A stretch of DNA of 64,000 bases, taken from Devosia sp. 67-54 (GTDB lineage Bacteria > Pseudomonadota > Alphaproteobacteria > Rhizobiales > Devosiaceae). Position 1 is the stretch's first letter. Each line of letters starts with the position of its first letter. The DNA lies in NCBI RefSeq assembly GCF_001899075.1, contig NZ_MKVA01000006.1:310001-374000 (forward strand). The letters are read 5' to 3'. Under the pieces are notes generated by a model. That model did not search any database. It was not told the DNA's origin and saw nothing but the letters and a program-made list of their open reading frames with translations. A program made the translations under genes and the position numbers. Positions 1-64,000 of the stretch are shown here, piece after piece.

Positions 1-2612
1 ACGCCACCAAGGAACTGACCGATCCGCCCTATGAGCTGGTGCGGCTGCTGGGCGAATTACCGCTGCCGCCGATCCCGCCGGTCATGGGCACGGTCGGGCT
101 CGACATCGCCGAGCTCAATCTGCGCGCGGTGTCGCTGCGTGACGTGCGGCTCGAGGCCTCGACCGACACCAAGGGCTGGACCATCACCGATTTCGCGGCG
201 GCCTTGCCGGGCGCCACGAGGCTGGGGCTGACCGGCACCCTCGGCCTTGCCGGCGGCAAGCCGGTCTTCACCGGCGGCGTGACGCTCGACAGCACGCAGC
301 TCGACCGGCTGGCGGCGCTGTGGCGGAGGCCGGCCGCCGGCGATCCGCTGCTCGGCCAGGCCGGATCGCTCAAGGCCGACGTCGCCCTGTCGGGCGATAC
401 GCTGACGCTGGGCGCCGGCACGCTGGTCGTCGGTGGTATCAACCAGGGCTTCGATGCCCAGATCGGTTTCGGCCAGCCGCGGCGGCTGAAGCTCGACGCG
501 CATTTCACCACGCTCGGGCCGGAGGAAGGCGCGACGCTGGCGGCGCTGCTGCCGGATTTGACTGGCAGCGGCAGCTTCGGCGCCACTTTTCCCAAGGGCG
601 AAATCGACCTCAGCGCCGGCAAGGCGGCGCTGTTCGGACTCGACGGCACCAATCTCGACGCCCACGCCACCTGGGAGGGCGGGGTGCTTGAGTTCCAGAA
701 GCTGAGCGCCGAGGATTTCGGCGGCGCGCAGTTCGACGCCCGGCTCACCGCCTTCGGCACGCTTGCGGCCCCCGAGCTCTCCGGCACCGGCATGATCAAG
801 CTCGAAGCCGACGCACCGCTGCTCGATACCCTGCTCGGCGCCATCCATACGCCGCCGGCGATCGCCGATTTCCTGCACAATTCGCTGCCGGCCGACCTCA
901 ACGTGCAGCTCGACGCGCCCGCCGGCGATGGCGGCCAGGTGCTCAATGTCTCCGGCCGGCTGTCGGCCTCCGACACGCGGCTCGAGGCCAAGCTCGGGGC
1001 GGGCATCGCCAACGCGCTGGTCGCGCCCATCGCGGCCAGGCTGACGATGAGCTCGCAAAGCTCGCTGCTGATGACGCGCCAGCTCGGACTCGGCGCCCGC
1101 TCGATCTTCGGAGATGGAACGCCGCTCCAGCTCGATGCATCGATCGAGGGCGTGCCGGCCAACAGCTATGAGACGCATGTGCGTCTGGCGGGCGGCGACG
1201 ACCATATAAGCTTTGACGGCAACGTCATTCCCGGCGACTTCACCAGGATTAGCGGCACCGGCGGGCTCGACGTCAAGCTCGGCGATCCGCAGCTGGTGGC
1301 GGAGCTGCTGGGCGCCGGCGGGGTGTACCTGCCCCCGCTCGCCGGTACCGCCGACCTCGATTTTTCGGGGACCGAGCGGGCGAGCCTGTCGCGCATTGCG
1401 GCGTCCGGCGTGAGCGGCAATCTGGCGCTGGCGCGCAACGGCGCGCAGACCGCGATCACCGGCTCGCTGGCGCTCGATGCATTCGACGTCCACGCGCTGC
1501 TGCCTGCCCTCGCCGGAGCCGCCAGCACCGTGCCGGTCGCCGGCAGTCTGTGGCCCGGCGGACCGATCGACATTGGCGCCGCGCCGCGCACCACGACGGG
1601 GCGCATCGAGGTAACGGTAGCGGCGCTCGACAATGGCGTCTCGCCGCTCCTAAGCGATGTGAAATTCGGCTATGACTGGGACGCGCAGAGCGTGCATCTG
1701 CGCAATCTGTCGGGCGACCTCGGCGGCGGCACGCTGGGCGCCGACATCACCGTATGCTGTTCCAATGCCGCGCTGCCCGACAAGCAGGTGAGCGGGCGGC
1801 TGAGCCTCGCCGGCGTCGGCATCGACACCGTGGCGCCTGCGGCGGTGGCCGGCGGTCTCGACGGCACGCTGGAGGCGAGCGCGCAGTTCGACGGCAGCGG
1901 CGCAACGCTGGACCAGGCGATCGCGGCGATGACCGGCACCGGCAGCTATACCGTCAGCGGCTTTTCGGTGGCGCATTTCGATCCGGGCGTGTTCCGGGCT
2001 GCCGGCGCGCTCACCGGCGTCGTCGATCTCGCCCCCGAGGCGCTGAGCAGGACCGTGACCGAAAAGCTCGAGGCCGGGCCGTTCTCGGCGCCAACCCTCA
2101 CCGGCAGTTTCACCATCGCCAACGGCACGCTGCGCAGTCCCAACCTTGCCATCGCCGGCGACGGCGCCCGCATCTTCGGCAGTGCCACGATGTCGCTCAA
2201 GGACCTCGTACTCGATGCCCACTACACCATGTCGCCGACCGGCAAGACCGACGCCACCAGCGCCATCGATCCGACGACGGCCGAGGTCGATGCGGTGCTG
2301 AAGGGGCCGCTATGGGCGCCCGCCACGAACTACGACGTGGCGGCGCTGGTCGACGGCATGAAGATCAAGGCGAACGAGATCGAACTGGCCCGGCTCGAGC
2401 AGCTCAAGGCCGAGGCCGATGCGCGGGCGAAGGCGGCGGCCGAACTGCGGGCTCGCCTCGACGCGCTGCGTCCGGGTGTGAGCGTCGCCGGCGGCGGGGA
2501 AGCGATGAAGCTGGCCGAGGAAGCCGCCGCCATCGAAGCGGCGCGCAAGGCAGCGGAGGCGGCAAAGCGCGCCGCCGCGTCGTCGGCGGAGCCGCTAGAT
2601 CTGGGGCTCTGA
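1..2612 (+). CDS. AsmA-like outer-membrane/envelope biogenesis protein, 5'-truncated by window edge
   Basis: The reading frame is open from base 3 to the stop at 2610-2612, so the true start lies left of the window; about 869 residues are visible. Visible features are repeated beta-rich segments such as 'SGTGMIKLEADAPLLD' and 'LTGSFTIANGTLRSPNLAIAG', typical of the C-terminal part of AsmA-like proteins. These are large inner-membrane-anchored periplasmic proteins linked to lipid transport and outer-membrane assembly. The last 75 or so residues are an Ala/Lys/Glu-rich coiled coil, which is unusual for the family and may be a lineage-specific tail. The N-terminal membrane anchor is not in the window. 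The stop overlaps the end of the convergent RHH gene by 18 nt. Confidence 0.8.
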   Translation, partial: ATKELTDPPYELVRLLGELPLPPIPPVMGTVGLDIAELNLRAVSLRDVRLEASTDTKGWTITDFAAALPGATRLGLTGTLGLAGGKPVFTGGVTLDSTQLDRLAALWRRPAAGDPLLGQAGSLKADVALSGDTLTLGAGTLVVGGINQGFDAQIGFGQPRRLKLDAHFTTLGPEEGATLAALLPDLTGSGSFGATFPKGEIDLSAGKAALFGLDGTNLDAHATWEGGVLEFQKLSAEDFGGAQFDARLTAFGTLAAPELSGTGMIKLEADAPLLDTLLGAIHTPPAIADFLHNSLPADLNVQLDAPAGDGGQVLNVSGRLSASDTRLEAKLGAGIANALVAPIAARLTMSSQSSLLMTRQLGLGARSIFGDGTPLQLDASIEGVPANSYETHVRLAGGDDHISFDGNVIPGDFTRISGTGGLDVKLGDPQLVAELLGAGGVYLPPLAGTADLDFSGTERASLSRIAASGVSGNLALARNGAQTAITGSLALDAFDVHALLPALAGAASTVPVAGSLWPGGPIDIGAAPRTTTGRIEVTVAALDNGVSPLLSDVKFGYDWDAQSVHLRNLSGDLGGGTLGADITVCCSNAALPDKQVSGRLSLAGVGIDTVAPAAVAGGLDGTLEASAQFDGSGATLDQAIAAMTGTGSYTVSGFSVAHFDPGVFRAAGALTGVVDLAPEALSRTVTEKLEAGPFSAPTLTGSFTIANGTLRSPNLAIAGDGARIFGSATMSLKDLVLDAHYTMSPTGKTDATSAIDPTTAEVDAVLKGPLWAPATNYDVAALVDGMKIKANEIELARLEQLKAEADARAKAAAELRARLDALRPGVSVAGGGEAMKLAEEAAAIEAARKAAEAAKRAAASSAEPLDLGL

Positions 2613-2810
2613 CCCCTGCGCGTCGCGCAGCACGGCCACGCGCAGCGCCGACGACAAATTGGGGCCATCGCGGGTGCGGTCGATCTCTTCGATCAGATGC
2701 ACAAGCCGCAGGCCGCGGCGCGCCGCCATGGCCTCGAGCCCGTCCCAGAATTCGGGTTCGAGCGCGATGCTGGTGTGGTGGCCGGCGATCGTCAGCGACC
2801 GCTTGCGCAT
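2595..2810 (-). CDS. Ribbon-helix-helix domain protein (RHH_4 type)
   Basis: A 71-residue protein. The core 'RSLTIAGHHTSIALEPEFWDGLEAMAARRG' fits the ribbon-helix-helix fold seen in short alphaproteobacterial RHH_4 proteins: a beta strand carrying SITIAGH-type residues, then two helices. These are presumed DNA-binding proteins, but no target is known here. The gene starts 5 nt after the sspB stop on the same strand, so the two are almost certainly co-transcribed; an sspB-RHH pair is, from memory, common in Rhizobiales. Its 3' end overlaps the end of the AsmA-like gene, convergently. Family assignment is fairly firm; function is unknown. Confidence 0.8.
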   Translation of the reverse strand: MRKRSLTIAGHHTSIALEPEFWDGLEAMAARRGLRLVHLIEEIDRTRDGPNLSSALRVAVLRDAQGSEPQI

Positions 2811-2815
2811 GGGCG

Positions 2816-3313
2816 CTACTTCTTGCGGAAGGCGTCGAGGCTGACGACTTTTTCGCCTGCGGATTCGGCCGCGACGGGAGCGGGCGCCGCCCCATGCGAC
2901 ATTTCAGGCCTTGCCGCCTCATGCTCCTCTGCCGGCAACTCCTCGCCGGGGAGCGGGCCGGTGTTCTTGAGCTCGAGCCCGAACTGCACCGACGGATCGA
3001 AGAAGCCCTTGATGGCGGAGAACGGGATGACCAGCGTTTCCGGCTTGTCGTCGAAGCTGAGACCGACCTCGAAGCCGGTTTCGCCGACCTTGAGATCCCA
3101 AAACTGATTCTGCAGCACGATGGTCATGTCGTTGGGGTACTGCTCGAGCAGCCGCTGGCTGAGACGCACCCCCGGCGCTTTGGTCAGGAACGAGATGAAG
3201 AAATGATGCTCGCCGGGCAGCCCGGTCTTGGCCACTTCGGCCAGCACCTTGCGGATCACGCCGCGCAGCGCCTCCTGGGTGAGGATGTCGTATCGGATGT
3301 GGTCTTGAGCCAT
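2816..3313 (-). CDS. sspB: SspB family ClpXP adaptor protein
   Basis: 165 residues, the usual size for alphaproteobacterial SspB. The folded domain spans roughly residues 1-125 (start 'AQDHIRYDILTQEALRGV', then 'HHFFISFLTKAPGVRLS'), followed by a disordered acidic/Pro/Ala linker. The C-terminus 'GEKVVSLDAFRKK' is the short ClpX-docking tail expected of the family. SspB tethers ssrA-tagged proteins to ClpXP for degradation in the cytoplasm. The tmRNA gene that makes the tag lies just upstream on the same strand, so tag maker and tag receptor are neighbours here. An RHH gene follows after 5 nt. The ATG is preceded by an AAGGCG ribosome-binding site. Confidence 0.92.
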   Translation of the reverse strand: MAQDHIRYDILTQEALRGVIRKVLAEVAKTGLPGEHHFFISFLTKAPGVRLSQRLLEQYPNDMTIVLQNQFWDLKVGETGFEVGLSFDDKPETLVIPFSAIKGFFDPSVQFGLELKNTGPLPGEELPAEEHEAARPEMSHGAAPAPVAAESAGEKVVSLDAFRKK

Positions 3314-3389
3314 GTCGCCTTGGGATTCCCGCGCTCGGCGCCATATCAGCCGCCAAGGGGGTGAATATCAAGGACAAACGGGAGGTTTT

Positions 3390-3715
3390 TGCGGTGAAGT
3401 GCAGGCTTCTGTTGCCAGGTGCCTGCGAACCCCGCCTCCAAACCGCTAAAGCCTGGAGGGCTTTGATTCAGGTGCTAGCACCGCATTACGCGGCGAGAGC
3501 AACCTTAGCATAGTTGTCGTTGGCAACTATTGAGATGGCCCGATGACGGCGGAACCATGCCGAGCGAAAACACACCCTTTACGCCCTTGTCGATCCTGTT
3601 TCGCCCCCACTGGCTCCCCTCGCGGCGGGGAGGAGATGGTGGAGGCGCCGGGTACTGCCCCCGGGTCCAATGGGTTTATTACGATGGCAATTTATCGCCA
3701 TAGCCGTTGCCGGCA
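3390..3715 (-). ncRNA. ssrA: Two-piece (circularly permuted) tmRNA
   Basis: On the minus strand the acceptor piece comes first and ends with a T-arm and an encoded CCA at 3639-3637. A spacer of about 28 nt (3636-3609) follows, which would be processed out, and then the coding piece begins near 3608 with GGGGGCGAAACAGG. The first seven bases of the coding piece (GGGGGCG) pair with CGCCTCC of the acceptor piece to form the acceptor stem. The tag frame runs 3524-3486 and reads ANDNYAKVALAA followed by TAA, an alphaproteobacterial ssrA tag ending in the ClpX degron LAA. The outer ends are estimates (about 10-20 nt). tmRNA rescues stalled ribosomes. No protein gene is credible in this interval. 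Confidence 0.93.
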
Positions 3716-3792
3716 GGCTGAATATAGGCATGGCCGGGCAGGGATGCAAATCCGGCAGCGATGGCATATTCTAGGGTTCGAGGAGAGCGAAG

Positions 3793-4044
3793 ATGAATGC
3801 GCGGGTGAACCTTGCCGGAGAAATCGCGCTGCCCGAGGAGGTCTTGAACGAACTCGACCTGCGGCCGGGGAGCGAAGTTGTCTTCGAACGCGGGCCGGAG
3901 GGCGAAATCCTGCTCATGAAGGCGGCCGGCGCACAGCGGCCCTCCATCGAGGAAATCCGCCGGCGCATAGCGAGCGTCCGGGGCATGGCCCGACCGGGGC
4001 TTACCACGGATGAGTTCATGCAGATCATGCGCGGCGACGAATAG
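3793..4044 (+). CDS. Putative antitoxin with AbrB/SpoVT-like DNA-binding domain (VapB-type)
   Basis: 83 residues. The N-terminal 45 residues ('NARVNLAGEIALPEEVLNELDLRPGSEVVFER') match the swapped-hairpin AbrB fold used by VapB antitoxins. The C-terminal half ('PSIEEIRRRIASVRGMARPG') is the helical toxin-wrapping part. A strong AGGAGAG site at 3781-3787 precedes the ATG. The stop codon abuts the GTG of the PIN-domain gene with no gap, the usual antitoxin-first operon. The protein would neutralise the toxin and repress its own promoter. The promoter region lies between this gene and the start of the divergent tmRNA gene, less than 100 bp. Confidence 0.85.
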   Translation: MNARVNLAGEIALPEEVLNELDLRPGSEVVFERGPEGEILLMKAAGAQRPSIEEIRRRIASVRGMARPGLTTDEFMQIMRGDE

Positions 4045-4443
4045 GTGTTGCTGGTCGACGCCAACGTCCTGATCGACATAACCACTCGTGATCCGGACTG
4101 GGCGGGCTGGTCCGAGGCGCAACTCGCCTCCGCCTTGGCGGCCGGCGATGTCGGTATCAACGAGATCATCTTTGCGGAACTGTCGGTTGGGTTCGACAGA
4201 TTCGATGAGGTACGCCTGGTCGTTGACAGCCTGCAACTGGTGATGCTGCCGCTCTCCGAGCAAGTTTGCTTCCGCGCCGGCCAGGCTTTTGCGAACTATC
4301 GTCACCAAGGTGGCAGGCGTGCGAATGTGCTCTCCGACTTCTTTATCGGTGCACATGCGGAGTTGCTCCACGTCCCGGTGCTCACCCGGGATACAAGGCG
4401 GTTCCGCGCCTACTTTCCGACGGTCGCGCTGATCACGCCCTGA
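4045..4443 (+). CDS. PIN-domain ribonuclease toxin (VapC-type)
   Basis: 132 residues, typical VapC size. Acidic PIN residues are visible: Asp in 'LLVDANVLID' near residue 5, Glu in 'NEIIFAELSVGF' near residue 40, and Asp in 'VLSDFFIGAHAE' and 'VLTRDTRRF' towards the C-terminus. Such toxins cleave RNA, often initiator tRNA or the sarcin-ricin loop of 23S rRNA; which one is unknown here. It starts with GTG directly after the antitoxin stop, so translation is probably coupled. All four acidic positions look intact, so it is likely active. Confidence 0.87.
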   Translation: MLLVDANVLIDITTRDPDWAGWSEAQLASALAAGDVGINEIIFAELSVGFDRFDEVRLVVDSLQLVMLPLSEQVCFRAGQAFANYRHQGGRRANVLSDFFIGAHAELLHVPVLTRDTRRFRAYFPTVALITP

Positions 4444-4539
4444 GCTGTCGCCCGCCGTCATCGTCTCCTCTGTGAGAATCGCGGTTTGAGCGGCATGAAG
4501 GGCGTCTGCTAAAAGGGTTGCCGAACGGAGAGCCGGAAC

Positions 4540-5382
4540 ATGTCAGTCTTGGCGTTGCAAACCAACCATGTCGACGCGCGGCATCCGGAGCAGCAATATC
4601 TCGATCTGCTGCGTACCGTGCTCGAAACCGGCACCGACCGTCCGGACCGCACCGGCACCGGCACCCGCTCGATCTTCGGTCACCAGATGCGGTTCGACCT
4701 GAGCCGCGGCTTTCCGCTGCTCACCACCAAGAAGCTGCACGTCAAATCGATCGTCTATGAGCTCCTGTGGTTCCTGCGCGGCGACACCAATGTGCGCTGG
4801 CTGCAGCAGCACGGCGTCAAGATCTGGGACGAATGGGCCGACGCGAACGGCGACCTCGGGCCAGTCTATGGCAGCCAGTGGCGGAGCTGGCCCGACGGCA
4901 AGGGCGGCTCCATCGACCAGATCGCCAAGCTGGTGGAGTCGATCCGGACCAAACCTGAGTCGCGGCGCCACATCGTAACCGCCTGGAATCCGGCGGAGGT
5001 GGACGAGATGGCGCTGCCGCCCTGCCACTGCCTGTTCCAGTTCTACGTGGCCGATGGCCGGCTGAGCTGCCAGCTCTACCAGCGCAGCGGCGATATCTTC
5101 CTCGGCGTGCCGTTCAACATCGCCTCCTACGCGCTGTTCACCCACATGATGGCGCAAGTGACCGGGCTTGCGGTGGGCGATTTCGTCCACACTTTCGGCG
5201 ACGCGCATCTGTATTCAAACCACGTTCAGCAGGCGCATGAACAACTGAGCCGGACGCCGCGGCCGCTGCCGCGACTGACGCTCAACCCGGACAAGACGTC
5301 GATCTTCGACTTCGCGTTCGAGGACTTTATGTTCACCGGGTACGATCCGCATCCGCACATCAAGGCCGAGGTCGCCGTATGA
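4540..5382 (+). CDS. thyA: Thymidylate synthase
   Basis: 280 residues, slightly longer than the usual 264 because of about 16 extra N-terminal residues. It methylates dUMP to dTMP using methylene-tetrahydrofolate. The folate/dUMP motifs are intact: '[12 protein letters not shown]', '[25 protein letters not shown]', the nucleophile Cys162 in '[12 protein letters not shown]', '[22 protein letters not shown]' and the C-terminal 'IKAEVAV'. It opens a run of five genes ending with dihydrofolate reductase, which regenerates tetrahydrofolate from the dihydrofolate this reaction produces. The stop overlaps the next start (ATGA). Confidence 0.97.
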
Positions 5383-6395
5383 GGCTGTTCCTGATCGCCG
5401 CGCTGCCACTGGCTGCGGCCCCCGCCATCGCCAACGACACCACCTCGCAGCTCGGCACCGGCGGGCTGCTGTTCGTCACCAACGAGAACGTGTCGATGGA
5501 CTCCGAGGACCTGTCGATCTCGCCCGACCGGGTCAGCGTCGTCTATCGCTTCACCAACAAGGGCGATGCCGACGACAACGTGCTGGTGGCGTTCCCGCTG
5601 CCCGACATCACCGGCGACGGCGACTTCATGGTGGCGATCCCCGACGAGGACGAGCAGAACCTCTTCGGCTTTACCACCAGCTTCGACGGCAGGCCGGTGA
5701 AATCGACGCTGCATCAATACGCCTTCGCCTTCGGCGTCGACCAGACGGAGCTGCTGACCTCGCTCGGCGTGCCGTTGGCGCCGTTCGGCGAAGCGACGCA
5801 AACGGCGCTCAACGCGCTGTCCGACGCCGATCACGACCAGCTGGTGCATCTGGGTCTCGTCATTCCGATGCAGTACGACGACGGCAGCGGCTGGAAAACC
5901 GACTACACCCCGGTCTGGACGCTCAAATCCACCTACACCTGGGAGGCGAACTTCCCCGCCGGCAAGACTGTCGAGGTCCGCCACGCCTACACCCCCAGCG
6001 TCGGCGGCACGGTGGCGACGACGTTCCTCACCCCGCCCTACGACGCGACGGACGAGGATCGGCCGAAAATCTACAAGGAAAAATACTGCATCGACGACAG
6101 CCTGATCAAAACGCTGAAAGCGTCGATGACCAACAAGACCGATTTCTACTCCATCCCCTATGTCGAGAACTGGATTTCCTACGTCTGGTCCACCGGCGCC
6201 AATTGGAGCGGCCCGATCGGCAAATTCCACCTCACCATCGACAAGGGCGACCCCAGGAACCTCGTCTCCTTCTGCTGGGACGGCAAGGTCAGGAAGACCG
6301 GCCCCACCACCTTCGAGATGACGGCAGACGACTGGGTGCCGCCGGAGCACGATCTCGACATCCTGCTGCTGCTGCGCCGCGATACGGCGAACTGA
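5379..6395 (+). CDS. DUF4424-family exported protein
   Basis: 338 residues with a signal peptide ([18 protein letters not shown], cleavage likely after 'AIA'), so it is periplasmic or secreted. The mature part begins '[27 protein letters not shown]', a pattern I associate with the DUF4424 family, whose function is unknown. Other regions include 'EKYCIDDSL' and a C-terminal '[33 protein letters not shown]'. Its start overlaps the thyA stop by 4 nt and the next gene begins 5 nt after its stop, so it sits in the middle of a nucleotide-metabolism operon. No biochemical link is obvious and the placement may be fortuitous. Confidence 0.75.
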
Positions 6396-6400
6396 CGGCG

Positions 6401-6721
6401 ATGGGGGAGACGCTTTCCGAACTGTCCGATCGGCTCGCGCAGGTTTCCGACGTCTATGCGCAGCGCACCGGCATCGTCCGCGACGACGACTGGTATGTTC
6501 TGAAATTGCAGGAGGAGGCGGGCGAGCTCGTGGCCGAGCACCTGCGCCTGACCGGCCGCGGCCGCCTGCGGGACGGCGGCAAGGCCGCCGCGCTGGCGGC
6601 GCGAGACGACGAAGCCGCCGATTTGTTCGCGATGGTGGTGCTCTACTGCCGGCACAATGGCATCGATCTCGAGACGGCGCTGGCCCGCAAATGGTTTCGC
6701 CACTTGGAGTCGCCGCCATGA
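6401..6721 (+). CDS. MazG-like nucleoside triphosphate pyrophosphohydrolase
   Basis: 106 residues. The MazG/all-alpha NTP pyrophosphatase metal-binding pattern is visible: 'LQEEAGELVAEH' (EExxE) about 30 residues before 'RDDEAADLFAMVVLY' (ExxxD-type). These enzymes hydrolyse (d)NTPs to (d)NMP and pyrophosphate. Placed between thyA and dihydrofolate reductase, a role in supplying dUMP or cleaning the dNTP pool is a reasonable inference but is not shown by the sequence. I chose the ATG at 6401 because it lies 5 nt after the previous stop and gives the expected single-domain length; the frame is open upstream but that part is antisense-like filler. The stop overlaps the next start. Confidence 0.75.
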   Translation: MGETLSELSDRLAQVSDVYAQRTGIVRDDDWYVLKLQEEAGELVAEHLRLTGRGRLRDGGKAAALAARDDEAADLFAMVVLYCRHNGIDLETALARKWFRHLESPP

Positions 6722-7197
6722 GCGTCACCGTCCGCGACGCGGTTCCGGCCGACGCGCCGCTGATCCTCGGCTTCATCGAGGACCTCGCCGATTACGAGAA
6801 GCTGCGCCACGAGGCCGAGGCGACATTGGCCGATATCCAGCGCGAACTGTTCGGGCCGGCCCCGAAAGTGTTCTGCCAGATCGCCGAATGGCAGGGAGAG
6901 CCGGCCGGTTTTGCCCTCTGGTTCTACACCTTTTCGACCTTTCTCGGCCGGCACGGCATCTGGCTCGAGGATCTGTTCGTGCGGCCCGGCATGCGCGGCC
7001 ACGGCATCGGCAAGGCGCTGCTGGCCGATCTGGCGGCGCGTTGCGTGCGCGAGCGGCTGGGCCGCCTCGAATGGGCGGTGCTCGACTGGAACGAGCCATC
7101 GATCGAGTTTTACCGATCGCGCGGCGCGGTCTTCATGGATGAGTGGCGGCGCTGTAGAGTGAGCGGAGAGGCACTCAACCGGCTCGGGGCAACATGA
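6718..7197 (+). CDS. GNAT family N-acetyltransferase
   Basis: 159 residues with the classical GNAT layout: 'VTVRDAVPADAPLILGFIEDLADYEK' at the N-terminus, then 'IWLEDLFVRPGMRGHGIGKALLADLAARC', which contains the acetyl-CoA pyrophosphate-binding loop (R/QxxGxG/A), then 'LEWAVLDWNEPSIEFYRSRGA'. It resembles the diamine acetyltransferase-like subgroup, but the substrate cannot be told from sequence. The start at 6718 overlaps the MazG-like stop (ATGA) and its own stop overlaps the dihydrofolate reductase start (ATGA). It is therefore translationally coupled in the thyA operon. Confidence 0.88.
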   Translation: MSVTVRDAVPADAPLILGFIEDLADYEKLRHEAEATLADIQRELFGPAPKVFCQIAEWQGEPAGFALWFYTFSTFLGRHGIWLEDLFVRPGMRGHGIGKALLADLAARCVRERLGRLEWAVLDWNEPSIEFYRSRGAVFMDEWRRCRVSGEALNRLGAT

Positions 7198-7718
7198 CTG
7201 TCGCCGTCGCGATCATCGCGGCCGTCGCCGCCAACGGCGTGATCGGCCATGGCAACACCATTCCGTGGCATTTGCCGTCGGATTTCGCCCATTTCAAGCG
7301 CATGACGGTGGGCAAGCCGCTGATCATGGGGCGCCGGACCTTCGAGAGCATCGGCCGGCCGCTGCCCCGGCGCACCAACATCGTGGTGACCCGCCAGGAG
7401 GGCTACCAGCCCGACGGCGTGCTGGTGATTTCGAGCTTCGAGGCGGCGCTGGCGCACGCCCAGGACATCGCCATGGCCGACCGCGCCAACGAGGTGATGA
7501 TCGGCGGCGGGGCAGAAATCTATGCCCAGGCGCTGCCCCTGGCCGACCGCCTCTATATCACGCATGTGGGCGCAATGCCCGAGGGCGACGCCTATTTTCC
7601 GCCCGTCGACCTCGAAGTGTGGAAGGAGTCGGGGGTGATCGACGTTCCCGCCCATCCGGGCGACAGTGCGGCATTCCGTATCAAGGTCTATCGCCGTTCG
7701 TCCAACGCCCGCCGTTGA
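7194..7718 (+). CDS. folA: Dihydrofolate reductase
   Basis: 174 residues. Reduces dihydrofolate to tetrahydrofolate with NADPH. Conserved parts: 'VIGHGNTIPWHLPSDFAHFKRMTVGKPLIMGRRTFESIG' (substrate Asp in 'PSD', Trp in the Met20-loop region, NADPH-binding GRRT), 'NIVVTRQ' and 'VMIGGGAEIYAQAL'. It ends the thyA operon, a thyA...folA grouping common in bacteria because ThyA consumes the cofactor that DHFR regenerates. Its ATG overlaps the GNAT stop. A short palindromic stretch follows before hflK. Confidence 0.95.
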   Translation: MTVAVAIIAAVAANGVIGHGNTIPWHLPSDFAHFKRMTVGKPLIMGRRTFESIGRPLPRRTNIVVTRQEGYQPDGVLVISSFEAALAHAQDIAMADRANEVMIGGGAEIYAQALPLADRLYITHVGAMPEGDAYFPPVDLEVWKESGVIDVPAHPGDSAAFRIKVYRRSSNARR

Positions 7719-7725
7719 TCGCTCA

Positions 7726-7755
7726 ATATTGCCCCCCTATATAGGGCTGCAATAT
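7726..7755. promoter_or_regulatory. Nested palindrome between folA and hflK
   Basis: Arms ATATTGC (7726-7732) and GCAATAT (7749-7755) enclose the 12-bp perfect palindrome CCCTATATAGGG. As RNA this can form a stem of seven pairs plus a CCC/GGG extension. There is no U-run, so it is not a classical terminator. It could be an operator for hflKC, whose start is 22 nt downstream, or a weak transcription boundary. Function is inferred only from position. Confidence 0.4.
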
Positions 7756-7777
7756 CAGGACGTTCGAAAGGTGTCAG

Positions 7778-8899
7778 ATGCCCTGGGACAACAATACGGG
7801 CGGCGGCCGCAACAACAACAGCGGCGGGCCGTGGGGGCAGGCACCACAGGGGGGCGGGCCGCGGCGCGGCGGCACTCCGAGTCTCGAAGATATCCTCAAT
7901 CGCGGCCGTGACCGGCTGCAGGGCGGCTTTCCCGGCGGCCGCTGGGCCATCGTCGGCGGCCTCGCGGTCATCGTCGTCTTCTGGCTGTTCAACTCGATCT
8001 ACACCATCGACGTGCAGGAACGCGGCGTCGAGACGACGTTCGGCAAGCCCAGCGACGAGCTGAGCGGCCCGGGCCTGCACTTCATGTGGTGGCCGATCCA
8101 GAGCGTTGAGCGCATCAAGATCACGCAGAATAAGACCGAGATCGGCTCGGTGGCCTCGCGCAACGGCACCAGCAACAATGACGGGGTGATGCTGACCTCG
8201 GACCAGAACATCGTCGACGCCAAATTCTCGGTGCTGTGGACGATCGACGATCCCAAGGCCTACCTCTACGACGTCAAGGATCCCGACGACATGGTGCGCG
8301 CCACGGCCGAAAGCGCCATGCGCGAGGTGGTGGGCCGCAGCCCGGCGACCGAAATCTTCCGCTCCGACCGTGCCGGCATCCAGACCGAGGTGCAGCAGAT
8401 CATCCAGACCATTCTCGACAGCTACAAGCTGGGCGTACACATCGACCAGGTGAACATCGAGAACGTCGCCCCGCCGCCGGAAGTCAGCGATGCGTTCGCC
8501 GAGGTGCAGCGCGCGCAGCAGGACCAGCAGAAGTTCCAGGAAGACGCCCGCAACTACGCCAACACCCTGCTCGGCAATGCCCGCGGCCAGGCGGCCAAGG
8601 TGCGCGAGGACGCGGCGGCCTATAAGAGCCGCGTGGTGCAGGAGGCGGAAGGCGAGGCTGCGCGCTTCGTGTCCATCTACAACCAGTACGCCAAGGCGCC
8701 GGAGGTGACGCGCCGCCGACTCTATCTCGAGACCATGGAGCAGGTGCTGGCCGGTGCCAGCAAGGTGGTGGTCGAGCCGAGCGCCTCGGGAGCCGCGGGG
8801 GGCGTGCTGCCCTATCTGCCGCTGCCGGCGCTGCGACCGGCCTCGCCGCCGGCCGATACGTCGTCGTCCGCGTCGTCCAGCACCGCCACGGGGAACTGA
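7778..8899 (+). CDS. hflK: FtsH protease modulator HflK
   Basis: 373 residues. N-terminal Gly/Asn-rich cytoplasmic segment ('NNTGGGRNNNSGGPWG'), one transmembrane helix near residues 58-80 ('WAIVGGLAVIVVFWLFNSIYTI'), then an SPFH/band-7 domain ('QERGVETTFGKPSDELSGPGLHFMWWPIQSVE'). A long coiled coil follows ('EVQRAQQDQQKFQEDARNYANTLLGNARGQAAKVREDA'). HflK and HflC assemble a large periplasmic cage around the FtsH protease and tune degradation of membrane proteins. hflC follows after 3 nt and a Do-like protease lies downstream, the usual alphaproteobacterial order. Confidence 0.95.
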   Translation: MPWDNNTGGGRNNNSGGPWGQAPQGGGPRRGGTPSLEDILNRGRDRLQGGFPGGRWAIVGGLAVIVVFWLFNSIYTIDVQERGVETTFGKPSDELSGPGLHFMWWPIQSVERIKITQNKTEIGSVASRNGTSNNDGVMLTSDQNIVDAKFSVLWTIDDPKAYLYDVKDPDDMVRATAESAMREVVGRSPATEIFRSDRAGIQTEVQQIIQTILDSYKLGVHIDQVNIENVAPPPEVSDAFAEVQRAQQDQQKFQEDARNYANTLLGNARGQAAKVREDAAAYKSRVVQEAEGEAARFVSIYNQYAKAPEVTRRRLYLETMEQVLAGASKVVVEPSASGAAGGVLPYLPLPALRPASPPADTSSSASSSTATGN

Positions 8900-8902
8900 G
8901 CC

Positions 8903-10057
8903 ATGAACAGACTCATCGCCGCCGGCGTCGCGCTGGTCGTCATCATCTACCTGCTGGCCTCGTCCATCTACGTGGTGAATGTGCGCCAGCAGGCCATCGT
9001 GCTGCGCTTCGGCCAGATCACCGCCGTGCGCACCGAGCCCGGGCTCTATTTCAAGCTGCCGACCAACCTGATCGACACCGTGCAGCTCATCGAGGACCGG
9101 CTGCTGCGTTACGATATCGCCAACATGCAGTTGCAGGTGAGCGACGGCGCCACCTATGTCGTGGATGCGTTCCTGACCTACCGCATCAACGATCCGGTGA
9201 AGTTCCGCGAGCGTGTGCAGGGCGACCTCGACCTCGCCGAGCAGCGCATCGCCACCCGCTTCGACGCGGCGCTGCGGCAGGTCTACGGCCAGCGCAATTT
9301 CGACGCGGCGCTGTCGGCCGAGCGGCCGGCGATGATGCGCGAGGCGCGCGACCTGATCCGGCCGGGCATGAGCGACCTGGGCATCGACGTCACTGACGTG
9401 CGCATCCTCAGGACCGACCTCACGGCCGACGTCTCCAAGCAGACCTTCGACCGCATGTCGGCGGAACGTCTGGCGCAGGCCGCGGCCATCCGCGCCGGCG
9501 GCCAGCAGGCGGCACAATCGCTCAAGGCCATCGCCGACCGCCAGGCGGTGGAGATCGTGGCTGCCGCCAACAAGGACAGCGAGATCCTGCGCGGCGAGGG
9601 CGATGCCCAGCGCTCGGCGGTTTTCGCCTCGGCCTATGGTGCCGATCCGGAATTCTTTGAATTCTATCGGTCGCTGCAATCGTACCGGACGGCGCTCGGC
9701 AGCTCCGGCACCACCATGGTGCTGTCGCCCAACAGCGAATTCTTCCAGTACTTCAAGGCCGACACGCTCAACGGCACGGTGCCGCAGCCGGCGGCGCCCA
9801 ACGGCATCGCGCCGCTGCCCTCCTCGGAGGTCACCGAGCCCGAACCATCCGACCAGCTGCCCCCCGACAATGTCGGCGCCCCGGTCGACAATTCGGTGGT
9901 GCCGGCGCCGGCTGCGCCCGCTACCCCGAGCGCGGCCAGCTCCAGCGAGCCGTCGCCGGTGCCCAGCAGCGAAGCTGCACCCACAGCGGTCAATCCCGAC
10001 GGCACGATCGTCGCGCCGAGCATCTCGTCCGAGCTGCCCTCGAGCGCGGCCCAGTAG
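8903..10057 (+). CDS. hflC: FtsH protease modulator HflC
   Basis: 384 residues, longer than the roughly 290-330 typical for HflC. An N-terminal transmembrane helix ('LIAAGVALVVIIYLLASSIYVV') leads into a band-7 domain ('VRQQAIVLRFGQITAVRTEPGLYFKLP') and a helical part ending near 'FFEFYRSLQSYRTAL'. The extra length is a C-terminal tail of about 95 residues rich in Pro, Ser, Ala and acidic residues, with no visible fold. It probably hangs in the periplasm. It partners HflK, whose stop is 3 nt upstream. A perfect hairpin follows the gene. Confidence 0.95.
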   Translation: MNRLIAAGVALVVIIYLLASSIYVVNVRQQAIVLRFGQITAVRTEPGLYFKLPTNLIDTVQLIEDRLLRYDIANMQLQVSDGATYVVDAFLTYRINDPVKFRERVQGDLDLAEQRIATRFDAALRQVYGQRNFDAALSAERPAMMREARDLIRPGMSDLGIDVTDVRILRTDLTADVSKQTFDRMSAERLAQAAAIRAGGQQAAQSLKAIADRQAVEIVAAANKDSEILRGEGDAQRSAVFASAYGADPEFFEFYRSLQSYRTALGSSGTTMVLSPNSEFFQYFKADTLNGTVPQPAAPNGIAPLPSSEVTEPEPSDQLPPDNVGAPVDNSVVPAPAAPATPSAASSSEPSPVPSSEAAPTAVNPDGTIVAPSISSELPSSAAQ

Positions 10058-10107
10058 AACGTTTGCCGGCGGCCTTTCTGTTGCCATCGAGCGGGAGCTA
10101 GTTTTGC

Positions 10108-10137
10108 GGCCGGCGAGCGATCGCCGGCCCCAACTTT
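10108..10137 (+). terminator. Probable terminator hairpin after hflC
   Basis: A 9-bp perfect stem, GGCCGGCGA and TCGCCGGCC, with a 4-nt loop occupies 10108-10129. It is followed by CCAACTTTTC, so the U-tract is weak and offset by a few bases. It lies 50 nt after the hflC stop and 85 nt before the protease start, consistent with partial termination between the two transcription units. Confidence 0.5.
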
Positions 10138-10213
10138 TCGTGCGGCTGCGCGGCTTGTACGATGGGGCGAGTGGCTTACAAGTGCGGCCAACGGGGCCGG
10201 GGGAACGGGGAAG

Positions 10214-11683
<1,470 letters not shown>

Positions 11684-11697
11684 CGGGCAGCAGCGCC

Positions 11698-12570
11698 TCA
11701 GCGCACGATCTCGTCCTCGTCATAGCCTTGCAAATAGAGCAGGGCGGTGAGGTCGCCATGGTCGATCCGCACCGCCGCCTGCGCCGCCACCACCGGCTTG
11801 GCATGCAGCGCCACGCCGAGGCCGGCGGCCTTGATCATCTCGAGGTCGTTGGCGCCGTCGCCGACCGCCAGCGTCGCTGCCAGCGGGATGTCGTGGAAGG
11901 CGGCGAGCGTCAGCAGCCGGCTGAGCTTGGCCTCTTTGCCCAGGATCGGATCGGCCACCGTGCCGGTGAGCACGTCGCCGTCGAATTCGAGGATGTTCGC
12001 CATCGCCTCGTCGAAGCCGATGCGCTTGCTGATATAGTCGGCAAAGAAGGTGAAGCCGCCTGAAACCAGCGAGGTGAAGGCGCCGTGCGTCTTCATCGTC
12101 TGCACTAGGGCGCGCCCGCCCGGCGCCAGCGTGATCTGCTCGCGCCGGATCTCCTCGATGCGGCTGCGCGGGAGGCCCTTGAGCAGCTTGACGCGCGTCC
12201 GCAGCGCCTGGGCGAAATCGAGCTCGCCGTTCATGGCGCGGGCAGTGATGGCGGCGACTTCCGCCTTGATGCCCACCGCCGCCGCGAGCTCGTCGATGCA
12301 TTCCTGCTCGATCATGGTGGAATCCATGTCGGCGATCAGCAGCCGCTTGCGGCGGTGCGCCAGCGCCACCTGCGCCACGTCGATCGGCTTGCCGGCCACC
12401 AGCTCGCGCGCCGCCTCGGCGGCCGTCGCCAGCGCGGGGTTGACGAACTCGACCGCGATGCGCTGGTTGAGCACGTTGATCTCGCCGCCGACGGCCCGGT
12501 GTACCGCATGCATCAGCGCGGTGTCGATTGCCGGCTCGGCGGGATTGGCGATGAGGCAGAGAACGGACAC
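11698..12570 (-). CDS. serB: Phosphoserine phosphatase
   Basis: 290 residues. HAD-superfamily enzyme that makes L-serine from phosphoserine, the last step of the phosphorylated serine pathway. Motif I is 'IADMDSTMIEQE' (nucleophile Asp81, acid/base Asp83). Motif II Ser lies in 'TSLVSGGFTFFADY', and motifs III/IV are the Lys in 'LGKEAKLSRLL' and 'AVGDGANDLEMI'. The first 70 residues form the short N-terminal regulatory region typical of the alphaproteobacterial form. It is divergent from miaA with only 15 bp between the starts, so promoters must overlap or lie in the coding regions. Confidence 0.95.
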   Translation of the reverse strand: MSVLCLIANPAEPAIDTALMHAVHRAVGGEINVLNQRIAVEFVNPALATAAEAARELVAGKPIDVAQVALAHRRKRLLIADMDSTMIEQECIDELAAAVGIKAEVAAITARAMNGELDFAQALRTRVKLLKGLPRSRIEEIRREQITLAPGGRALVQTMKTHGAFTSLVSGGFTFFADYISKRIGFDEAMANILEFDGDVLTGTVADPILGKEAKLSRLLTLAAFHDIPLAATLAVGDGANDLEMIKAAGLGVALHAKPVVAAQAAVRIDHGDLTALLYLQGYDEDEIVR

Positions 12571-12585
12571 GGGGCAAGGGCTCGG

Positions 12586-13455
12586 GTGAACAAAAGCGCG
12601 GTTCTGATAGCGGGTCCGACTGCCAGCGGCAAGTCGGCGCTGGCGCTCGCCAAGGCGCGCGAAACGGGCGGCATCGTCGTCAACGCCGACGCGCTACAGG
12701 TCTATGCCGGATTGCGCCTTCTCACGGCCCGGCCGGGCGACGCCGACACCGCCGTTGCGCCGCACCGGCTCTATGGCGTGGTGCCGCCGGAGGTGCGGTT
12801 CTCGACCGGCGGCTGGGCTCGCGCCGCGGCCGAAGTGATCGCCGAAGCCGGCGATGCGCCGCTGATCTTCACGGGCGGTACCGGTCTCTATTTCGCGGCG
12901 CTGACCGAGGGCTTCGCCGATGTCCCCGAGGTGCCGCCGGAGGCGCTGGCCTGGGCCGAGGGCGAGGTGCGCGGCCTCGATCGGGTGGCGCGCGAGCGGC
13001 TGATCGCCGCGCGCGATCCGCTGGTGGCGGCGCGGCTCAAGGCGCCGGACCCGCAGCGGGTGATCCGGGCGCTGGCGGTGCTGCGCGCCACCGGCCGCTC
13101 GCTGGCGACGTTCCAGGATGCGCCGCAGCGCGGCCTGCTCGAGGGCTGGCGGCTCGAGCGGATCGTGCTCAACCCGGACCGCGAGGTGCTGCGCCGGCGC
13201 ATCGCGGTGCGCTTCGAGGCGATGCTGGCGGAGGGCGCGGCCGACGAGGTGCGCGACCTGCTGGCGCTCGGCCTCGATCCGACGCTGCCGGTGATGAAGG
13301 CCATCGGCGTGCGCGAGATCGGCGACTGGCTGGCCGGCCGCATCGATCGCGACACCATGGTGGAGCGCGCCGTGATCGCCACGCGGCAATATGCCAAGCG
13401 GCAGCGCACCTGGTTCCGGGCGCGCATGGCCGACTGGAGCTGGCGCGAGCGCTAG
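12586..13455 (+). CDS. miaA: tRNA dimethylallyltransferase
   Basis: 289 residues from a GTG at 12586; the frame is open further left but that part is antisense to serB. The P-loop 'LIAGPTASGKSALAL' lies at residues 6-20, followed by 'GIVVNADALQVYAGLRLLTARP', 'APHRLYGVVPPEVRFSTGGWARAA', 'LIFTGGTGLYFAAL' and 'AIGVREIGDWLAGR'. MiaA transfers a dimethylallyl group to A37 of tRNAs reading UNN codons. The serB/miaA divergent arrangement is, from memory, common in this order. It overlaps the convergent MATE gene by 4 nt. Confidence 0.94.
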   Translation: MNKSAVLIAGPTASGKSALALAKARETGGIVVNADALQVYAGLRLLTARPGDADTAVAPHRLYGVVPPEVRFSTGGWARAAAEVIAEAGDAPLIFTGGTGLYFAALTEGFADVPEVPPEALAWAEGEVRGLDRVARERLIAARDPLVAARLKAPDPQRVIRALAVLRATGRSLATFQDAPQRGLLEGWRLERIVLNPDREVLRRRIAVRFEAMLAEGAADEVRDLLALGLDPTLPVMKAIGVREIGDWLAGRIDRDTMVERAVIATRQYAKRQRTWFRARMADWSWRER

Positions 13456-14882
13456 ACCGGCGTTCTCGACGTCAGTCCGAGCCGGTCGCGGAGCGCAAAG
13501 CGCACCGTCAGCACCAGCCCCACCGCGGCGAGGCCGGCCGCCAGCCCCATCCAGATGCCGACGCCGCGCAGGCCGAGCGGAAAGCCGAACAGATAGCTCA
13601 CCGGAAAGCCGACGAGCCAATAGCCGATCAGCGCGATCAGCAGCGGCATCTTGGTGTCGGACAGGCCGCGCAGCGCTGCGCTCATCGTCACCTGCGTGCC
13701 GTCGAACAATTGGAAGAAGCCGGCAACGATCAGATAGCTGGTGGCAAGGCTGATAGCGTGGGTGTTGACCGGATTGGCCGGATCGAGGAACAGGCCGACG
13801 AAGACCCTGGGCGCGACGAGGAAGGCGATCGCCGTCGCCGCCATGAACAGCAGCGTGACCAGCAGGGCCATCCAGCCGGCGCGGCGGATGCCCTCGCGGT
13901 CGTGCTCGCCATAGGCAAGGCCGACCCGCACCGTCGCCGCCTGGCTGATGCCGAGCGGCACCATGAAGCTGATCGAGGCCAGTTGCAGCGCGATGGCATG
14001 CGCCGCCACCTCGTCCTGGCCCAGCCAGCCCTGCAGCAGCGCCGCCGAGGTGAACAGCAGCACCTCGGCGAGGCGCATGACGCCGATGGGCAGGCCGATG
14101 CGGAACAGCTCGCGGAAGCGCGGCCAGTCGGGCCTGAAGAAATTGTGGAACACGTGGTAGCGGCGGAAGCGCCGGTGCCACACGGTGTAGGCCACGGTCA
14201 GCACCAGCATGGCAAAGCTGGTGCAACTGGTGGCGATGCCGGCGCCGGCGAGCTCCAGCCGCGGAAAGCCCCAATTGCCGAAGATCAGCAGCCAGTCGAG
14301 GAAGACGTTGACGAAGAACCCGGCGACCGTGATCAGCAGAATGACGCGTGTCGCGCCATGGGCGCTGAGGAAGGAGCGGAACACCACGATCTGGAACGCC
14401 GGAAAGATCGCCCAGATGACGAAGTGGATGAAGCGGTCGGCCATCGCCACCAGTTCCGGCTCCTGCCCGAGTGCCGAATAGATCGGAGCGATGTTCCAGA
14501 TCATCGGGGCGAGCAGCAGCGCCACCAGCGTCGCGGCCCAGATGCCCTGGCGCAGCGTGCGACGCACCGAGCGCAGGTCGCGCGCCCCCAGCGCCTGCGC
14601 CACCATCGGCGCCACCGCCTCGACGATGCCCATGCCGAAGATCTGCATGGCGATGAACAGCGCGTTGGCGAGCGCCGCCGCGGCGAGGAATTTCGGCCCG
14701 AGCCAGCCCAGCATCACCACATCGGTGGCGCCGAGCGAGATCTGGGCGAGCTGCGCCACCATCAGCGGCCAGCCGAGCTTGAACAGGGCGCCGAACTCGG
14801 CGCCCCAGCTCAGGGCGACAGGCAAGGATGGTGCGGCGCCGGGAGTCGGCGCTGCCGATGGTATGCTCATTTCGGGTTCCAC
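13452..14882 (-). CDS. MATE family efflux transporter
   Basis: 476 residues with about 12 hydrophobic segments, the standard MATE topology. N-terminal signature 'LGWPLMVAQLAQISLGATDVVMLGWLGPKFLAAAALANALF'; the second half repeats the fold ('LRIGLPIGVMRLAEVLLFTSAALL'). MATE proteins export cationic drugs or metabolites using Na+ or H+. The start is uncertain: GTG at 14882 or ATG at 14870 ('MSIPSAAPTPG'); neither has a clear ribosome-binding site. Convergent with miaA, overlapping by 4 nt. Substrate unknown. Confidence 0.93.
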   Translation of the reverse strand: MEPEMSIPSAAPTPGAAPSLPVALSWGAEFGALFKLGWPLMVAQLAQISLGATDVVMLGWLGPKFLAAAALANALFIAMQIFGMGIVEAVAPMVAQALGARDLRSVRRTLRQGIWAATLVALLLAPMIWNIAPIYSALGQEPELVAMADRFIHFVIWAIFPAFQIVVFRSFLSAHGATRVILLITVAGFFVNVFLDWLLIFGNWGFPRLELAGAGIATSCTSFAMLVLTVAYTVWHRRFRRYHVFHNFFRPDWPRFRELFRIGLPIGVMRLAEVLLFTSAALLQGWLGQDEVAAHAIALQLASISFMVPLGISQAATVRVGLAYGEHDREGIRRAGWMALLVTLLFMAATAIAFLVAPRVFVGLFLDPANPVNTHAISLATSYLIVAGFFQLFDGTQVTMSAALRGLSDTKMPLLIALIGYWLVGFPVSYLFGFPLGLRGVGIWMGLAAGLAAVGLVLTVRFALRDRLGLTSRTPV

Positions 14883-15021
14883 TCGCGCCGGCGGTGTAGC
14901 CGATGCGGCGCGGCTTGCCTAGAGATCGGCCACCGGGGCGAAGGATGCACCGCCCTGGCGGAGATGTCGCCGACGGCCGCGACGTGCAGTGGCAGGTCGG
15001 GCGTCGCTGTCGAGCACCGTC

Positions 15022-15053
15022 GCAAACAGAAAGGGCGGTCCGAAGACCGCCCT
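15022..15053 (-). terminator. Intrinsic terminator of the SH3-domain gene
   Basis: Read on the minus strand, AGGGCGGTC and GACCGCCCT form a perfect 9-bp stem closed by a TTCG tetraloop, followed by TTTCTGTTT. It lies 11 nt after the stop of the SH3-domain gene. A stable UUCG hairpin plus a U-rich tail is a textbook rho-independent terminator. The roughly 140 bp between it and the MATE gene hold nothing I recognise. Confidence 0.8.
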
Positions 15054-15063
15054 GGGCATTTGT

Positions 15064-15459
15064 TTACCACCACCAGTGGTGGGGGCCCGGCATCGGCGGC
15101 CAGGGCCGCGGCGGCGGGGGCCGGTGATGGTGCATCGGCGGCGGGTAGCCGAAGCCGAAGTGGAAGGTCACGTCCGGCACCGGCACTGGACGCGGGCGAT
15201 AGCGGCCCTCGCTCAGATAGGCGCAGTTGACCCAGCCATTCGGGCCCGGCTTGGTCACCGCGCACCAGCCGTTCGACCGGCCGGTGATGTTGACGTATTC
15301 GCCCGGCGCGAGCGTGTCGACGACGCGATAGCTGGTGCTGGGGCCCGAGCGGACGTTGACGGACGTCGTGGCCACGGCGGCAAACGCGGCGCCGGCGGTG
15401 AGGATGGTCACGGCGGCGCCGAGCGCCCCGGCCTTGATCAAATTGGTCTTGATCGTCAT
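15064..15459 (-). CDS. Secreted bacterial SH3-domain protein with His/Pro/Trp-rich tail
   Basis: 131 residues. A signal peptide (residues 1-28, ending 'AGAAFAA') precedes one bacterial SH3 domain, about residues 31-85: 'TTSVNVRSGPSTSYRVVDTLAPGEYVNITGRSNGWCAVT'. SH3b domains usually bind cell-wall or protein ligands in the envelope. The last 40 residues are low-complexity Pro, His, Arg and Trp, ending in three Trp, which could bind metal or membranes. A good AAGGGA site precedes the ATG. A terminator follows. A related but frameshifted SH3-like remnant lies about 350 bp away on the other strand. Confidence 0.82.
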   Translation of the reverse strand: MTIKTNLIKAGALGAAVTILTAGAAFAAVATTSVNVRSGPSTSYRVVDTLAPGEYVNITGRSNGWCAVTKPGPNGWVNCAYLSEGRYRPRPVPVPDVTFHFGFGYPPPMHHHRPPPPRPWPPMPGPHHWWW

Positions 15460-15803
15460 GAGTTTCCCTTTCTCGCCCCTTGGTTGGTAAAGACGCGGCC
15501 GGTCGAATTGATCCCGGATGTCGTGAAGTTAACGCCTTGGACAGGAACGAAGTTCCCGAGCCCGGCTGCGGCAAAGTCGGCATCTGCGCGCTGATAGGCG
15601 GCCTTTATCGACGGCCGGTACGCCAAAGGGTGGACTACGGCTGCTCCGAACTCCGGCAGCATGGTCGATGCGCTCGGCCTGCATTGCCTGGTGACAGCCA
15701 CAGCGCCTCTGTCTCCGGCGCAAAAGCCGATCAAGAAGGTTGGCAAGGCCAAAAGCCCGACGGCACGTCCCGGCCGGGTGGCGGCGGCGCGGACGATACG
15801 GCG
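15460..15803. other. Region without a supported gene
   Basis: 344 bases between the SH3-domain gene and the SH3-like remnant. Reading frames exist on both strands, but none shows a recognisable family, a convincing ribosome-binding site or conserved-looking composition. One minus-strand frame ends overlapping the SH3 start (see rejected items). It may be decayed sequence upstream of the remnant. Confidence 0.5.
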
Positions 15804-15979
15804 GTGGCGCCGAACGGCACCACCATCTACCACCAGCCCAACGGCGATGAGAGCGACGACAATATCGCCGACTATGTCGATGCGGGCGGCACGGTGACCA
15901 TCATTTCGTGCGATGGCAATTTTGCCACGTCAGCCGGCCGACCGAGGGCTACGTCTGGCACGCAGACATCGGCCGCTGA
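15804..15979 (+). pseudogene. Frameshifted SH3-like domain remnant
   Basis: The plus frame reads 'APNGTTIYHQPNGDESDDNIADY' and on to 'TVTIISCDGNF' up to about 15925, then loses sense. Shifting frame at the AATTTT run gives 'CHVSRPTEGYVWHADIGR' and a stop at 15977-15979. Joined, this is an SH3b-like end resembling the neighbouring SH3 protein ('YVNITGRSNGWCAVTKPGPNGWVNCAYL'). No start or signal peptide is evident upstream. Either a decayed paralogue or a one-base sequencing error in the T run; the lack of a clear 5' end favours decay. Confidence 0.55.
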
Positions 15980-16002
15980 GCAGGCGCGACGGCCCGGTTG
16001 CG

Positions 16003-16674
16003 CTATGGCGCCGCGACGGTCCTTCGCGCCGAGGCGAACGTGGCGGCGATGAGCGCGTGCCCGGCATCGTTGGGATGGACGACGTCCGGTGACGCGAGGC
16101 TGCCCTCGCGGCAGGCCGCCATGGCTTCGTACACCGGCGCGTAGAATAGGCCATACTCGCCCGCGAGACCGCGGACGGCATCGACATAGGCCTCGAAGCC
16201 GGCGCGGCTCTGTCCGGTGAACCCGGCGCTGCCGAGCTGCAGGCCCGCGTCCGGCGGATAGGGCGGCGAGCCGAGGCAGAGGTCGTGGCGCTCGACGCCG
16301 GCGGCGAGGAGGCCATCGAGCACGATACGATAATCGCGCGCGAAGGCGGCGACGTTGAACCGCGCCGGGTCGGCGGTGTAGCGCGCATCGTTGTAGCCGT
16401 AGAGGATGGCGATGCCGTCGGCGCGGTCGTCGCCGAGCAGGTCCACCCGGAAGCGCGACACGCCGCTGCCGCCGCGTCCGTCGCGCACCGGCGTCGCTTG
16501 CAGCACCGTGCCGCTGCGGCCTTTGTTGACCAGCCGGACGCCCAGCCCGCGCGCCAGCAGGGCCGCCCAGCCCCGCGCCGGCGAGCTCGCGCCCACCCCT
16601 TCGGTGATCGAATCGCCGAACGCCGCCAGCGACCGGGCGCCTCGACTCCTGACGGTTTCCGCAAAATCGGCCAT
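16003..16674 (-). CDS. SGNH/GDSL-type esterase
   Basis: 223 residues. Block I 'AAFGDSITEGVGAS' carries the nucleophile Ser22. Block III is 'AILYGYNDAR' with the oxyanion Asn, and block V is 'DVVHPNDAGH' with the Asp-x-x-His pair. Such enzymes remove acyl groups from sugars, lipids or polysaccharides. There is no signal peptide, so it is cytoplasmic. Its start is 76 bp from a divergent LacI-family regulator with two tandem operators in between, so it is probably co-regulated with the sugar-transport operon. A role as a deacetylase for the imported sugar is a reasonable guess only. Confidence 0.85.
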   Translation of the reverse strand: MADFAETVRSRGARSLAAFGDSITEGVGASSPARGWAALLARGLGVRLVNKGRSGTVLQATPVRDGRGGSGVSRFRVDLLGDDRADGIAILYGYNDARYTADPARFNVAAFARDYRIVLDGLLAAGVERHDLCLGSPPYPPDAGLQLGSAGFTGQSRAGFEAYVDAVRGLAGEYGLFYAPVYEAMAACREGSLASPDVVHPNDAGHALIAATFASARRTVAAP

Positions 16675-16698
16675 CGCGCTTGACTCTCGTGTCTCAGA

Positions 16699-16733
16699 TG
16701 CTAATACGCATTAGCAGCTAATACGCATTAGCA
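16699..16733. promoter_or_regulatory. Tandem LacI-type operators
   Basis: The palindrome TGCTAATACGCATTAGCA at 16699-16716 is followed immediately by a second near-identical copy, GCTAATACGCATTAGC, at 16717-16732. Arms (GCTAAT/ATTAGC) are perfect around a 4-bp centre, and the two centres are 17 bp apart. They sit between the divergent SGNH gene and the LacI-family gene, 18 nt before the latter's start. Size, symmetry and position fit operators bound by that regulator, giving autoregulation and control of both flanking units. Confidence 0.82.
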
Positions 16734-16750
16734 GCAAGGGAGGATGAGGC

Positions 16751-17794
16751 TTGGCAGGCAAGGGGCGGCTGACGCAGCGCGACATCGCACGCCTCGCCGG
16801 GGTCAGCCAGGCGACCGTCTCGCTCGTCCTCAACGACGCCAAGGCCGCTGCCGGCCGCATCCCCGCGGAGACGCGCGAGCGCGTGCACAAGGCCATCCGC
16901 GACACCGGCTATGTCGCCGATCCCATCGCCCGCCGCATGGCCAAGGGACTCAACCGCATTCTCGGCGTCTTCACCTACGAGCCGGCCTTTCCGAGCGCGC
17001 AGGCGGACTTCTTCGTGCCGTTCCTGCTCGGCATCGAGGAGCGCGCGCAGGCGTTAGGCTATGACCTGCTGCTGTTGACCGGCGCCTCGGGGCCGCGCGG
17101 CCAGCGCAAGATCTTTCACGAGAACAACCGGCTGCGGCTCGCCGATGGCTGCGTGCTGCTCGGCCGCGAATTCGACCGCGCCGAGCTGCGCAAGCTGATG
17201 AGCTCGGACTATCCGTTCGTGGCCGTCGGCCGCCGCGACCCGGTCGGCGGCAAGCTCGCCCCCTATGTCGGCGCCGACTATGTCAGTGCCACCGCCGATC
17301 TGGTGCACCGCGCCCGCGACAAGGGCCATGCGCGGCTGGCCTATATCGGTCCCGAAACCGGCGCCGAATCCTCGGTCGATCGCTGGAAGGGCTTCGTTTC
17401 GGCTCTCGGCGACGCGCGCCTCGTCTACCAGCTCACCGAGGTCGGCGGCGATGCCCGCGCCATGCTGTCGGCCATCCGTAAGGCCAAGGCGACCGTGGCG
17501 TTCTTCACCGAACTCGCCGACGCCATCGTCGTCGAGGCGGCGGCGCGCTCGCAGAACCTCTCGGTGCCCGGCGACCTGTCGATCGTCGTGCTGGGCAGCC
17601 ATCTGCGGCCACAATTGAGCGGCACCCGCTTCACCACCTTCTCGATCCCGCGCGAACAGATGGCGGGCGTCGCAACGCAGATGCTGGCCGAGCGCATCGA
17701 AGCCGGCTCGCCAGGCACGCAGGTGGTGCTGCGCTGCGACCCGATCGAGGGAGAAACCCTTGGCCCCGTTCCCAACTCCAAAGGCATGAAGTGA
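16751..17794 (+). CDS. LacI family transcriptional regulator
   Basis: 347 residues from a TTG start at 16751, chosen because GGGAGG lies 7 nt upstream and the HTH begins at once: 'LTQRDIARLAGVSQATVSLVLND' (residues 6-28). The ligand-binding periplasmic-protein-like core follows ('ILGVFTYEPAF', 'LADGCVLLGREFD', 'DRWKGFVSALGD', 'PGDLSIVVLGSHLRPQL'). It should repress the operon it heads, and release DNA on binding a sugar. The operators just upstream make autoregulation likely. Its stop overlaps the next gene's GTG start (GTGA). Confidence 0.93.
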   Translation: MAGKGRLTQRDIARLAGVSQATVSLVLNDAKAAAGRIPAETRERVHKAIRDTGYVADPIARRMAKGLNRILGVFTYEPAFPSAQADFFVPFLLGIEERAQALGYDLLLLTGASGPRGQRKIFHENNRLRLADGCVLLGREFDRAELRKLMSSDYPFVAVGRRDPVGGKLAPYVGADYVSATADLVHRARDKGHARLAYIGPETGAESSVDRWKGFVSALGDARLVYQLTEVGGDARAMLSAIRKAKATVAFFTELADAIVVEAAARSQNLSVPGDLSIVVLGSHLRPQLSGTRFTTFSIPREQMAGVATQMLAERIEAGSPGTQVVLRCDPIEGETLGPVPNSKGMK

Positions 17795-19401
17795 AAGAGT
17801 TCTCGGCAGATATCGCGATCATCGGCGGTGGCCTCGGCGGGGTGGCGGCGGCGCTCGGCGCGCTGCGCGGCGGCCGCAGCGTGGTGATGACCGAGGAATA
17901 CGATTGGATCGGCGGCCAGATGACCAGCCAGGCGGTGCCGCCCGACGAGCACTCCTGGGTCGAACAGTTCGGCGTCACCCGCAGTTATCGGGCGCTGCGC
18001 AACGGTATCCGCCAATACTACCGCGACCACTACCCGCTCACCGAAAAGAGCCGCGCCTGGACCGATCTCAACCCCGGCGCCGGTTACGTCTCGCGCCTCT
18101 GCCACGAGCCGCGCGTCGGCCTCGCGGTGATGGAGGCGATGCTCGCGCCCTATCGCGGCAGCGGCCGGCTGACGCTGCTGCAGCCCTATCGCCCGGTGAC
18201 GGCCGAGACCGACGGCGACCGGGTTCGCGCCGTGACGCTGCAGCATCGCGATAGCGGCGACCGCATCGTCGTCAGCGCCGCCTACATCATCGACGCCACC
18301 GAGCTCGGCGACCTGCTGCCGCTGACCGGCACCGAATATGTCCGCGGCTTCGAATCGCAGGCCGAGACCGGCGAGCCGTCGGCGCCGGCGACAGCCCAGC
18401 CCGACAACCAGCAGGCAGTGTCGATCTGCTTTGCCATGGACCATGTCGATGGCAGCCATGTCATCGACAAGCCGCGGACCTACGAGCAATGGCGGTCCGT
18501 CGTCCCGAACTTCTGGGGCGGACCGCTGATCGGCTTCCGCTCGCCGCATCCGCGCACGCTCGAGATCGTCACCCGCTCGTTCACGCCCAATCCCGACGAC
18601 GACCCGACGCTGGTCGACGCCGACCAGCGTCGCAATCCGGGCGACGGCAATCTGTGGACCTTCCGCCGCATCGCGGCGCGGCGCAACTTCGTGCCCGGCG
18701 CGTATGCTTCCGACATCTGCCTCGCCAATTGGGCCATGCTCGACTATTTCGAGGCGCCCATCATCGACGTGCCCGAGGCGGCCTATCGCGACCGTCTCGC
18801 CGCCGCCGCCGAACTGTCGCTCTCGGTGTTCTACTGGCTGCAGACCGAGGCGCCGCGCGCCGATGGCGGCCAGGGCTTCCCCGGGCTCAGGCTGCGCGGC
18901 GACGTGACCGGCACCAGCCACGGCCTGGCGATGGCGCCCTACATTCGTGAGAGCCGGCGCATCCGCGCCGTGACCACCATCGTCGAGCAGGATCTCTCCT
19001 ATGCGACGCGCGGCGAGGCCGGAGCGGTCAACTATCGCGACAGCGTCGGGGTCGGCATGTACCGGCTGGATCTGCATCCCTCGACCGGCGGCGACAACTA
19101 CATCGACGTCGCCTCCTGTCCGTTCGAGATTCCGCTCGGCGCCCTCGTGCCGCAACGCATGACCAATCTGCTGCCGGCCAGCAAGAATCTCGGCACCACC
19201 CACATCACCAATGGCTGCTACCGGCTGCATCCGGTCGAGTGGAACATCGGGGAGGTGGCGGGCCTCTTGGCGGCGCATTGCCTCGCCACCGGCCTCACGC
19301 CGCACCAGGTGCAGGCCGACGACGCGCTGCTGCACGACTTCCAGGCAATGCTGACGGGGCAGGGCGTCGAAACGCGCTGGCCGGACATCCGTGGCTACTA
19401 G
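17791..19401 (+). CDS. FAD-dependent oxidoreductase (FAD_oxidored family)
   Basis: 536 residues. The N-terminal Rossmann motif 'DIAIIGGGLGGVAAALGALRGGRSVVMTEEYDWIGGQMTSQAVPPDE' binds FAD. Later parts ('YIIDATELGDLLPLTGTEYVRG', 'GLRLRGDVTGTSHGLAMAPYIRESRRI', 'LLPASKNLGTTHITNGCYRLHPVEWNIGEVAG') match the family of flavoenzymes found in many carbohydrate-use loci but rarely characterised. It begins at GTG 17791, overlapping the LacI stop, so it is the first structural gene of the operon. It probably oxidises the imported sugar or a derivative; the substrate is not known. Confidence 0.85.
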   Translation: MKEFSADIAIIGGGLGGVAAALGALRGGRSVVMTEEYDWIGGQMTSQAVPPDEHSWVEQFGVTRSYRALRNGIRQYYRDHYPLTEKSRAWTDLNPGAGYVSRLCHEPRVGLAVMEAMLAPYRGSGRLTLLQPYRPVTAETDGDRVRAVTLQHRDSGDRIVVSAAYIIDATELGDLLPLTGTEYVRGFESQAETGEPSAPATAQPDNQQAVSICFAMDHVDGSHVIDKPRTYEQWRSVVPNFWGGPLIGFRSPHPRTLEIVTRSFTPNPDDDPTLVDADQRRNPGDGNLWTFRRIAARRNFVPGAYASDICLANWAMLDYFEAPIIDVPEAAYRDRLAAAAELSLSVFYWLQTEAPRADGGQGFPGLRLRGDVTGTSHGLAMAPYIRESRRIRAVTTIVEQDLSYATRGEAGAVNYRDSVGVGMYRLDLHPSTGGDNYIDVASCPFEIPLGALVPQRMTNLLPASKNLGTTHITNGCYRLHPVEWNIGEVAGLLAAHCLATGLTPHQVQADDALLHDFQAMLTGQGVETRWPDIRGY

Positions 19402-19429
19402 AACGACGACACACAAAAGGAGGAAGGAA

Positions 19430-20695
19430 ATGACCAGACTATTCGATCTGAAGCTTGCCGCACTCGCCGCAGGCATCGTGCTCCCCCTGACCATGCCGGC
19501 GCTGGCTCAGGACGCCGTCGACCTGCGCATGGCGATCTGGAGCGCCAATGACGCGCATCTCAAGCTCTTCAACTCGATCGCCGACGACTACAAGAAGACC
19601 CATCCCAATGTGAGCGTGAAGTTCGACTCGCTGGCGTTCGACGGCTACACCACCACGCTCACCACCCAGATCGCCGGCGGCAATGCCCCGGACATGGCCT
19701 GGATCCTCGAGACCACGGCCCCCGACTTCGTCAGCTCCGGCGCGCTTCTGCCGCTGAAGGCGACGTTCTCGGGCACGGCCGGCTACGATCTCGACGACGT
19801 GTCACAGAGCGCGCTGTCGCTGTGGACACAGGATGGCGAGATCTACGCCTATCCGTTCTCGACCTCGCCCTTCGCCATGTTCGTCAACAACGATTTGATC
19901 AAGGCCGCCGGGCAGAAGACCCCCGCCGAGCTGATCGCGGCCGGGCAGTGGACCTGGGACAACGCCATCAAGGTCGACGCCGCGGTTGCCGCCACCGGCA
20001 AGCAGGGCCTCATCGTGCGCGATTTCGACTACAAGGTGTGGGACAATCTGGCCTCGATCTGGAACGGCTGGGGCGCCTCGCCCTGGAGCGCCGACGGCAA
20101 GACCTGTACCATGACCGACAAGCCGATGGTCGATGCGATGACCTTCATCCACGACGCCATCTTCAAGACCAAGGCCATCCCCGGCCCCGGCATCTCGGCC
20201 GACTTCTTCACCGGCGATGCGGCGATGACCATCACGCAGATTTCGCGCGCTTCGCTGCTGCCCAAGGACAAGCCGTTCTCGTGGGATCTGGTGCCGCTGC
20301 CCGCGGGTCCCGCCGGTGAATATGCCGTCGTCGGCCAGGCCGGCATCGGCGTCTTCGCCCAGAGCAAGCACCCGCAGGAGGCCGCCGATTTCCTGGCGTT
20401 CTTCACCAACCCGGAGAACAGCAAGAAGCTGGCGCAGTTCTTCCCGCCGGCCCGCACCTCGCTGCTCAATGTCGATACGCTGGCCAAGGCCAACCCGCTG
20501 CTGTCGCCGGCGCAGATCGAGGCTGTCGTGGTCAAGGGTATCGCCACCGGCCACGTGAAGCTCAGTCATGCGAACTTCCCGGAAATCCAGCAGACGGCCC
20601 GCGCCGCGCTCGATGCGCTGTGGACGCCCGATGCCGACGTGCCGGCGGTGCTGAAGTCGGTCTGCGACCGCATCCAGCCGCTGCTGCAGCAGTAA
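19430..20695 (+). CDS. Sugar ABC transporter substrate-binding protein
   Basis: 421 residues from ATG 19430, preceded by a strong AGGAGGAAGG site. Signal peptide MTRLFDLKLAALAAGIVLPLTMPALA. The mature protein ('DLRMAIWSANDAHLKLFNSIADDYKKTHPNVSVKFD', 'TTLTTQIAGGNAPDMAWILETTAPDFVSSGALLPL') is a family 1 (maltose/glycerol-phosphate type) periplasmic binding protein. Two permeases and an ATPase follow, so this is a complete importer. The ligand is not deducible. The strong SD fits the need for excess binding protein over the membrane parts. Confidence 0.93.
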   Translation: MTRLFDLKLAALAAGIVLPLTMPALAQDAVDLRMAIWSANDAHLKLFNSIADDYKKTHPNVSVKFDSLAFDGYTTTLTTQIAGGNAPDMAWILETTAPDFVSSGALLPLKATFSGTAGYDLDDVSQSALSLWTQDGEIYAYPFSTSPFAMFVNNDLIKAAGQKTPAELIAAGQWTWDNAIKVDAAVAATGKQGLIVRDFDYKVWDNLASIWNGWGASPWSADGKTCTMTDKPMVDAMTFIHDAIFKTKAIPGPGISADFFTGDAAMTITQISRASLLPKDKPFSWDLVPLPAGPAGEYAVVGQAGIGVFAQSKHPQEAADFLAFFTNPENSKKLAQFFPPARTSLLNVDTLAKANPLLSPAQIEAVVVKGIATGHVKLSHANFPEIQQTARAALDALWTPDADVPAVLKSVCDRIQPLLQQ

Positions 20696-20708
20696 CAGGA
20701 GTCTCCCG

Positions 20709-21632
20709 GTGGCTCTCGCGACGCAACAGCCGAAATCCAGACCGCGCAGGTTCTGGACCATGGCGCGCCGCGAGAGCCTTGCCGGCTATCTGTTCATCGC
20801 GCCGCAGCTCATCGGCATCGTCGTCTTCGTGCTGATCCCGCTGGGGCTGGTCGTCTACTATTCGCTGCACGAGTGGAACGTGCTGGCGGGCACCTTCAAA
20901 TTCGTCGGCCCGGCCAACTACGAAAAACTCGCGAGCGACCCGTCGCTGCCCGAGGTGCTGCTGGCTTCCGGCCTGTTCTCCGCCGGGCTGGTGGTGTTCA
21001 ATCTGTCGTTGGCGCTGCTGCTCGCCATCCTCGTCAACCAGAAGCTGCGCGGCATTGCCGTATTCCGCACGCTGTTCTTTTCCCCGGTGGTGGTGTCGCT
21101 GGTCGCCTGGACTATCGTCTGGGGCTTCCTGCTGCAGGCCAATGGCGGCATCAACGGCATTCTTGCCATGTTCGGCATCACCGGCCCCAACTGGCTGCGC
21201 ACGCCGGCCACCGCGATGATCGCGGTGATCACCGTGCAGGTGTTCAAGAATGTCGGGCTCAACATGGTGCTGTTCCTCGCCGCGCTGCAGGGCGTGCCGC
21301 GCGAGCTCTATGAGGCGGCCCGCGTCGACGGCGCCTCGCGCTTCAAGCAGTTCCGCCGCATCACCGTGCCGCTGATCTCGCCGACCATCCTGCTCACCAT
21401 GATCATCACCATCGTCGGCTCGCTGCAGGTGTTCGCGCAGATCGCCGTGCTGACGCAGGGCGGGCCCGGCATGTCGACCACCGTGCTGGTCTACTATCTC
21501 TACCAGCAGGCGTTCCAGTTCCACCGCTTCGGCTACGGCTCGACGCTGGCCATTTTGCTGTTCGTCATCGTCGCCGTGCTGACCTTCGTGCAATGGCAGA
21601 TGCGCAGGAAGCTGGTGTTCTATGAGAACTGA
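20709..21632 (+). CDS. Sugar ABC transporter permease (MalF/UgpA type)
   Basis: 307 residues, six predicted membrane helices. The cytoplasmic coupling (EAA) loop is 'PRELYEAARVDGASRFKQFRRITVPLISPT', which docks on the ATPase. The GTG at 20709, 8 nt after an AGGAG site, gives a basic N-terminus ('ATQQPKSRPRRFWTMARRESLAGYLF'); an internal ATG at 20760 is an alternative. Lies 13 nt after the binding-protein gene and overlaps the second permease by 11 nt. Confidence 0.93.
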   Translation: MALATQQPKSRPRRFWTMARRESLAGYLFIAPQLIGIVVFVLIPLGLVVYYSLHEWNVLAGTFKFVGPANYEKLASDPSLPEVLLASGLFSAGLVVFNLSLALLLAILVNQKLRGIAVFRTLFFSPVVVSLVAWTIVWGFLLQANGGINGILAMFGITGPNWLRTPATAMIAVITVQVFKNVGLNMVLFLAALQGVPRELYEAARVDGASRFKQFRRITVPLISPTILLTMIITIVGSLQVFAQIAVLTQGGPGMSTTVLVYYLYQQAFQFHRFGYGSTLAILLFVIVAVLTFVQWQMRRKLVFYEN

Positions 21633-22467
21633 GCTGTCCCCGCGCCTCAAGCTCGCGCTCTACGGGCTGCTGTGCGTGCTGGCCATTCCGTTCGTGTTTC
21701 CGACCTGGTGGATGGTCACCTCGTCGGTCAAGCCGATCAGCCAGATCTTCGCCTTCCCGCCCGAGCTCATTCCGCACACCTTCGACTGGTCGAGCTATGC
21801 CGACGTGTTCCGGCTGCAGCCCTTCGCCCAGCAATACTGGAACTCGTGCTATATCGCCGCGATCGTCACGGTGGGCACGATGGCGGTGTCCTCGCTCGCC
21901 GGCTACGCCTTCGCGCGCATCCGCTTTCCCGGCTCGAACCTGCTGTTCCTGGTGGTGCTGCTCGGCCTGCTGATGCCGACCGAGGTCACCATCGTGCCGC
22001 TGTTCCAGATGTCCCTCAAGGCCGGCATGGTCAACACCCACTGGCCGCTGATCCTGGTGCCCATGCTGGGCGGCATGCCCAGCGTGTTCTCGACCTTCGT
22101 CATGCGGCAGTTCTTCATCGCGCTGCCGGTCGAGCTCGAGGAGGCGGCGCGCGTCGACGGTCTCGGCCGCTTCAAGATTTTCTGGACCATCGCCCTGCCG
22201 CTGGCGCGCCCGGCGCTGGCCGCGGTCGCCATCTTCACGTTCCTGCAGAGCTGGAACCTCTATCTCGAACCCATCGTCTATCTGACGAGCCCCGAAAAAT
22301 ACACGCTGCCGCAGGCGCTGACGCAATATGTCGACGTCTACCAGGGGCCGATGTGGAACATCCAGCTCGCTGCCGCGACGCTGACGGCGCTGCCGGTGCT
22401 GGTGGTCTTCATCTTTGCGCAGCGGCAGTTCATCGAGGGCCTCGCCCACACCGGTCTCAAGGGGTAG
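21622..22467 (+). CDS. Sugar ABC transporter permease (MalG/UgpE type)
   Basis: 281 residues, six membrane segments. EAA loop: '[32 protein letters not shown]'. The N-terminal segment '[22 protein letters not shown]' is typical of MalG-type partners. It overlaps the first permease by 11 nt and ends 2 nt before the ATPase gene, so the membrane subunits are translated together. Forms the translocation channel as a heterodimer with the upstream permease. Confidence 0.93.
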
Positions 22468-22469
22468 CC

Positions 22470-23458
<989 letters not shown>

Positions 23459-23462
<4 letters not shown>

Positions 23463-24160
23463 TCGAGGGCCGCATCCATGCCGCCATGCTTGCGGGCGAA
23501 TTTCCCGTGCTGGTTTCGCTCGGGCGGCACGACATCGAACTCGCGCAGGCGGCAGTCGATGCCGGGGCATTCGGGCTGAAGTTCCATCTCAACGCCTATC
23601 ACCGCGCCAGCGGCAACAGCTTCGGCTCGTTCACCGAGGAACGGCCGTTCATCGAGAAGCTCGCCCGGCTGGGCAAGCCCATGCTGGTGATGAGCGGGCA
23701 GGAGACGCAGCCCAGCCTCGCCGAGCTCGAGGCGCTGGCCGATTACGGCGTCGAAGGCTGGAACATCTATCTCAAGCACGTGCAGCCCTACATGTACGAG
23801 TCGCGGCTGCGGCCGATCCTCGCCCTCGACAGCGAAAGCGACGAGGCCGACCTGCGCCGCATCGCCGCCATTCCGGGCGCCATGCTGGAAGCCTCTGTCG
23901 GCCGCTTCGCCGACTACGGCGCGCCGCTGCTCGCAGCCGACCTCGCCCGCTACCGCGAGATCGTCGAGCAATCCGGCCTGCCGGTGATCGCTCCCAGCCA
24001 GAAGCGTTTCACCGCCGCCGACATGCCGCGCCTCCGCGCCGCCGGCATCGGCGCCATCCTGTGCGGCATCATCGTCACCGGCCTCGACCCGCACGCCGCC
24101 CGCGCCGCCCTGGAGCCCATCGTCGCCGCCGCTGCCGGCGCCGCGGCACCCCGCCCCTGA
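23459..24160 (+). CDS. Putative TIM-barrel enzyme of the sugar operon
   Basis: 233 residues. The alternating strand/helix pattern ('[35 protein letters not shown]', '[12 protein letters not shown]', '[36 protein letters not shown]') looks like a (beta/alpha)8 barrel with a C-terminal phosphate-binding Gly region. It is reminiscent of N-acetylmannosamine-6-phosphate 2-epimerase or aldolase-like barrels, but I cannot assign a family. It is the last gene of the operon, overlapping the ATPase stop by 4 nt, which suggests a catabolic step on the imported sugar. An Ala/Pro-rich tail ends the protein. Beyond it lie 75 bp and then the attL of the integrated element. Confidence 0.55.
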
Positions 24161-24234
24161 GCCGCGCCAGAAACACCACCACGCCCGCGGCGATGCCTCG
24201 CCGCGTGCGTCACAAGCTCTTGCCAATCAACGGA

Positions 24235-24262
24235 AAAATGGTGCTGCAAGAGGGCATTGAAC
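24235..24262. repeat. attL
   Basis: AAAATGGTGCTGCAAGAG (24235-24252) is identical to 40015-40032 at the tRNA-Thr end. The match extends to ATTGAAC with two mismatches, for 26 of 28 bases. It duplicates the tRNA's CCA end, acceptor strand and part of the T-arm without the rest of the gene, as expected for the displaced copy after site-specific integration. The integrase gene starts 145 bp inside. Confidence 0.88.
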
Positions 24263-24310
24263 AGCACTCTCACGCAACATCATAAGCATGCGAATGTAGA
24301 GAAATAGCTC

Positions 24311-24326
24311 AACCGCTTAAGCGGTT
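24311..24326. promoter_or_regulatory. 16-bp perfect palindrome between attL and integrase
   Basis: AACCGCTTAAGCGGTT is perfectly symmetric and lies 49 bp inside attL and about 80 bp before the integrase start. The position suits an arm-type site, an excisionase/AlpA site or an operator controlling the integrase. No function can be shown from sequence alone. Confidence 0.5.
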
Positions 24327-24407
24327 TAGGCGGATTTCTTCTGTCATTGACACGCACCCGCTCTCGCGCCATCACTTCCCGAAGTGTGGATTGACGTGGG
24401 GGTTGGT

Positions 24408-25610
24408 ATGGGCCGGGAAAGAGAGCGTCTCTCCGCCGTCGAGGTGCGCCAAAAGCCTGCCGGCAAATATGCCGATGGCGATGGGCTGTGGCTAATCAAG
24501 ACCGCGAAGGATCGCGGCAACTGGGTTCTCCGGCTGACCATCCACGGTCGGCAGCGCTACATGGGCCTAGGTTCGATTGCGAAGCGCTCGCTAGCTGACG
24601 CGCGCAAGGAAGCCGCGCGGTGGCGTACGGTGGCCCTCGACGGTCTTGACCCGATCGCCGAGCGCGAGCGGGAGATGCGGGACAAAAAGAAGGGCATGAC
24701 CCTCCTCAGGGACATCGCCCGCGAGGCTTTCGACGCTCGCAAGGCATCGTTGCGCGGCGGCGGCAAGGCGGGCAGGTGGTACACGCCGATCGAGCAGCAT
24801 GTGCTGCCGAAGCTCGGCGACAGGCCAATTGCCGGCCTCACGCAAGTTGATATCGAAAAGACGCTTAGACCAATTTGGCAATCGAAGGCCGACACCGCGC
24901 ACAAGGCGCTAACCCGGCTCGGCATGATCTTCGACTATGCGGCGGCGCACGATCTCAAGGTGGATCGCGATGTCGTTGCCAAGGCGCGGACCCTGCTGGG
25001 CGACCAAGTACACCAGGTCGAGAACATTCCCGCGATGCCTTGGGCGGAGGTCCCGGCATTCTATGCCTCGCTCAGCGACGGATCGACAGCGCACCTCGCG
25101 TTGCGCCTGCTGATCCTCACAGTCGTTCGATCAAGGCCGCTGCGGTTCATCCATGAGAGCCAGATTAGTGGCAACGTCTGGACCGTGCCGGCCGGCATGA
25201 TGAAGGGCCGAGAGGGAAAGGCAGAGGAATTTCGAGTGGCCCTCTCGTCGGAAGCTCTCAAGGTTATCGATCAGGCTCGAGCTCGCGCGCTGGATGGTTT
25301 CCTGTTCCCCAACGTCCGGAAGGGGGTGATATCCGACGCCACGATGATTCGGTTGATGGAGCGACGCGGCATGGTCGCCCGTCCGCACGGCTTCCGCGCC
25401 AGCATGCGCACATGGCTTTCCGAGGCGACGGATGCGCCGCATGCGGTTGCTGAGACGATCCTTCAGCACAAAGTGGCCGGCTCCGTCGAGGCCGCTTACA
25501 ACCGGACGAAATATATCGAACAGCGGCGAATCTACATGGAGCGCTGGGCCAACTTTGTGACCGGCAAGGCTGATGCCGATGTGGTGCGCCTAGTTCAGAC
25601 GGCGGCCTAG
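24408..25610 (+). CDS. int: Tyrosine-type site-specific integrase (P4/DUF4102 class)
   Basis: 400 residues from ATG 24408 (GTG 24384 is an alternative); GGGGGTT lies just upstream. The N-terminal arm-binding domain is 'LSAVEVRQKPAGKYADGDGLWLIKTAKDRGNWVLRLTIHGRQRYMGLGS', then a core-binding domain. In the catalytic domain I see Arg in 'LILTVVRSRPLRF', Lys near 'MMKGREGKAEEF', the HxxR box 'RPHGFRASMRTW', His in 'ETILQHKVAGSV' and the nucleophile Tyr in 'EAAYNRTKY'. It would recombine the tRNA-Thr att sites. The Arg region reads RSRPLR instead of the more usual RxGEL, a small oddity. Confidence 0.93.
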   Translation: MGRERERLSAVEVRQKPAGKYADGDGLWLIKTAKDRGNWVLRLTIHGRQRYMGLGSIAKRSLADARKEAARWRTVALDGLDPIAEREREMRDKKKGMTLLRDIAREAFDARKASLRGGGKAGRWYTPIEQHVLPKLGDRPIAGLTQVDIEKTLRPIWQSKADTAHKALTRLGMIFDYAAAHDLKVDRDVVAKARTLLGDQVHQVENIPAMPWAEVPAFYASLSDGSTAHLALRLLILTVVRSRPLRFIHESQISGNVWTVPAGMMKGREGKAEEFRVALSSEALKVIDQARARALDGFLFPNVRKGVISDATMIRLMERRGMVARPHGFRASMRTWLSEATDAPHAVAETILQHKVAGSVEAAYNRTKYIEQRRIYMERWANFVTGKADADVVRLVQTAA

Positions 25611-25632
25611 TTGATGGCGCATGCGCTATCAA
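25611..25632. promoter_or_regulatory. 22-bp near-perfect palindrome after integrase stop
   Basis: TTGATGGCGCA followed by TGCGCTATCAA, starting on the base after the integrase stop codon. The arms pair at 10 of 11 positions. No U-tract follows, so a terminator is not certain; it may be a binding site for the AlpA-like regulator encoded 75 bp downstream. Confidence 0.4.
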
Positions 25633-25706
25633 ACTCGACCCTGTGCACGGTAGAAACTGTTTGCCGGTAGCGATCTCCAGATCAACTCTCATGAAGAGGA
25701 CTCTGG

Positions 25707-25910
25707 ATGACGAATGCTGCACCCGATGTACTGCTAAGGCCCCGCGAGGTTACGGCCGCCTTAGGCATCTCTGAAGCCACCCTCTGGCGACGCGTCAAGA
25801 ACGGCGTCCTGCCTCGTCCGGTCAAGTTCGGCGTCTCCAGCAGGTGGCCTCAGTCCGAGATTGCGGGGCTCATCGAGTCCCTGAAATCCAAGCGGACGGG
25901 GGCGAACTGA
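25707..25910 (+). CDS. AlpA-family HTH regulator/excisionase (first of two)
   Basis: 67 residues. 'LLRPREVTAALGISEATLWRRVKNGVLPRPVKFGVSSRWPQSEIAGLIESLKSK' is the winged MerR-like HTH of the AlpA family: a helix with SEATLWRRV, then PRPVK and RWPQSEI in the wing. In P4-like elements AlpA-type proteins activate integrase or act as excisionase. Its place next to the integrase supports such a role. The stop overlaps the next ATG (TGATG). A second AlpA-like gene lies at 36246. Confidence 0.85.
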   Translation: MTNAAPDVLLRPREVTAALGISEATLWRRVKNGVLPRPVKFGVSSRWPQSEIAGLIESLKSKRTGAN

Positions 25911-26680
25911 TGATCGGCACGCAAGAAATCGACCGGCAGATCGCCGATATTGACCAGCGTGTCACCGGCCTGAAGGCCGAGCTCGACGGCCTGGCGTTCG
26001 CCGCCGTCAACGGCGATCCCGACGCCAAGTCGAAGGTGACCGGGATCCGCGCGGACATTGCGACCGCCGCCGCCGATCGTGACATGTTGGAGGTCGCGCG
26101 GGTCGAAGCCGAACGCCTGGAAGATGAGCAGCGGCGGCGGGACGAAGCCGAGGCGCGGCGCGTTGCCCGCGAGAACCTTCGCGAGGCCGTGCGCCCGCTG
26201 ATCGCGAAGGCTGAAGAAGTCGCCGGCCAGATCGAAGCGTTGCGCGCCATGATTGCTGATCTTGAGCGGCTTCAGATCGAGGCCAACCGCGCTCACGTGA
26301 AGGCGGGGAAGCCGCTGGAGCATCGCAGCTTCATCGACGCGGCGGCGCGCGAGGCCGTGCGGCGCGTCGGGTCCATGTTCGATCCGTTTGCCCAACTCAC
26401 CCCACTCGGCGATGTCGTCTCGGGTGCCTGGGAACCACTGTTCGAGCGCGACGATGCTGATTTCGAGCACGAGGCAGTGCGCCAGATGGGGGCAGCGGCG
26501 ATTCCGCCGAAGACGCCAGAGGAACATGCCGCCGACCTTGCCGCCGAATATGAGACGGCCCGGCGTGCCCGTGAAGCCTATGAGGCCGAACCGCTCTCGG
26601 AGCCGACGAGCCAGTCCCGGCACTCCAACTATGTCCGGCCGCAGGAGCAGGATTTCGCGAAGATGGGAGACGACGAATGA
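25910..26680 (+). CDS. Coiled-coil protein of unknown function
   Basis: 256 residues from ATG 25910, overlapping the AlpA-like stop by one base. Residues about 5-135 are strongly charged heptad-like sequence ('RQIADIDQRVTGLKAELDG', 'RDMLEVARVEAERLEDEQRRRDEAEARRVARENLREAV'), a long coiled coil. The rest ('SFIDAAAREAVRRVGSMFDPFAQLTPLGDVVSGAW') may be globular. I do not recognise the family. It leads the unit that continues into the three large virion-type genes, all with overlapping starts and stops, so it may be a minor virion or assembly protein, or only co-transcribed with them. Confidence 0.65.
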   Translation: MIGTQEIDRQIADIDQRVTGLKAELDGLAFAAVNGDPDAKSKVTGIRADIATAAADRDMLEVARVEAERLEDEQRRRDEAEARRVARENLREAVRPLIAKAEEVAGQIEALRAMIADLERLQIEANRAHVKAGKPLEHRSFIDAAAREAVRRVGSMFDPFAQLTPLGDVVSGAWEPLFERDDADFEHEAVRQMGAAAIPPKTPEEHAADLAAEYETARRAREAYEAEPLSEPTSQSRHSNYVRPQEQDFAKMGDDE

Positions 26681-27018
26681 GCAGCTTCAATTTGCCGGCC
26701 GCCCGGATCGCTGCCGCAAAGTCGAAGGCAGCGCAGTACATCGACCTCGCCGCCAAATGCGACGCGCTGATTGCTTCGCTCCTCGATCTGGTGGGTGAGG
26801 TCGAAGCCCTGGAGCGTGCCGCCGATGACGATCTGCGCGGCGGTGTAGACGATCGCGGGGAACAAGCACCACGGTTCGGCTCGCACACCGGCCGCTTGTC
26901 GTCGGCATTCCGGCTCCGGGTCGCGCGCGTCGCCAGCGTCCACGGAACCGTAGAGCCCGATGAATTGGTGCAGATTGCACAACGCGCCGTCCATGCCGTG
27001 CAGGATATGAGTGCCTGA
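26677..27018 (+). CDS. Hypothetical protein of the element
   Basis: 113 residues, not recognised. Mostly helical Ala-rich sequence ('SSFNLPAARIAAAKSKAAQYIDLAAKCDALIASLLDLVGEVEALERAADDDLRGG'). It overlaps the gene before by 4 nt (ATGA) and the next by one base (TGATG), so it belongs to the putative ejection-protein transcription unit. No signal peptide or membrane helix is seen. Confidence 0.6.
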   Translation: MSSFNLPAARIAAAKSKAAQYIDLAAKCDALIASLLDLVGEVEALERAADDDLRGGVDDRGEQAPRFGSHTGRLSSAFRLRVARVASVHGTVEPDELVQIAQRAVHAVQDMSA

Positions 27019-29360
27019 TGCCCACCGTTCCAACCTACGAGCGACAGGTCAGCCCGCGGCCGATCCTCCAGCAGAGCCTTACGACACAAGCATCGCCAGC
27101 GGCGTTCGGCGCTGATGTTGCGCGCGGCATCGGAAGCGTTGGGCAGGGATTGCTGGATGCCTCGCAGGCGGCAGGCCATGTTCGCACCCTGGAGGACAAC
27201 GCGGCGGCCCAGGATGCTGAGGTCGAGTATTCGAACTGGCTTCGCGAACGGACATACGGCGATGGTGGATTTCTCACGCTGAGCGGTGCGGCGGCAGTCG
27301 ACGGACAAAAGCAGTTTCAGCGCGATCTTGATACCCAGCAGCTTGCGATTTCGAGCAAACTGGCCGGCCGCCCCGGTGCGCAGAACGCATTCAAACTCGC
27401 GACGGAAAGCCGCAAGCTGTCGATCCTTCAGGATGCCGCCGTCCATGTTGCGAGCGAAAGGAAGGCATGGATCGTCAACGCTGCATCGGCGCGTGCGATC
27501 AGCTTCGCCGAGGACGCCGCCGACGCTTGGCAGAACCCAACCAAAGTGCAGGAAAGCATCGCGGCCGGGCTGAAGCAACTCGACCAACAGGCCGCCTTGC
27601 AAGGATGGGGCGCTGACCTGCTGAAGCAGAAGGCCGCCACTTACCGATCGGCGGTGATGGGCAGCGTGCTCCTCAACCAGGCCCAGGCCGATCCGGTCGC
27701 GGCCGCCAGCTATTTGTTCGCGCATCCCGACGAACTGACGGCGCAGGACAGCATGGAGGTCTGGAACCGTATTTCGACACCGTTGCGTGCCGCCGCCGCG
27801 CAGGGTGCGACAATCACTGCCGATGGGTCGATCAAGTTCAGCGATGCCGCATCGGCGCTGCTGGACAAGATGCCGGACGCCATTGGGCGCGAGCTTCGCG
27901 ATGGTGTCGCGCAGGAACTCGTGCGGCAGCGTACTGCTCTTGCCGAGGAGGCGAAGGTCGAGCGGGCGCAACATAGGGACGCAGTGACGCTCGGTATCGT
28001 CACAGGCAAGGTTGCGAGCGAAGAAACGATTCTCCGCGACCCGATGCTGGACGATGGCGACAAGGCTACGCTGATCGGCAAGTTCCGTAGCGAGCAGGGG
28101 GCGACTGCCGGCGCGCGCGACTTCCTCGGCAAGCTCGGCGTCGGCACGGCTCCGACGCTGAACCCATATGACGGTGCCGACCAGGCGCTTTCGGAAAAGT
28201 CCTATGGGCTGCTGATACAGTCCGTGCCGGCAGAACAGCAGGCGAGCGCGACGGCGCAGTTCGTCGCCGAAACCGGCATGGTGCCGAAGGCCGTTGTTGC
28301 CAGTGTCCGGCTCGGCCTCAATTCCAACGACAAAGGCAAGGTGGCGGCTGCGCTCCAGCAGTCGGCGGCGCTCGCCGACACTGCGCCGAACGCACTTGCG
28401 GCAATGGATCACGGCAAGGAATTGCTCGATGCCGCCGCGACATTTTCGGAGCTTGTCGACGGGCAGGGCAAGAGCGTCGAGGAGGCCGCGACGTTCGTTG
28501 TCGATCAGCGCAACCCCGCGAAGAAGGCCGAAGCCCAGGTGCTCAAGGATGGCTGGACGAAAGCCGCCAAGAGCTTTGCGGTCAGCGACGTGCTCGCGGC
28601 GTTCGGCGACAACTGGTTGCCGGGCGGTCCGGTCGCCGGCCTCAACCCCGGTCAGGAGGCGGCTTTGACCGCGGACTATCTCGGGGCGGCCGAGCGCGCG
28701 TTCACTGGTCCAGCGCATGGCGATGCCAATATCGCCAAGACGATGGCGTTGCAGGAAATGCATCGCGCATATGGCATCTCGTCGGTGTCCGGCCAGCCGG
28801 TGATCACGAAATTTCCGCCGGAGAATTTTTACCCGGCGATCGACGGCTCGCAGTCATACATCCGCGACCTGGCGATGAAGGACGCTCGCTCGATCGTGCC
28901 CAACGCCACAAACGTCATGCTGGTCGCGACACCGGAAACGGCGCAGGACGTGCGCGCCGGCCAGCCGCCTCGGTACAATTTGATGTATCAACTTCCCAGC
29001 GGAGTTTGGGACATGGTGCCGTCAATGTTCGCGGTTAGCGGCGATGAACTGCGGCAGCTTTCGGCGCTGAGCGCCGAGGAACACCAAATTCTGTTCGAAG
29101 GCCACCGGGCGCACGATTCGGCCGAACACGGAAACGGCCTGCCGGCCAACAGCGTCACGGCAATCCCGTTGCTGATCTGGAACCGCATCCTATCCGCGCC
29201 TCTGAAGGGCGACGATGTTCGCGCCGCTGCCCTCGCCGATGTGCAGCGTCGCCGCTCGCAATTGTTGGGCGCGCCGGCCGCCCCGTACCCGATGTCGCCT
29301 GATCTGCAACAGCGGCTCGCCGACTATCAGGCCAAGAACGGTTTCGGGGGTGCTCAATGA
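27018..29360 (+). CDS. Phage internal-virion/ejection-type protein (T7 gp15-like size)
   Basis: 780 residues. The start 'PTVPTYERQVSPRPILQQSLTTQASPAAFGADVARGIGSVGQGLLDASQAA' and the segment 'ERTYGDGGFLTLSGAAAVDGQKQFQRDLDTQQLAISSKLAG' are features I associate with large structural proteins of podovirus-like phages encoded beside a still larger partner. Sequence is mainly helical and Ala-rich, without membrane segments. Gene order and size (780 then 1402 residues) parallel T7 gp15/gp16, which form the tube that carries DNA across the envelope. This is a structural analogy; homology must be tested. Its stop overlaps the next start (ATGA). Confidence 0.6.
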   Translation: MPTVPTYERQVSPRPILQQSLTTQASPAAFGADVARGIGSVGQGLLDASQAAGHVRTLEDNAAAQDAEVEYSNWLRERTYGDGGFLTLSGAAAVDGQKQFQRDLDTQQLAISSKLAGRPGAQNAFKLATESRKLSILQDAAVHVASERKAWIVNAASARAISFAEDAADAWQNPTKVQESIAAGLKQLDQQAALQGWGADLLKQKAATYRSAVMGSVLLNQAQADPVAAASYLFAHPDELTAQDSMEVWNRISTPLRAAAAQGATITADGSIKFSDAASALLDKMPDAIGRELRDGVAQELVRQRTALAEEAKVERAQHRDAVTLGIVTGKVASEETILRDPMLDDGDKATLIGKFRSEQGATAGARDFLGKLGVGTAPTLNPYDGADQALSEKSYGLLIQSVPAEQQASATAQFVAETGMVPKAVVASVRLGLNSNDKGKVAAALQQSAALADTAPNALAAMDHGKELLDAAATFSELVDGQGKSVEEAATFVVDQRNPAKKAEAQVLKDGWTKAAKSFAVSDVLAAFGDNWLPGGPVAGLNPGQEAALTADYLGAAERAFTGPAHGDANIAKTMALQEMHRAYGISSVSGQPVITKFPPENFYPAIDGSQSYIRDLAMKDARSIVPNATNVMLVATPETAQDVRAGQPPRYNLMYQLPSGVWDMVPSMFAVSGDELRQLSALSAEEHQILFEGHRAHDSAEHGNGLPANSVTAIPLLIWNRILSAPLKGDDVRAAALADVQRRRSQLLGAPAAPYPMSPDLQQRLADYQAKNGFGGAQ

Positions 29361-32300
29361 GTCTGGTTCCGCGGCCCGCGCCTTCGCTGTTCGACCCGAA
29401 CGCGCAGGCCATCATCGACATGTCGCCGTCTGCCGAGCCTGCTGCGCCTGGTGCGCTCGACTTGATAGGCGCGGCGTTCCGGCAGGAAAATATTGTCGGT
29501 TCGATCCTCGCACGTCATCGCGCAGATGGCACGCCCGATCCGACTTACAACCCGTGGGCGGACATCAAGGACACGCCCTATGAGGCCCATTGGGATCGCT
29601 TCACCGGCTCGACCAATGCCGGCGAGACGGCCGCCCTGAAGGCCCAGATCGACATGGAGCAGTCCGATCGCAACACCATCGCGGCAGCGGGCGGCTGGGG
29701 CATGCTCGCAACGCTCGGGGCTGGCCTGTTCTCGCCGGAAAACCTCCTGCCGGCCGGCGAAATCTATCGCAGCGCCAAGGGCGGCGAGGCGGTGTTACGC
29801 TCGGCGCTCAGCGGGGCGTCGTATGGCGCGATGTCGGCGGCGCTGGGCGAAAGCGCGCTGGCCGGCTCGCAGGAACTCCGCACCCCGCAGGACAGCGCCA
29901 TCGGCATCGGCAGTGCCGCGCTGCTTGGCGGCGTTCTGGGTGGCGGGCTGTCGGCTATGTTCTCGCGCGCCGACTTCGCGCGCCTCGCCGCCCAGATGGC
30001 TGACGAATCTGTGCACGCGGTCGACTCGGGCGCGCTCGCCGCCAACGAGGCGGCCATGTTCACCCGGCCGGGCCCTTCGTCGGCCGGTGCTGCTGCGAGG
30101 CCTGTTGCCAGCCTCGATGAAAATTCGATCGCTGGCCGGGCCGCGCAGATCGCCGGTGGCGCGGTGCGCAATCTCAATCCGGTGTTGCGCGCCTTGCATT
30201 CGCCCTCGGCGATCATGCGCGACGTGGCGACGCGCCTGTTTGAAAATCCCGTCTACATGAAGAAAAACCTCGAAGGCGTCGCCTCCGATCCCGGCGTTGA
30301 AACGCTGGTCAAGGAATACACCCGCGGCGCGGTGTCGAAGGCGATGGAGGCCGCGAATGCCGCTTATGGGGACTATCGGAAAGCTGGCGGGCAAATGTCG
30401 CGCGGCGACTTCAACGCTGCGGTCGGCAAGGCGATGCGGCGGGGCGATACATCGGCCGATCCCCATGTTACGAAAGCCGCGACGGCGTGGCGGTCTGCGG
30501 TTTTTGATCCGCTGAAACAGAAGGCGATCGAGGCTAGACTTCTGCCGGCAGATGTGCAGCCCGAGACGGCGCTCAGCTACTTCACGCGCGTCTATAACCG
30601 CCCCAGGATCGAGGCCCGCGAGGCCCAGTTCAAAGGCATTGTGCGCCGCTATATCGACCGGTCCATCCGCTCGCTGGAAATGCGCCGCGATGAAATCGAC
30701 ATGGGCAACCGGATCGTCACCGCCGACGCCGCGGCCGAGCGGCTGGCGGCCTCGCATGAGCGGCTGTCGCGGCTCGATGCGCGGCTGGCCGATCGGGCGG
30801 CAGTTCGTCGCCGCAAGCTCACCGAGCTTCAGGATGTCGAACAGCAGCGGTTCATGGCGAACCAGGAGCGCCCCCCGGCCGAACTGGCGCGCCTGCTGCG
30901 CAACGCCGATCAGAACAGCCACATGCTCACCACACTGCGCGAGGCGCGGGCGGCACGGCGATCGGCCGCGGCTAAGGCTCCGTTTCACGAACGCTCGCCG
31001 ATCCTCGCGATGGTCAAGCGGAAGGGCGGCGTGCGTGTTGGCTCCACGCTCGACGGCGAGCTTCGCGCGATGGGCGTTACGCCGACGACGCATCCGGGGC
31101 TGTTCCGCAGCAATGGCGGCCTCGGCCGGCTCGACAACCTCGCATGGGACGAGGAGCCAGCGATTTTTGAGAATCTGCCGGCAGGTGCTGACGGCTATGC
31201 CGATGAGCGGGCGGTGATGGACGCCATCCGCGAGGAGCTCGCCGGCAATCCGCTGCGCACGCATGAGCAGCGCACCGCAGAGGCGAATGCCGATGCGCTC
31301 TCGTCTTGGGCCGAGGAATGGCTTCACCGGCTTGGGCTCGCATCCGACACCACGGTCGGCGCGGCGCGGGGGGTAGTGCGCAAAATTGTGGGGGCGGAAG
31401 CGCATGCTGATGATCTGGTCGCGCGTGGCGAGCGGTTGACGCGCGAGCTTCAGGCGTTCGATGAGGCGACCGAAGCGCTGTCCAGTGAGCGGTTGATCTC
31501 CGCTGAAGAAGCCCGCACCGCGGGGGAGGAAGTCCAGCGCCTAAACGAGGAAATCATCCGGGCGCAGCAATTCGCCAACGCCTCGCCGGCCGTGTCGATC
31601 ATGGTGGACTATGCCAAGGTGCGGCGCGACCTGTTCAAGGCCCGGATGCGTGAACGCGACCTCGGCCGCCGTGTCGAAGCGCTCACCGCGATCCGCGACA
31701 GCGGTCGAGCCAACGACGCCATGCTGGCTGATCTCTGGGCGAAGACCGAGGACCTGACGCGTGTCGGCGATCAGGTGCAGCGGCTGGTTGCGCGGGTTGA
31801 AAAGCTTCAGCCCAAGGTGCCGAAGCTGCGGCAGGAATTGCCGGAGTTTTTGAATGAGGCGGATCGAGCCGACTACATCAGCGAGGTCGTGGACAACATC
31901 TTCAATTCCGTCACCGGTCGAAATGTCGATGGCGATGTGCCGCGCGACATTGTTGCGGCCACACGCGGGCCGCTCAGAGAGCGCACGTTCCATATCCCCG
32001 ATTCGGAAATCGAGGATTTCCTTGAGCATGATGTCGAGGCGATCGGCCGGCGCTACGCCCGCGTGATGGCGTCAGACATTGAGCTCACCAAGGCCTTCGG
32101 GCGGGCCGATCTGCGCGACCAGATCGACGCGGTGAAGCGCCAATACGGGGATCTGCGACGGGCGATCGAAGACGGCATCGATCCGCATACCGGCGAAGTC
32201 TTGGCGATGCAGTTGACTCAGCGCCAGAGGCTTGCAGCGGTGCGGCGGCTGGTTGCGCGCGAGAAGAACGATATCCAGGACTTGCGCGCCCTCCGCGATA

Positions 32301-33565
32301 TGGTGCGGGGAAACTACCTGGCGCGAGAAAATAGCACGAAATTCGCTCGCTACGCGCGTGTGGCCGGCACGATCAACTTCCTGCGGACCATGGGCGGCGT
32401 CACGCTTTCATCGCTGGGCGATGTCGGAAGGACACTGATGGTGCACACGCTCACCGGCACCATGCGGGACGGCCTGATTCCGCTAATGCGCAACCTCAAG
32501 GGATTTCAGATGAGCGTCGCCGAAGCCAAAACGGCCGGCGCGGTGGCCGAACGCATCCTCAACACTCGCATGGCGACCTGGGCGGAAATTACCGATCCAT
32601 ATTCAGTGTCGTCGCCCTTCGAGCGGTTCATGCAGAACACCGCGAACGGCTTTTCGCACCTGACCGGCATGGCCTATTGGAACGATTTCCAAAAGTCCTT
32701 CGCCTCGGTGATCACCCAGAACCGCGTGCTGCGCGGCACGGCGCACTTCTCGAAGCTCGATCACCGTGAGCGAGCCTATCTTGCCTATCTCGGGATCGAC
32801 GGGCAGATGGCCGAGCGCATCGCTAAGCAATTCGAAGCGCATGGCACCACCGAGGACGGAGATATTCGCGTCGCCAATTCCGACGACTGGTCGGATGAGT
32901 GGGCGCGGCGAGTGTATCGCGCAGCGATAAACAAAGATGTCGACACCACCATTATCACCAAGGGCGTCGGCGACGTTCCGCTGTTTTTCAACACGCCAAC
33001 CGGTCGGCTGCTGGGGCAGTTCAAGTCCTTTACTCTTGCTAGCCATCAGCGGGCGCTGATGCGCGGATTGCAGGAACGGCCGATGGGGATGGTTTCCGGG
33101 GTGCTCGTGTCAACTGGCATAGGAATGCTGATCTACTACCTGAAGTCGGTAGAATCGAACCGCACCGCCGATCTCAGCAACAACCCCGGCCGGTGGATCG
33201 CCGAAGGCTTAGACCGGTCGGGCATTTTTGCGATCGCCTTCGAGGCGAATAATACCATCGAAAAAGCGTTTGGCATCGGGGCCTATGGCGCGTTGGCGGC
33301 GGCATTTCCGGGGGCTGATCAGGATGGCAAGGCGTCACGGTACATCGCGCGTTCGACGGCGGCGGCGCTGACCGGGCCAACCGGGGACCTGGTCGACGGC
33401 CTGGTTCGTGCGGTGCAGGCGATCAAGGGCTCGGGCGACGGGCTTAGCAAGGGCGACATCACTGCATTCAAGCGGCTTATCCCCGGCGCAACACTGCCGG
33501 GTATCCGCTCCTTGGTCGAATATCTCGGCGCACCCGCAGCCGAGGCAGCGACCGGCGCGCGTTGA
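29357..33565 (+). CDS. Very large phage internal-virion-type protein (T7 gp16-like)
   Basis: 1402 residues, the longest gene in the window. Near the N-terminus: 'NPWADIKDTPYEAHWDRFTGSTNAGETAALKAQIDMEQSDRNTIAAAGGWG', then Ala/Gly-rich hydrophobic stretches ('GIGSAALLGGVLGGGLSAMF'), long charged coiled coils, and a C-terminal part 'GRLLGQFKSFTLASHQRALMRGLQERPMGMVSGVLVSTGIGMLIYYLKSVESNR'. The QFKSF-type C-terminus and the amphipathic segments recall gp16-like ejection proteins, which insert in the host membrane during DNA entry. No lysozyme domain is evident within it; a muramidase-like protein follows separately. Assignment is by general resemblance and context. Confidence 0.58.
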   Translation: MSLVPRPAPSLFDPNAQAIIDMSPSAEPAAPGALDLIGAAFRQENIVGSILARHRADGTPDPTYNPWADIKDTPYEAHWDRFTGSTNAGETAALKAQIDMEQSDRNTIAAAGGWGMLATLGAGLFSPENLLPAGEIYRSAKGGEAVLRSALSGASYGAMSAALGESALAGSQELRTPQDSAIGIGSAALLGGVLGGGLSAMFSRADFARLAAQMADESVHAVDSGALAANEAAMFTRPGPSSAGAAARPVASLDENSIAGRAAQIAGGAVRNLNPVLRALHSPSAIMRDVATRLFENPVYMKKNLEGVASDPGVETLVKEYTRGAVSKAMEAANAAYGDYRKAGGQMSRGDFNAAVGKAMRRGDTSADPHVTKAATAWRSAVFDPLKQKAIEARLLPADVQPETALSYFTRVYNRPRIEAREAQFKGIVRRYIDRSIRSLEMRRDEIDMGNRIVTADAAAERLAASHERLSRLDARLADRAAVRRRKLTELQDVEQQRFMANQERPPAELARLLRNADQNSHMLTTLREARAARRSAAAKAPFHERSPILAMVKRKGGVRVGSTLDGELRAMGVTPTTHPGLFRSNGGLGRLDNLAWDEEPAIFENLPAGADGYADERAVMDAIREELAGNPLRTHEQRTAEANADALSSWAEEWLHRLGLASDTTVGAARGVVRKIVGAEAHADDLVARGERLTRELQAFDEATEALSSERLISAEEARTAGEEVQRLNEEIIRAQQFANASPAVSIMVDYAKVRRDLFKARMRERDLGRRVEALTAIRDSGRANDAMLADLWAKTEDLTRVGDQVQRLVARVEKLQPKVPKLRQELPEFLNEADRADYISEVVDNIFNSVTGRNVDGDVPRDIVAATRGPLRERTFHIPDSEIEDFLEHDVEAIGRRYARVMASDIELTKAFGRADLRDQIDAVKRQYGDLRRAIEDGIDPHTGEVLAMQLTQRQRLAAVRRLVAREKNDIQDLRALRDMVRGNYLARENSTKFARYARVAGTINFLRTMGGVTLSSLGDVGRTLMVHTLTGTMRDGLIPLMRNLKGFQMSVAEAKTAGAVAERILNTRMATWAEITDPYSVSSPFERFMQNTANGFSHLTGMAYWNDFQKSFASVITQNRVLRGTAHFSKLDHRERAYLAYLGIDGQMAERIAKQFEAHGTTEDGDIRVANSDDWSDEWARRVYRAAINKDVDTTIITKGVGDVPLFFNTPTGRLLGQFKSFTLASHQRALMRGLQERPMGMVSGVLVSTGIGMLIYYLKSVESNRTADLSNNPGRWIAEGLDRSGIFAIAFEANNTIEKAFGIGAYGALAAAFPGADQDGKASRYIARSTAAALTGPTGDLVDGLVRAVQAIKGSGDGLSKGDITAFKRLIPGATLPGIRSLVEYLGAPAAEAATGAR

Positions 33566-33574
33566 GGGGACCGC

Positions 33575-35215
33575 ATGGCGACAACGACACAAGACCTGCT
33601 CGACTTCATCGGCTGGCACGAGGCGCGCGGGAACTACAACGCTTATTATGGTCATGCCGCAAACCAGCTGGTCGATTTCTCGAAGATGACGGTTGCCGAG
33701 GTCCGCCAGTGGCAGCGCGACTACCTAGCGGCCGGCTCGCCATCGTCGGCTGTCGGAAAATACCAGATCGTCTCGAAGACGCTGAAGTCCCTTGTGCGGG
33801 CCGGCGTTGTTTCGAACAGCGACAAATTCGATGCCGCGACCCAGGACAAGCTTGGCGCGGCCCTGCTGCGGGCGCGCGGCTATGACCAGTATGCGGCCGG
33901 CAAGATCAGCGCCGAGGCTTTCGGCAACCGCCTGGCACGCGAATGGGCCGCCCTGCCGGTGCTGACCGGCGCGAGCGCGGGACGTTCATACTACGCGGGC
34001 GACGGTTTGAACCGAGCTCACACCACTGTCGGAGCGGTGCTGTCGCTGCTCAACGGGCATCCGACGCCGGAAGCCTACATCCCCGAAAGCCGCGTTGCGT
34101 CCGAGCTCGACGTGTCGCGGCCGACCTCGCTGGCTCAACTCATCGCAGGCGGTGCCGGAGCGTCCAGCGTGCCGTTGCCGCGGCCCCGCCCGCTGTTCGC
34201 ACCCCTGCCGGCCCCGGAGCCGCTGAGGCCGCCTGTGGCATCGCCGCCAGCGACGATCCTCGGCGGCGCGGCGCTAACTGGCAAGGCGGCGCGCCCTGCC
34301 GCCGTCAGCACGATCCTTGGCGGGGGCAGCGGCGTGTCCAATGCCGGCGTCTCCTCGGGCCGCAAGCTGCCGAACCCGACCGCGAGTGAAGCCCGCGCCG
34401 AACAGGCGCTTGGGCGCAAGGCCGCAGCGACGCCGGCTGCGCGGTCGATCGTGCCGGCGCTCGGCCGCTCGGCTGAACAGGTGGCGCGCGATGAGCAGAA
34501 CGCGATCCAGTCCGGATACCGTGCGGTCCAGGAGGGCAACTTCCCGGCCGCACCGAACGCGCCGAAGCAGCCGACCACCACGACGCCGGTCGCCGCCTTG
34601 AGCCAGCCCAGCGGCGTGCAGAAGTCGACCACGGTCTATGTGCGGCCGGACGGGGCGACGCGGACGGTCGACCTGGCCGGCAGTGTGCAGATGGCAAAAG
34701 CGATCGCCGCGCCAACGCTCGCCGAGACGCGCGCCGAGCAGTCGATCGCGCGCAGCGCGCTGACCCGCACTATCACAGTCGAGGAGGACAACCCCGAATA
34801 TTACGACTGGCTACACACCTACGCCAACGCCTCGGGCTCGCCCGACGATCGCGATGCGCGCTCCGCGATGTCGAAGCTCGCGCTCGGCATTGCTGGCGGC
34901 GTAGCTGCTCGCATGCCGGCCGCGCCGCCGCGGAGGATCACTGTCACCAAGACCGTGCCGGTCCATGCCAGCACCGCGCCTGCGGCGAACCGTTTAAGCG
35001 TTCAGCAGCAGCTTGCGGCTCAACAGGCGGCGAAGGCGCGCGCGGCCATCCTGTCCGCCTACACGCAAGCCGCGCGGTCGAGCATGCCGCAGGCCGGGCA
35101 GACCATCATGACCGAAAACAATGGGGCGCAGATCGTCGGCTCGCGCCTGAATGGGTCCGAACGCGGCTACACGGTGACGAACGACAATTGGTTCAACAGC
35201 GTGCGCGGGCTGTAG
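33575..35215 (+). CDS. Muramidase-like protein with long Ala/Pro-rich tail
   Basis: 546 residues. The first 155 or so look like a lysozyme-superfamily domain: 'DLLDFIGWHEARGNYNAYYGHAANQLVDFSKMTVAEVRQWQ' with a candidate catalytic Glu in 'WHEARGNYNAYYG', then 'SSAVGKYQIVSKTLKSLV' and 'YYAGDGLNRAHTTVGAVLSLL'. The remainder is low-complexity linker with two related blocks ('EARAEQALGRKAA', 'ETRAEQSIARSA') and a more ordered end ('MTENNGAQIVGSRLNGSERGYTVTNDNW'). No signal peptide or holin is seen, so a virion-borne wall-opening enzyme is more likely than a lysis endolysin. Begins 9 nt after the 1402-residue gene. Confidence 0.65.
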   Translation: MATTTQDLLDFIGWHEARGNYNAYYGHAANQLVDFSKMTVAEVRQWQRDYLAAGSPSSAVGKYQIVSKTLKSLVRAGVVSNSDKFDAATQDKLGAALLRARGYDQYAAGKISAEAFGNRLAREWAALPVLTGASAGRSYYAGDGLNRAHTTVGAVLSLLNGHPTPEAYIPESRVASELDVSRPTSLAQLIAGGAGASSVPLPRPRPLFAPLPAPEPLRPPVASPPATILGGAALTGKAARPAAVSTILGGGSGVSNAGVSSGRKLPNPTASEARAEQALGRKAAATPAARSIVPALGRSAEQVARDEQNAIQSGYRAVQEGNFPAAPNAPKQPTTTTPVAALSQPSGVQKSTTVYVRPDGATRTVDLAGSVQMAKAIAAPTLAETRAEQSIARSALTRTITVEEDNPEYYDWLHTYANASGSPDDRDARSAMSKLALGIAGGVAARMPAAPPRRITVTKTVPVHASTAPAANRLSVQQQLAAQQAAKARAAILSAYTQAARSSMPQAGQTIMTENNGAQIVGSRLNGSERGYTVTNDNWFNSVRGL

Positions 35216-35240
35216 CGTTGCGAAAAATGCTGCGGTTCAC

Positions 35241-35582
35241 ATGGATCGCATCAAAATTGCGCAACAGAATCAATCGCTTGTGCGCGTTTTCGAAAAGCGA
35301 TATCCCTTGGGAATGAAAACAGTGTTCTTGCTCATGGCTCAATATGACGGCCGCGCGATTATCCCGGCCGAGCTTGTCGCTCGAGACTATTTCCCGCACC
35401 TGGACACCGCGCGGTTCGTCCGCAAGGTCAACGATGGCGACATTACGATTCCGTTGGTGCGGATCGAGGCCAGCCAAAAGTCGGCCATGGGCGTGCACGT
35501 GCAGGACTTGGCCGACTATATCGACAAGCGTCGCGAGGCAGCGCGCAAAGAGTGCGAGCAGCTGACCGGGCGGAAACTCTAA
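35241..35582 (+). CDS. PrtN-like (pyocin activator family) transcription factor
   Basis: 113 residues. 'MKTVFLLMAQYDGRAIIPAELVARDYFPHLDTARFVRKVNDGDITIPLVRIEASQKSAMGVHVQDLADYIDKRREAARKE' matches the pyocin activator PrtN family in length and key stretches. In Pseudomonas PrtN switches on pyocin structural genes and is itself repressed by PrtR. Here it follows the virion-type genes by 25 nt and overlaps tail-to-tail (4 nt) with an XRE-type repressor on the other strand, an arrangement reminiscent of the prtN/prtR switch. Likely the positive late regulator of the element. Confidence 0.82.
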   Translation: MDRIKIAQQNQSLVRVFEKRYPLGMKTVFLLMAQYDGRAIIPAELVARDYFPHLDTARFVRKVNDGDITIPLVRIEASQKSAMGVHVQDLADYIDKRREAARKECEQLTGRKL

Positions 35583-35821
35583 TCCGATCGCACGGCCTTC
35601 CCTCGGCCGTTCTCAGCCATGAACTTCACGCCGGCCGCTTCCAAGGCGCTGGCGATCGCCGCGATCTTCTCCGCTGACACGGGTGTGGCTGGATTGGACC
35701 TTGCGGTCACCGATTCGGCACGGCGCACCGTCACGACAGATACGCCCGCAAGTTCCGCGATCTCCTCTTGCGACCTTCCGAGCAGGATTCTAGCGGCGTG
35801 CAATGAAACCGCGGATTGCAT
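35579..35821 (-). CDS. XRE-family HTH repressor of the element
   Basis: 80 residues from ATG 35821, preceded by GAGGG; a longer frame reaches 35884 but that extension would cover the operator region. HTH: 'ARILLGRSQEEIAELAGVSVVTVRRAESV' (residues 8-36). The rest ('VSAEKIAAIASALEAAGVKFMAENGRGKAVRSD') is the short helical tail usual for such small Cro/CI-like repressors. No LexA-type peptidase domain, so induction must work differently from lambda. It faces a divergent gene at 35906 across a cluster of inverted repeats. Confidence 0.82.
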   Translation of the reverse strand: MQSAVSLHAARILLGRSQEEIAELAGVSVVTVRRAESVTARSNPATPVSAEKIAAIASALEAAGVKFMAENGRGKAVRSD

Positions 35822-35829
35822 TTTCCCTC

Positions 35830-35865
35830 TTGATATCAAATTATCAACTGATATGATCTTATCAG
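35830..35865. promoter_or_regulatory. Operator cluster overlapping a sigma70-like promoter
   Basis: Three symmetric elements overlap or follow closely: TTGATATCAA (35830-35839), TATCAACTGATA (35842-35853) and CTGATA-6bp-TATCAG (35848-35865). All contain the half-site TGATA. On the plus strand TTGATA (35830-35835) and TATGAT (35852-35857) are 16 bp apart, a credible -35/-10 pair driving the gene at 35906, so a bound repressor would block it. The repressor's own start is at 35821. Most likely the genetic switch region of the element. Confidence 0.68.
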
Positions 35866-35905
35866 TCGACACGACTTGTCGCAATAGCCAAGCGGAGCAT
35901 AGAAA

Positions 35906-36163
35906 GTGGCAAAGACCGATCTCACCAATTCCTCATATCGCGTAGCGTTGCTCACGGGCATCGAGCTTCTCGAGGCGCTGATCGCCGAGGCCGACGCAAT
36001 CGACGCGATCCCCGCCGACACTCCCGTTGCGCGCGAGTTCACGATAATCAGCGCGGCCGGCCGTCCCGCACGGAAAATTGCTAAGAAGCTCGCGGCGGCC
36101 GATCGTAGCTGCGCGATCGTCGTTGGCGATCTGGCCGAAATGGCGGCGCGGCTCGCGGCGTGA
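35906..36163 (+). CDS. Hypothetical small protein, first gene of the element's early unit
   Basis: 85 residues, not recognised: 'AKTDLTNSSYRVALLTGIELLEALIAEADAIDAIPADTPVAREFTIISAAGRPARKIAKKLAAADRSCAIVVGDLAEMAARLAA'-type helical sequence. An AAAGTGG stretch precedes the ATG. It lies downstream of the operator cluster, divergent from the repressor, the place of Cro or an early regulator in temperate phages, but no HTH is apparent. Confidence 0.6.
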   Translation: MAKTDLTNSSYRVALLTGIELLEALIAEADAIDAIPADTPVAREFTIISAAGRPARKIAKKLAAADRSCAIVVGDLAEMAARLAA

Positions 36164-36194
36164 GGCCGTTTGACCACGAAACTATTCGCGGCGC

Positions 36195-36233
36195 TGATTG
36201 GTCTATGCGGACAATGTCTGCATAGACCAATCA
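36195..36233. promoter_or_regulatory. 39-bp extended palindrome
   Basis: Arms TGATTGGTCTATGCGGACA (36195-36213) and TGTCTGCATAGACCAATCA (36215-36233) flank a single central A at 36214; 18 of 19 positions pair, the exception being a G/T. Ends 12 nt before the ATG of the second AlpA-like gene. No U-tract. A symmetric site this long fits an operator for a dimer pair, a replication or packaging site, or an RNA hairpin that controls translation of the downstream gene. Confidence 0.65.
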
Positions 36234-36245
36234 TGGAGATTGAGC

Positions 36246-36431
36246 ATGGCGGAGCGAGTTTTGATGTCAACCGATGACGTTCGGCGCATCGTGCCGGGCT
36301 GCGACCGGACATTTTCTCGACGCATCGCGAGAGGCGATTTTCCCAAGCCAATTTTGATTGGCCATCGTCGTCACTGGTACCGGGAAGAAATTGAACGCTG
36401 GCTTACCGAAAAGGCAGCGGCGACAGCATGA
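36246..36431 (+). CDS. AlpA-like HTH protein (second of two)
   Basis: 61 residues from ATG 36246, with GGAG 7-10 nt upstream; a longer frame to 36198 would run through the palindrome. 'LMSTDDVRRIVPGCDRTFSRRIARGDFPKPILIGHRRHWYREEIERWLTEKAAA' shows the AlpA/MerR-like HTH with the PKP...RRHWYREEIERWL wing. Only distantly like the first AlpA-like protein (25707). It may regulate the helicase-terminase unit or act as excisionase. Confidence 0.8.
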   Translation: MAERVLMSTDDVRRIVPGCDRTFSRRIARGDFPKPILIGHRRHWYREEIERWLTEKAAATA

Positions 36432-36438
36432 TGGAACG

Positions 36439-36523
36439 GCCGGGCCAAAAAACACAGGCCCGGCGCACTTAATGGCCGGGCCCGGTGGTATCGAAAATGA
36501 TTGAGCCCTTTTCCAATACCACC
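36439..36523. other. Two hairpins between AlpA-like gene and downstream unit
   Basis: Hairpin 1: GCCGGGCC (36439-36446) and GGCCCGGC (36457-36464), 8 bp perfect with an A-rich loop. Hairpin 2: GGTGGTAT (36484-36491) and ATACCACC (36516-36523), with further GAAAA/TTTTC pairing inside. No clear U-tract after either. They may attenuate transcription between the second AlpA-like gene and the next genes. Confidence 0.5.
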
Positions 36524-36546
36524 ACGTTGCCAGGATTGCAACACCG

Positions 36547-36879
36547 ATGGTGGATAGAATGGAAAACGCACATTATAGTGAAACGCGGTCCTACTCGGAT
36601 AGCCTGATCGATCGCATCGACGCACTCGAAGCATGGGGCACAGCCCCGGTCGCGGTGCACGAAGCCCTTGAGCGGTGCCGCGCAGACATTGAATTTGCGG
36701 CCCGATGGGCTCCGTTGCCCGATGATTTCACTCCCGCCGACCTGTCGCGGATCGCTCGTCGCAAACGCTCGTTGATGCGCGGCGTCTGGGCGATGAGCCC
36801 ACCGCGTCGGGCATACTTGGCGCGCTGTCTACTTGCTCTGGCCGACAGAACAATCTCACGGGCGGAGGCGGCGTCATGA
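36547..36879 (+). CDS. Hypothetical protein of the element
   Basis: 110 residues (an internal ATG at 36559 is an alternative start). Not recognised. Composition is normal for a soluble helical protein: 'SDSLIDRIDALEAWGTAPVAVHEALERCRADIEFAARWAPLPDDFTPADLSRIARRKRSLMRGVW'. Overlaps the next gene by 4 nt (ATGA), so it is part of the unit leading to the helicase gene. Confidence 0.6.
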   Translation: MVDRMENAHYSETRSYSDSLIDRIDALEAWGTAPVAVHEALERCRADIEFAARWAPLPDDFTPADLSRIARRKRSLMRGVWAMSPPRRAYLARCLLALADRTISRAEAAS

Positions 36880-37271
36880 CCGACAGTCTTTCCATCGGTA
36901 TCCCGCGGCTGGACAAGCTCGCCGCGCGCATCCGGGCGCTAGTCCCGCACGTCGCCGAACTGCCACTGCCGGCCGCGATCGAACCGGAGGGCGAAGGCCA
37001 GCTTTGCGACGCATGGCTGCTGGCGCGGCTCGAGGAGCTGCCCTGGGTCGCCAGGACTTGCGGTGGCGTGGCGGGGCGGTTCGTTCGCCCCAATTTCGGC
37101 AACCGCACCACGGCCGAGCGCTTCGCAAACGGCGTCATCGACATGACGATCGGCGCCAGCGACGCGACCCGCAATTCGGTGCTGGCGGACGCTGCGGCCG
37201 CCCTGCTGCTCGCGATCGAGACCGGCGTTGAGGCAATCGAGGATGTGTCGCCGGGGCGCGTCCTTCATTGA
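36876..37271 (+). CDS. Hypothetical protein of the element
   Basis: 131 residues, no family recognised. Contains 'GIPRLDKLAARIRALVPHVAELPLPAAIE', a 'LPWVARTCGGVAGRFVRPNFGNRTTAERFANGVID' stretch and an Ala-rich helix 'NSVLADAAAALLLAIETGVEAIED'. Translationally linked on both sides: ATGA with the gene before, TTGA with the helicase gene after. Probably an accessory to replication, by position only. Confidence 0.6.
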   Translation: MTDSLSIGIPRLDKLAARIRALVPHVAELPLPAAIEPEGEGQLCDAWLLARLEELPWVARTCGGVAGRFVRPNFGNRTTAERFANGVIDMTIGASDATRNSVLADAAAALLLAIETGVEAIEDVSPGRVLH

Positions 37272-38986
37272 ATCCTCCATACGCACCCGAGGACTGGCGC
37301 AGCGGCAAGTTGCCTCCCGAGGGGTGGGATGTGGCCGACGCCGTTGATGATGGCTGGACGCGTGACGATGTGGACGCGATGCTGCGCGCATCGATCTGCG
37401 ACGTGCTGCCGAACCGCGTCGGGCGGGACAAGACGGGGCGCTTGCGGCTGAAAGCCCACATCGCCCTGTCTGAAGCTGCGAACGGAAACCCGCCAGCGCC
37501 GACGCGGCGCGCCGCACCACAGACGATGCAGAAAACCCAGCCGGCGAGGCCCCCGCTGCCAGCAGTGCGTGCGCCTCTGGCCGCAATAGAGGCTTTGCCG
37601 CATGTGCTGGAAGTCGGCTTTGATAGCGAGGTTTTTCTAGCGAACCACCTGGCGCACCGGCTGGCGGCGGCCTGCGGTGAGGTTGTGTTCGCCGAGGGGC
37701 AATTTTGGTGCTGGGGGCCGACTGCCTGGTCTGCGATACCTCATCAGGTGATGCGGCTCAGCGTTCACAAGTTCGATTTAGCGGCGTCTGGCCGGAAAAA
37801 CGTCAAAGTGGGCAAGACGCTGATAAATGGCGTGCTGTCGGAGCTCGGCACAATCCTTGCCCAGCCCGACTTCTTTGCTGAGCCGGCTGTGGGCCTCAAT
37901 GCACGCAACACGGTGATCGAGATCGATGGCGCAGGCCGCGTCACCGAGCGAGCGCACAGCCCTTCCGATCGCTTCCGGTGGACGATCCCGGCCGAGTTTC
38001 ACTTGCATACCGACGTGGTGCCGCCTGAAGGCTCGATGCTGCATCGGCTGCTCGCCGGTTCGTTCCGCGGGGATCCTGATGCGGCGCAAAAAATCGACCT
38101 GATCGGCGAAATCCTCGCGAGTGCCGCCTTTGGGCAGGCCACGCGCTTGCCGCAGCCTAAAGCCTTCGTCTTCCTTGGCGAGAAGGCCAACAACGGAAAG
38201 TCGACCATTGCCGGCCTGCTGCGCTGCCTGCTGCCCGAAGGGGCGGTATCCGCTGTCCCGCTGTCGGCTTTCGAGGATGAGAAGAGGGTGGTCGGGCTAG
38301 CTGGGAAGGCGGCCAACGTGGCCGACGAGTTATCGGCCAATGCGATCGGCGGCGAGGCATTCAAGTCGGCCGTAACCGGTAACGTGATGCAGGGAAGGGA
38401 CGTTTTTCAGAGTGTCCTGACATTCGTTCCCCAAGCCCTCCACCTGTTCACGACAAATGTTCTCCCACGCTTCTCAGGCGGCCTCGATCGGGGGCTTCAG
38501 CGGCGACTTGTCGTCGTCGGGTTCGATCGATCGATCCCTACAGACGAGGTCATCCCAGACATCCTCGATCGCATCCGGCGTGATGAACTTGACCTCCTAC
38601 TCGGCTTTGCCATTGCCGGGATGCAGCGGCTCATGCGCAACAAGAGCTATACGATCCCGCCATCATCCGTTGGCGCGTTGAATACCTGGCTCCAACTCGA
38701 CCCGGTGCAGGCGTGGTTCTCCGAAGAAGTGGTGCATCTCGGCGACGAGCCGTTCGACGGCTGGTCCAGAACGTCCGATCTGTTTAAGGCGTTCAAGATG
38801 TGGGCGATCGACAATGGTCACTCGGAACGCTTCCTGCCGCCAGTCAACACCTTCTCGCAGCGGCTGCGCGCCATGCCAGGCGTCCGCATCAAGCATCTGG
38901 GTCGCGGCAACGTCGCTGCTGGCATCGGTCTCCGCAAGTCGGGTGATGCGCCAATCGCACAAGTGACACATGGTGACGCACCATGA
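37268..38986 (+). CDS. P4/D5-type phage replicative helicase (SF3; possible primase)
   Basis: 572 residues from a TTG overlapping the previous stop. The C-terminal half is a superfamily 3 helicase as in phage P4 alpha and poxvirus D5: Walker A 'FLGEKANNGKST' (about 302-313), Walker B 'GKAANVADELSAN', motif C 'ALHLFTTNVLPRFSGGLDRGLQRRLVVVGFDRSI'. The region 'DFFAEPAVGLNARNTVIEID' before it fits the D5_N domain. The first 110 residues are short and Pro-rich; I see no primase active-site motif, so primase activity is uncertain. It would start autonomous replication after excision. A large inverted repeat lies just downstream. Confidence 0.85.
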   Translation: MNPPYAPEDWRSGKLPPEGWDVADAVDDGWTRDDVDAMLRASICDVLPNRVGRDKTGRLRLKAHIALSEAANGNPPAPTRRAAPQTMQKTQPARPPLPAVRAPLAAIEALPHVLEVGFDSEVFLANHLAHRLAAACGEVVFAEGQFWCWGPTAWSAIPHQVMRLSVHKFDLAASGRKNVKVGKTLINGVLSELGTILAQPDFFAEPAVGLNARNTVIEIDGAGRVTERAHSPSDRFRWTIPAEFHLHTDVVPPEGSMLHRLLAGSFRGDPDAAQKIDLIGEILASAAFGQATRLPQPKAFVFLGEKANNGKSTIAGLLRCLLPEGAVSAVPLSAFEDEKRVVGLAGKAANVADELSANAIGGEAFKSAVTGNVMQGRDVFQSVLTFVPQALHLFTTNVLPRFSGGLDRGLQRRLVVVGFDRSIPTDEVIPDILDRIRRDELDLLLGFAIAGMQRLMRNKSYTIPPSSVGALNTWLQLDPVQAWFSEEVVHLGDEPFDGWSRTSDLFKAFKMWAIDNGHSERFLPPVNTFSQRLRAMPGVRIKHLGRGNVAAGIGLRKSGDAPIAQVTHGDAP

Positions 38987-39013
38987 ACGGAGAAATCACA
39001 TACGGAGCGCGCA

Positions 39014-39132
39014 CTTATCTCGAAGTGAAGCATTTCGGCCTATATATATTCTATGAATAGAACGATGTTTGTAACGATGTTCCTATGCCTCGTATGGAGC
39101 TTAATATGAAAGCTGCTTCACTTCGAGATAAG
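39014..39132. repeat. 19-bp perfect inverted repeat around an AT-rich segment
   Basis: CTTATCTCGAAGTGAAGCA (39014-39032) is exactly inverted at 39114-39132. The 81-bp interior is markedly AT-rich (TATATATATTCTATGAAT) and contains the direct repeat AACGATGTT twice (39061-39069, 39073-39081). Located between the helicase and the small terminase genes. Candidate replication origin or packaging site; nothing else of note in this gap. Confidence 0.7.
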
Positions 39133-39240
39133 CTGATGATTATGCAGCAGAAATTTCTAATTGGAGTGCGTCACTCGTGCGTCACCCGCACGAACGCCCT
39201 GCGAGCCTCTTACCCCCGTAACAAACCGGAACAAATCGAT

Positions 39241-39735
39241 ATGACGCCCAAGCAAGAGCGGTTCGCCGCCGAGTACATCGTTGATCTGAACGCCACCGAG
39301 GCGGCCAAGCGCGCCGGCTACGGGCCGCGCGCGAGAGTGACAGCGAGCGAGCTTCTTGCGCTGCCGGATGTGCAGGCGCGCGTCGCCGAGTTGATGCGCG
39401 AGCGGGCGGAGCGGATCGAGCTTGATGGCGATCGCGTCCTGGCCGAGATCATGACAATGGCGTTCTATGATCCAGCCGACTACAAGGCTGTGAGCTCTGC
39501 GGAGGATATTGCTGCCTTGCCGGAGCGGGCGCGCCGAGCTGTGGTCGGCTGGGGCTTCGATCGAAACGGCCTCTTCGTGTTCAAGCTCGCCGACAAGTCC
39601 AAGGCGCTCGACCAGCTTGCCCGCCACCTGTCGCTCTACAACGACAAGCTGGAGGTCGGCGGGCTCGACGCGCTCGGCGATCGGCTGGAGCGAGCGAGGG
39701 CGCGTCAGCTTGCCTGGCGGCTAACCGTGAAGTGA
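39241..39735 (+). CDS. terS: Phage terminase small subunit
   Basis: 164 residues from ATG 39241. Start 'TPKQERFAAEYIVDLNATEAAKRAGYGPRARVTASELLALPDVQARVAELM' is the DNA-recognition HTH region of the Terminase_2 family, followed by 'VLAEIMTMAFYDPADYKAV' and 'LADKSKALDQLARHLSLYND'. A longer frame goes to 39085 but would cover the inverted repeat, and homologues as I recall begin at this Met. TerS recognises pac/cos DNA and delivers it to TerL. No terL follows: only 279 bp without a credible gene remain before attR. TerS without TerL is typical of phage satellites. Confidence 0.87.
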   Translation: MTPKQERFAAEYIVDLNATEAAKRAGYGPRARVTASELLALPDVQARVAELMRERAERIELDGDRVLAEIMTMAFYDPADYKAVSSAEDIAALPERARRAVVGWGFDRNGLFVFKLADKSKALDQLARHLSLYNDKLEVGGLDALGDRLERARARQLAWRLTVK

Positions 39736-40018
39736 AGACGAAAGAGGCCGCTGCCGAGTTCGAACTTACCGGGGCTAATTCCCTTAAAGGATTGCTGAAG
39801 CAATCTCACGGTCAGCGGCCAACCAGAGAAATACTTCCGGCCAGATGATGCTTCAAGAGGAACTGGAGACGGTGGTACCAACCTTGACGGAGATTTCGAT
39901 GTGGTGATGTTTCGGCATGGCGCACGACCATCGCTTGAGAAGATGTGGATCAGAACGGGGGTCGGCACTGTCAATCAAGCGCTAATGGCTTGTAAACACA
40001 CGACTATTTCGAAGAAAA

Positions 40019-40093
<75 letters not shown>

Positions 40094-40205
40094 GTGCCGG
40101 GGGCGGCGCGGCCACCCCGAAAAGCTGGCGGTTGATGCCATAGGCCTTTTCTTGACGCAAGGCGAAAAACTGAGGCTATTTGGCCTCGGTTGACGGAATC
40201 CCTCG

Positions 40206-40355
40206 ATGTCCAAGGCTGACGAAAAAGCGGCGCGCGAGCAGAGATTGGCCACAAAGCTCCGCGAGAACCTGAAGCGCCGGAAGGGACAGGCGCGGGCGAG
40301 GGCAGCCGCGCCGCCGCCCCCGGCGCCGGGTCCGGGCAGCGATAAGGCTTCTTAA
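40206..40355 (+). CDS. Small conserved basic protein upstream of murA
   Basis: 49 residues: 'SKADEKAAREQRLATKLRENLKRRKGQARARA' followed by a Pro-rich end. A short, highly basic helical protein of this type is, from memory, found just upstream of murA in many Rhizobiales, which supports it as real despite its size. Function unknown; the charge suggests RNA or ribosome contact. It lies 96 bp before murA. Confidence 0.65.
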   Translation: MSKADEKAAREQRLATKLRENLKRRKGQARARAAAPPPPAPGPGSDKAS

Positions 40356-40451
40356 TCCCCCTCGGTTACGCTCGTGAGCCTGCCTTGAACGACCACGCCG
40401 CGTTCGGCTAGCACATGTCGCGGGCGCCCGCCCGCCAATCGGGGACTTTTC

Positions 40452-41741
<1,290 letters not shown>

Positions 41742-41759
41742 TCCGGCCGCCGGTTTCCG

Positions 41760-42689
41760 TCACACCACCGGGCTGATCAGCGGCTCGCCGGCAAAGCAGG
41801 CGTCGAGATTGGCCACCACCAGCGCGCCCATCTTGTCGCGCGTCTGCCGCGTGGCGCTGCCTTGGTGCGGCGACAGCACCACATTGTCGAGCCCGAACAG
41901 CGCCGCGGGCACCTGCGGCTCCTGCTCGAACACGTCTAGAGCCGCGCCGCCGAGCGTCTTGTTCTGCAGCATCTCGACCATCGCCGCCTCGTCGACGAGC
42001 GAGCCGCGCGCCATGTTGACCAGATAGCCCTCCGGTCCGAGCGCCGCCAGCACCTGGCGGCTGACGATCTTTTCGGTGCCCTTGCCGCCCGGCGCGATGA
42101 TCACCAGCCAGTCGGCGTCGCGCGCCATCTCGGCGAGGTCGGAGTAGTAGACGAACGGCTCGTCCGCCTGCCGGCGCCGGCCGTGATACACCACCCGCAT
42201 CTTCATCGCCTGCGCCCGGATGGCGATCTCCTTGCCGATGCGGCCGAGGCCGAGGATGCCCACGGTCTTGCCGTTGAGCTCGCTCTGCAAGGGGAAGCCG
42301 CCCCTGGGCCAGTTGCCGTCGCGCACATAGCGGTCCGCCTGCGGAATGCGGCGCCCCAGGGCGATCATCAGCCCGATGGTGAGCTCGGCCACCGCGTCGT
42401 TGAGCACGTTAGGCGTATTGGTGACGCGGATGTTGCGGGCCTTGGCCGCCTGCGTGTCGATGCTGTCGTAGCCGACGCCGAAATTGGCGATGATCTCGAG
42501 CCTGGGCAGCCGGTCCATCAGCTCGGCCTTGACGCCCCCGCCGGCGATGCCGCGCACCTTGTCGCCGATTGCCGCGAGCAGCGCTTCCTTGTCGGCGGCC
42601 TCGTGCAGCTTGTGGACGGTATATTTGGCGGCCAGCGCCTGCTCGCAGGAGGCGAGGAGCTTGCTGGTCTGCAGGATGTCGATGGGCAT
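41760..42689 (-). CDS. D-isomer specific 2-hydroxyacid dehydrogenase
   Basis: 309 residues from ATG 42689 (an upstream in-frame start at 42731 is less likely). NAD-binding 'GKTVGILGLGRIGKEIAIRAQAMKMRVVYHGRRRQ' (GxGxxG). Catalytic Arg in 'LVNMARGSLVDEAAM', Glu in 'ALDVFEQEPQ' and His in 'VVLSPHQGSAT'. Family members reduce glyoxylate, hydroxypyruvate or other 2-keto acids; the GRRRQ after the Rossmann strand suggests NADPH preference, as in glyoxylate/hydroxypyruvate reductases. Convergent with murA (18 bp) and divergent from the SDR gene. Confidence 0.9.
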   Translation of the reverse strand: MPIDILQTSKLLASCEQALAAKYTVHKLHEAADKEALLAAIGDKVRGIAGGGVKAELMDRLPRLEIIANFGVGYDSIDTQAAKARNIRVTNTPNVLNDAVAELTIGLMIALGRRIPQADRYVRDGNWPRGGFPLQSELNGKTVGILGLGRIGKEIAIRAQAMKMRVVYHGRRRQADEPFVYYSDLAEMARDADWLVIIAPGGKGTEKIVSRQVLAALGPEGYLVNMARGSLVDEAAMVEMLQNKTLGGAALDVFEQEPQVPAALFGLDNVVLSPHQGSATRQTRDKMGALVVANLDACFAGEPLISPVV

Positions 42690-42794
42690 GGCAGGACTTT
42701 CGTAGGAACCCGCCCCTCTTAGTGCCCGCAACCGGCACTGTCGACAAAAGCGTGCGCCAACATGACGACTTTGTAAGGCAACAGTAGCGCGGCG

Positions 42795-42812
42795 ATGGCG
42801 TTATAACGCCAT
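42795..42812. promoter_or_regulatory. 18-bp perfect palindrome upstream of SDR gene
   Basis: ATGGCGTTATAACGCCAT is perfectly symmetric, with centre TTATAA that could also serve as a -10 element. It ends 14 nt before the TTG start of the SDR gene and lies in the 137-bp divergent region shared with the 2-hydroxyacid dehydrogenase gene. A repressor operator is the simplest reading. Confidence 0.6.
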
Positions 42813-42826
42813 TCAAACGCGTCACC

Positions 42827-43624
42827 TTGGATAGTCCCGTGCTCAATATCGATCTCAGCGGCCGCCGGGCCCTCGTCACCGGCGGCAATTCCGGCATTGG
42901 CGCCGCCATCGTCGACGCCCTGGCCGCTGCCGGCGCCGACGTCGCCATCAACTTCGTCTCCCATCCCGATGCGGCCGAGGCCGGCGCCGGGCGCGTCCGG
43001 GCCGCCGGGCGGCGCGCCCTGACGCTTGCCGCCGATGTGTCCGACGCCGCGGCGGTCGCCGCCATGTTCGGCCGCATCGACACCGAATGGGGCGGCCTCG
43101 ACATCCTCGTCAACAATGCCGGCATCGACGGCCTGCCGATGCCCGCGGCCGAGGCCGATGTCGAGGGCTGGCGCAAGGTCCTCGAGGTCAACCTTTTCGG
43201 CAGCTTCTATTGCGCCCGCGAAGCGCTGCGCCGCATGCTGCCGCAGCGTCGCGGCGTGGTGCTCAATCTGAGCTCGGTGCACGAAACCATTCCGTGGAGC
43301 GGCTACAGCGCCTATACCGCCTCCAAGGCCGGCCTCGCGATGCTGACGCGCACCCTGGCGCAGGAGGCGGCACCCGCCAATGTGCGCGTGCTGGCCATCG
43401 CGCCGGGCGCCATCAAGACGCCGATCAACCAGTCCGTCTGGGGCGATTCGGCCGGCCTTGCCGACCTCGACCGCAAGATCCCGATGGGCCGCATGGGCGA
43501 TCCCGGCGAGATCGCCCGCATGGCGGTGGTCCTCGTCTCCGATGTCGCCAGCTACACCACCGGCACCACCGTTTTCGTCGACGGCGGCATGTGCGACTAC
43601 GCGGATTTCTCCCATGGCGGCTGA
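42827..43624 (+). CDS. SDR-family oxidoreductase, glucose 1-dehydrogenase-like
   Basis: 265 residues from TTG 42827; GTG 42839 is an alternative and neither has a good ribosome-binding site. Classical SDR: 'ALVTGGNSGIGAAIVDALA' (TGxxxGxG), 'LVNNAGIDG', catalytic Ser in 'VLNLSSVHETIPWSGY', Tyr and Lys in 'YTASKAG'. The 'SSVHETIPW' stretch is characteristic of glucose 1-dehydrogenases. Its 3' end overlaps a glucoamylase-like gene by 11 nt, so an enzyme that releases glucose and one that oxidises it may be co-made. This link is inference. Confidence 0.85.
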   Translation: MDSPVLNIDLSGRRALVTGGNSGIGAAIVDALAAAGADVAINFVSHPDAAEAGAGRVRAAGRRALTLAADVSDAAAVAAMFGRIDTEWGGLDILVNNAGIDGLPMPAAEADVEGWRKVLEVNLFGSFYCAREALRRMLPQRRGVVLNLSSVHETIPWSGYSAYTASKAGLAMLTRTLAQEAAPANVRVLAIAPGAIKTPINQSVWGDSAGLADLDRKIPMGRMGDPGEIARMAVVLVSDVASYTTGTTVFVDGGMCDYADFSHGG

Positions 43625-45908
43625 CAGCAAACCCGACGCGCCGGGCGCTCCCGGCATCCCGCCGACCTGGACGTCGAGCGCCAAGGACATGATCTCCACC
43701 GCGCTCGGCTCGAGCCGCATCTGGGCGAGCTTCGGCTACGGCATCGTCAACGAGGTGTACTGGCCCTCGACCGGCGAGCCGCAGTTGCGCGACCTCGGCT
43801 TCATCATCAAGCACCCGCATGGCTGGACCGAGGTCAAGCGCGCGCAGCGCTACCTGCTCACCACGCCCGACGCGCACGTGCCGCTGCCCAAATTCGTGCA
43901 CGAAAGCGACGACTACCGGCTCGAGCTCGAATATCTGCCGCATCCGCTGCGCGACGCGCTGCTGATCCGCTACAGCCTCGAAGGGGAGGGGGCTCGGCTC
44001 TACGTGCTCGCCTCGCCGCATCTGGGCGGCGACCGCACCGACAATTTCGCCTGGGCCGGCGACGACCTGCTGGCGCAGCGCGGCAGCCGCGCGCTGTGCC
44101 TGCGCGCCGACAGCGGCTTCAGCCGCAGCAGCGCCGGCTATGTCGGCGCCTCCGACGGCTGGCAGGATTTCGACCGCAATGGCGAGATGACCTGGACCTA
44201 CGGCAAGGCGCAAAGCGGCAACGTCGCGCTGATGGGCGAGCTGCCCGCCACCACCGGCACGCTCGCCCTCGCCTTCGCCATCTCGCTCGAGGGCGCCCGC
44301 ACCCTGGCGCGCTCGAGCCTCGCCGACGACTACGATACCACCCGCGACCTGTTCGTCTCCGGCTGGCGGAACTGGGGCCGCTCGCTGGTCATCCCCTACA
44401 CCTCACCCGAGCTCCGGCGCGAGGCCGAGCTCTCCGCCACCATGATCAAGGTGCACGAGGACCGCACCTATGGCGGCGCCATCGTTGCCAGCCTCAGCGT
44501 GCCCTGGGGCCAGAGCCGCGACGATCCGGGCGGCTATCATCTGGTGTGGACGCGCGACGCGGTCGAGGCGGCGCTGGCGCTGGTTGCGGTCGGCAAGGCC
44601 GACGACGCGGCCCGTGTGCTTGCCTACCTCATCGGCACGCAGGCCGCCGACGGCAGCTGGGCGCAGAACTATTTCCCGAGCGGCGAGGGCTATTGGACCG
44701 GCAGCCAGCTCGACGAGGTCGCGCTGCCCACGCTGCTTGCCGCCAAGCTCAAGGCCGCCGGCCATCTGGTCATTGCCAAGCCGGTGGAGGACATGATCCA
44801 CCGCGCCATCGGCTATATCGTGCGCAACGGCCCGATGACCGACCAGGACCGCTGGGAGGAAAATCCCGGCGCCAGCCCCTTCACCCTCGGCAGCATCGTC
44901 TCCGCCCTGGTCGCCACCGCGCCCTTCTTCGAGCCGGGCGAGCGCGACTATCTCCTCGCCCTCGCCGACTGCTGGAACGAGCGCATCGAGACCTGGACTT
45001 ACGTCACCGACGGCGATTATTGCCAGAGCCACGATATCCCCGGCTACTATGTCCGCCTCGGGCCGCGCGCCACCGAGGGCGGGCTGCGCGGCACCGTGGA
45101 CGTGCGCAACCGCACCGACGGCCACATGAACGCCGACCGGCTGGTCGGGCTCGAATTCCTCTATCTGGTGCGCTCCGGCCTGCGCCGCGCCGACGATCCG
45201 CGCATCGTCGCGACGGTGGCGCTGATCGACAGCCTGCTGCGGGTCGATACGCCCTCGGGGCCGTCCTACCATCGCTACAACGGCGACGGCTATGGCGAGC
45301 ACGCCGACGGCAGCGGCTTCGATGGCACCGGCATCGGCCGGCTGTGGCCGTTGCTCACCGGCGAGCGTGGGCACTATGCGCTGGCCGCCGGCCAGGACGC
45401 GCAGCCCTATCTCGACGCCATGGCGCGCATGACCGGGCCCGGCGGGCTCATCCCCGAGCAGATCTGGGACGCCGACCCGATCCCCGACCGCGGTCTCTTT
45501 CCCGGAAAGCCCTCGGGCAGCGCCATGCCGCTGGTCTGGGCCCATTCCGAGTTCCTGAAACTGCTCGCGGCGCAGGCCAATGGCCGGCCCGCCGAGCTGC
45601 TCGATGCCGTCGAGGCGCGCTGGAGCGGTGTCGCGCCGAGGGCGGAAACCTGGTTCTGGCGCCGCAACAGCCTGTTCCGCCAGGCGCCGGCCGGACGCCG
45701 GCTGGTGTTCGAGGACACCGGGCCCTTCGCCTTCGCCTGGTCGCGCGACGGCGGTCCTGCAGCGACGCTCCGCTCCACCCCCAGCCAGTTCGGCCTTTAC
45801 GCGGTGGCGCTCGAGGCCGACGCCCTCGCAGGCGCCGGGCGCCTCGACTTCACCCTGACCCCCGAGCAGGGCGATCCGCTCACCGACAGCATCGACTTCA
45901 TCGGCTGA
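43614..45908 (+). CDS. GH15 glucoamylase-like glycoside hydrolase
   Basis: 764 residues from ATG 43614, inside the end of the SDR gene. N-terminal beta-sandwich ('SSRIWASFGYGIVNEVYWPSTGEPQLRDLGFIIKHP') followed by an (alpha/alpha)6 barrel ('GGYHLVWTRDAVEAALALVAVGKADDA', 'GSWAQNYFPSGEGYWTGSQLDEVALP'). Candidate catalytic Glu residues lie in 'QDRWEENPGASPFT' and 'GLIPEQIWDAD'. Releases glucose from the non-reducing ends of alpha-glucans. No signal peptide, so it should act in the cytoplasm on glycogen-like or imported oligosaccharides. Confidence 0.92.
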   Translation: MAADSKPDAPGAPGIPPTWTSSAKDMISTALGSSRIWASFGYGIVNEVYWPSTGEPQLRDLGFIIKHPHGWTEVKRAQRYLLTTPDAHVPLPKFVHESDDYRLELEYLPHPLRDALLIRYSLEGEGARLYVLASPHLGGDRTDNFAWAGDDLLAQRGSRALCLRADSGFSRSSAGYVGASDGWQDFDRNGEMTWTYGKAQSGNVALMGELPATTGTLALAFAISLEGARTLARSSLADDYDTTRDLFVSGWRNWGRSLVIPYTSPELRREAELSATMIKVHEDRTYGGAIVASLSVPWGQSRDDPGGYHLVWTRDAVEAALALVAVGKADDAARVLAYLIGTQAADGSWAQNYFPSGEGYWTGSQLDEVALPTLLAAKLKAAGHLVIAKPVEDMIHRAIGYIVRNGPMTDQDRWEENPGASPFTLGSIVSALVATAPFFEPGERDYLLALADCWNERIETWTYVTDGDYCQSHDIPGYYVRLGPRATEGGLRGTVDVRNRTDGHMNADRLVGLEFLYLVRSGLRRADDPRIVATVALIDSLLRVDTPSGPSYHRYNGDGYGEHADGSGFDGTGIGRLWPLLTGERGHYALAAGQDAQPYLDAMARMTGPGGLIPEQIWDADPIPDRGLFPGKPSGSAMPLVWAHSEFLKLLAAQANGRPAELLDAVEARWSGVAPRAETWFWRRNSLFRQAPAGRRLVFEDTGPFAFAWSRDGGPAATLRSTPSQFGLYAVALEADALAGAGRLDFTLTPEQGDPLTDSIDFIG

Positions 45909-45992
45909 CCCGTCTGCGGCGCGCTTGCGGAACGGCCCGCAAACGTGCTGCTATGGCCGTGCAGTGGGTGGCCGCAATTGCGCCGGGGAGTA

Positions 45993-47414
45993 ATGCCGGG
46001 TCCTCTTCCCTTCGACGAAATGACCAATGTGGATGGTTCCATCCGCGAACCCTATTCGATCCTCGACCAGTGGCTGAAGCAGCAGCCGGCGGAGGCCATG
46101 GGCGTGATGGCGGCCGATGCCGAGGCGATCTTCCGCCGGCTCGGCATCACCTTCGCCGTCTATGGCAGCAACGAGGGCACCGAAAAGCTCATCCCCTTCG
46201 ACATCATCCCGCGCATCATCTCGGCGGTCGAATGGCGGCGCCTCAGCAAGGCCATCGAGCAGCGCGTGCGCGCCCTCAACGCCTTCCTGCACGACATCTA
46301 CCACCGCCAGGAAATCCTCAGGGCCGGCCGCATCCCGGAAAAGCTGATCCTCGACAATTCCGCCTTCTGCCCGGAGATGATGGGGCTCGACCCGGCGCGC
46401 GGCGTCTATTCGCACATCATCGGCGTCGACATCGTCCGCGTCGGCCCCGACGACTGGTATGTGCTCGAGGATAATCTGCGCACCCCGTCCGGTGTCAGCT
46501 ACATGCTGGAGGACCGCGAGGCCATGCTGCAGCTCGCGCCGGATTTGTTCCAGCGCCTCAAGGTCGCGCCGGTCGATTCCTATCCCGAGAATTTGCGCCG
46601 CACCCTCGATTCCGTCGCGCCGCCTGGCGCCAGCGGTGCTCCGACTCTCGCCGTGCTCACCCCGGGCATCTACAATTCGGCCTATTTCGAGCACTCGTTC
46701 CTCGCCGACCAGATGGGCGCCGAGCTGTGCGAGGGGCAGGACCTGTTCGTCGAGAACGGCAAGGTCTTCATGCGCACCACCATGGGACCGCGCCGTGTCG
46801 ACGTCATCTACCGGCGCATCGACGACGACTATCTCGATCCGCTGACCTTCAAGCCCGACTCGATGCTGGGCGTCCCCGGCCTGTTCGACGCCTACCGCGC
46901 CGGCAATGTGACGCTGGTCAACGCCCCCGGCACCGGCATCGCCGACGACAAGGCGGTCTACACCTACGTGCCCGAGATCATCGAGTTCTATCTGGGCGAA
47001 AAGCCCCTGCTCAAGAACGTCCCGACCTACAACTGTACCAGGGCCGACGAGCGCGCTTACGTGCTCGAGCACATCGCCGAGCTGGTGGTGAAGGAAGTGC
47101 ACGGCTCGGGCGGCTACGGCATGCTGGTCGGCCCCACCTCCACCAAGGAGATGCACGACATCTTCCGCGAGAAGATCCTCGCCCGGCCGGACAATTACAT
47201 CGTGCAGCCCACGCTGGCGCTCAGCACCTGCCCGACCTACGTGGAGTCGGGCGTTGCCCCGCGCCACGTCGACCTCCGCCCCTACGTCCTCGTCGGCGAC
47301 CAGATCCGCATCACCCCCGGCGGCCTCACCCGCGTCGCGCTGAAACAGGGCTCGCTGGTGGTGAACTCGTCGCAGGGCGGCGGCACCAAGGATACCTGGG
47401 TGCTGGAGGACTAG
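45993..47414 (+). CDS. Circularly permuted type 2 ATP-grasp protein
   Basis: 473 residues from ATG 45993, 5 nt after GGGGAG. Sequence blocks 'ILDNSAFCPEMMGLDPARGVYSHIIGVDIVRVGPDDWYVLEDNLRTPSGVSYMLEDREAM', 'LTPGIYNSAYFEHSFLADQMGAELCEGQDL' and 'VVKEVHGSGGYGMLVGP' are typical of the circularly permuted ATP-grasp family. Comparative-genomic work on this family predicts peptide/amide ligase activity; substrates are unknown. It is followed directly by alpha-E and transglutaminase-like genes, the standard conserved trio. Confidence 0.92.
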   Translation: MPGPLPFDEMTNVDGSIREPYSILDQWLKQQPAEAMGVMAADAEAIFRRLGITFAVYGSNEGTEKLIPFDIIPRIISAVEWRRLSKAIEQRVRALNAFLHDIYHRQEILRAGRIPEKLILDNSAFCPEMMGLDPARGVYSHIIGVDIVRVGPDDWYVLEDNLRTPSGVSYMLEDREAMLQLAPDLFQRLKVAPVDSYPENLRRTLDSVAPPGASGAPTLAVLTPGIYNSAYFEHSFLADQMGAELCEGQDLFVENGKVFMRTTMGPRRVDVIYRRIDDDYLDPLTFKPDSMLGVPGLFDAYRAGNVTLVNAPGTGIADDKAVYTYVPEIIEFYLGEKPLLKNVPTYNCTRADERAYVLEHIAELVVKEVHGSGGYGMLVGPTSTKEMHDIFREKILARPDNYIVQPTLALSTCPTYVESGVAPRHVDLRPYVLVGDQIRITPGGLTRVALKQGSLVVNSSQGGGTKDTWVLED

Positions 47415-48359
47415 ATGCTCGGCCGCACCGCCCAGAACCTGTTCTGGCTTTCCCGCTATGTCGAGCGTGCCGAGAACATGGCTCGCCTGCTCGAGGTCGG
47501 CTACCGCATGAGCCTCACCTCGCGGCGCGAGGGCGGCGCCAGCGAGCATCTCGTCTCCATGCTGCAGGCCGCCGAGGCCGACGAGGCCTTCAACGCCAAG
47601 CACAAGCAGGCCGACGTGGTCAGCGTCAGCCAGTTCATGCTGTTCGACGAGACCAATCCCAGCTCGGTGCGCTCCTGCCTGCTGGCGGCCCGCACCAATG
47701 CCCGCTCGGTGCGCACCGCGCTCACCACCGACATGTGGGAATCGCTCAATTCCGCCTGGCTCGAATTCGCCGCGCTCGACCCGCGCGAGGTCACCGGCAG
47801 CCGCCTGGTCGAGCTGCTGCGCTGGGTGCGCACTGTCAGCTACCGTTACCGCGGCGCGCTGCTCTCGACCTTCCTGCGCGACGATGGCTATGCCTTCAGC
47901 CAGATCGGCAATTTCGTCGAGCGCGCCGACAACACCGCGCGCATCCTCGACATGAAATACTATGTGCTGCTGCCGCGCACCGACCTCATCGGCGGCGACG
48001 TCGACATCCAGCAATGGACGCTGATCCTGCGCGCCGCCTCGGCCCATCGCAGCTACCGCCACGTCTATCACGACCGCTACAAGGCCTGGAACATCGCCGA
48101 CTATTTGATCCTCAGGCCCGAGATGCCGCGCTCGCTGCTGTTCTCCTATAGCTGGATTAACCGCACCCTCGACATGCTGGAGGAAATCTACGGCGGCAAG
48201 GGCAGGGGCCACGCCGCGGCCGCCGAGGTGAACACGATGCTCGACGGCAACTCCATGGACCGCATCTTCGCCTACGGCCTGCACGAGTTCCTCACCGAAT
48301 TCATCGCGCGCAACAACCAGGTCACCGAGGCGCTGGCCGAAAGCTACAATTTCTACTGA
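47415..48359 (+). CDS. Alpha-E domain protein
   Basis: 314 residues, all-helical: 'MLGRTAQNLFWLSRYVERAENMARLLEVGYRMSL' at the start, 'SVRTALTTDMWESLNSAWLEF', 'FSQIGNFVERADNTARILDMKYYVLLP'. The conserved Arg/Glu residues of RYVERAEN and FVERADNTARI define the alpha-E family, an obligate neighbour of the permuted ATP-grasp protein. Begins on the base after the ATP-grasp stop and overlaps the next gene by one base (TGATG), so the three proteins are likely made together and may form a complex. Confidence 0.93.
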   Translation: MLGRTAQNLFWLSRYVERAENMARLLEVGYRMSLTSRREGGASEHLVSMLQAAEADEAFNAKHKQADVVSVSQFMLFDETNPSSVRSCLLAARTNARSVRTALTTDMWESLNSAWLEFAALDPREVTGSRLVELLRWVRTVSYRYRGALLSTFLRDDGYAFSQIGNFVERADNTARILDMKYYVLLPRTDLIGGDVDIQQWTLILRAASAHRSYRHVYHDRYKAWNIADYLILRPEMPRSLLFSYSWINRTLDMLEEIYGGKGRGHAAAAEVNTMLDGNSMDRIFAYGLHEFLTEFIARNNQVTEALAESYNFY

Positions 48360-49123
48360 TGCAGCTCACCCTTCGCCACACCCTGCGCCTGAGCCTCGGC
48401 ACTCCCGCCCGCGCCGTCGCCCATGTGCTGCTGACGCCGCCATCGACGCCGCAGCAGCAGGTGGAACGCTGGTCCATCGACATGCCCGGCATCGCCGAGG
48501 CGGCGAGCTTCCGCGACGGCTTCGGCAATCGCGCACAATTGGTCAGCCTGGTGAAGCCCGCCGGCGAGCTGCTGGTGGTGGCCGAGGGCCGGGTCAAGAC
48601 CATCGACAAGGCCGGCGTGCTCGGCCGCCTGCAATACGACCCGGTGCCGGCGCTGTTCCGCCGCGCCACCGCTCTGACCGGGCCCGACGCGGCCCTGCTC
48701 GATGGTCTCGCCGACGGCCCCGACCGCATCGCGCTGTTTCACGAGTTGATGGGGCGCATCTGCGAGCGGACCGCCGGCCAGTCGCAGGACACTGCCGGCC
48801 AGTCGCAATCGCAAGGCGGCGACGCCACCGCGGCGGACCGGACGCATGCCTTCCTCGGCGCCGCCCGCGCCCTGGGCGCCCCCGCCCGCTACGTCACCGG
48901 CTATTTGCTCGACGATGGCGGCACTGCCGCTGTCCACGCCTGGGCCGAAGCCTGGGACGAGAGCCTGGGCTGGATCGGCTTCGATCCCACCCTCAACCTC
49001 TGCCCTGCCGAGTCCCATGTGCGCCTCGCCGCCGGCCTCGACGCCATGTCGTGCCCGCCGTTGCGCACGGTCCCGGTCTGGCTCGACGGGCCCGCCGAGA
49101 CCGTCGAGATCACGGCGGGCTAG
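48359..49123 (+). CDS. Transglutaminase-like protein lacking the catalytic cysteine
   Basis: 254 residues. The core 'RTHAFLGAARALGAPARYVTGYL' and 'AAVHAWAEAWDESLGWIGFDPTLNL' matches bacterial transglutaminase-like proteases that accompany alpha-E and permuted ATP-grasp genes. The family nucleophile lies in a CxDxxH motif; here that stretch reads AADRTH, so the Cys position is Ala158 while His193 and Asp209 are kept. An odd Gln/Ser-rich insertion (QSQDTAGQSQSQ) precedes it. Active hydrolysis is therefore unlikely; a binding or scaffold role is possible, with an active paralogue elsewhere. Confidence 0.82.
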   Translation: MQLTLRHTLRLSLGTPARAVAHVLLTPPSTPQQQVERWSIDMPGIAEAASFRDGFGNRAQLVSLVKPAGELLVVAEGRVKTIDKAGVLGRLQYDPVPALFRRATALTGPDAALLDGLADGPDRIALFHELMGRICERTAGQSQDTAGQSQSQGGDATAADRTHAFLGAARALGAPARYVTGYLLDDGGTAAVHAWAEAWDESLGWIGFDPTLNLCPAESHVRLAAGLDAMSCPPLRTVPVWLDGPAETVEITAG

Positions 49124-49136
49124 CTGCGCGACGCTA

Positions 49137-50069
49137 CTACCCCAGCACGTACAGCCAGAACGTGATCGTTGCCACCGACGCCACGGTGGAGATCAGCACC
49201 ACATTGGCGGCGACGTTCACGCCGCGATCGTAGTAGGTCGCGAACACATAGGCATTGATGCCCGCCGGCATCGCCGCCAGCAGCACGCCATAGCGCGCCA
49301 TCTCCACGGGCACGTGCAGGATCGGCACCATCAGCACATAGGCGATGGCCGGATGGATGATCAGCTTCAACAGGCTCAGCAGGCTGGCGATGCCCCAGCT
49401 CTCCGAAATCCGGTACTCGTTGAGCGCGCCACCGAGCCCGAACAGCGCCGCCGGCAGCACCGCCGCCGACATCATCGTCAGGAACGCCGTTCCCGGCTCC
49501 GGCAGCTTGATTCCGAGCCGGTTGCCGAGCGCGCCGATCGCCACGCCCCACAGCAGCGGGTTCTGTGCCACCCGCACCGCCGCCACCGCCGCCGTCTGCC
49601 TCAGCGGCGCCCCGTCGCGGCGCGCCACCTCCATCACCAGCATGCCCAGCGTGATCAGCATCGGCGCATGGAAAGCGATGATCGAGAACACCGTCGGCAG
49701 CGCGCCCGGCCCGTAGGCGCGCTGGATCACCGGGATGCCGATCAGCACCGTGTTGGTGAACATCGCCGCAAAGCCTGACGCCACGCTTTCGCCCGGCCGC
49801 TGCCTGAACAGCCTGCGGGCCAACAGCCCGCCCGAAAGCAGCGAGAACAGCGCCCCGATATAGAACGGCCAGATGATCGCCGGATTGAACGTCGAGCTGA
49901 AGTCCGAGGTGAGCATCGCCTCGCACAGCAGGCAGGGCGTCGCGAAATTGTTGACGAACGCGACCAGCGCCTTGGTGCCGTCGGCCGGAAACAGCCGGAA
50001 CCGCACGGCGAGATACCCCACGCCGATGATGGCAAAGACCGGCAGGATGACGTTGACGAGGTCGAACAT
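49137..50069 (-). CDS. AEC (auxin efflux carrier) family transporter
   Basis: 310 residues, about ten membrane segments in two five-helix repeats. N-terminal 'VNVILPVFAIIGVGYLAVRFRLFPADGTKALVAFVNNFATPCLLCEAM' and the second repeat 'QNPLLWGVAIGALGNRLGIKLPEPGTAFLTMMSAAVLPAALFGLGGAL' are typical. Bacterial members move malate, malonate or similar small acids; the substrate here is unknown. Convergent with the transglutaminase-like gene and divergent from glpD (130 bp). Confidence 0.92.
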   Translation of the reverse strand: MFDLVNVILPVFAIIGVGYLAVRFRLFPADGTKALVAFVNNFATPCLLCEAMLTSDFSSTFNPAIIWPFYIGALFSLLSGGLLARRLFRQRPGESVASGFAAMFTNTVLIGIPVIQRAYGPGALPTVFSIIAFHAPMLITLGMLVMEVARRDGAPLRQTAAVAAVRVAQNPLLWGVAIGALGNRLGIKLPEPGTAFLTMMSAAVLPAALFGLGGALNEYRISESWGIASLLSLLKLIIHPAIAYVLMVPILHVPVEMARYGVLLAAMPAGINAYVFATYYDRGVNVAANVVLISTVASVATITFWLYVLG

Positions 50070-50199
50070 GGCGTCCGAGGGGCGGGGGTGGCCGCCTCTG
50101 CAGAACCCATGTTCATCCTGCGGTCAAGCGCCGGGGGCAATAAATCTGGCCGCGGCTGTTGCGTGCGGGGGCCGCGGGCGATAACGAACTTTCGAGGGA

Positions 50200-51728
50200 A
50201 TGCGCGACGCCATGGCCAAACGTGAGAACATCACCGACATCTTCGTGATCGGAGGTGGCGTCAATGGCGCCGGCATTGCGCGCGACGCCGTGGGCCGCGG
50301 CTATTCGGTGTTCCTGGCCGAAATGGGCGACCTTGCCTCCGGCACCTCCTCGGCCGCCACCAAGCTGGTGCATGGCGGCCTGCGCTATCTCGAGCACTAC
50401 GAGTTCCGCCTCGTGCACGAGGCGCTGGCCGAGCGCGAAATCCTCTGGGCCATGGCGCCGCACATCATCTGGCCGATGCGCTTCGTGCTGCCCTACCACA
50501 AGGGCCTCAGGCCGGCCTGGTTCCTGCGCCTCGGCCTGTTCGTCTACGACCATCTCGGAGCCCGCAAGCTGCTGCCGCCGACGCGCACCCTGGATCTCAG
50601 GACCGATCCGATCGGCCGCCCGCTCAAGGACGGTTACGCCAAGGCCTTCGAATATTCCGACTGCTGGGTCGACGACGCCCGGCTGGTGGCGCTCCTCGCC
50701 CGCGACGCCGCCGACCGCGGCGCCGTCGTCCAGACCCGCACCAAGGTCATCTCGGCCAGCCGCGCCGACGGCCTGTGGACCGTGCGGCTGCAGGACGTCG
50801 ACAGCAAGCTCAAGGGCACCGTCAAGGCGCGCTTCCTGGTCAACGCCGCCGGCCCCTGGGTCGACCATGTGCTGCGCGAGGACCTCGATCAGACCGAGGC
50901 GCACAACGTGCGGCTGGTCAAGGGCAGCCATATCGTCGTGCGCAAGCTCTTCGACCACGACCGCGCCTATTTCTTCCAGAACCCCGATGGCCGCATCATC
51001 TTCGCCATCCCCTACGAGCGCGACTTCACCCTGATCGGCACCACCGACCAGGATTTTTCCGGCGATCCGCACGGCATCCGCATCTCCGAGGAGGAGACGC
51101 AGTATCTGCTCGCCGCCGCCACCGAATATTTCGAGAAGCCGGTCACCGCGCCCGACATCGTCTGGAGCTATGCCGGCGTGCGCCCGCTGTTCGACGACCA
51201 CGCCAGCAAGGCGCAGGAGGCCACCCGCGACTACGTGCTGAAGACCGAGGGCGACGCCACGACCGGCGCGCTGCTCAACGTCTTCGGCGGCAAGCTCACC
51301 ACCCATCGCCGGCTGAGCGAGGAAGCCCTCGGCCACATCGAGAAGGTGCTCGGCGCCCGCGGCAAGCCCTGGACCAGGACCAGCAAGCTGCCCGGCGGCG
51401 AGTTCGGTCCGCGCGAGTTCGACGCCCAGGTCGAAAAGCTCAACGAGGCCTATCCGAGCCTGCCCGACCGGCTGCTGCGCCGGCTCGCCCGCCAGTTCGG
51501 CACCCGCGCCGCCACGCTGCTCGGCCCGGCCCGCCGCATGGAGGATCTCGGCGAGACCTTCGGCGCCGACCTCACCCAGCGCGAGGTGGACTACCTGGTC
51601 GAGCACGAATGGGCGCGCACCGCCGAGGACGTGCTGTGGCGCCGCACCAAGCTCGGCCTTCGCGTCGGGCCCGGCGACAGGCAGCGGCTCGAAGCCTATC
51701 TCGAGGCGCGCTTCAGCAAGGCAAAGAC

Positions 51729-51732
<4 letters not shown>
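50200..51732 (+). CDS. glpD: Aerobic glycerol-3-phosphate dehydrogenase
   Basis: 510 residues. FAD-binding '[60 protein letters not shown]' is diagnostic. Oxidises sn-glycerol-3-phosphate to dihydroxyacetone phosphate at the inner membrane, passing electrons to quinone. Start is ATG 50200, which has GAGGG only 2 nt upstream, or ATG 50212. Overlaps glpK by 4 nt (ATGA): the two glycerol-use enzymes form an operon. The kinase usually precedes the dehydrogenase metabolically, but gene order is the reverse here. Confidence 0.96.
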
Positions 51733-53216
<1,484 letters not shown>

Positions 53217-53228
53217 CCGGAAGGCGCC

Positions 53229-53756
53229 TCAGCCGGTGGTCCAGGCCGAGAACGGTCCGCCGGCGATGAAGCACCAATAGGTGCCGTAGCGGCTCTTGCG
53301 CCCCGCCGGCACATGCGCCACCGCGAGGCCGAATTCGGTGAATTTGTCGCTGAGCAGCGTGGCGCGGTGGCCGGGCGAATTGAGCCAGCCTTCGATCGCC
53401 TGCTGCAGCGTCTGCTGTCCGCCGGCGATGTTCTCGCCCACCGCCCCCATGTAGCCCGCCGCCGTCACCCGTTCGCGCAGCGTCACCCCCAGATTGTGGG
53501 CGAGCTGGTCCTTGCTCGCCATCAGGTTGGCCTGCGACCGCGCCGCCGTCTCGAGCGCCGTGTTGTAGCTCAGCGGCTTGTGTCCTCCGTTGATCCGCCG
53601 CGCCTCGTTGACCGCGGCGAGGATGGAGGTCTGCGTGAGCTGCTGCGGCGTGGTCGCGCCGCCCGGCACCTTCGTGCCGAAGCCACCGATCGAGGCGCAG
53701 GCGCTCAGCGTGGCGCTCGCCCCGGCAAGGATGACAACGCGGCGGGTGATCGGCAT
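53229..53756 (-). CDS. CAP-domain lipoprotein
   Basis: 175 residues from ATG 53756. Lipoprotein signal: 'PITRRVVILAGASATLSAC' with lipobox Leu17-Ser-Ala-Cys20. CAP/SCP domain: 'ILAAVNEARRINGGHKPLSYNTALETAARSQANLMASKDQLAHNLG', 'GAVGENIAGGQQTLQQAIEGWLNSPGHRATLLSDKFTEFGLAVA', 'GTYWCFIAGG'. The His in 'LAHNLG' and 'GENIA', and the His in 'SPGHRATLL', mark the conserved cavity. Envelope location; function of bacterial CAP proteins is mostly unknown. Convergent with glpK. Confidence 0.9.
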   Translation of the reverse strand: MPITRRVVILAGASATLSACASIGGFGTKVPGGATTPQQLTQTSILAAVNEARRINGGHKPLSYNTALETAARSQANLMASKDQLAHNLGVTLRERVTAAGYMGAVGENIAGGQQTLQQAIEGWLNSPGHRATLLSDKFTEFGLAVAHVPAGRKSRYGTYWCFIAGGPFSAWTTG

Positions 53757-53913
53757 GCGGCAATCCGGATTGTGGCCGCCCCTGTTTATCGCCGCGGCCG
53801 GGCGGCGCAAATGCCCGCAATGTCGCGTTTGAACTAAATTAACGGCAAAAGCAGCCGCCGCTCGCCAACTGGCCCGCCCTCGCGCACTGTCATGGCGAGG
53901 GGAGTACGGTCAG

Positions 53914-54078
53914 ATGGCACATCTGGATCTCGCACACGCAGATATGAAGCCGGCGCCGATCGTGCGCTACGAGATCGCGCAGGACCAGAGCCGCGCCAAG
54001 ACTCTGCTCGTCGCCTCGATCATCGCCACCGCCATGATCGTCGTCATGGCGGCGATGTTCCTGACCGCCGTGAGCTGA
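53914..54078 (+). CDS. Small single-pass membrane protein
   Basis: 54 residues: a polar N-terminal half ('AHLDLAHADMKPAPIVRYEIAQDQSRAK') and one hydrophobic helix ('TLLVASIIATAMIVVMAAMFLTAV'). GAGGGGAG lies upstream of the ATG at about 15 nt. The clean TM helix with a basic residue just before it, and codon bias like its neighbours, support it as real. It overlaps the end of the convergent membrane-protein gene by 35 nt. Function unknown. Confidence 0.6.
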   Translation: MAHLDLAHADMKPAPIVRYEIAQDQSRAKTLLVASIIATAMIVVMAAMFLTAVS

Positions 54079-55591
54079 ACTCGCCGCTCAGCGCCAGCAG
54101 GCTGAGCAGAAAGCCGATCAGCCCGAGCCCGAGAACCAGCGGCCCGACGCCGAGCAGGAAGGCCTTGATCGCCTCGACCGCCGGGGCGAGCCGGCCCTTG
54201 AGCAGCGTATGGTCGCGGGCCTCGGCCTGTTCCTCAGGCGTCGAGAACTCTGCCGGCAGGATCATGCGCACCGCCGGATCGGAGGCAAGCTGCAGCAGCC
54301 GCTCGCGGCTGGGATAGGGCAGCTCGGTCGTCGGCACGTCGAGCGTCGCCGGATCGTTGGTCCGCAGATAGTCGCGCAGATGCTGCGCCGCGACCGCTCC
54401 CCATCTGGCCTCGCCGGCCATCACCTTGTAGGCCGACAGATAGGCAAGGCTCATCTGCCCGGCAACGATGAGCGCCATCCACGCCGCCGTCGCGCGCCGG
54501 GCACGCCGGCCGTCGAGGGCGAGCAGGATTGCGCAGCACACCGGCAGCGCCGTGAAGATCACGTCGAAATAGCGCGGCGGCATGAAGGCCAGCCCGCGGG
54601 CGAGCGAGGTGGCGACGATCTGCGCCGCTACCCAGCCGCCGATGGCGATCAGCGTCCACGCCTGGGCGCTCATCGGCAGCCGGCCGGCGATGGTGCGCCA
54701 GGCGAGCAGCAGCAGCGGCCCATAGACGATGATCCAGCCGACCGGCGAGAACAGCGGGGCGGAGGCGAGCGCCAGCAGCGCGTTGATGAGCTCGAACGCG
54801 TTGCGCGGGTGAAGCTGCTGGCTGCCGGGCACGGTCGGGGTGAGGTAAAGCATCAGCGCGACGCTCGCCGCCAGCACCGCGAGGCCGGCGAGCTCGCGCC
54901 AGTCGCGCCGGCGCTGCCCCACCGCCATCTGCAGCAGCGCCACCACGAGGATGGCGGCAGGCACCGCCAGCGCCGACGACATCGACAGGAACGCCAGCGT
55001 CGCCCAGACACAGCCCAGCCACCAGCGAGACGAGAACGCCGTGCTGGTCGCCAGCGCATTGAGCGCCAGCACCGAGAAGATCACGAGAAAATAGAAATGC
55101 GCATTCATCGCCATCAGCGCGTTCTCGAAGCCGAGCGGCACCGCGAAGATCAGCGCGGAAAACAGCACCAGCACCAGCGCGCGCGCCGGCGCCAATTGCT
55201 TCGCGAGGAACGCCGTGAAGCCGGTGGCGAAGCCGGCCCACAGCGCGGCGTTGACCACCATGTGCAGCGGCCGGTCCCAGCCGCCGGCGAGCTCGAACGT
55301 GGCGAGGTCGAGCAGCCGCGAGGTGAAGATGCGGTGCTCGTTGAACGGCGCCAGCAGGTCGCCGAGCTGCAGCGTGCCGGCGACGTATTTGGGAAACATC
55401 ACCGCTTCGCCGTCCCATTCGTCGGCCCAGGGCACGGTGACGCCGAAGGCCGAAATGAGCATCAGCCGCGCGCCGAAAATGCTCAGGAACAGCCCGGCCC
55501 AGGCAAACACCCCGACGGAAGGCCCCCGCGCTTCGCCCGCTTCTGTCTCGGACCTGGAAATCGACACGCCCCCGGCTGCTTCTCGCCGCAA
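54044..55591 (-). CDS. Polytopic inner-membrane protein, GT-C-like
   Basis: 515 residues with roughly 10-12 hydrophobic helices. After the first helix comes 'VPWADEWDGEAVMFPKYVAGTLQLGDLLAPFNEHRIFTSRLLDLATF', an acidic periplasmic loop like the catalytic first loop of GT-C glycosyltransferases (paired acidic residues and a conserved His-Arg). A C-terminal soluble part ('LPYPSRERLLQLASDPAVRMILPAEFSTPEEQAE') precedes two more helices. I cannot name the family with certainty. The start is uncertain: TTG 55591 or GTG 55567. It lies between tRNA-Phe and a small membrane-protein gene. Confidence 0.68.
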   Translation of the reverse strand: MRREAAGGVSISRSETEAGEARGPSVGVFAWAGLFLSIFGARLMLISAFGVTVPWADEWDGEAVMFPKYVAGTLQLGDLLAPFNEHRIFTSRLLDLATFELAGGWDRPLHMVVNAALWAGFATGFTAFLAKQLAPARALVLVLFSALIFAVPLGFENALMAMNAHFYFLVIFSVLALNALATSTAFSSRWWLGCVWATLAFLSMSSALAVPAAILVVALLQMAVGQRRRDWRELAGLAVLAASVALMLYLTPTVPGSQQLHPRNAFELINALLALASAPLFSPVGWIIVYGPLLLLAWRTIAGRLPMSAQAWTLIAIGGWVAAQIVATSLARGLAFMPPRYFDVIFTALPVCCAILLALDGRRARRATAAWMALIVAGQMSLAYLSAYKVMAGEARWGAVAAQHLRDYLRTNDPATLDVPTTELPYPSRERLLQLASDPAVRMILPAEFSTPEEQAEARDHTLLKGRLAPAVEAIKAFLLGVGPLVLGLGLIGFLLSLLALSGEFSSRRSGTSPP

Positions 55592-55646
55592 CTATTGTCC
55601 GGCCAAAGCCGCACCACAAGCCACTGCTACCGATGCTGACAGGAAG

Positions 55647-55722
55647 TGGTGCCCGGGGCCGGAATCGAACCAGCGACACGCGGATTTTCAATCCGCTGCT
55701 CTACCAACTGAGCTACCCGGGC
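55647..55722 (-). tRNA. tRNA-Phe (anticodon GAA)
   Basis: Minus-strand 76-nt cloverleaf with encoded CCA: acceptor GCCCGGG/CCCGGGC, D-arm GCTC-AGTTGGTA-GAGC, anticodon arm GCGGA-TTGAAAA-TCCGC giving GAA, T-arm GCTGG-TTCGATT-CCGGC. It follows yacG on the same strand, an order I remember as common in Rhizobiales. Confidence 0.96.
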
Positions 55723-55810
55723 ATCTGGCGGACCCCGGAGGGGGCGCCGAAAGCCCGCGGTTTATAGGGGTTCGATTCCCGCGGCGCAAGCCTCGAAAAT
55801 GCCTCGCCGG

Positions 55811-56002
55811 CTACTCCTCGTCGTCCTCTTTCGAGGGCGCGGCGGGCGCTTCTTCGGTGGGGACGCGGTAGCTGTCGGAAAGCCAGCGGTTGAGGTCGAT
55901 GTCCTGGCAGCGCGGCGAGCAGAACGGATAGTTCGCCTGCGTCGCCGGCTTGCCGCAGATCGGGCATTTGCGCGCCGGTTTCAGGCGAACCACTTGCGCC
56001 AT
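55811..56002 (-). CDS. yacG: DNA gyrase inhibitor YacG (zinc-binding)
   Basis: 63 residues from ATG 56002, overlapping the maf stop by one base (TGATG). Four-Cys zinc site: 'RKCPICGKPATQANYPFCSPRCQDIDLNRWLSDSYRVP', with CxxC and CxxxC. The DLNRWLSDSYRVP stretch is diagnostic. YacG binds GyrB and inhibits gyrase. The acidic tail ('EEAPAAPSKEDDEE') is variable in the family. The maf-yacG-tRNA-Phe order supports the call. Confidence 0.93.
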   Translation of the reverse strand: MAQVVRLKPARKCPICGKPATQANYPFCSPRCQDIDLNRWLSDSYRVPTEEAPAAPSKEDDEE

Positions 56003-56640
56003 CACACCGCCGTCAGCGTCGACTGGTTGAGCCAGTTGAAATGCACCGGATAGCCCTCGCCGGCGAGCAGCCCGACCGTTTCGTTGAGCGGCAGCCCGAC
56101 CACGGCCGAATACGAGCCGCTGAGCTTCACCACGAACGCCCCGGCGATGCCTTGGATGGCGTAGCCGCCCGCCTTGTCGCGCCATTCGGCGCTGGCGAGG
56201 TAGGATTCGATCTCGCGGTTGGACAGCCGCTTGAAGCGCAGCCGCGTCTCGACCAGCCGCCGCCGCGCCGCGCCGCCCGGCGTCAGCATGCACACGGCGG
56301 TGAACACCCGGTGGTTGCGCCCCGAGAGCAGGCGCAGGCACTCATTGGCCTCTTCCATGGTCTCGGCCTTGGGCAGGATACGGCGGCCGACGGCGACCAC
56401 GGTGTCGGCGGCCAGCACCAGCGCATTGCCGGCGATGCCGGACGTCTTGGCCTTGTGCTGCGCCGCCACCGCCTTTTCGTCGGCGAGGCGCTGCGCCAGC
56501 TTGCGCGGCAATTCGTTCTTTTCCGGCGTCTCGTCGATATGCGCCGGCACCAGGTGCTCGGGCTCGATGCCGATCTGGTTGAGGAGCGCGAGGCGCCGCG
56601 GCGAAGCGGACGCGAGGATGAGTTCCGGACGGGTGGCCAT
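56002..56640 (-). CDS. maf: Maf-family nucleoside triphosphate pyrophosphatase
   Basis: 212 residues. '[33 protein letters not shown]' at the N-terminus, '[43 protein letters not shown]' in the middle and '[28 protein letters not shown]' towards the end are the Maf signature blocks. Maf proteins hydrolyse non-canonical NTPs (dTTP/UTP or modified types). Lies 3 nt after the UPF0262-phosphatase fusion gene. In relatives, as I recall, infA sits just before maf; it is absent here. Confidence 0.93.
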
Positions 56641-56643
56641 GGC

Positions 56644-57627
56644 TTATCGCTCTACCGGAAGTACCGGGGCTTGTGAACCACCGGCGACGAGCGGCGCGAG
56701 GCGTTCGCGCACCCGCGTCTGCAGCGTGTCGCGCAGCGTGCGGTAGGCGCTGAGCACCGCCTCGCGGTTGCCCTCGGTCTCGGTCGGATCGGGCATCGGC
56801 CAGTGCTCGATGGCCGCCATTTCGAGGCCGCGGCGCTCGACCGCCTCGGGCGCGTCGGGGCTGAGGGTGACCACCAGGTCGAAGCGGTTGGCCACCAGCT
56901 CGTCCATGGTGTGCGGGGTATGCACCGACATGTCGACGCCGATCTCCTCCATCACCTCGTGCACGAACGCGTCGGCCTTGCCCGAGCGCACCCCGGCCGA
57001 GCGCGCGATCAGCCGGCCCGGGAAGAATTTGCGCGCCAGCGCCGCCGCGATCGGCGAGCGCACCGAATTCATCGAGCACACGAACAGCACCGAGGGCAGG
57101 TCGCTCTCGCGCTCGTCGATGCGGCTCGCATAGGGCTGCACCGCGCAGATCAGCGTGAACAGCCGCCGCGCCGTGTTGAGGTCCATCTCGAGCTTGTTGT
57201 CGAGCCGCGTGCGCAGCAGCTCGGCGGCCTCGTTGTGCAGGCCGCGCCGCGCCATGTCGACGGTCTCGATCCTGTAGGTCGAGGCCGTCTTGATGGCGTC
57301 GTAGTAGGAGTCGCGGATGCGGAAATAGTCGCGGATCAGCCGCCGGAACGGCGTCAGCGACAGATAATGCGCCGCGATCGGCTCGTAGGTCTCGGGGTTG
57401 CGCACGTCGAGCACGATGTAGTTGGCGACGATCGACACGTGCAGCGCGTACGGGCCGACCGACTTCACCCGCGCCGGGTGGAATTTGTTGGTCTCGACCA
57501 GATCGTAGATGGCGATGCGCCATTCGTGCACCTCGTCGGGATCGATCGAGGTGATGGTGTTGGGGTCGAGCGTGACGGCCACGATCCGGTCGGTCTTCTC
57601 GTCGAAGACGTGCGGCGTGAGCGCCAT
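56644..57627 (-). CDS. Fusion of UPF0262 protein and low-molecular-weight phosphatase
   Basis: 327 residues in one frame. Residues 1-168 are a UPF0262 protein ('RIVAVTLDPNTITSIDPDEVHEWRIAIYDLVE', 'RGLHNEAAELLRTRLDNKLEMDLNTARRLFTLICAV'), a family of unknown function. Residues 178-327 are a low-molecular-weight protein-tyrosine-phosphatase/ArsC-like domain: P-loop 'VLFVCSMNSVRSPIAAALARKFF' (C184-x5-R190) and the acid in 'EHWPMPDPTETEG'. In relatives these are, from memory, two adjacent genes; here the UPF0262 stop is missing and the junction reads 'CAVQPYASRIDERESDLPSVLF'. Follows hisD by one base and precedes maf by 3. Confidence 0.88.
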   Translation of the reverse strand: MALTPHVFDEKTDRIVAVTLDPNTITSIDPDEVHEWRIAIYDLVETNKFHPARVKSVGPYALHVSIVANYIVLDVRNPETYEPIAAHYLSLTPFRRLIRDYFRIRDSYYDAIKTASTYRIETVDMARRGLHNEAAELLRTRLDNKLEMDLNTARRLFTLICAVQPYASRIDERESDLPSVLFVCSMNSVRSPIAAALARKFFPGRLIARSAGVRSGKADAFVHEVMEEIGVDMSVHTPHTMDELVANRFDLVVTLSPDAPEAVERRGLEMAAIEHWPMPDPTETEGNREAVLSAYRTLRDTLQTRVRERLAPLVAGGSQAPVLPVER

Positions 57628-57628
57628 T

Positions 57629-58921
57629 TTACCGGTTGAGCCTGATCGAGATGGAGCGCCCGTGCGCGGCGAGCCCCTCGGTCTCGGCCAGCGTCACGGC
57701 GGCGCCGGCGAGCTCGGCCAGCGAGGCCGGATCGCAGCCCAGCAGCGAGGTGCGCTTCATGAAGTCGAGCACCCCCAGCCCCGAGGCGTAGCGCGCCGAG
57801 CGCGCCGTCGGCAGCACGTGGTTGGAGCCCCCGACATAGTCGCCGATCGCCTCCGGCGTGTGGTGGCCGAGGAAGATGGCGCCGGCATTGCGGATCTTCG
57901 GCTGCAGCGCCTGCGGATCGTCGAGCATCAGCTCGACATGCTCCGACGCGATGCGGTTGGCGAGCTCCACCGCCTCGCCCAGCGACTGCACCTGGATGAT
58001 GGCGCCGAACTCCTGCCAGCCGTCGCGGGCGATGTCGGCGCGCGGCAAGAGCGCGATCTGCCGCTCGACCTCGATGGCGACCGAATCGGCCAGCGCCGCA
58101 TCGGTGGTGACGAGGATGGACTGCGCCCCGCCGCCATGCTCGGCCTGCGCCAAAAGGTCGGCGGCCACCCACGACGGATTGGCGGATTTGTCGGCGATGA
58201 TCAGCACCTCCGACGGCCCGGCGATCGAATCGATGCCGACCGTGCCGAACACCTGCCGCTTGGCCGCCGCCACATAGGCGTTGCCCGGCCCGATGATCTT
58301 GTTGACCGGCTTGATGGTCTCGGTGCCGTAGGCGAGGGCGGCGATCGCCTGCGCCCCGCCGATGCGGTAGATCTCGGTGACGCCGGCGAGCCGCGCCGCC
58401 GCCAGCACCGCCGGGCTCACCTGCCCGTGCGGCGTCGGCACCGTGAGCGCGATGCGCCCGACGCCGGCGATGCGCGCCGGGATCGCCCCCATCAGCACGC
58501 TCGAGGGATAATTGGCGGTGCCGCCCGGCACGTAGATGCCGACGGCCTCCATCGGCGTCCACACCGTGCCCAGCGTCACGCCCAGCGGGTCCTGGTAGAC
58601 GTGGTCGAGCGGCTTCTGCTTTTCGTGGTGCGCCGCGATGCGGTCGTGCGCCAATTGTAACGCCGCTCTGACCTCGCCGCTGATCGACTGCTCCGCCGCC
58701 TCGATCTCGTCGGCCGAGAACGCCAGCGTCGCGGCGGTCAGCGGCAGCTTGTCGAAGCGGTCGGTATAGGCCAGCACCGCCTCGTCGCCGCGCGTCCGCA
58801 CGTCCTCGAGGATGGTGGCGACGGCGAGGCTGACCTCCTCGGAGGCCTCGCGCTTGCTGCCGAGCAGCGTCTCGAATTCCTCGGCGAAGCCGGCATGGCG
58901 GGAGTCGAGGCGGAACGGCAT
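57629..58921 (-). CDS. hisD: Histidinol dehydrogenase
   Basis: 430 residues from ATG 58921, overlapping the DUF2948 stop (TGATG). Catalyses the last two steps of histidine synthesis, histidinol to histidine, with NAD and zinc. Signature 'DLLAQAEHGGGAQSILVTTD' holds the Gln-x-x-His zinc ligands, 'EAVGIYVPGGTANYPSSVLM' binds NAD, and 'ASEHVELMLDD' contains the catalytic Glu-His. 'HTPEAIGDYVGGSNHVLPTARSARYASGL' completes the family core. The other his genes are not nearby; isolation from them is usual in this order. Confidence 0.97.
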   Translation of the reverse strand: MPFRLDSRHAGFAEEFETLLGSKREASEEVSLAVATILEDVRTRGDEAVLAYTDRFDKLPLTAATLAFSADEIEAAEQSISGEVRAALQLAHDRIAAHHEKQKPLDHVYQDPLGVTLGTVWTPMEAVGIYVPGGTANYPSSVLMGAIPARIAGVGRIALTVPTPHGQVSPAVLAAARLAGVTEIYRIGGAQAIAALAYGTETIKPVNKIIGPGNAYVAAAKRQVFGTVGIDSIAGPSEVLIIADKSANPSWVAADLLAQAEHGGGAQSILVTTDAALADSVAIEVERQIALLPRADIARDGWQEFGAIIQVQSLGEAVELANRIASEHVELMLDDPQALQPKIRNAGAIFLGHHTPEAIGDYVGGSNHVLPTARSARYASGLGVLDFMKRTSLLGCDPASLAELAGAAVTLAETEGLAAHGRSISIRLNR

Positions 58922-59343
58922 CAGGCGGTATGCTCCGGGGTGGCCTTGGCCGCCCAGGCGGCGCCGAGATCCATCAGCCGCGCCTCGAGGCATTCGACCT
59001 CGAGCCGCACCGTGCCGCCGCCGGCGAAATCGAGGTCCACGACCCCCGCCGGCGCGTCGGCTTCGGTGAAGCGGATGGCGAGCAGTTCGAGCACGCCGTC
59101 GACGGCATTGGTGTCGAAGCCGGAAACCTTGACGTCGGTGACGCGGTCGAAATGCAGCGCGGCGCGCTTGCGCTGCCGGGTGCGGCCCTGGTCTTCCCAG
59201 GCGAAGCGGTTCATCAGCAGGGCGAAGCGGTGGTCGGCGCGGGCAAAGCCCATGTCGCCGACGCGCACCACGGCGTCCTGCGTGGTGGCGGAAATCACGT
59301 CGAGGTCTTCGCTGTCGAGCGCCAGCAATTTGAGGTCGGGCAT
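58921..59343 (-). CDS. DUF2948 family protein
   Basis: 140 residues from ATG 59343 ('PDLKLLALDSEDLDVISATTQDAVVRVGDMGFARADHRFALLMNRFAWEDQ'); longer frames to 59448 add no family-like sequence. DUF2948 is an alphaproteobacterial family encoded just before hisD, function unknown. Later 'RKRAALHFDRVTDVKVSGFD' and 'ITFTEADAPAGVVDLDFAGGGTVRLEVECLEARLMDLG'-type sequence is typical. In relatives murA usually stands directly upstream; here there are about 840 bp without a supported gene. Confidence 0.9.
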   Translation of the reverse strand: MPDLKLLALDSEDLDVISATTQDAVVRVGDMGFARADHRFALLMNRFAWEDQGRTRQRKRAALHFDRVTDVKVSGFDTNAVDGVLELLAIRFTEADAPAGVVDLDFAGGGTVRLEVECLEARLMDLGAAWAAKATPEHTA

Positions 59344-59879
59344 CGGAATATGTCCGGAATTGAGGATGTTGCGGCTCAAATGGGCGTTGGCGGCACGATC
59401 TACAAGCATTGGGGTCTCCGAGTCCATGGCCGAGCCGAATTGTCCCACGCGCCGGGGCGCTGGGGGTTTGCCCTGCCGCGGCGCAAGAGCGGGCCGCGGA
59501 CGGAGTGCGCCGGGCGCCTCCGAGACTGGGACTGAGTGCGAGGCACCCAGCGCAGCTCCGCGGCGAGGTTTTGGGAACAGTCGGGCGGGAGGGCGCCTTG
59601 AGACGCCCCGCGACCCGAACGCTGGACCCGGGACGGCGCGACCGCCATCCCGCTCGCCCCGTCCACCCGGCCCCTCGTCAGAGCCCCGCGGTTATGCGGT
59701 GGACGGTGCGGCCATTGTACGGCCGTGCCGAAGGGGGGTGGACAAGGTTTCTGCGGAGGCGGGGCAGGCCGTTGCGCGCGCAGGGGAAACGGCGGGGATA
59801 GCGGTGTCGGAGGGGAGGGGCGTGCGGGTCCTCGACCGGCGGGGACGACCGAGCAGCACGCGTGGTATTTGCAGTCTGG
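59344..59879. other. Gene-poor stretch between DUF2948 and the palindromic repeat
   Basis: 536 bases in which I find no credible gene. Several frames stay open on both strands because of the high GC content, but they lack ribosome-binding sites and recognisable families. The promoter of the DUF2948-hisD unit must lie near its left end. This is where murA would stand in related genomes. Confidence 0.6.
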
Positions 59880-60069
59880 CACCTCGCCCCTCAGGGGAGA
59901 GGTCGGCGCCTTGGCGAGCGGAGCGAGCCTAGAAGCCGGGTGAGGGGTGCGATCGCTCAATCACCGCGCTGCTGCCGCAACGCGCAAGGTTCATCACCGC
60001 ACCCCTCACCCGCTTGCTAGGCTCGCTCCGCTCACCAAGCGCGCGACCTCTCCCCTGAGGGGAGAGGTG
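59880..60069. repeat. Long imperfect inverted repeat (Rhizobiales-type intergenic palindrome)
   Basis: The left arm 59880-59948 and right arm 60001-60069 are inverted copies about 69 bp long with about seven mismatches, separated by 52 bp. Each arm holds the sub-palindrome CTCCCCTGAGGGGAG or a close variant and the segment GAGCGGAGCGAGCCTAG. Similar repeats are scattered between genes in many Rhizobiales. Probably a non-autonomous mobile repeat; it can also fold as a large hairpin in RNA. Confidence 0.8.
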
Positions 60070-60184
60070 ATGCCGACTGCGGGGCGCGGTCGGACGGCGA
60101 CTTCGGTGCGGCGTCGCAACGCTGGCGCCGGGTTTGCATTTCTGCCGCGGGGGCGGCATCAACGGGCAGCAACGGAGGTCGGCG

Positions 60185-61840
60185 ATGAGCGGCGAGTGGT
60201 GGCGGGGCGGGGTGATCTATCAGGTGTATCCGCGCTCCTTCCAGGACACCAATGGCGACGGCGTCGGCGACCTGCCCGGCATCATGCGGCGGCTCGACCA
60301 CATCGCCTCGCTGGGCGTCGACTGCATCTGGCTGAGCCCGATCACCCAGTCGCCGCAGGCCGACATGGGCTACGACGTGTCCGACTACAAGGAAGTGGAT
60401 CGGCTGTTCGGCACGCTCGAGGATTTCGACGCGCTGGTCGAGCGCGCCCATGCGCTGGGGCTGAAGGTGATCATGGACCAGGTGCTGAGCCACACCTCCG
60501 ACAAGCATCCATGGTTCCAGGAGAGCCGGCTCAACCGCACCAATTCGCGCGCCGACTGGTATGTGTGGGCCGATCCCAGGCGCGACGGCACGCCGCCCAA
60601 CAACTGGCCGAGCGTGTTCGGCGGCCGCGCCTGGGAGTGGAACCCGAGCCGCGGCCAGTACTACTTCCACAATTTCCTGCTCGAGCAGCCCGACCTCAAT
60701 TTCCACAATCCGGCGGTGCAGGACGCGGTGCTCGACGTGCTGCGCTTCTGGCTCGAGCGCGGCGTCGACGGCTTCCGGCTCGACACCGTCAACTACTATT
60801 TCCACGACCGGCAATTGCGCAGCAATCCGCCGGCGCGGCGGCCCAGGCACCTGCCCTACGCGGTCAACCCCTACGACATGCAGGAGCACCGCTACGGCAA
60901 GAGCCAGCCCGAGAACGTCACCTTCCTCAAGCGCGTGCGGGCGCTGCTCGACCAGTTCCCCGGCACCACCACGGTGGGCGAGGTGGGCGACAGCCATATC
61001 GGGCTCAGGCTGATGGGCGAGTACACCTCGGGCGGCGACAAGCTGCACATGGCCTATACCTTCGACATGCTGGGCAACGAGTTCAGCGCCGCCCATTTCG
61101 GCGGCAAGATGCAGCGCTTCTTCGACGCCAACAAGGACGGCTGGCCGTGCTGGAGCTTTTCCAACCACGACGTCGACCGCCATGTGAGCCGCTGGCTGAA
61201 GCATGCGCGCGAGCCGGCGGCGCTGGCGCGGCAGGCGGTGGCGATGCTGATCGCGCTCAAGGGCTCGATCTGCCTCTACCAGGGCGAGGAACTGGGGCTG
61301 CCGCAGGCCGACATGCTGTTCGAGGAGCTGACCGATCCGCCCGGCATCCGCTTCTGGCCCGAATACAAGGGCCGCGACGGCGAACGCACGCCGATGCCGT
61401 GGGACGCCGGCGAGGCACCCAACGGCTTCACCACCGGCACGCCCTGGCTGCCGGTGAAGCCGAACCATTCGGCGCTGGCCGTGGCCGGCCAGAACGACGA
61501 CCCGGACTCGACGCTGAACCATTATCGCGCCGCGCTGGCCTTCCGCCGCGCCCATCCGGCGCTGAAGGACGGCGACATCGAGGTGCTGAAGCTGGGCGAG
61601 CCGGTGCTCGGCTTCCGCCGCTGGACCGGCGCGGAACGCCTCGTCTGCCTCTACAATCTGTCGCCCGACCCGGTGCGGGTAACGGTGGCCGGCGCGGCCG
61701 ACATGCTGCTGGCCCAGGACGCCGAGCGCCGCAAGGACAAGCTGCTGCTCGGCCCGAACGGCTTCGCTTTTCTGGGGGAGAGTGGGGAAGGGCTGTCGGT
61801 GAAATATCGCGGCGGCGGGAAACGCCGTTCCAATATGTAG
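60185..61840 (+). CDS. GH13 alpha-glucosidase
   Basis: 551 residues from ATG 60185, with GGAGG 7 nt upstream. Opens 'GVIYQVYPRSFQDTNGDGVGDLPGIMRRLDHIASLGVDCIWLSPI', the GH13 oligo-glucosidase start. Active site: nucleophile Asp200 in 'GFRLDTVNYYF', acid/base Glu266 in 'TTVGEVGDS', stabiliser Asp329 in 'FSNHDVDR'. Cleaves or transfers alpha-glucosides (maltose, isomaltose or sucrose type). No signal peptide, so cytoplasmic. No transporter is adjacent. Flanked by palindromic repeats on both sides. Confidence 0.94.
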   Translation: MSGEWWRGGVIYQVYPRSFQDTNGDGVGDLPGIMRRLDHIASLGVDCIWLSPITQSPQADMGYDVSDYKEVDRLFGTLEDFDALVERAHALGLKVIMDQVLSHTSDKHPWFQESRLNRTNSRADWYVWADPRRDGTPPNNWPSVFGGRAWEWNPSRGQYYFHNFLLEQPDLNFHNPAVQDAVLDVLRFWLERGVDGFRLDTVNYYFHDRQLRSNPPARRPRHLPYAVNPYDMQEHRYGKSQPENVTFLKRVRALLDQFPGTTTVGEVGDSHIGLRLMGEYTSGGDKLHMAYTFDMLGNEFSAAHFGGKMQRFFDANKDGWPCWSFSNHDVDRHVSRWLKHAREPAALARQAVAMLIALKGSICLYQGEELGLPQADMLFEELTDPPGIRFWPEYKGRDGERTPMPWDAGEAPNGFTTGTPWLPVKPNHSALAVAGQNDDPDSTLNHYRAALAFRRAHPALKDGDIEVLKLGEPVLGFRRWTGAERLVCLYNLSPDPVRVTVAGAADMLLAQDAERRKDKLLLGPNGFAFLGESGEGLSVKYRGGGKRRSNM

Positions 61841-61876
61841 GGGCGTCTTCCCCGCGATCTCTGATCCGGTGATCGT

Positions 61877-61990
61877 GGCCCCCACCCCCGGCCCCTCCCC
61901 GCAAGGGGGAGGGGGGCGATGGGGCCGCAAGCACCAGGGGTGCAGTCAGGCGCCCCTCCCCCTTGCGGGGAGGGGATGGGGGTGGGGGCC
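61877..61990. repeat. Inverted repeat between convergent genes
   Basis: The left arm from 61877 (GGCCCCCACCCCCGGCCCCT and on to about 61917) is inverted at 61951-61990 with only a few differences over about 40 bp. Each arm also contains the small hairpin CTCCCCGCAAGGGGGAG. A different sequence family from the 59880 repeat but of the same type. It lies between the alpha-glucosidase and a minus-strand gene and may terminate both. Confidence 0.72.
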
Positions 61991-62017
61991 CCAGCCGCGA
62001 TGCGGCGTCGGAGCCGG

Positions 62018-62326
62018 TCAGCTCAGCTTGTTGACCAGCGCCAGCGAGTCGGGGTCGTAGAGCGCGACGACCGTGTGGCCGTTGTCGTCGGTGTACTGCA
62101 CCTTGAAGCAGCCGTTCCACTCTTCGATGGTCGGCGCCAGCTTGGTCCGAAGCTGCAATTGCGCCGCGAGCTGGTGCTTGGCCTGGTTGATGAGATCCTG
62201 GTTGTTGCCGGTGTCGCAGCGCAGCGCGCCGGTGCCCATCTGGTCGGCCGCGAAAGCCGGGGCCGAAGCCACGGCGCCGCCGGCCAGCAGGGTGGTGGCG
62301 AGCAGCAGGGTCGAGAGGGTTTTCAT
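62018..62326 (-). CDS. Small periplasmic protein with WNGC motif
   Basis: 102 residues. Signal peptide MKTLSTLLLATTLLAGGAVASAPAFA. The mature part of about 76 residues has two Cys ('LRCDTGNN' and 'EEWNGCFKVQYTDDNGHTVVALYDPDSLALVNKLS') that could form a disulphide. No known family. The WNGC...YDxDSL pattern recurs in the next gene, so the two are related. Confidence 0.75.
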   Translation of the reverse strand: MKTLSTLLLATTLLAGGAVASAPAFAADQMGTGALRCDTGNNQDLINQAKHQLAAQLQLRTKLAPTIEEWNGCFKVQYTDDNGHTVVALYDPDSLALVNKLS

Positions 62327-62489
62327 TTTAGGTCGTCCTTGTTCTTTGGAGGGAGGAACAAGGCGTTATGTGGGGCGGTTCGTCCCCGCCTGCCACTTAC
62401 AACGGCCTGAAATTTATGAATTCGCGGCAACGCCGGACAGGATTTTCACGACTGCGCGACGCGCCGCAACAAAGGGCGCGCCGCGAGCG

Positions 62490-62786
62490 TTAACGGAGCT
62501 CGCGCAGCGAGTCGTAATCGTAGAATTTCATCTGCTGGTGGCCGCTGCCGTCGTCGACGAAGGTCTGGATGCAGCCGTTCCAGAAGCGGGTCATGTTGGC
62601 GTCGATGCCGCGGGCCCGCAGCCGCCGCTCGGCATTTTCCGCCGCCCCGATCTCGTCATAGGCCGGCGTGCCGTCGGCGTTGAAATGATCGAAGGGCGGG
62701 CCGTCGCACATCGGCACTGCCAGCACCGCCGGGGCAGGGGACGCGAACAGCACCAGCGCGCTCAATAGAACAAGATTCTTCTTCAT
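62490..62786 (-). CDS. Small periplasmic protein with WNGC motif, paralogue
   Basis: 98 residues. Signal peptide MKKNLVLLSALVLFASPAPAVLA. The mature part includes 'MCDGPPFDHF', 'GAAENAERRLRARGIDANMTRFWNGCIQTFVDDGSGHQQMKFYDYDSLREL'. Shares WNGC, a following acidic-Gly-His turn and YDxDSL with the gene at 62018. The start overlaps the M20 hydrolase stop (ATGA), so it is in the same transcript. Function unknown; two conserved Cys suggest a small disulphide-linked fold. Confidence 0.75.
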   Translation of the reverse strand: MKKNLVLLSALVLFASPAPAVLAVPMCDGPPFDHFNADGTPAYDEIGAAENAERRLRARGIDANMTRFWNGCIQTFVDDGSGHQQMKFYDYDSLRELR

Positions 62787-63955
62787 GCTGTGACCGGCAG
62801 AGCCGTCTCCACGAGTTTGATCCAGTAGCTCACCCCCACGGGGATGATCTCGTCGTTGAAATCATAGGTGTCGGTGTGCAGGTCCGACGAGGGGCCGTTG
62901 CCGAGCAGGATATAGGCGCCCGGCCGGGCCTGCAGCATATAGGCGAAATCCTCGCCGCCCATGGTGCCGTCGGCCTTGGCGTCGACGCGCTCGGCGCCGG
63001 AGATGGCGCGCGCCACGTCGGCGGCGAAGGCGGTCGGGCCGGGGGCGTTGACCGTCACCGGATAGCCGTTGCGATAGTGGATCGCCGCGGTGGCCCCGAA
63101 ACTTCCGACGATGCCGTTGGTCACGGCGCGCAGGCGCTCCTCCATGAAGCTTCTCACGCTTTCGTCCAGCGTCCGCACCGTGCCGGTGAGCTTGACCGTG
63201 CGCGGGATGACGTTGAACGCGGTGCCTGCTTCTACCATGGTTACCGACAGCACGGATTCGCGCATCGGATCAACATTGCGCGACACGATGGTCTGCAGCG
63301 CCAGGATCAGCTGCGCCGCGATCACCACCGGATCGATGGTGTTGTGCGGCAGCGCCGCGTGCCCACCCCGGCCCTCGATGGTGATCTGGAACTCGTCGGT
63401 GGCGGCCATGATGCCGCCCTCGCGGATGCCGAACTGCCCCGCCGGCAGGCCGGGAAGGTTGTGCAGCCCGTAGAACTCCTCGATCCCGAAGCGCTCGACC
63501 AGCCCGTCCTGCAGCATGGCGCGGCCGCCCGCCCCGCCTTCCTCGGCCGGCTGGAAGACGAGGACCGCGGTGCCCTCGAAATTGCGCGTCTCGGCCAGGT
63601 ATTTCGCGGCGCCCAGCAGCATCGCGGTGTGACCGTCATGGCCGCAGGCATGCATCTTGCCGCCGACCGTCGAGGTATAGGGCTTGCCGGTGCGCTCGGT
63701 GATGGGCAGCGCATCCATGTCGGCGCGCAGCGCGATCGTCCGTCCGGCCCCGCCATTGCGGCCCCTGATCACCGCCACGACGCCGGTGCGCCCGATGCCC
63801 GTCGCCACCTCGTCGGCGCCGAATTGCCTGAGCAGCTCCGCCACCCGCCCGGCGGTGCGCTCGACGTCGTATTGAAGCTCGGGATGGCGGTGGAAATCCT
63901 GCCGCCACTCAGCGATCTCGCGCTGGAATTCGGCGACGCGATTGATGATGGGCAT
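62783..63955 (-). CDS. M20-family amidohydrolase
   Basis: 390 residues. 'EWRQDFHRHPELQYDVERTAGRVAELLRQFGADEV' is the usual start of M20D amidohydrolases (hippurate, N-acyl amino acid or IAA-amino acid hydrolases). Metal ligands: 'MHACGHDGHTAMLLGAAKYL', 'VFQPAEEGGAGGRAML', 'GLHNLPGLPAGQFGIREGGIMAA' and the late His near 'SDLHTDTYDFNDEIIPVGVSYW'. The dimerisation domain is 'GRGGHAALPHNTIDPVVIAAQLILALQTIVSRNVDP'. Cytoplasmic. Exact substrate unknown. The start is 45 bp from the window edge. Confidence 0.92.
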   Translation of the reverse strand: MPIINRVAEFQREIAEWRQDFHRHPELQYDVERTAGRVAELLRQFGADEVATGIGRTGVVAVIRGRNGGAGRTIALRADMDALPITERTGKPYTSTVGGKMHACGHDGHTAMLLGAAKYLAETRNFEGTAVLVFQPAEEGGAGGRAMLQDGLVERFGIEEFYGLHNLPGLPAGQFGIREGGIMAATDEFQITIEGRGGHAALPHNTIDPVVIAAQLILALQTIVSRNVDPMRESVLSVTMVEAGTAFNVIPRTVKLTGTVRTLDESVRSFMEERLRAVTNGIVGSFGATAAIHYRNGYPVTVNAPGPTAFAADVARAISGAERVDAKADGTMGGEDFAYMLQARPGAYILLGNGPSSDLHTDTYDFNDEIIPVGVSYWIKLVETALPVTA

Positions 63956-64000
63956 ATCGAACCTGCTGCTAAAGACGCAATGTGCCGGTTTGCGGTGGAA

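Follow-up and report, generated by a model that had tools for sequence, protein, structure and literature searches.

PICIs follow a common outline of integrase (int), AlpA-type regulator, primase-replication gene and small terminase (TerS) without TerL, and P4-like satellites combine integrase, AlpA and primase-helicase with a tRNA site and the proteins Sid, Psu and Delta. Phage satellites have been summarised as 7-20 kb elements that encode an integrase and functions of regulation and replication but lack structural genes (PMC13376191), and are described as interfering with their helpers or remodelling their heads (PMC11389934, PMC10690885). Some bring virion proteins of their own: in the account of PMC10690885, cfPICI and the Streptomyces satellites MulchRoom and MiniFlayer carry capsid, portal and both terminases. 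Charybdis elements, suspected virus-satellites of marine origin with archaeal hosts, are described as about 4.6 kb long, with a few virion-like genes and no terminase (PMC12324425). In the portions of text covered, our literature search found no paper pairing phage satellites with ejection proteins.

The element analysed here is a 15.8-kb stretch (24235-40042) of the window, that is, of the whole 64,000-nt piece of Devosia sp. 67-54 DNA under analysis; it is integrated at a tRNA-Thr gene, with a 28-nt repeat on either side. An earlier note, made from the letters alone, had proposed an att-bounded element of this size, and the borders bear this out: the direct repeats (24235-24262 and 40015-40042) are 93% identical over 28 nt, 18 nt of them exact, and the right copy forms the 3' end of the tRNA-Thr(GGT) gene. 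When the 600 nt at the left end were shuffled 1000 times, exact matches to the right copy reached 10 nt at most. The element is therefore, like a satellite, att-bounded and equipped with an integrase. The tRNA/EPSP-synthase side of the site was matched in 18 of 19 own-genus genomes, our own genome counted; no empty site is demonstrated because the left flank had no clear match within the short flanks of own-genus genomes. The 15 genes listed here all have open frames, in keeping with the earlier claim that they are intact.

24235-24262, no strand: attL, a copy of the tRNA-Thr 3' end (28-nt repeat, 93%)
24384-25610, + strand: tyrosine integrase (PF22022 and PF13356 over the cut-off, PF00589 below; phrog_1, 1e-35); start possibly at 24408
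25707-25910, + strand: AlpA-type regulator/excisionase (PF05930, 4e-6)
25910-26680, + strand: orf278 family, coiled-coil protein (long helices in the model)
26677-27018, + strand: orf113, weakly orf278-like (E 0.005), with a 4-nt overlap with orf278
27018-29360, + strand: iv780, gp15-like ejectosome protein (phrog_1044, 3e-22; AF2 model; T7 gp15 PDB matches)
29357-33565, + strand: iv1402, gp16-like internal virion/ejection protein (phrog_342, 7e-104; phrog_16310, 4e-145)
33575-35215, + strand: iv546, N-terminal part lysozyme-like (phrog_18972, 5e-10; phrog_34252, 2e-8; phrog_430, 8e-7)
35241-35582, + strand: PrtN-type activator (PF11112, 3e-27)
35579-35884, - strand: HTH_3 regulator-like protein (PF01381, 2e-6)
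35906-36163, + strand: orf85, an open frame without PHROGs or Pfam family
36198-36431, + strand: second AlpA/HTH_17-like protein (phrog_66, 1e-6; Pfam below the cut-off)
36547-36879, + strand: orf110, without relative in the fetched loci
36876-37271, + strand: orf131, without relative in the fetched loci
37268-38986, + strand: primase-helicase, DUF5906 (PF19263, 2e-8; phrog_864, 1e-32)
39085-39735, + strand: small terminase TerS (phrog_51, 4e-36; PF03592, 9e-31); start possibly at 39241
40015-40042, no strand: attR, the 3' end of the intact tRNA-Thr(GGT) (tRNA at 40019-40093, - strand)

Three large genes (iv780, iv1402 and iv546) cover 8198 of 15780 bp, which agrees with the earlier estimate of about 8 kb, or half the length, of ejection-type virion proteins. 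Neighbours among orf278, orf113, iv780 and iv1402 overlap at their start and stop codons. Judged by protein families and a structural model, this 8.2-kb block resembles the T7 internal core or ejectosome (gp14-gp15-gp16). Iv1402 shares the family phrog_342 with T7 gp16; because the match begins at profile position 404, the transglycosylase end of gp16 is unmatched. Iv780 had no match to phrog_1339, the family of T7 gp15 itself, in the PHROGs search. Its AF2 model (pLDDT 85) gave only three Foldseek matches below 1e-3 in the PDB, all of them T7 gp15/core structures (7k5c, 9jyy and 6yt5; E 5e-4 to 8e-4, near full length, low TM-scores of 0.15-0.22), and on these E values a gp15 fold is predicted despite the low TM-scores. 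A gp14-like protein was not recognised in the window with PHROGs, and was clear only in another locus, L266, through phrog_418. Additionally, iv546 and iv1402 matched tail-lysozyme and tape-measure profiles weakly, and a profile search of the PDB with the gp16-like alignment returned nothing useful. Orf278, searched as the longer 278-aa frame from 25844, matched none of 50,697 phage records and had no relative among 52 IMG/VR candidates; within the fetched loci its relatives occur only in the Kaistia, Xanthobacter and L257 elements, and its model had no fold match below E 0.08.

In line with the earlier note, PHROGs (21 ORFs of the element) and Pfam (16 ORFs) gave no match to families of large terminase, portal, capsid or tail-tube proteins. 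Like other satellites, the element thus has an incomplete complement of genes for head, tail and packaging, and it does not have the terL, portal, capsid and tail genes of a podoviral prophage. Pfam and PHROGs also support the integrase, AlpA and lone small terminase that had been named, and the gene set of the PICI outline is complete. Of the "P4-type helicase", the helicase stood (a DUF5906 primase-helicase, phrog_864) and the P4 type obtained no support. In the whole own genome, a PF03237 search found one large terminase, on a contig other than that of the element, and a profile search found no PF12236 podoviral portal.

The element is therefore PICI-like in size, att sites, integrase, AlpA-type regulator, primase-replication gene and lone TerS, and differs in that half of it consists of ejection proteins, which are not part of PICIs as described in the sources cited; PICIs are not known to carry virion structural genes, whereas a gp15/gp16-like operon is present here. 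It shares with cfPICI and MulchRoom/MiniFlayer the supply of own virion proteins. However, by their description those satellites carry capsid, portal and both terminases, and our element has only TerS and ejection proteins. P4-like satellites have the integrase, AlpA, primase-helicase and tRNA site in common with it, but the scanned ORFs gave no Sid, Psu or Delta family match, and TerS and ejection proteins are found instead. Charybdis elements are comparable as suspected virus-satellites with a few virion-like genes, although by their described gene content they are unrelated (PMC12324425).

A single gp16-like protein as query found 0 loci on genome contigs, and an alignment query found 20. 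Nine loci elsewhere (Kaistia, Xanthobacter, two Pleomorphomonas, the MAGs CTSoil_107 and L257, UBA7697, Magnetospirillum and a Rhodospirillaceae MAG) have the same ejection pair, with portal, capsid and tail genes not detected nearby. Both ends were found in six of them (12-21 kb, at four sites), with end repeats of 19-45 nt in four and of 14 nt in Xanthobacter and UBA7697; rejoining the Kaistia flanks restores an open Mg-chelatase/comM frame. For a tblastn control with structural references, loci that were too short were set aside, namely 19 of 81 from IMG/VR and 4 of 20 from genomes. Structural genes turned up in all 62 remaining IMG/VR loci, which had 6 kb upstream, and in 6 of the 16 remaining genome loci. 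TerS was unrecognised in the Pleomorphomonas, Magnetospirillum and Rhodospirillaceae copies and among the UBA7697 proteins tried, and a helicase search of IMG/VR found no relative. Outside the element, a PF12236 portal is present in 4 of the 10 bearer genomes, compared with 41 of 297 genomes in the order; this is an unpersuasive link to a helper because three of the four belong to one genus. Judged by protein families, an island set with an ejection operon and without terL, portal, capsid or tail-tube genes is present in Alphaproteobacteria. Since nine relatives share the ejection pair and showed no portal, capsid or tail genes nearby, a one-off deletion is unlikely, and the satellite reading of the earlier note gains support; the recurrence in related bacteria points to certain phage satellites coming with injection machinery of their own.

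The histories of the individual genes differ. Removal of 5 partial ones, and afterwards of 7 named duplicates and of phage rows that were near-identical, reduced 129 places to the 94 rows of the large tree, 37 of which entered a careful one. The gp16-like proteins of eight elements form a clade without any phage inside (95/93.5). The gp16-like protein of our element is sister to that of a complete prophage, G124 (100/100), and lies outside the satellite-only clade (AU p 2e-53, for a group chosen after a quick tree had been seen). Fourteen rows of the large tree are labelled satellite. One of them, L255, fits a deletion derivative better, and three others (L258, L260 and L220) are short contigs that offer no flanking sequence to assess. 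Family searches found terL, portal and capsid genes in G124, in a gene order that differs from ours. Identities to nearest relatives are biased because relatives were collected by gp16-like similarity. TerS shares 50% identity with its L257 counterpart, 29% with that of G124, 33-37% with those of Kaistia and Xanthobacter, 39% with the best phage and 33-35% with two same-genus loci. The primase-helicase is 24-28% identical to those of these satellites, no closer than to that of a phage (29%), and 58% to that of G093, a same-genus locus without ejection genes. For PrtN, identity in phages goes up to 65%; for the integrase it is 55-57% to two IMG/VR contigs. The backbone common to these satellites is uneven. 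Because the ejection pair groups with a complete prophage, and orf278 only with satellites, the differing histories of the pair and of orf278/TerS are read as cassette exchange, which on sequence grounds seems to have taken place between satellite and podovirus.

One alternative is a podoviral prophage remnant, in which terL to tail were deleted and the rest is decaying. The ejection genes are indeed phage-like, ours being closest to those of a complete prophage, and L255 illustrates that such derivatives exist, with terS, terL (phrog_979) and then a 5'-truncated gp16-like gene nested among Mesorhizobium phages; the Kaistia order, with terS and orf278 directly ahead of the ejection block, could also be obtained by a single internal deletion. 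However, several genera and sites show the same outline, ends and frames are intact, one gp16-like clade holds satellites only, and orf278 was not found in the phage sets searched. In our element terS lies behind the primase, adjoining attR, not ahead of the ejection genes, and is distant from the TerS of the prophage closest by these genes. Furthermore, three Pleomorphomonas-type copies are under purifying selection (dN/dS 0.06-0.30). We consider a remnant improbable, and for this copy we reject a simple deletion prophage as the best reading, given how the genes are arranged, how distant the TerS is and that the set recurs. The case that the earlier note had named as refuting, a complete prophage with terL, portal and capsid between terS and attR, was not found among the sequences searched. 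Complete prophages with homologous ejection genes do exist, as G124 illustrates.

The gp15/gp16-like proteins of a satellite could instead poison the ejection cores in helper particles, or act as an internal core that biases head assembly towards satellite DNA, rather than form its own delivery channel. Satellites are described as interfering with helpers or remodelling heads (PMC11389934, PMC10690885), and in the three Pleomorphomonas-type copies the dN/dS of the ejection genes (0.09-0.30) is above that of integrase and primase (0.06-0.10). Both proteins are nevertheless kept long, with lysozyme domains (PF00959 and PF18013) in two relatives, as a working channel needs, and replacement of the pair from another phage lineage would fit compatibility better than poisoning; this alternative is also unlikely. 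Least probable is a host-retained island whose ejection proteins serve another role, such as exclusion of incoming phages. One slot is filled by unrelated genes across the three Pleomorphomonas-type copies, as such an island might show, but of ten proteins run through PADLOC only the HTH gene and orf278 had matches, both weak (E 0.002 or worse), and our element keeps integrase, TerS and att repeats.

We infer that the element is probably a PICI-like phage satellite with an ejectosome module, whose TerS would redirect helper packaging and which would supply its own ejection core. When a podovirus helper infects or is induced, AlpA and Int would excise the element and the primase-helicase would replicate it; PrtN may switch on late genes. 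TerS together with helper TerL would then direct satellite DNA into helper heads, where the satellite gp15/gp16-like proteins could join the core and form a channel for DNA delivery in the following infection. In this way the module might, as the earlier note suggested, take the place of a helper's ejection apparatus and alter which hosts are open to entry. What the satellite would probably gain is independence from the ejection proteins of the helper: it could be compatible with several helpers, or with recipients able to block the entry channel of the helper.

It is conceivable, though we hold it only tentatively, that an alphaproteobacterial satellite family swaps ejectosome cassettes with podoviruses and loads its own injection core into helper heads, which would place envelope crossing, a host-range step separate from adsorption, under the control of the satellite rather than the helper. 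Satellites, as described in the sources cited, take control of packaging or of the assembly of heads; some also supply capsids. If true, satellite-borne injection machinery would make the entry of DNA separate from the remainder of the particle, would offer a natural test of whether ejection proteins determine host range or exclusion, and would define a recognisable alphaproteobacterial class that capsid-based detection would miss.

The 15.8-kb element is bounded by a 28-nt repeat at the 3' end of a tRNA-Thr gene. Its left part codes for an integrase, an AlpA-type protein, orf278 (a coiled-coil protein), orf113, the gp15-like iv780, the gp16-like iv1402, a third large gene (iv546) and PrtN; these are followed by an opposite-strand HTH gene and a group of small genes, one of which codes for a second AlpA-like protein. 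The primase-helicase (DUF5906) and, beyond it, the small terminase (TerS) complete the element on the right. From orf278 through iv1402 the gene ends overlap, as in a coupled operon. A PHROGs scan of 21 of its ORFs gave no match to any family of large terminases, portals, capsids or tail-tube proteins, bearing out the earlier note's description of an element devoid of TerL, portal, capsid and tail (the latter searched as tail-tube). Its estimate that half of the length is devoted to ejection-type genes also held, with iv780, iv1402 and iv546 occupying 8198 of 15780 bp.

The two ejection genes were identified by different means. iv1402 matched phrog_342 (7e-104), the family into which T7 gp16 itself falls (1354 bits), in an alignment that begins at profile position 404 and leaves the transglycosylase end uncovered. 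iv780 had no Pfam match; its AlphaFold2 model (pLDDT 85) had three PDB matches at E < 0.001, each a T7 core or ejectosome structure containing gp15. Since the PHROG of T7 gp15 was not matched in the PHROGs scan and TM-scores to gp15 structures were low (0.15-0.22), the identity of iv780 rests on structure, its model appearing to resemble a gp15-like ejectosome protein. Lysozyme domains occur in relatives of iv780, those of Pleomorphomonas having PF00959 and that of Kaistia PF18013; the N-terminus of iv546 is lysozyme-like in PHROGs, and a clear gp14-like protein (phrog_418) was found only in the Rhodospirillaceae element. Separately, four genomes of one genus (G385:C24, G350:C23, G487:C21 and G508:C248) carry the gp16-like N-terminal ~100-190 residues as 2-3 separate short copies lying close together, some with an internal stop.

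Searches with the gp16-like protein matched 9 of 136 genomes of the family, 24 of 397 of the order, 8 of 20 of a second family and 5 of 385 of the class, many of the matches being weak and the family, order and class counts including the own genome. From IMG/VR, 80 of 145 loci were kept, and 20 came from genome contigs; structural genes beside the gp16-like gene were sought by tblastn with reference proteins. They were present in all 62 of the IMG/VR loci with 6 kb upstream (62 of 81) and in 6 of the 16 such genome loci (of 20), being absent from 10, a contrast that is partly by construction because IMG/VR selects for viral hallmark genes. One IMG/VR contig (L209, 4869 bp) carries TerS, a small RGNPGRPKG-motif protein and a gp16-like gene, 5' of which a gp15-like gene was not called; proteins whose motif looks similar lie close to the ejection genes of the Pleomorphomonas and Rhodospirillaceae elements, the link between these two being weak (E 0.0009).

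One of the ten loci, L255, which retains terS, terL (phrog_979) and a gp16-like gene truncated 5', fits a prophage deletion derivative better than a satellite. This contrast case lies at 1083-20659 of a Rhizobiaceae MAG, at tRNA-Thr(CGT), with an integrase. The remaining nine of ten appear satellite-like from their gene content; for most of them the flanks covered ~10 kb per side, and both ends were located in six.

Satellite-like loci and their boundaries (exact repeats)
Kaistia adipata (L256): 16.3 kb, 21 nt, comM
Xanthobacter oligotrophicus (L259): 17.2 kb, 14 nt, tRNA-Ala
Pleomorphomonas NRK KF1 (L262): 14.9 kb, 19 nt, tRNA-Thr CGT
Pleomorphomonas JP5 (L263): 15.7 kb, 19 nt, tRNA-Thr CGT
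Magnetospirillum molischianum (L264): 20.9 kb, 45 nt, tRNA-Ala
Hyphomicrobiaceae UBA7697 (L267): 12.2 kb, 14 nt, tRNA-Ser
MAG CTSoil_107 (L261), Pleomorphomonas-type: second end looked for, not found
MAG (L257): ends not closed
Rhodospirillaceae MAG (L266): ends not closed

The 14-nt boundaries are the weaker cases. The Kaistia flanks, once joined, yield an open frame of the Mg-chelatase family (PF01078), which we take to be comM.

TerS, orf278 and PrtN as in the window also occur in the Kaistia, Xanthobacter and L257 elements, and the DUF5906 protein in the first two. The best mark of this shared backbone is orf278, with relatives in these three elements and none in the phage loci of the fetched set, in 50,697 phage records or among 52 IMG/VR candidates; the window, Kaistia and L257 all have the order orf278, small genes, ejection pair. 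The window TerS is 50% identical to that of L257 (174 residues) and 33-37% to those of Kaistia and Xanthobacter, no nearer to the latter than to the best phage (39%) or two same-genus loci (33-35%). The primase-helicase is 24-28% identical to those of Kaistia and Xanthobacter, 29% to that of a phage and 58% to that of genome G093; the integrase is 58-59% identical to those of Pleomorphomonas and 55-57% to those of two IMG/VR contigs, and PrtN 60-61% to those of satellites and up to 65% to those of phages. In the Pleomorphomonas element a DUF3987/Toprim protein takes the place of DUF5906, the Magnetospirillum and Rhodospirillaceae elements have other primase/helicase-type proteins, and TerS went unrecognised in these three and in the UBA7697 proteins scanned. 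In the same genus, G093:C297 (~21600-38000) holds an integrase, PrtN (two frames), TerS and the 58% identical helicase, with glycosyltransferase-like genes in between by eye; ejection genes were not found there, and the region is perhaps a satellite without the ejection module. A second primase-helicase-like gene of the own genome (G000:C8:181985-184435, 816 aa, 27% identical) adjoins a transposase-like gene by eye, and no structural reference protein matched within the surrounding 40 kb.

Gp16-like C-terminal sequences were placed in a quick tree (94 sequences, 6 changes of satellite label) and a careful one (37). In the latter, eight sequences (Kaistia, Xanthobacter, L257, the short contigs L258 and L260, and three Pleomorphomonas-type elements) formed one phage-free clade (support 95/93.5). 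The window protein grouped with the G124 one as its sister (support 100/100), the two sharing 55% identity across 1412 columns, and its placement inside the satellite clade, a group named after the quick tree, was rejected (p 2e-53). By gene content G124 is a complete prophage (terL phrog_979 9e-65, portal PF12236, capsid PF19821, TerS and tail matches). The ejection pair therefore has a history different from that of orf278 and TerS, and we read these differing histories as a probable cassette exchange. In the quick tree, the Rhodospirillaceae, Magnetospirillum and UBA7697 copies were placed elsewhere among phages, indicating repeated entry of ejection genes into satellites or repeated satellite origins.

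In the three Pleomorphomonas-type copies (L262, L263 and L261), integrase and primase had dN/dS values of 0.06-0.10, the gp16-like gene 0.09-0.25 and the gp15-like gene 0.13-0.30 (dS 0.11-0.54 across all element genes), and four chromosomal flanking genes 0.04-0.18 (dS 0.35-0.87); the ejection genes are therefore constrained, yet less than most of their neighbours. Variable cargo slots are usual in phage satellites. The slot 3' of the primase differs per copy, encoding proteins of 247 and 217 aa in one, of 251 aa in another and of 268 aa in a third, three mutually unrelated sets between stretches 79-92% identical. The 217-aa protein is methyltransferase-like, below cut-off, and the slot genes are candidate anti-phage genes.

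Lastly, a profile search found no PF12236 portal in the own genome, so that its helper would be an external one. PF03237 picked out a single large terminase there (G000:C3:358471-359064), which also matches PF17289 and perhaps belongs to a gene transfer agent. A literature search, with subscription journals mostly outside it, found no work pairing phage satellites with ejection or internal virion proteins. The ejection proteins may deliver the satellite's DNA, poison its helper or shape the head. Because the ejection genes make up half of the element, are intact and were apparently exchanged as a pair, our data suggest that they matter to its transfer.
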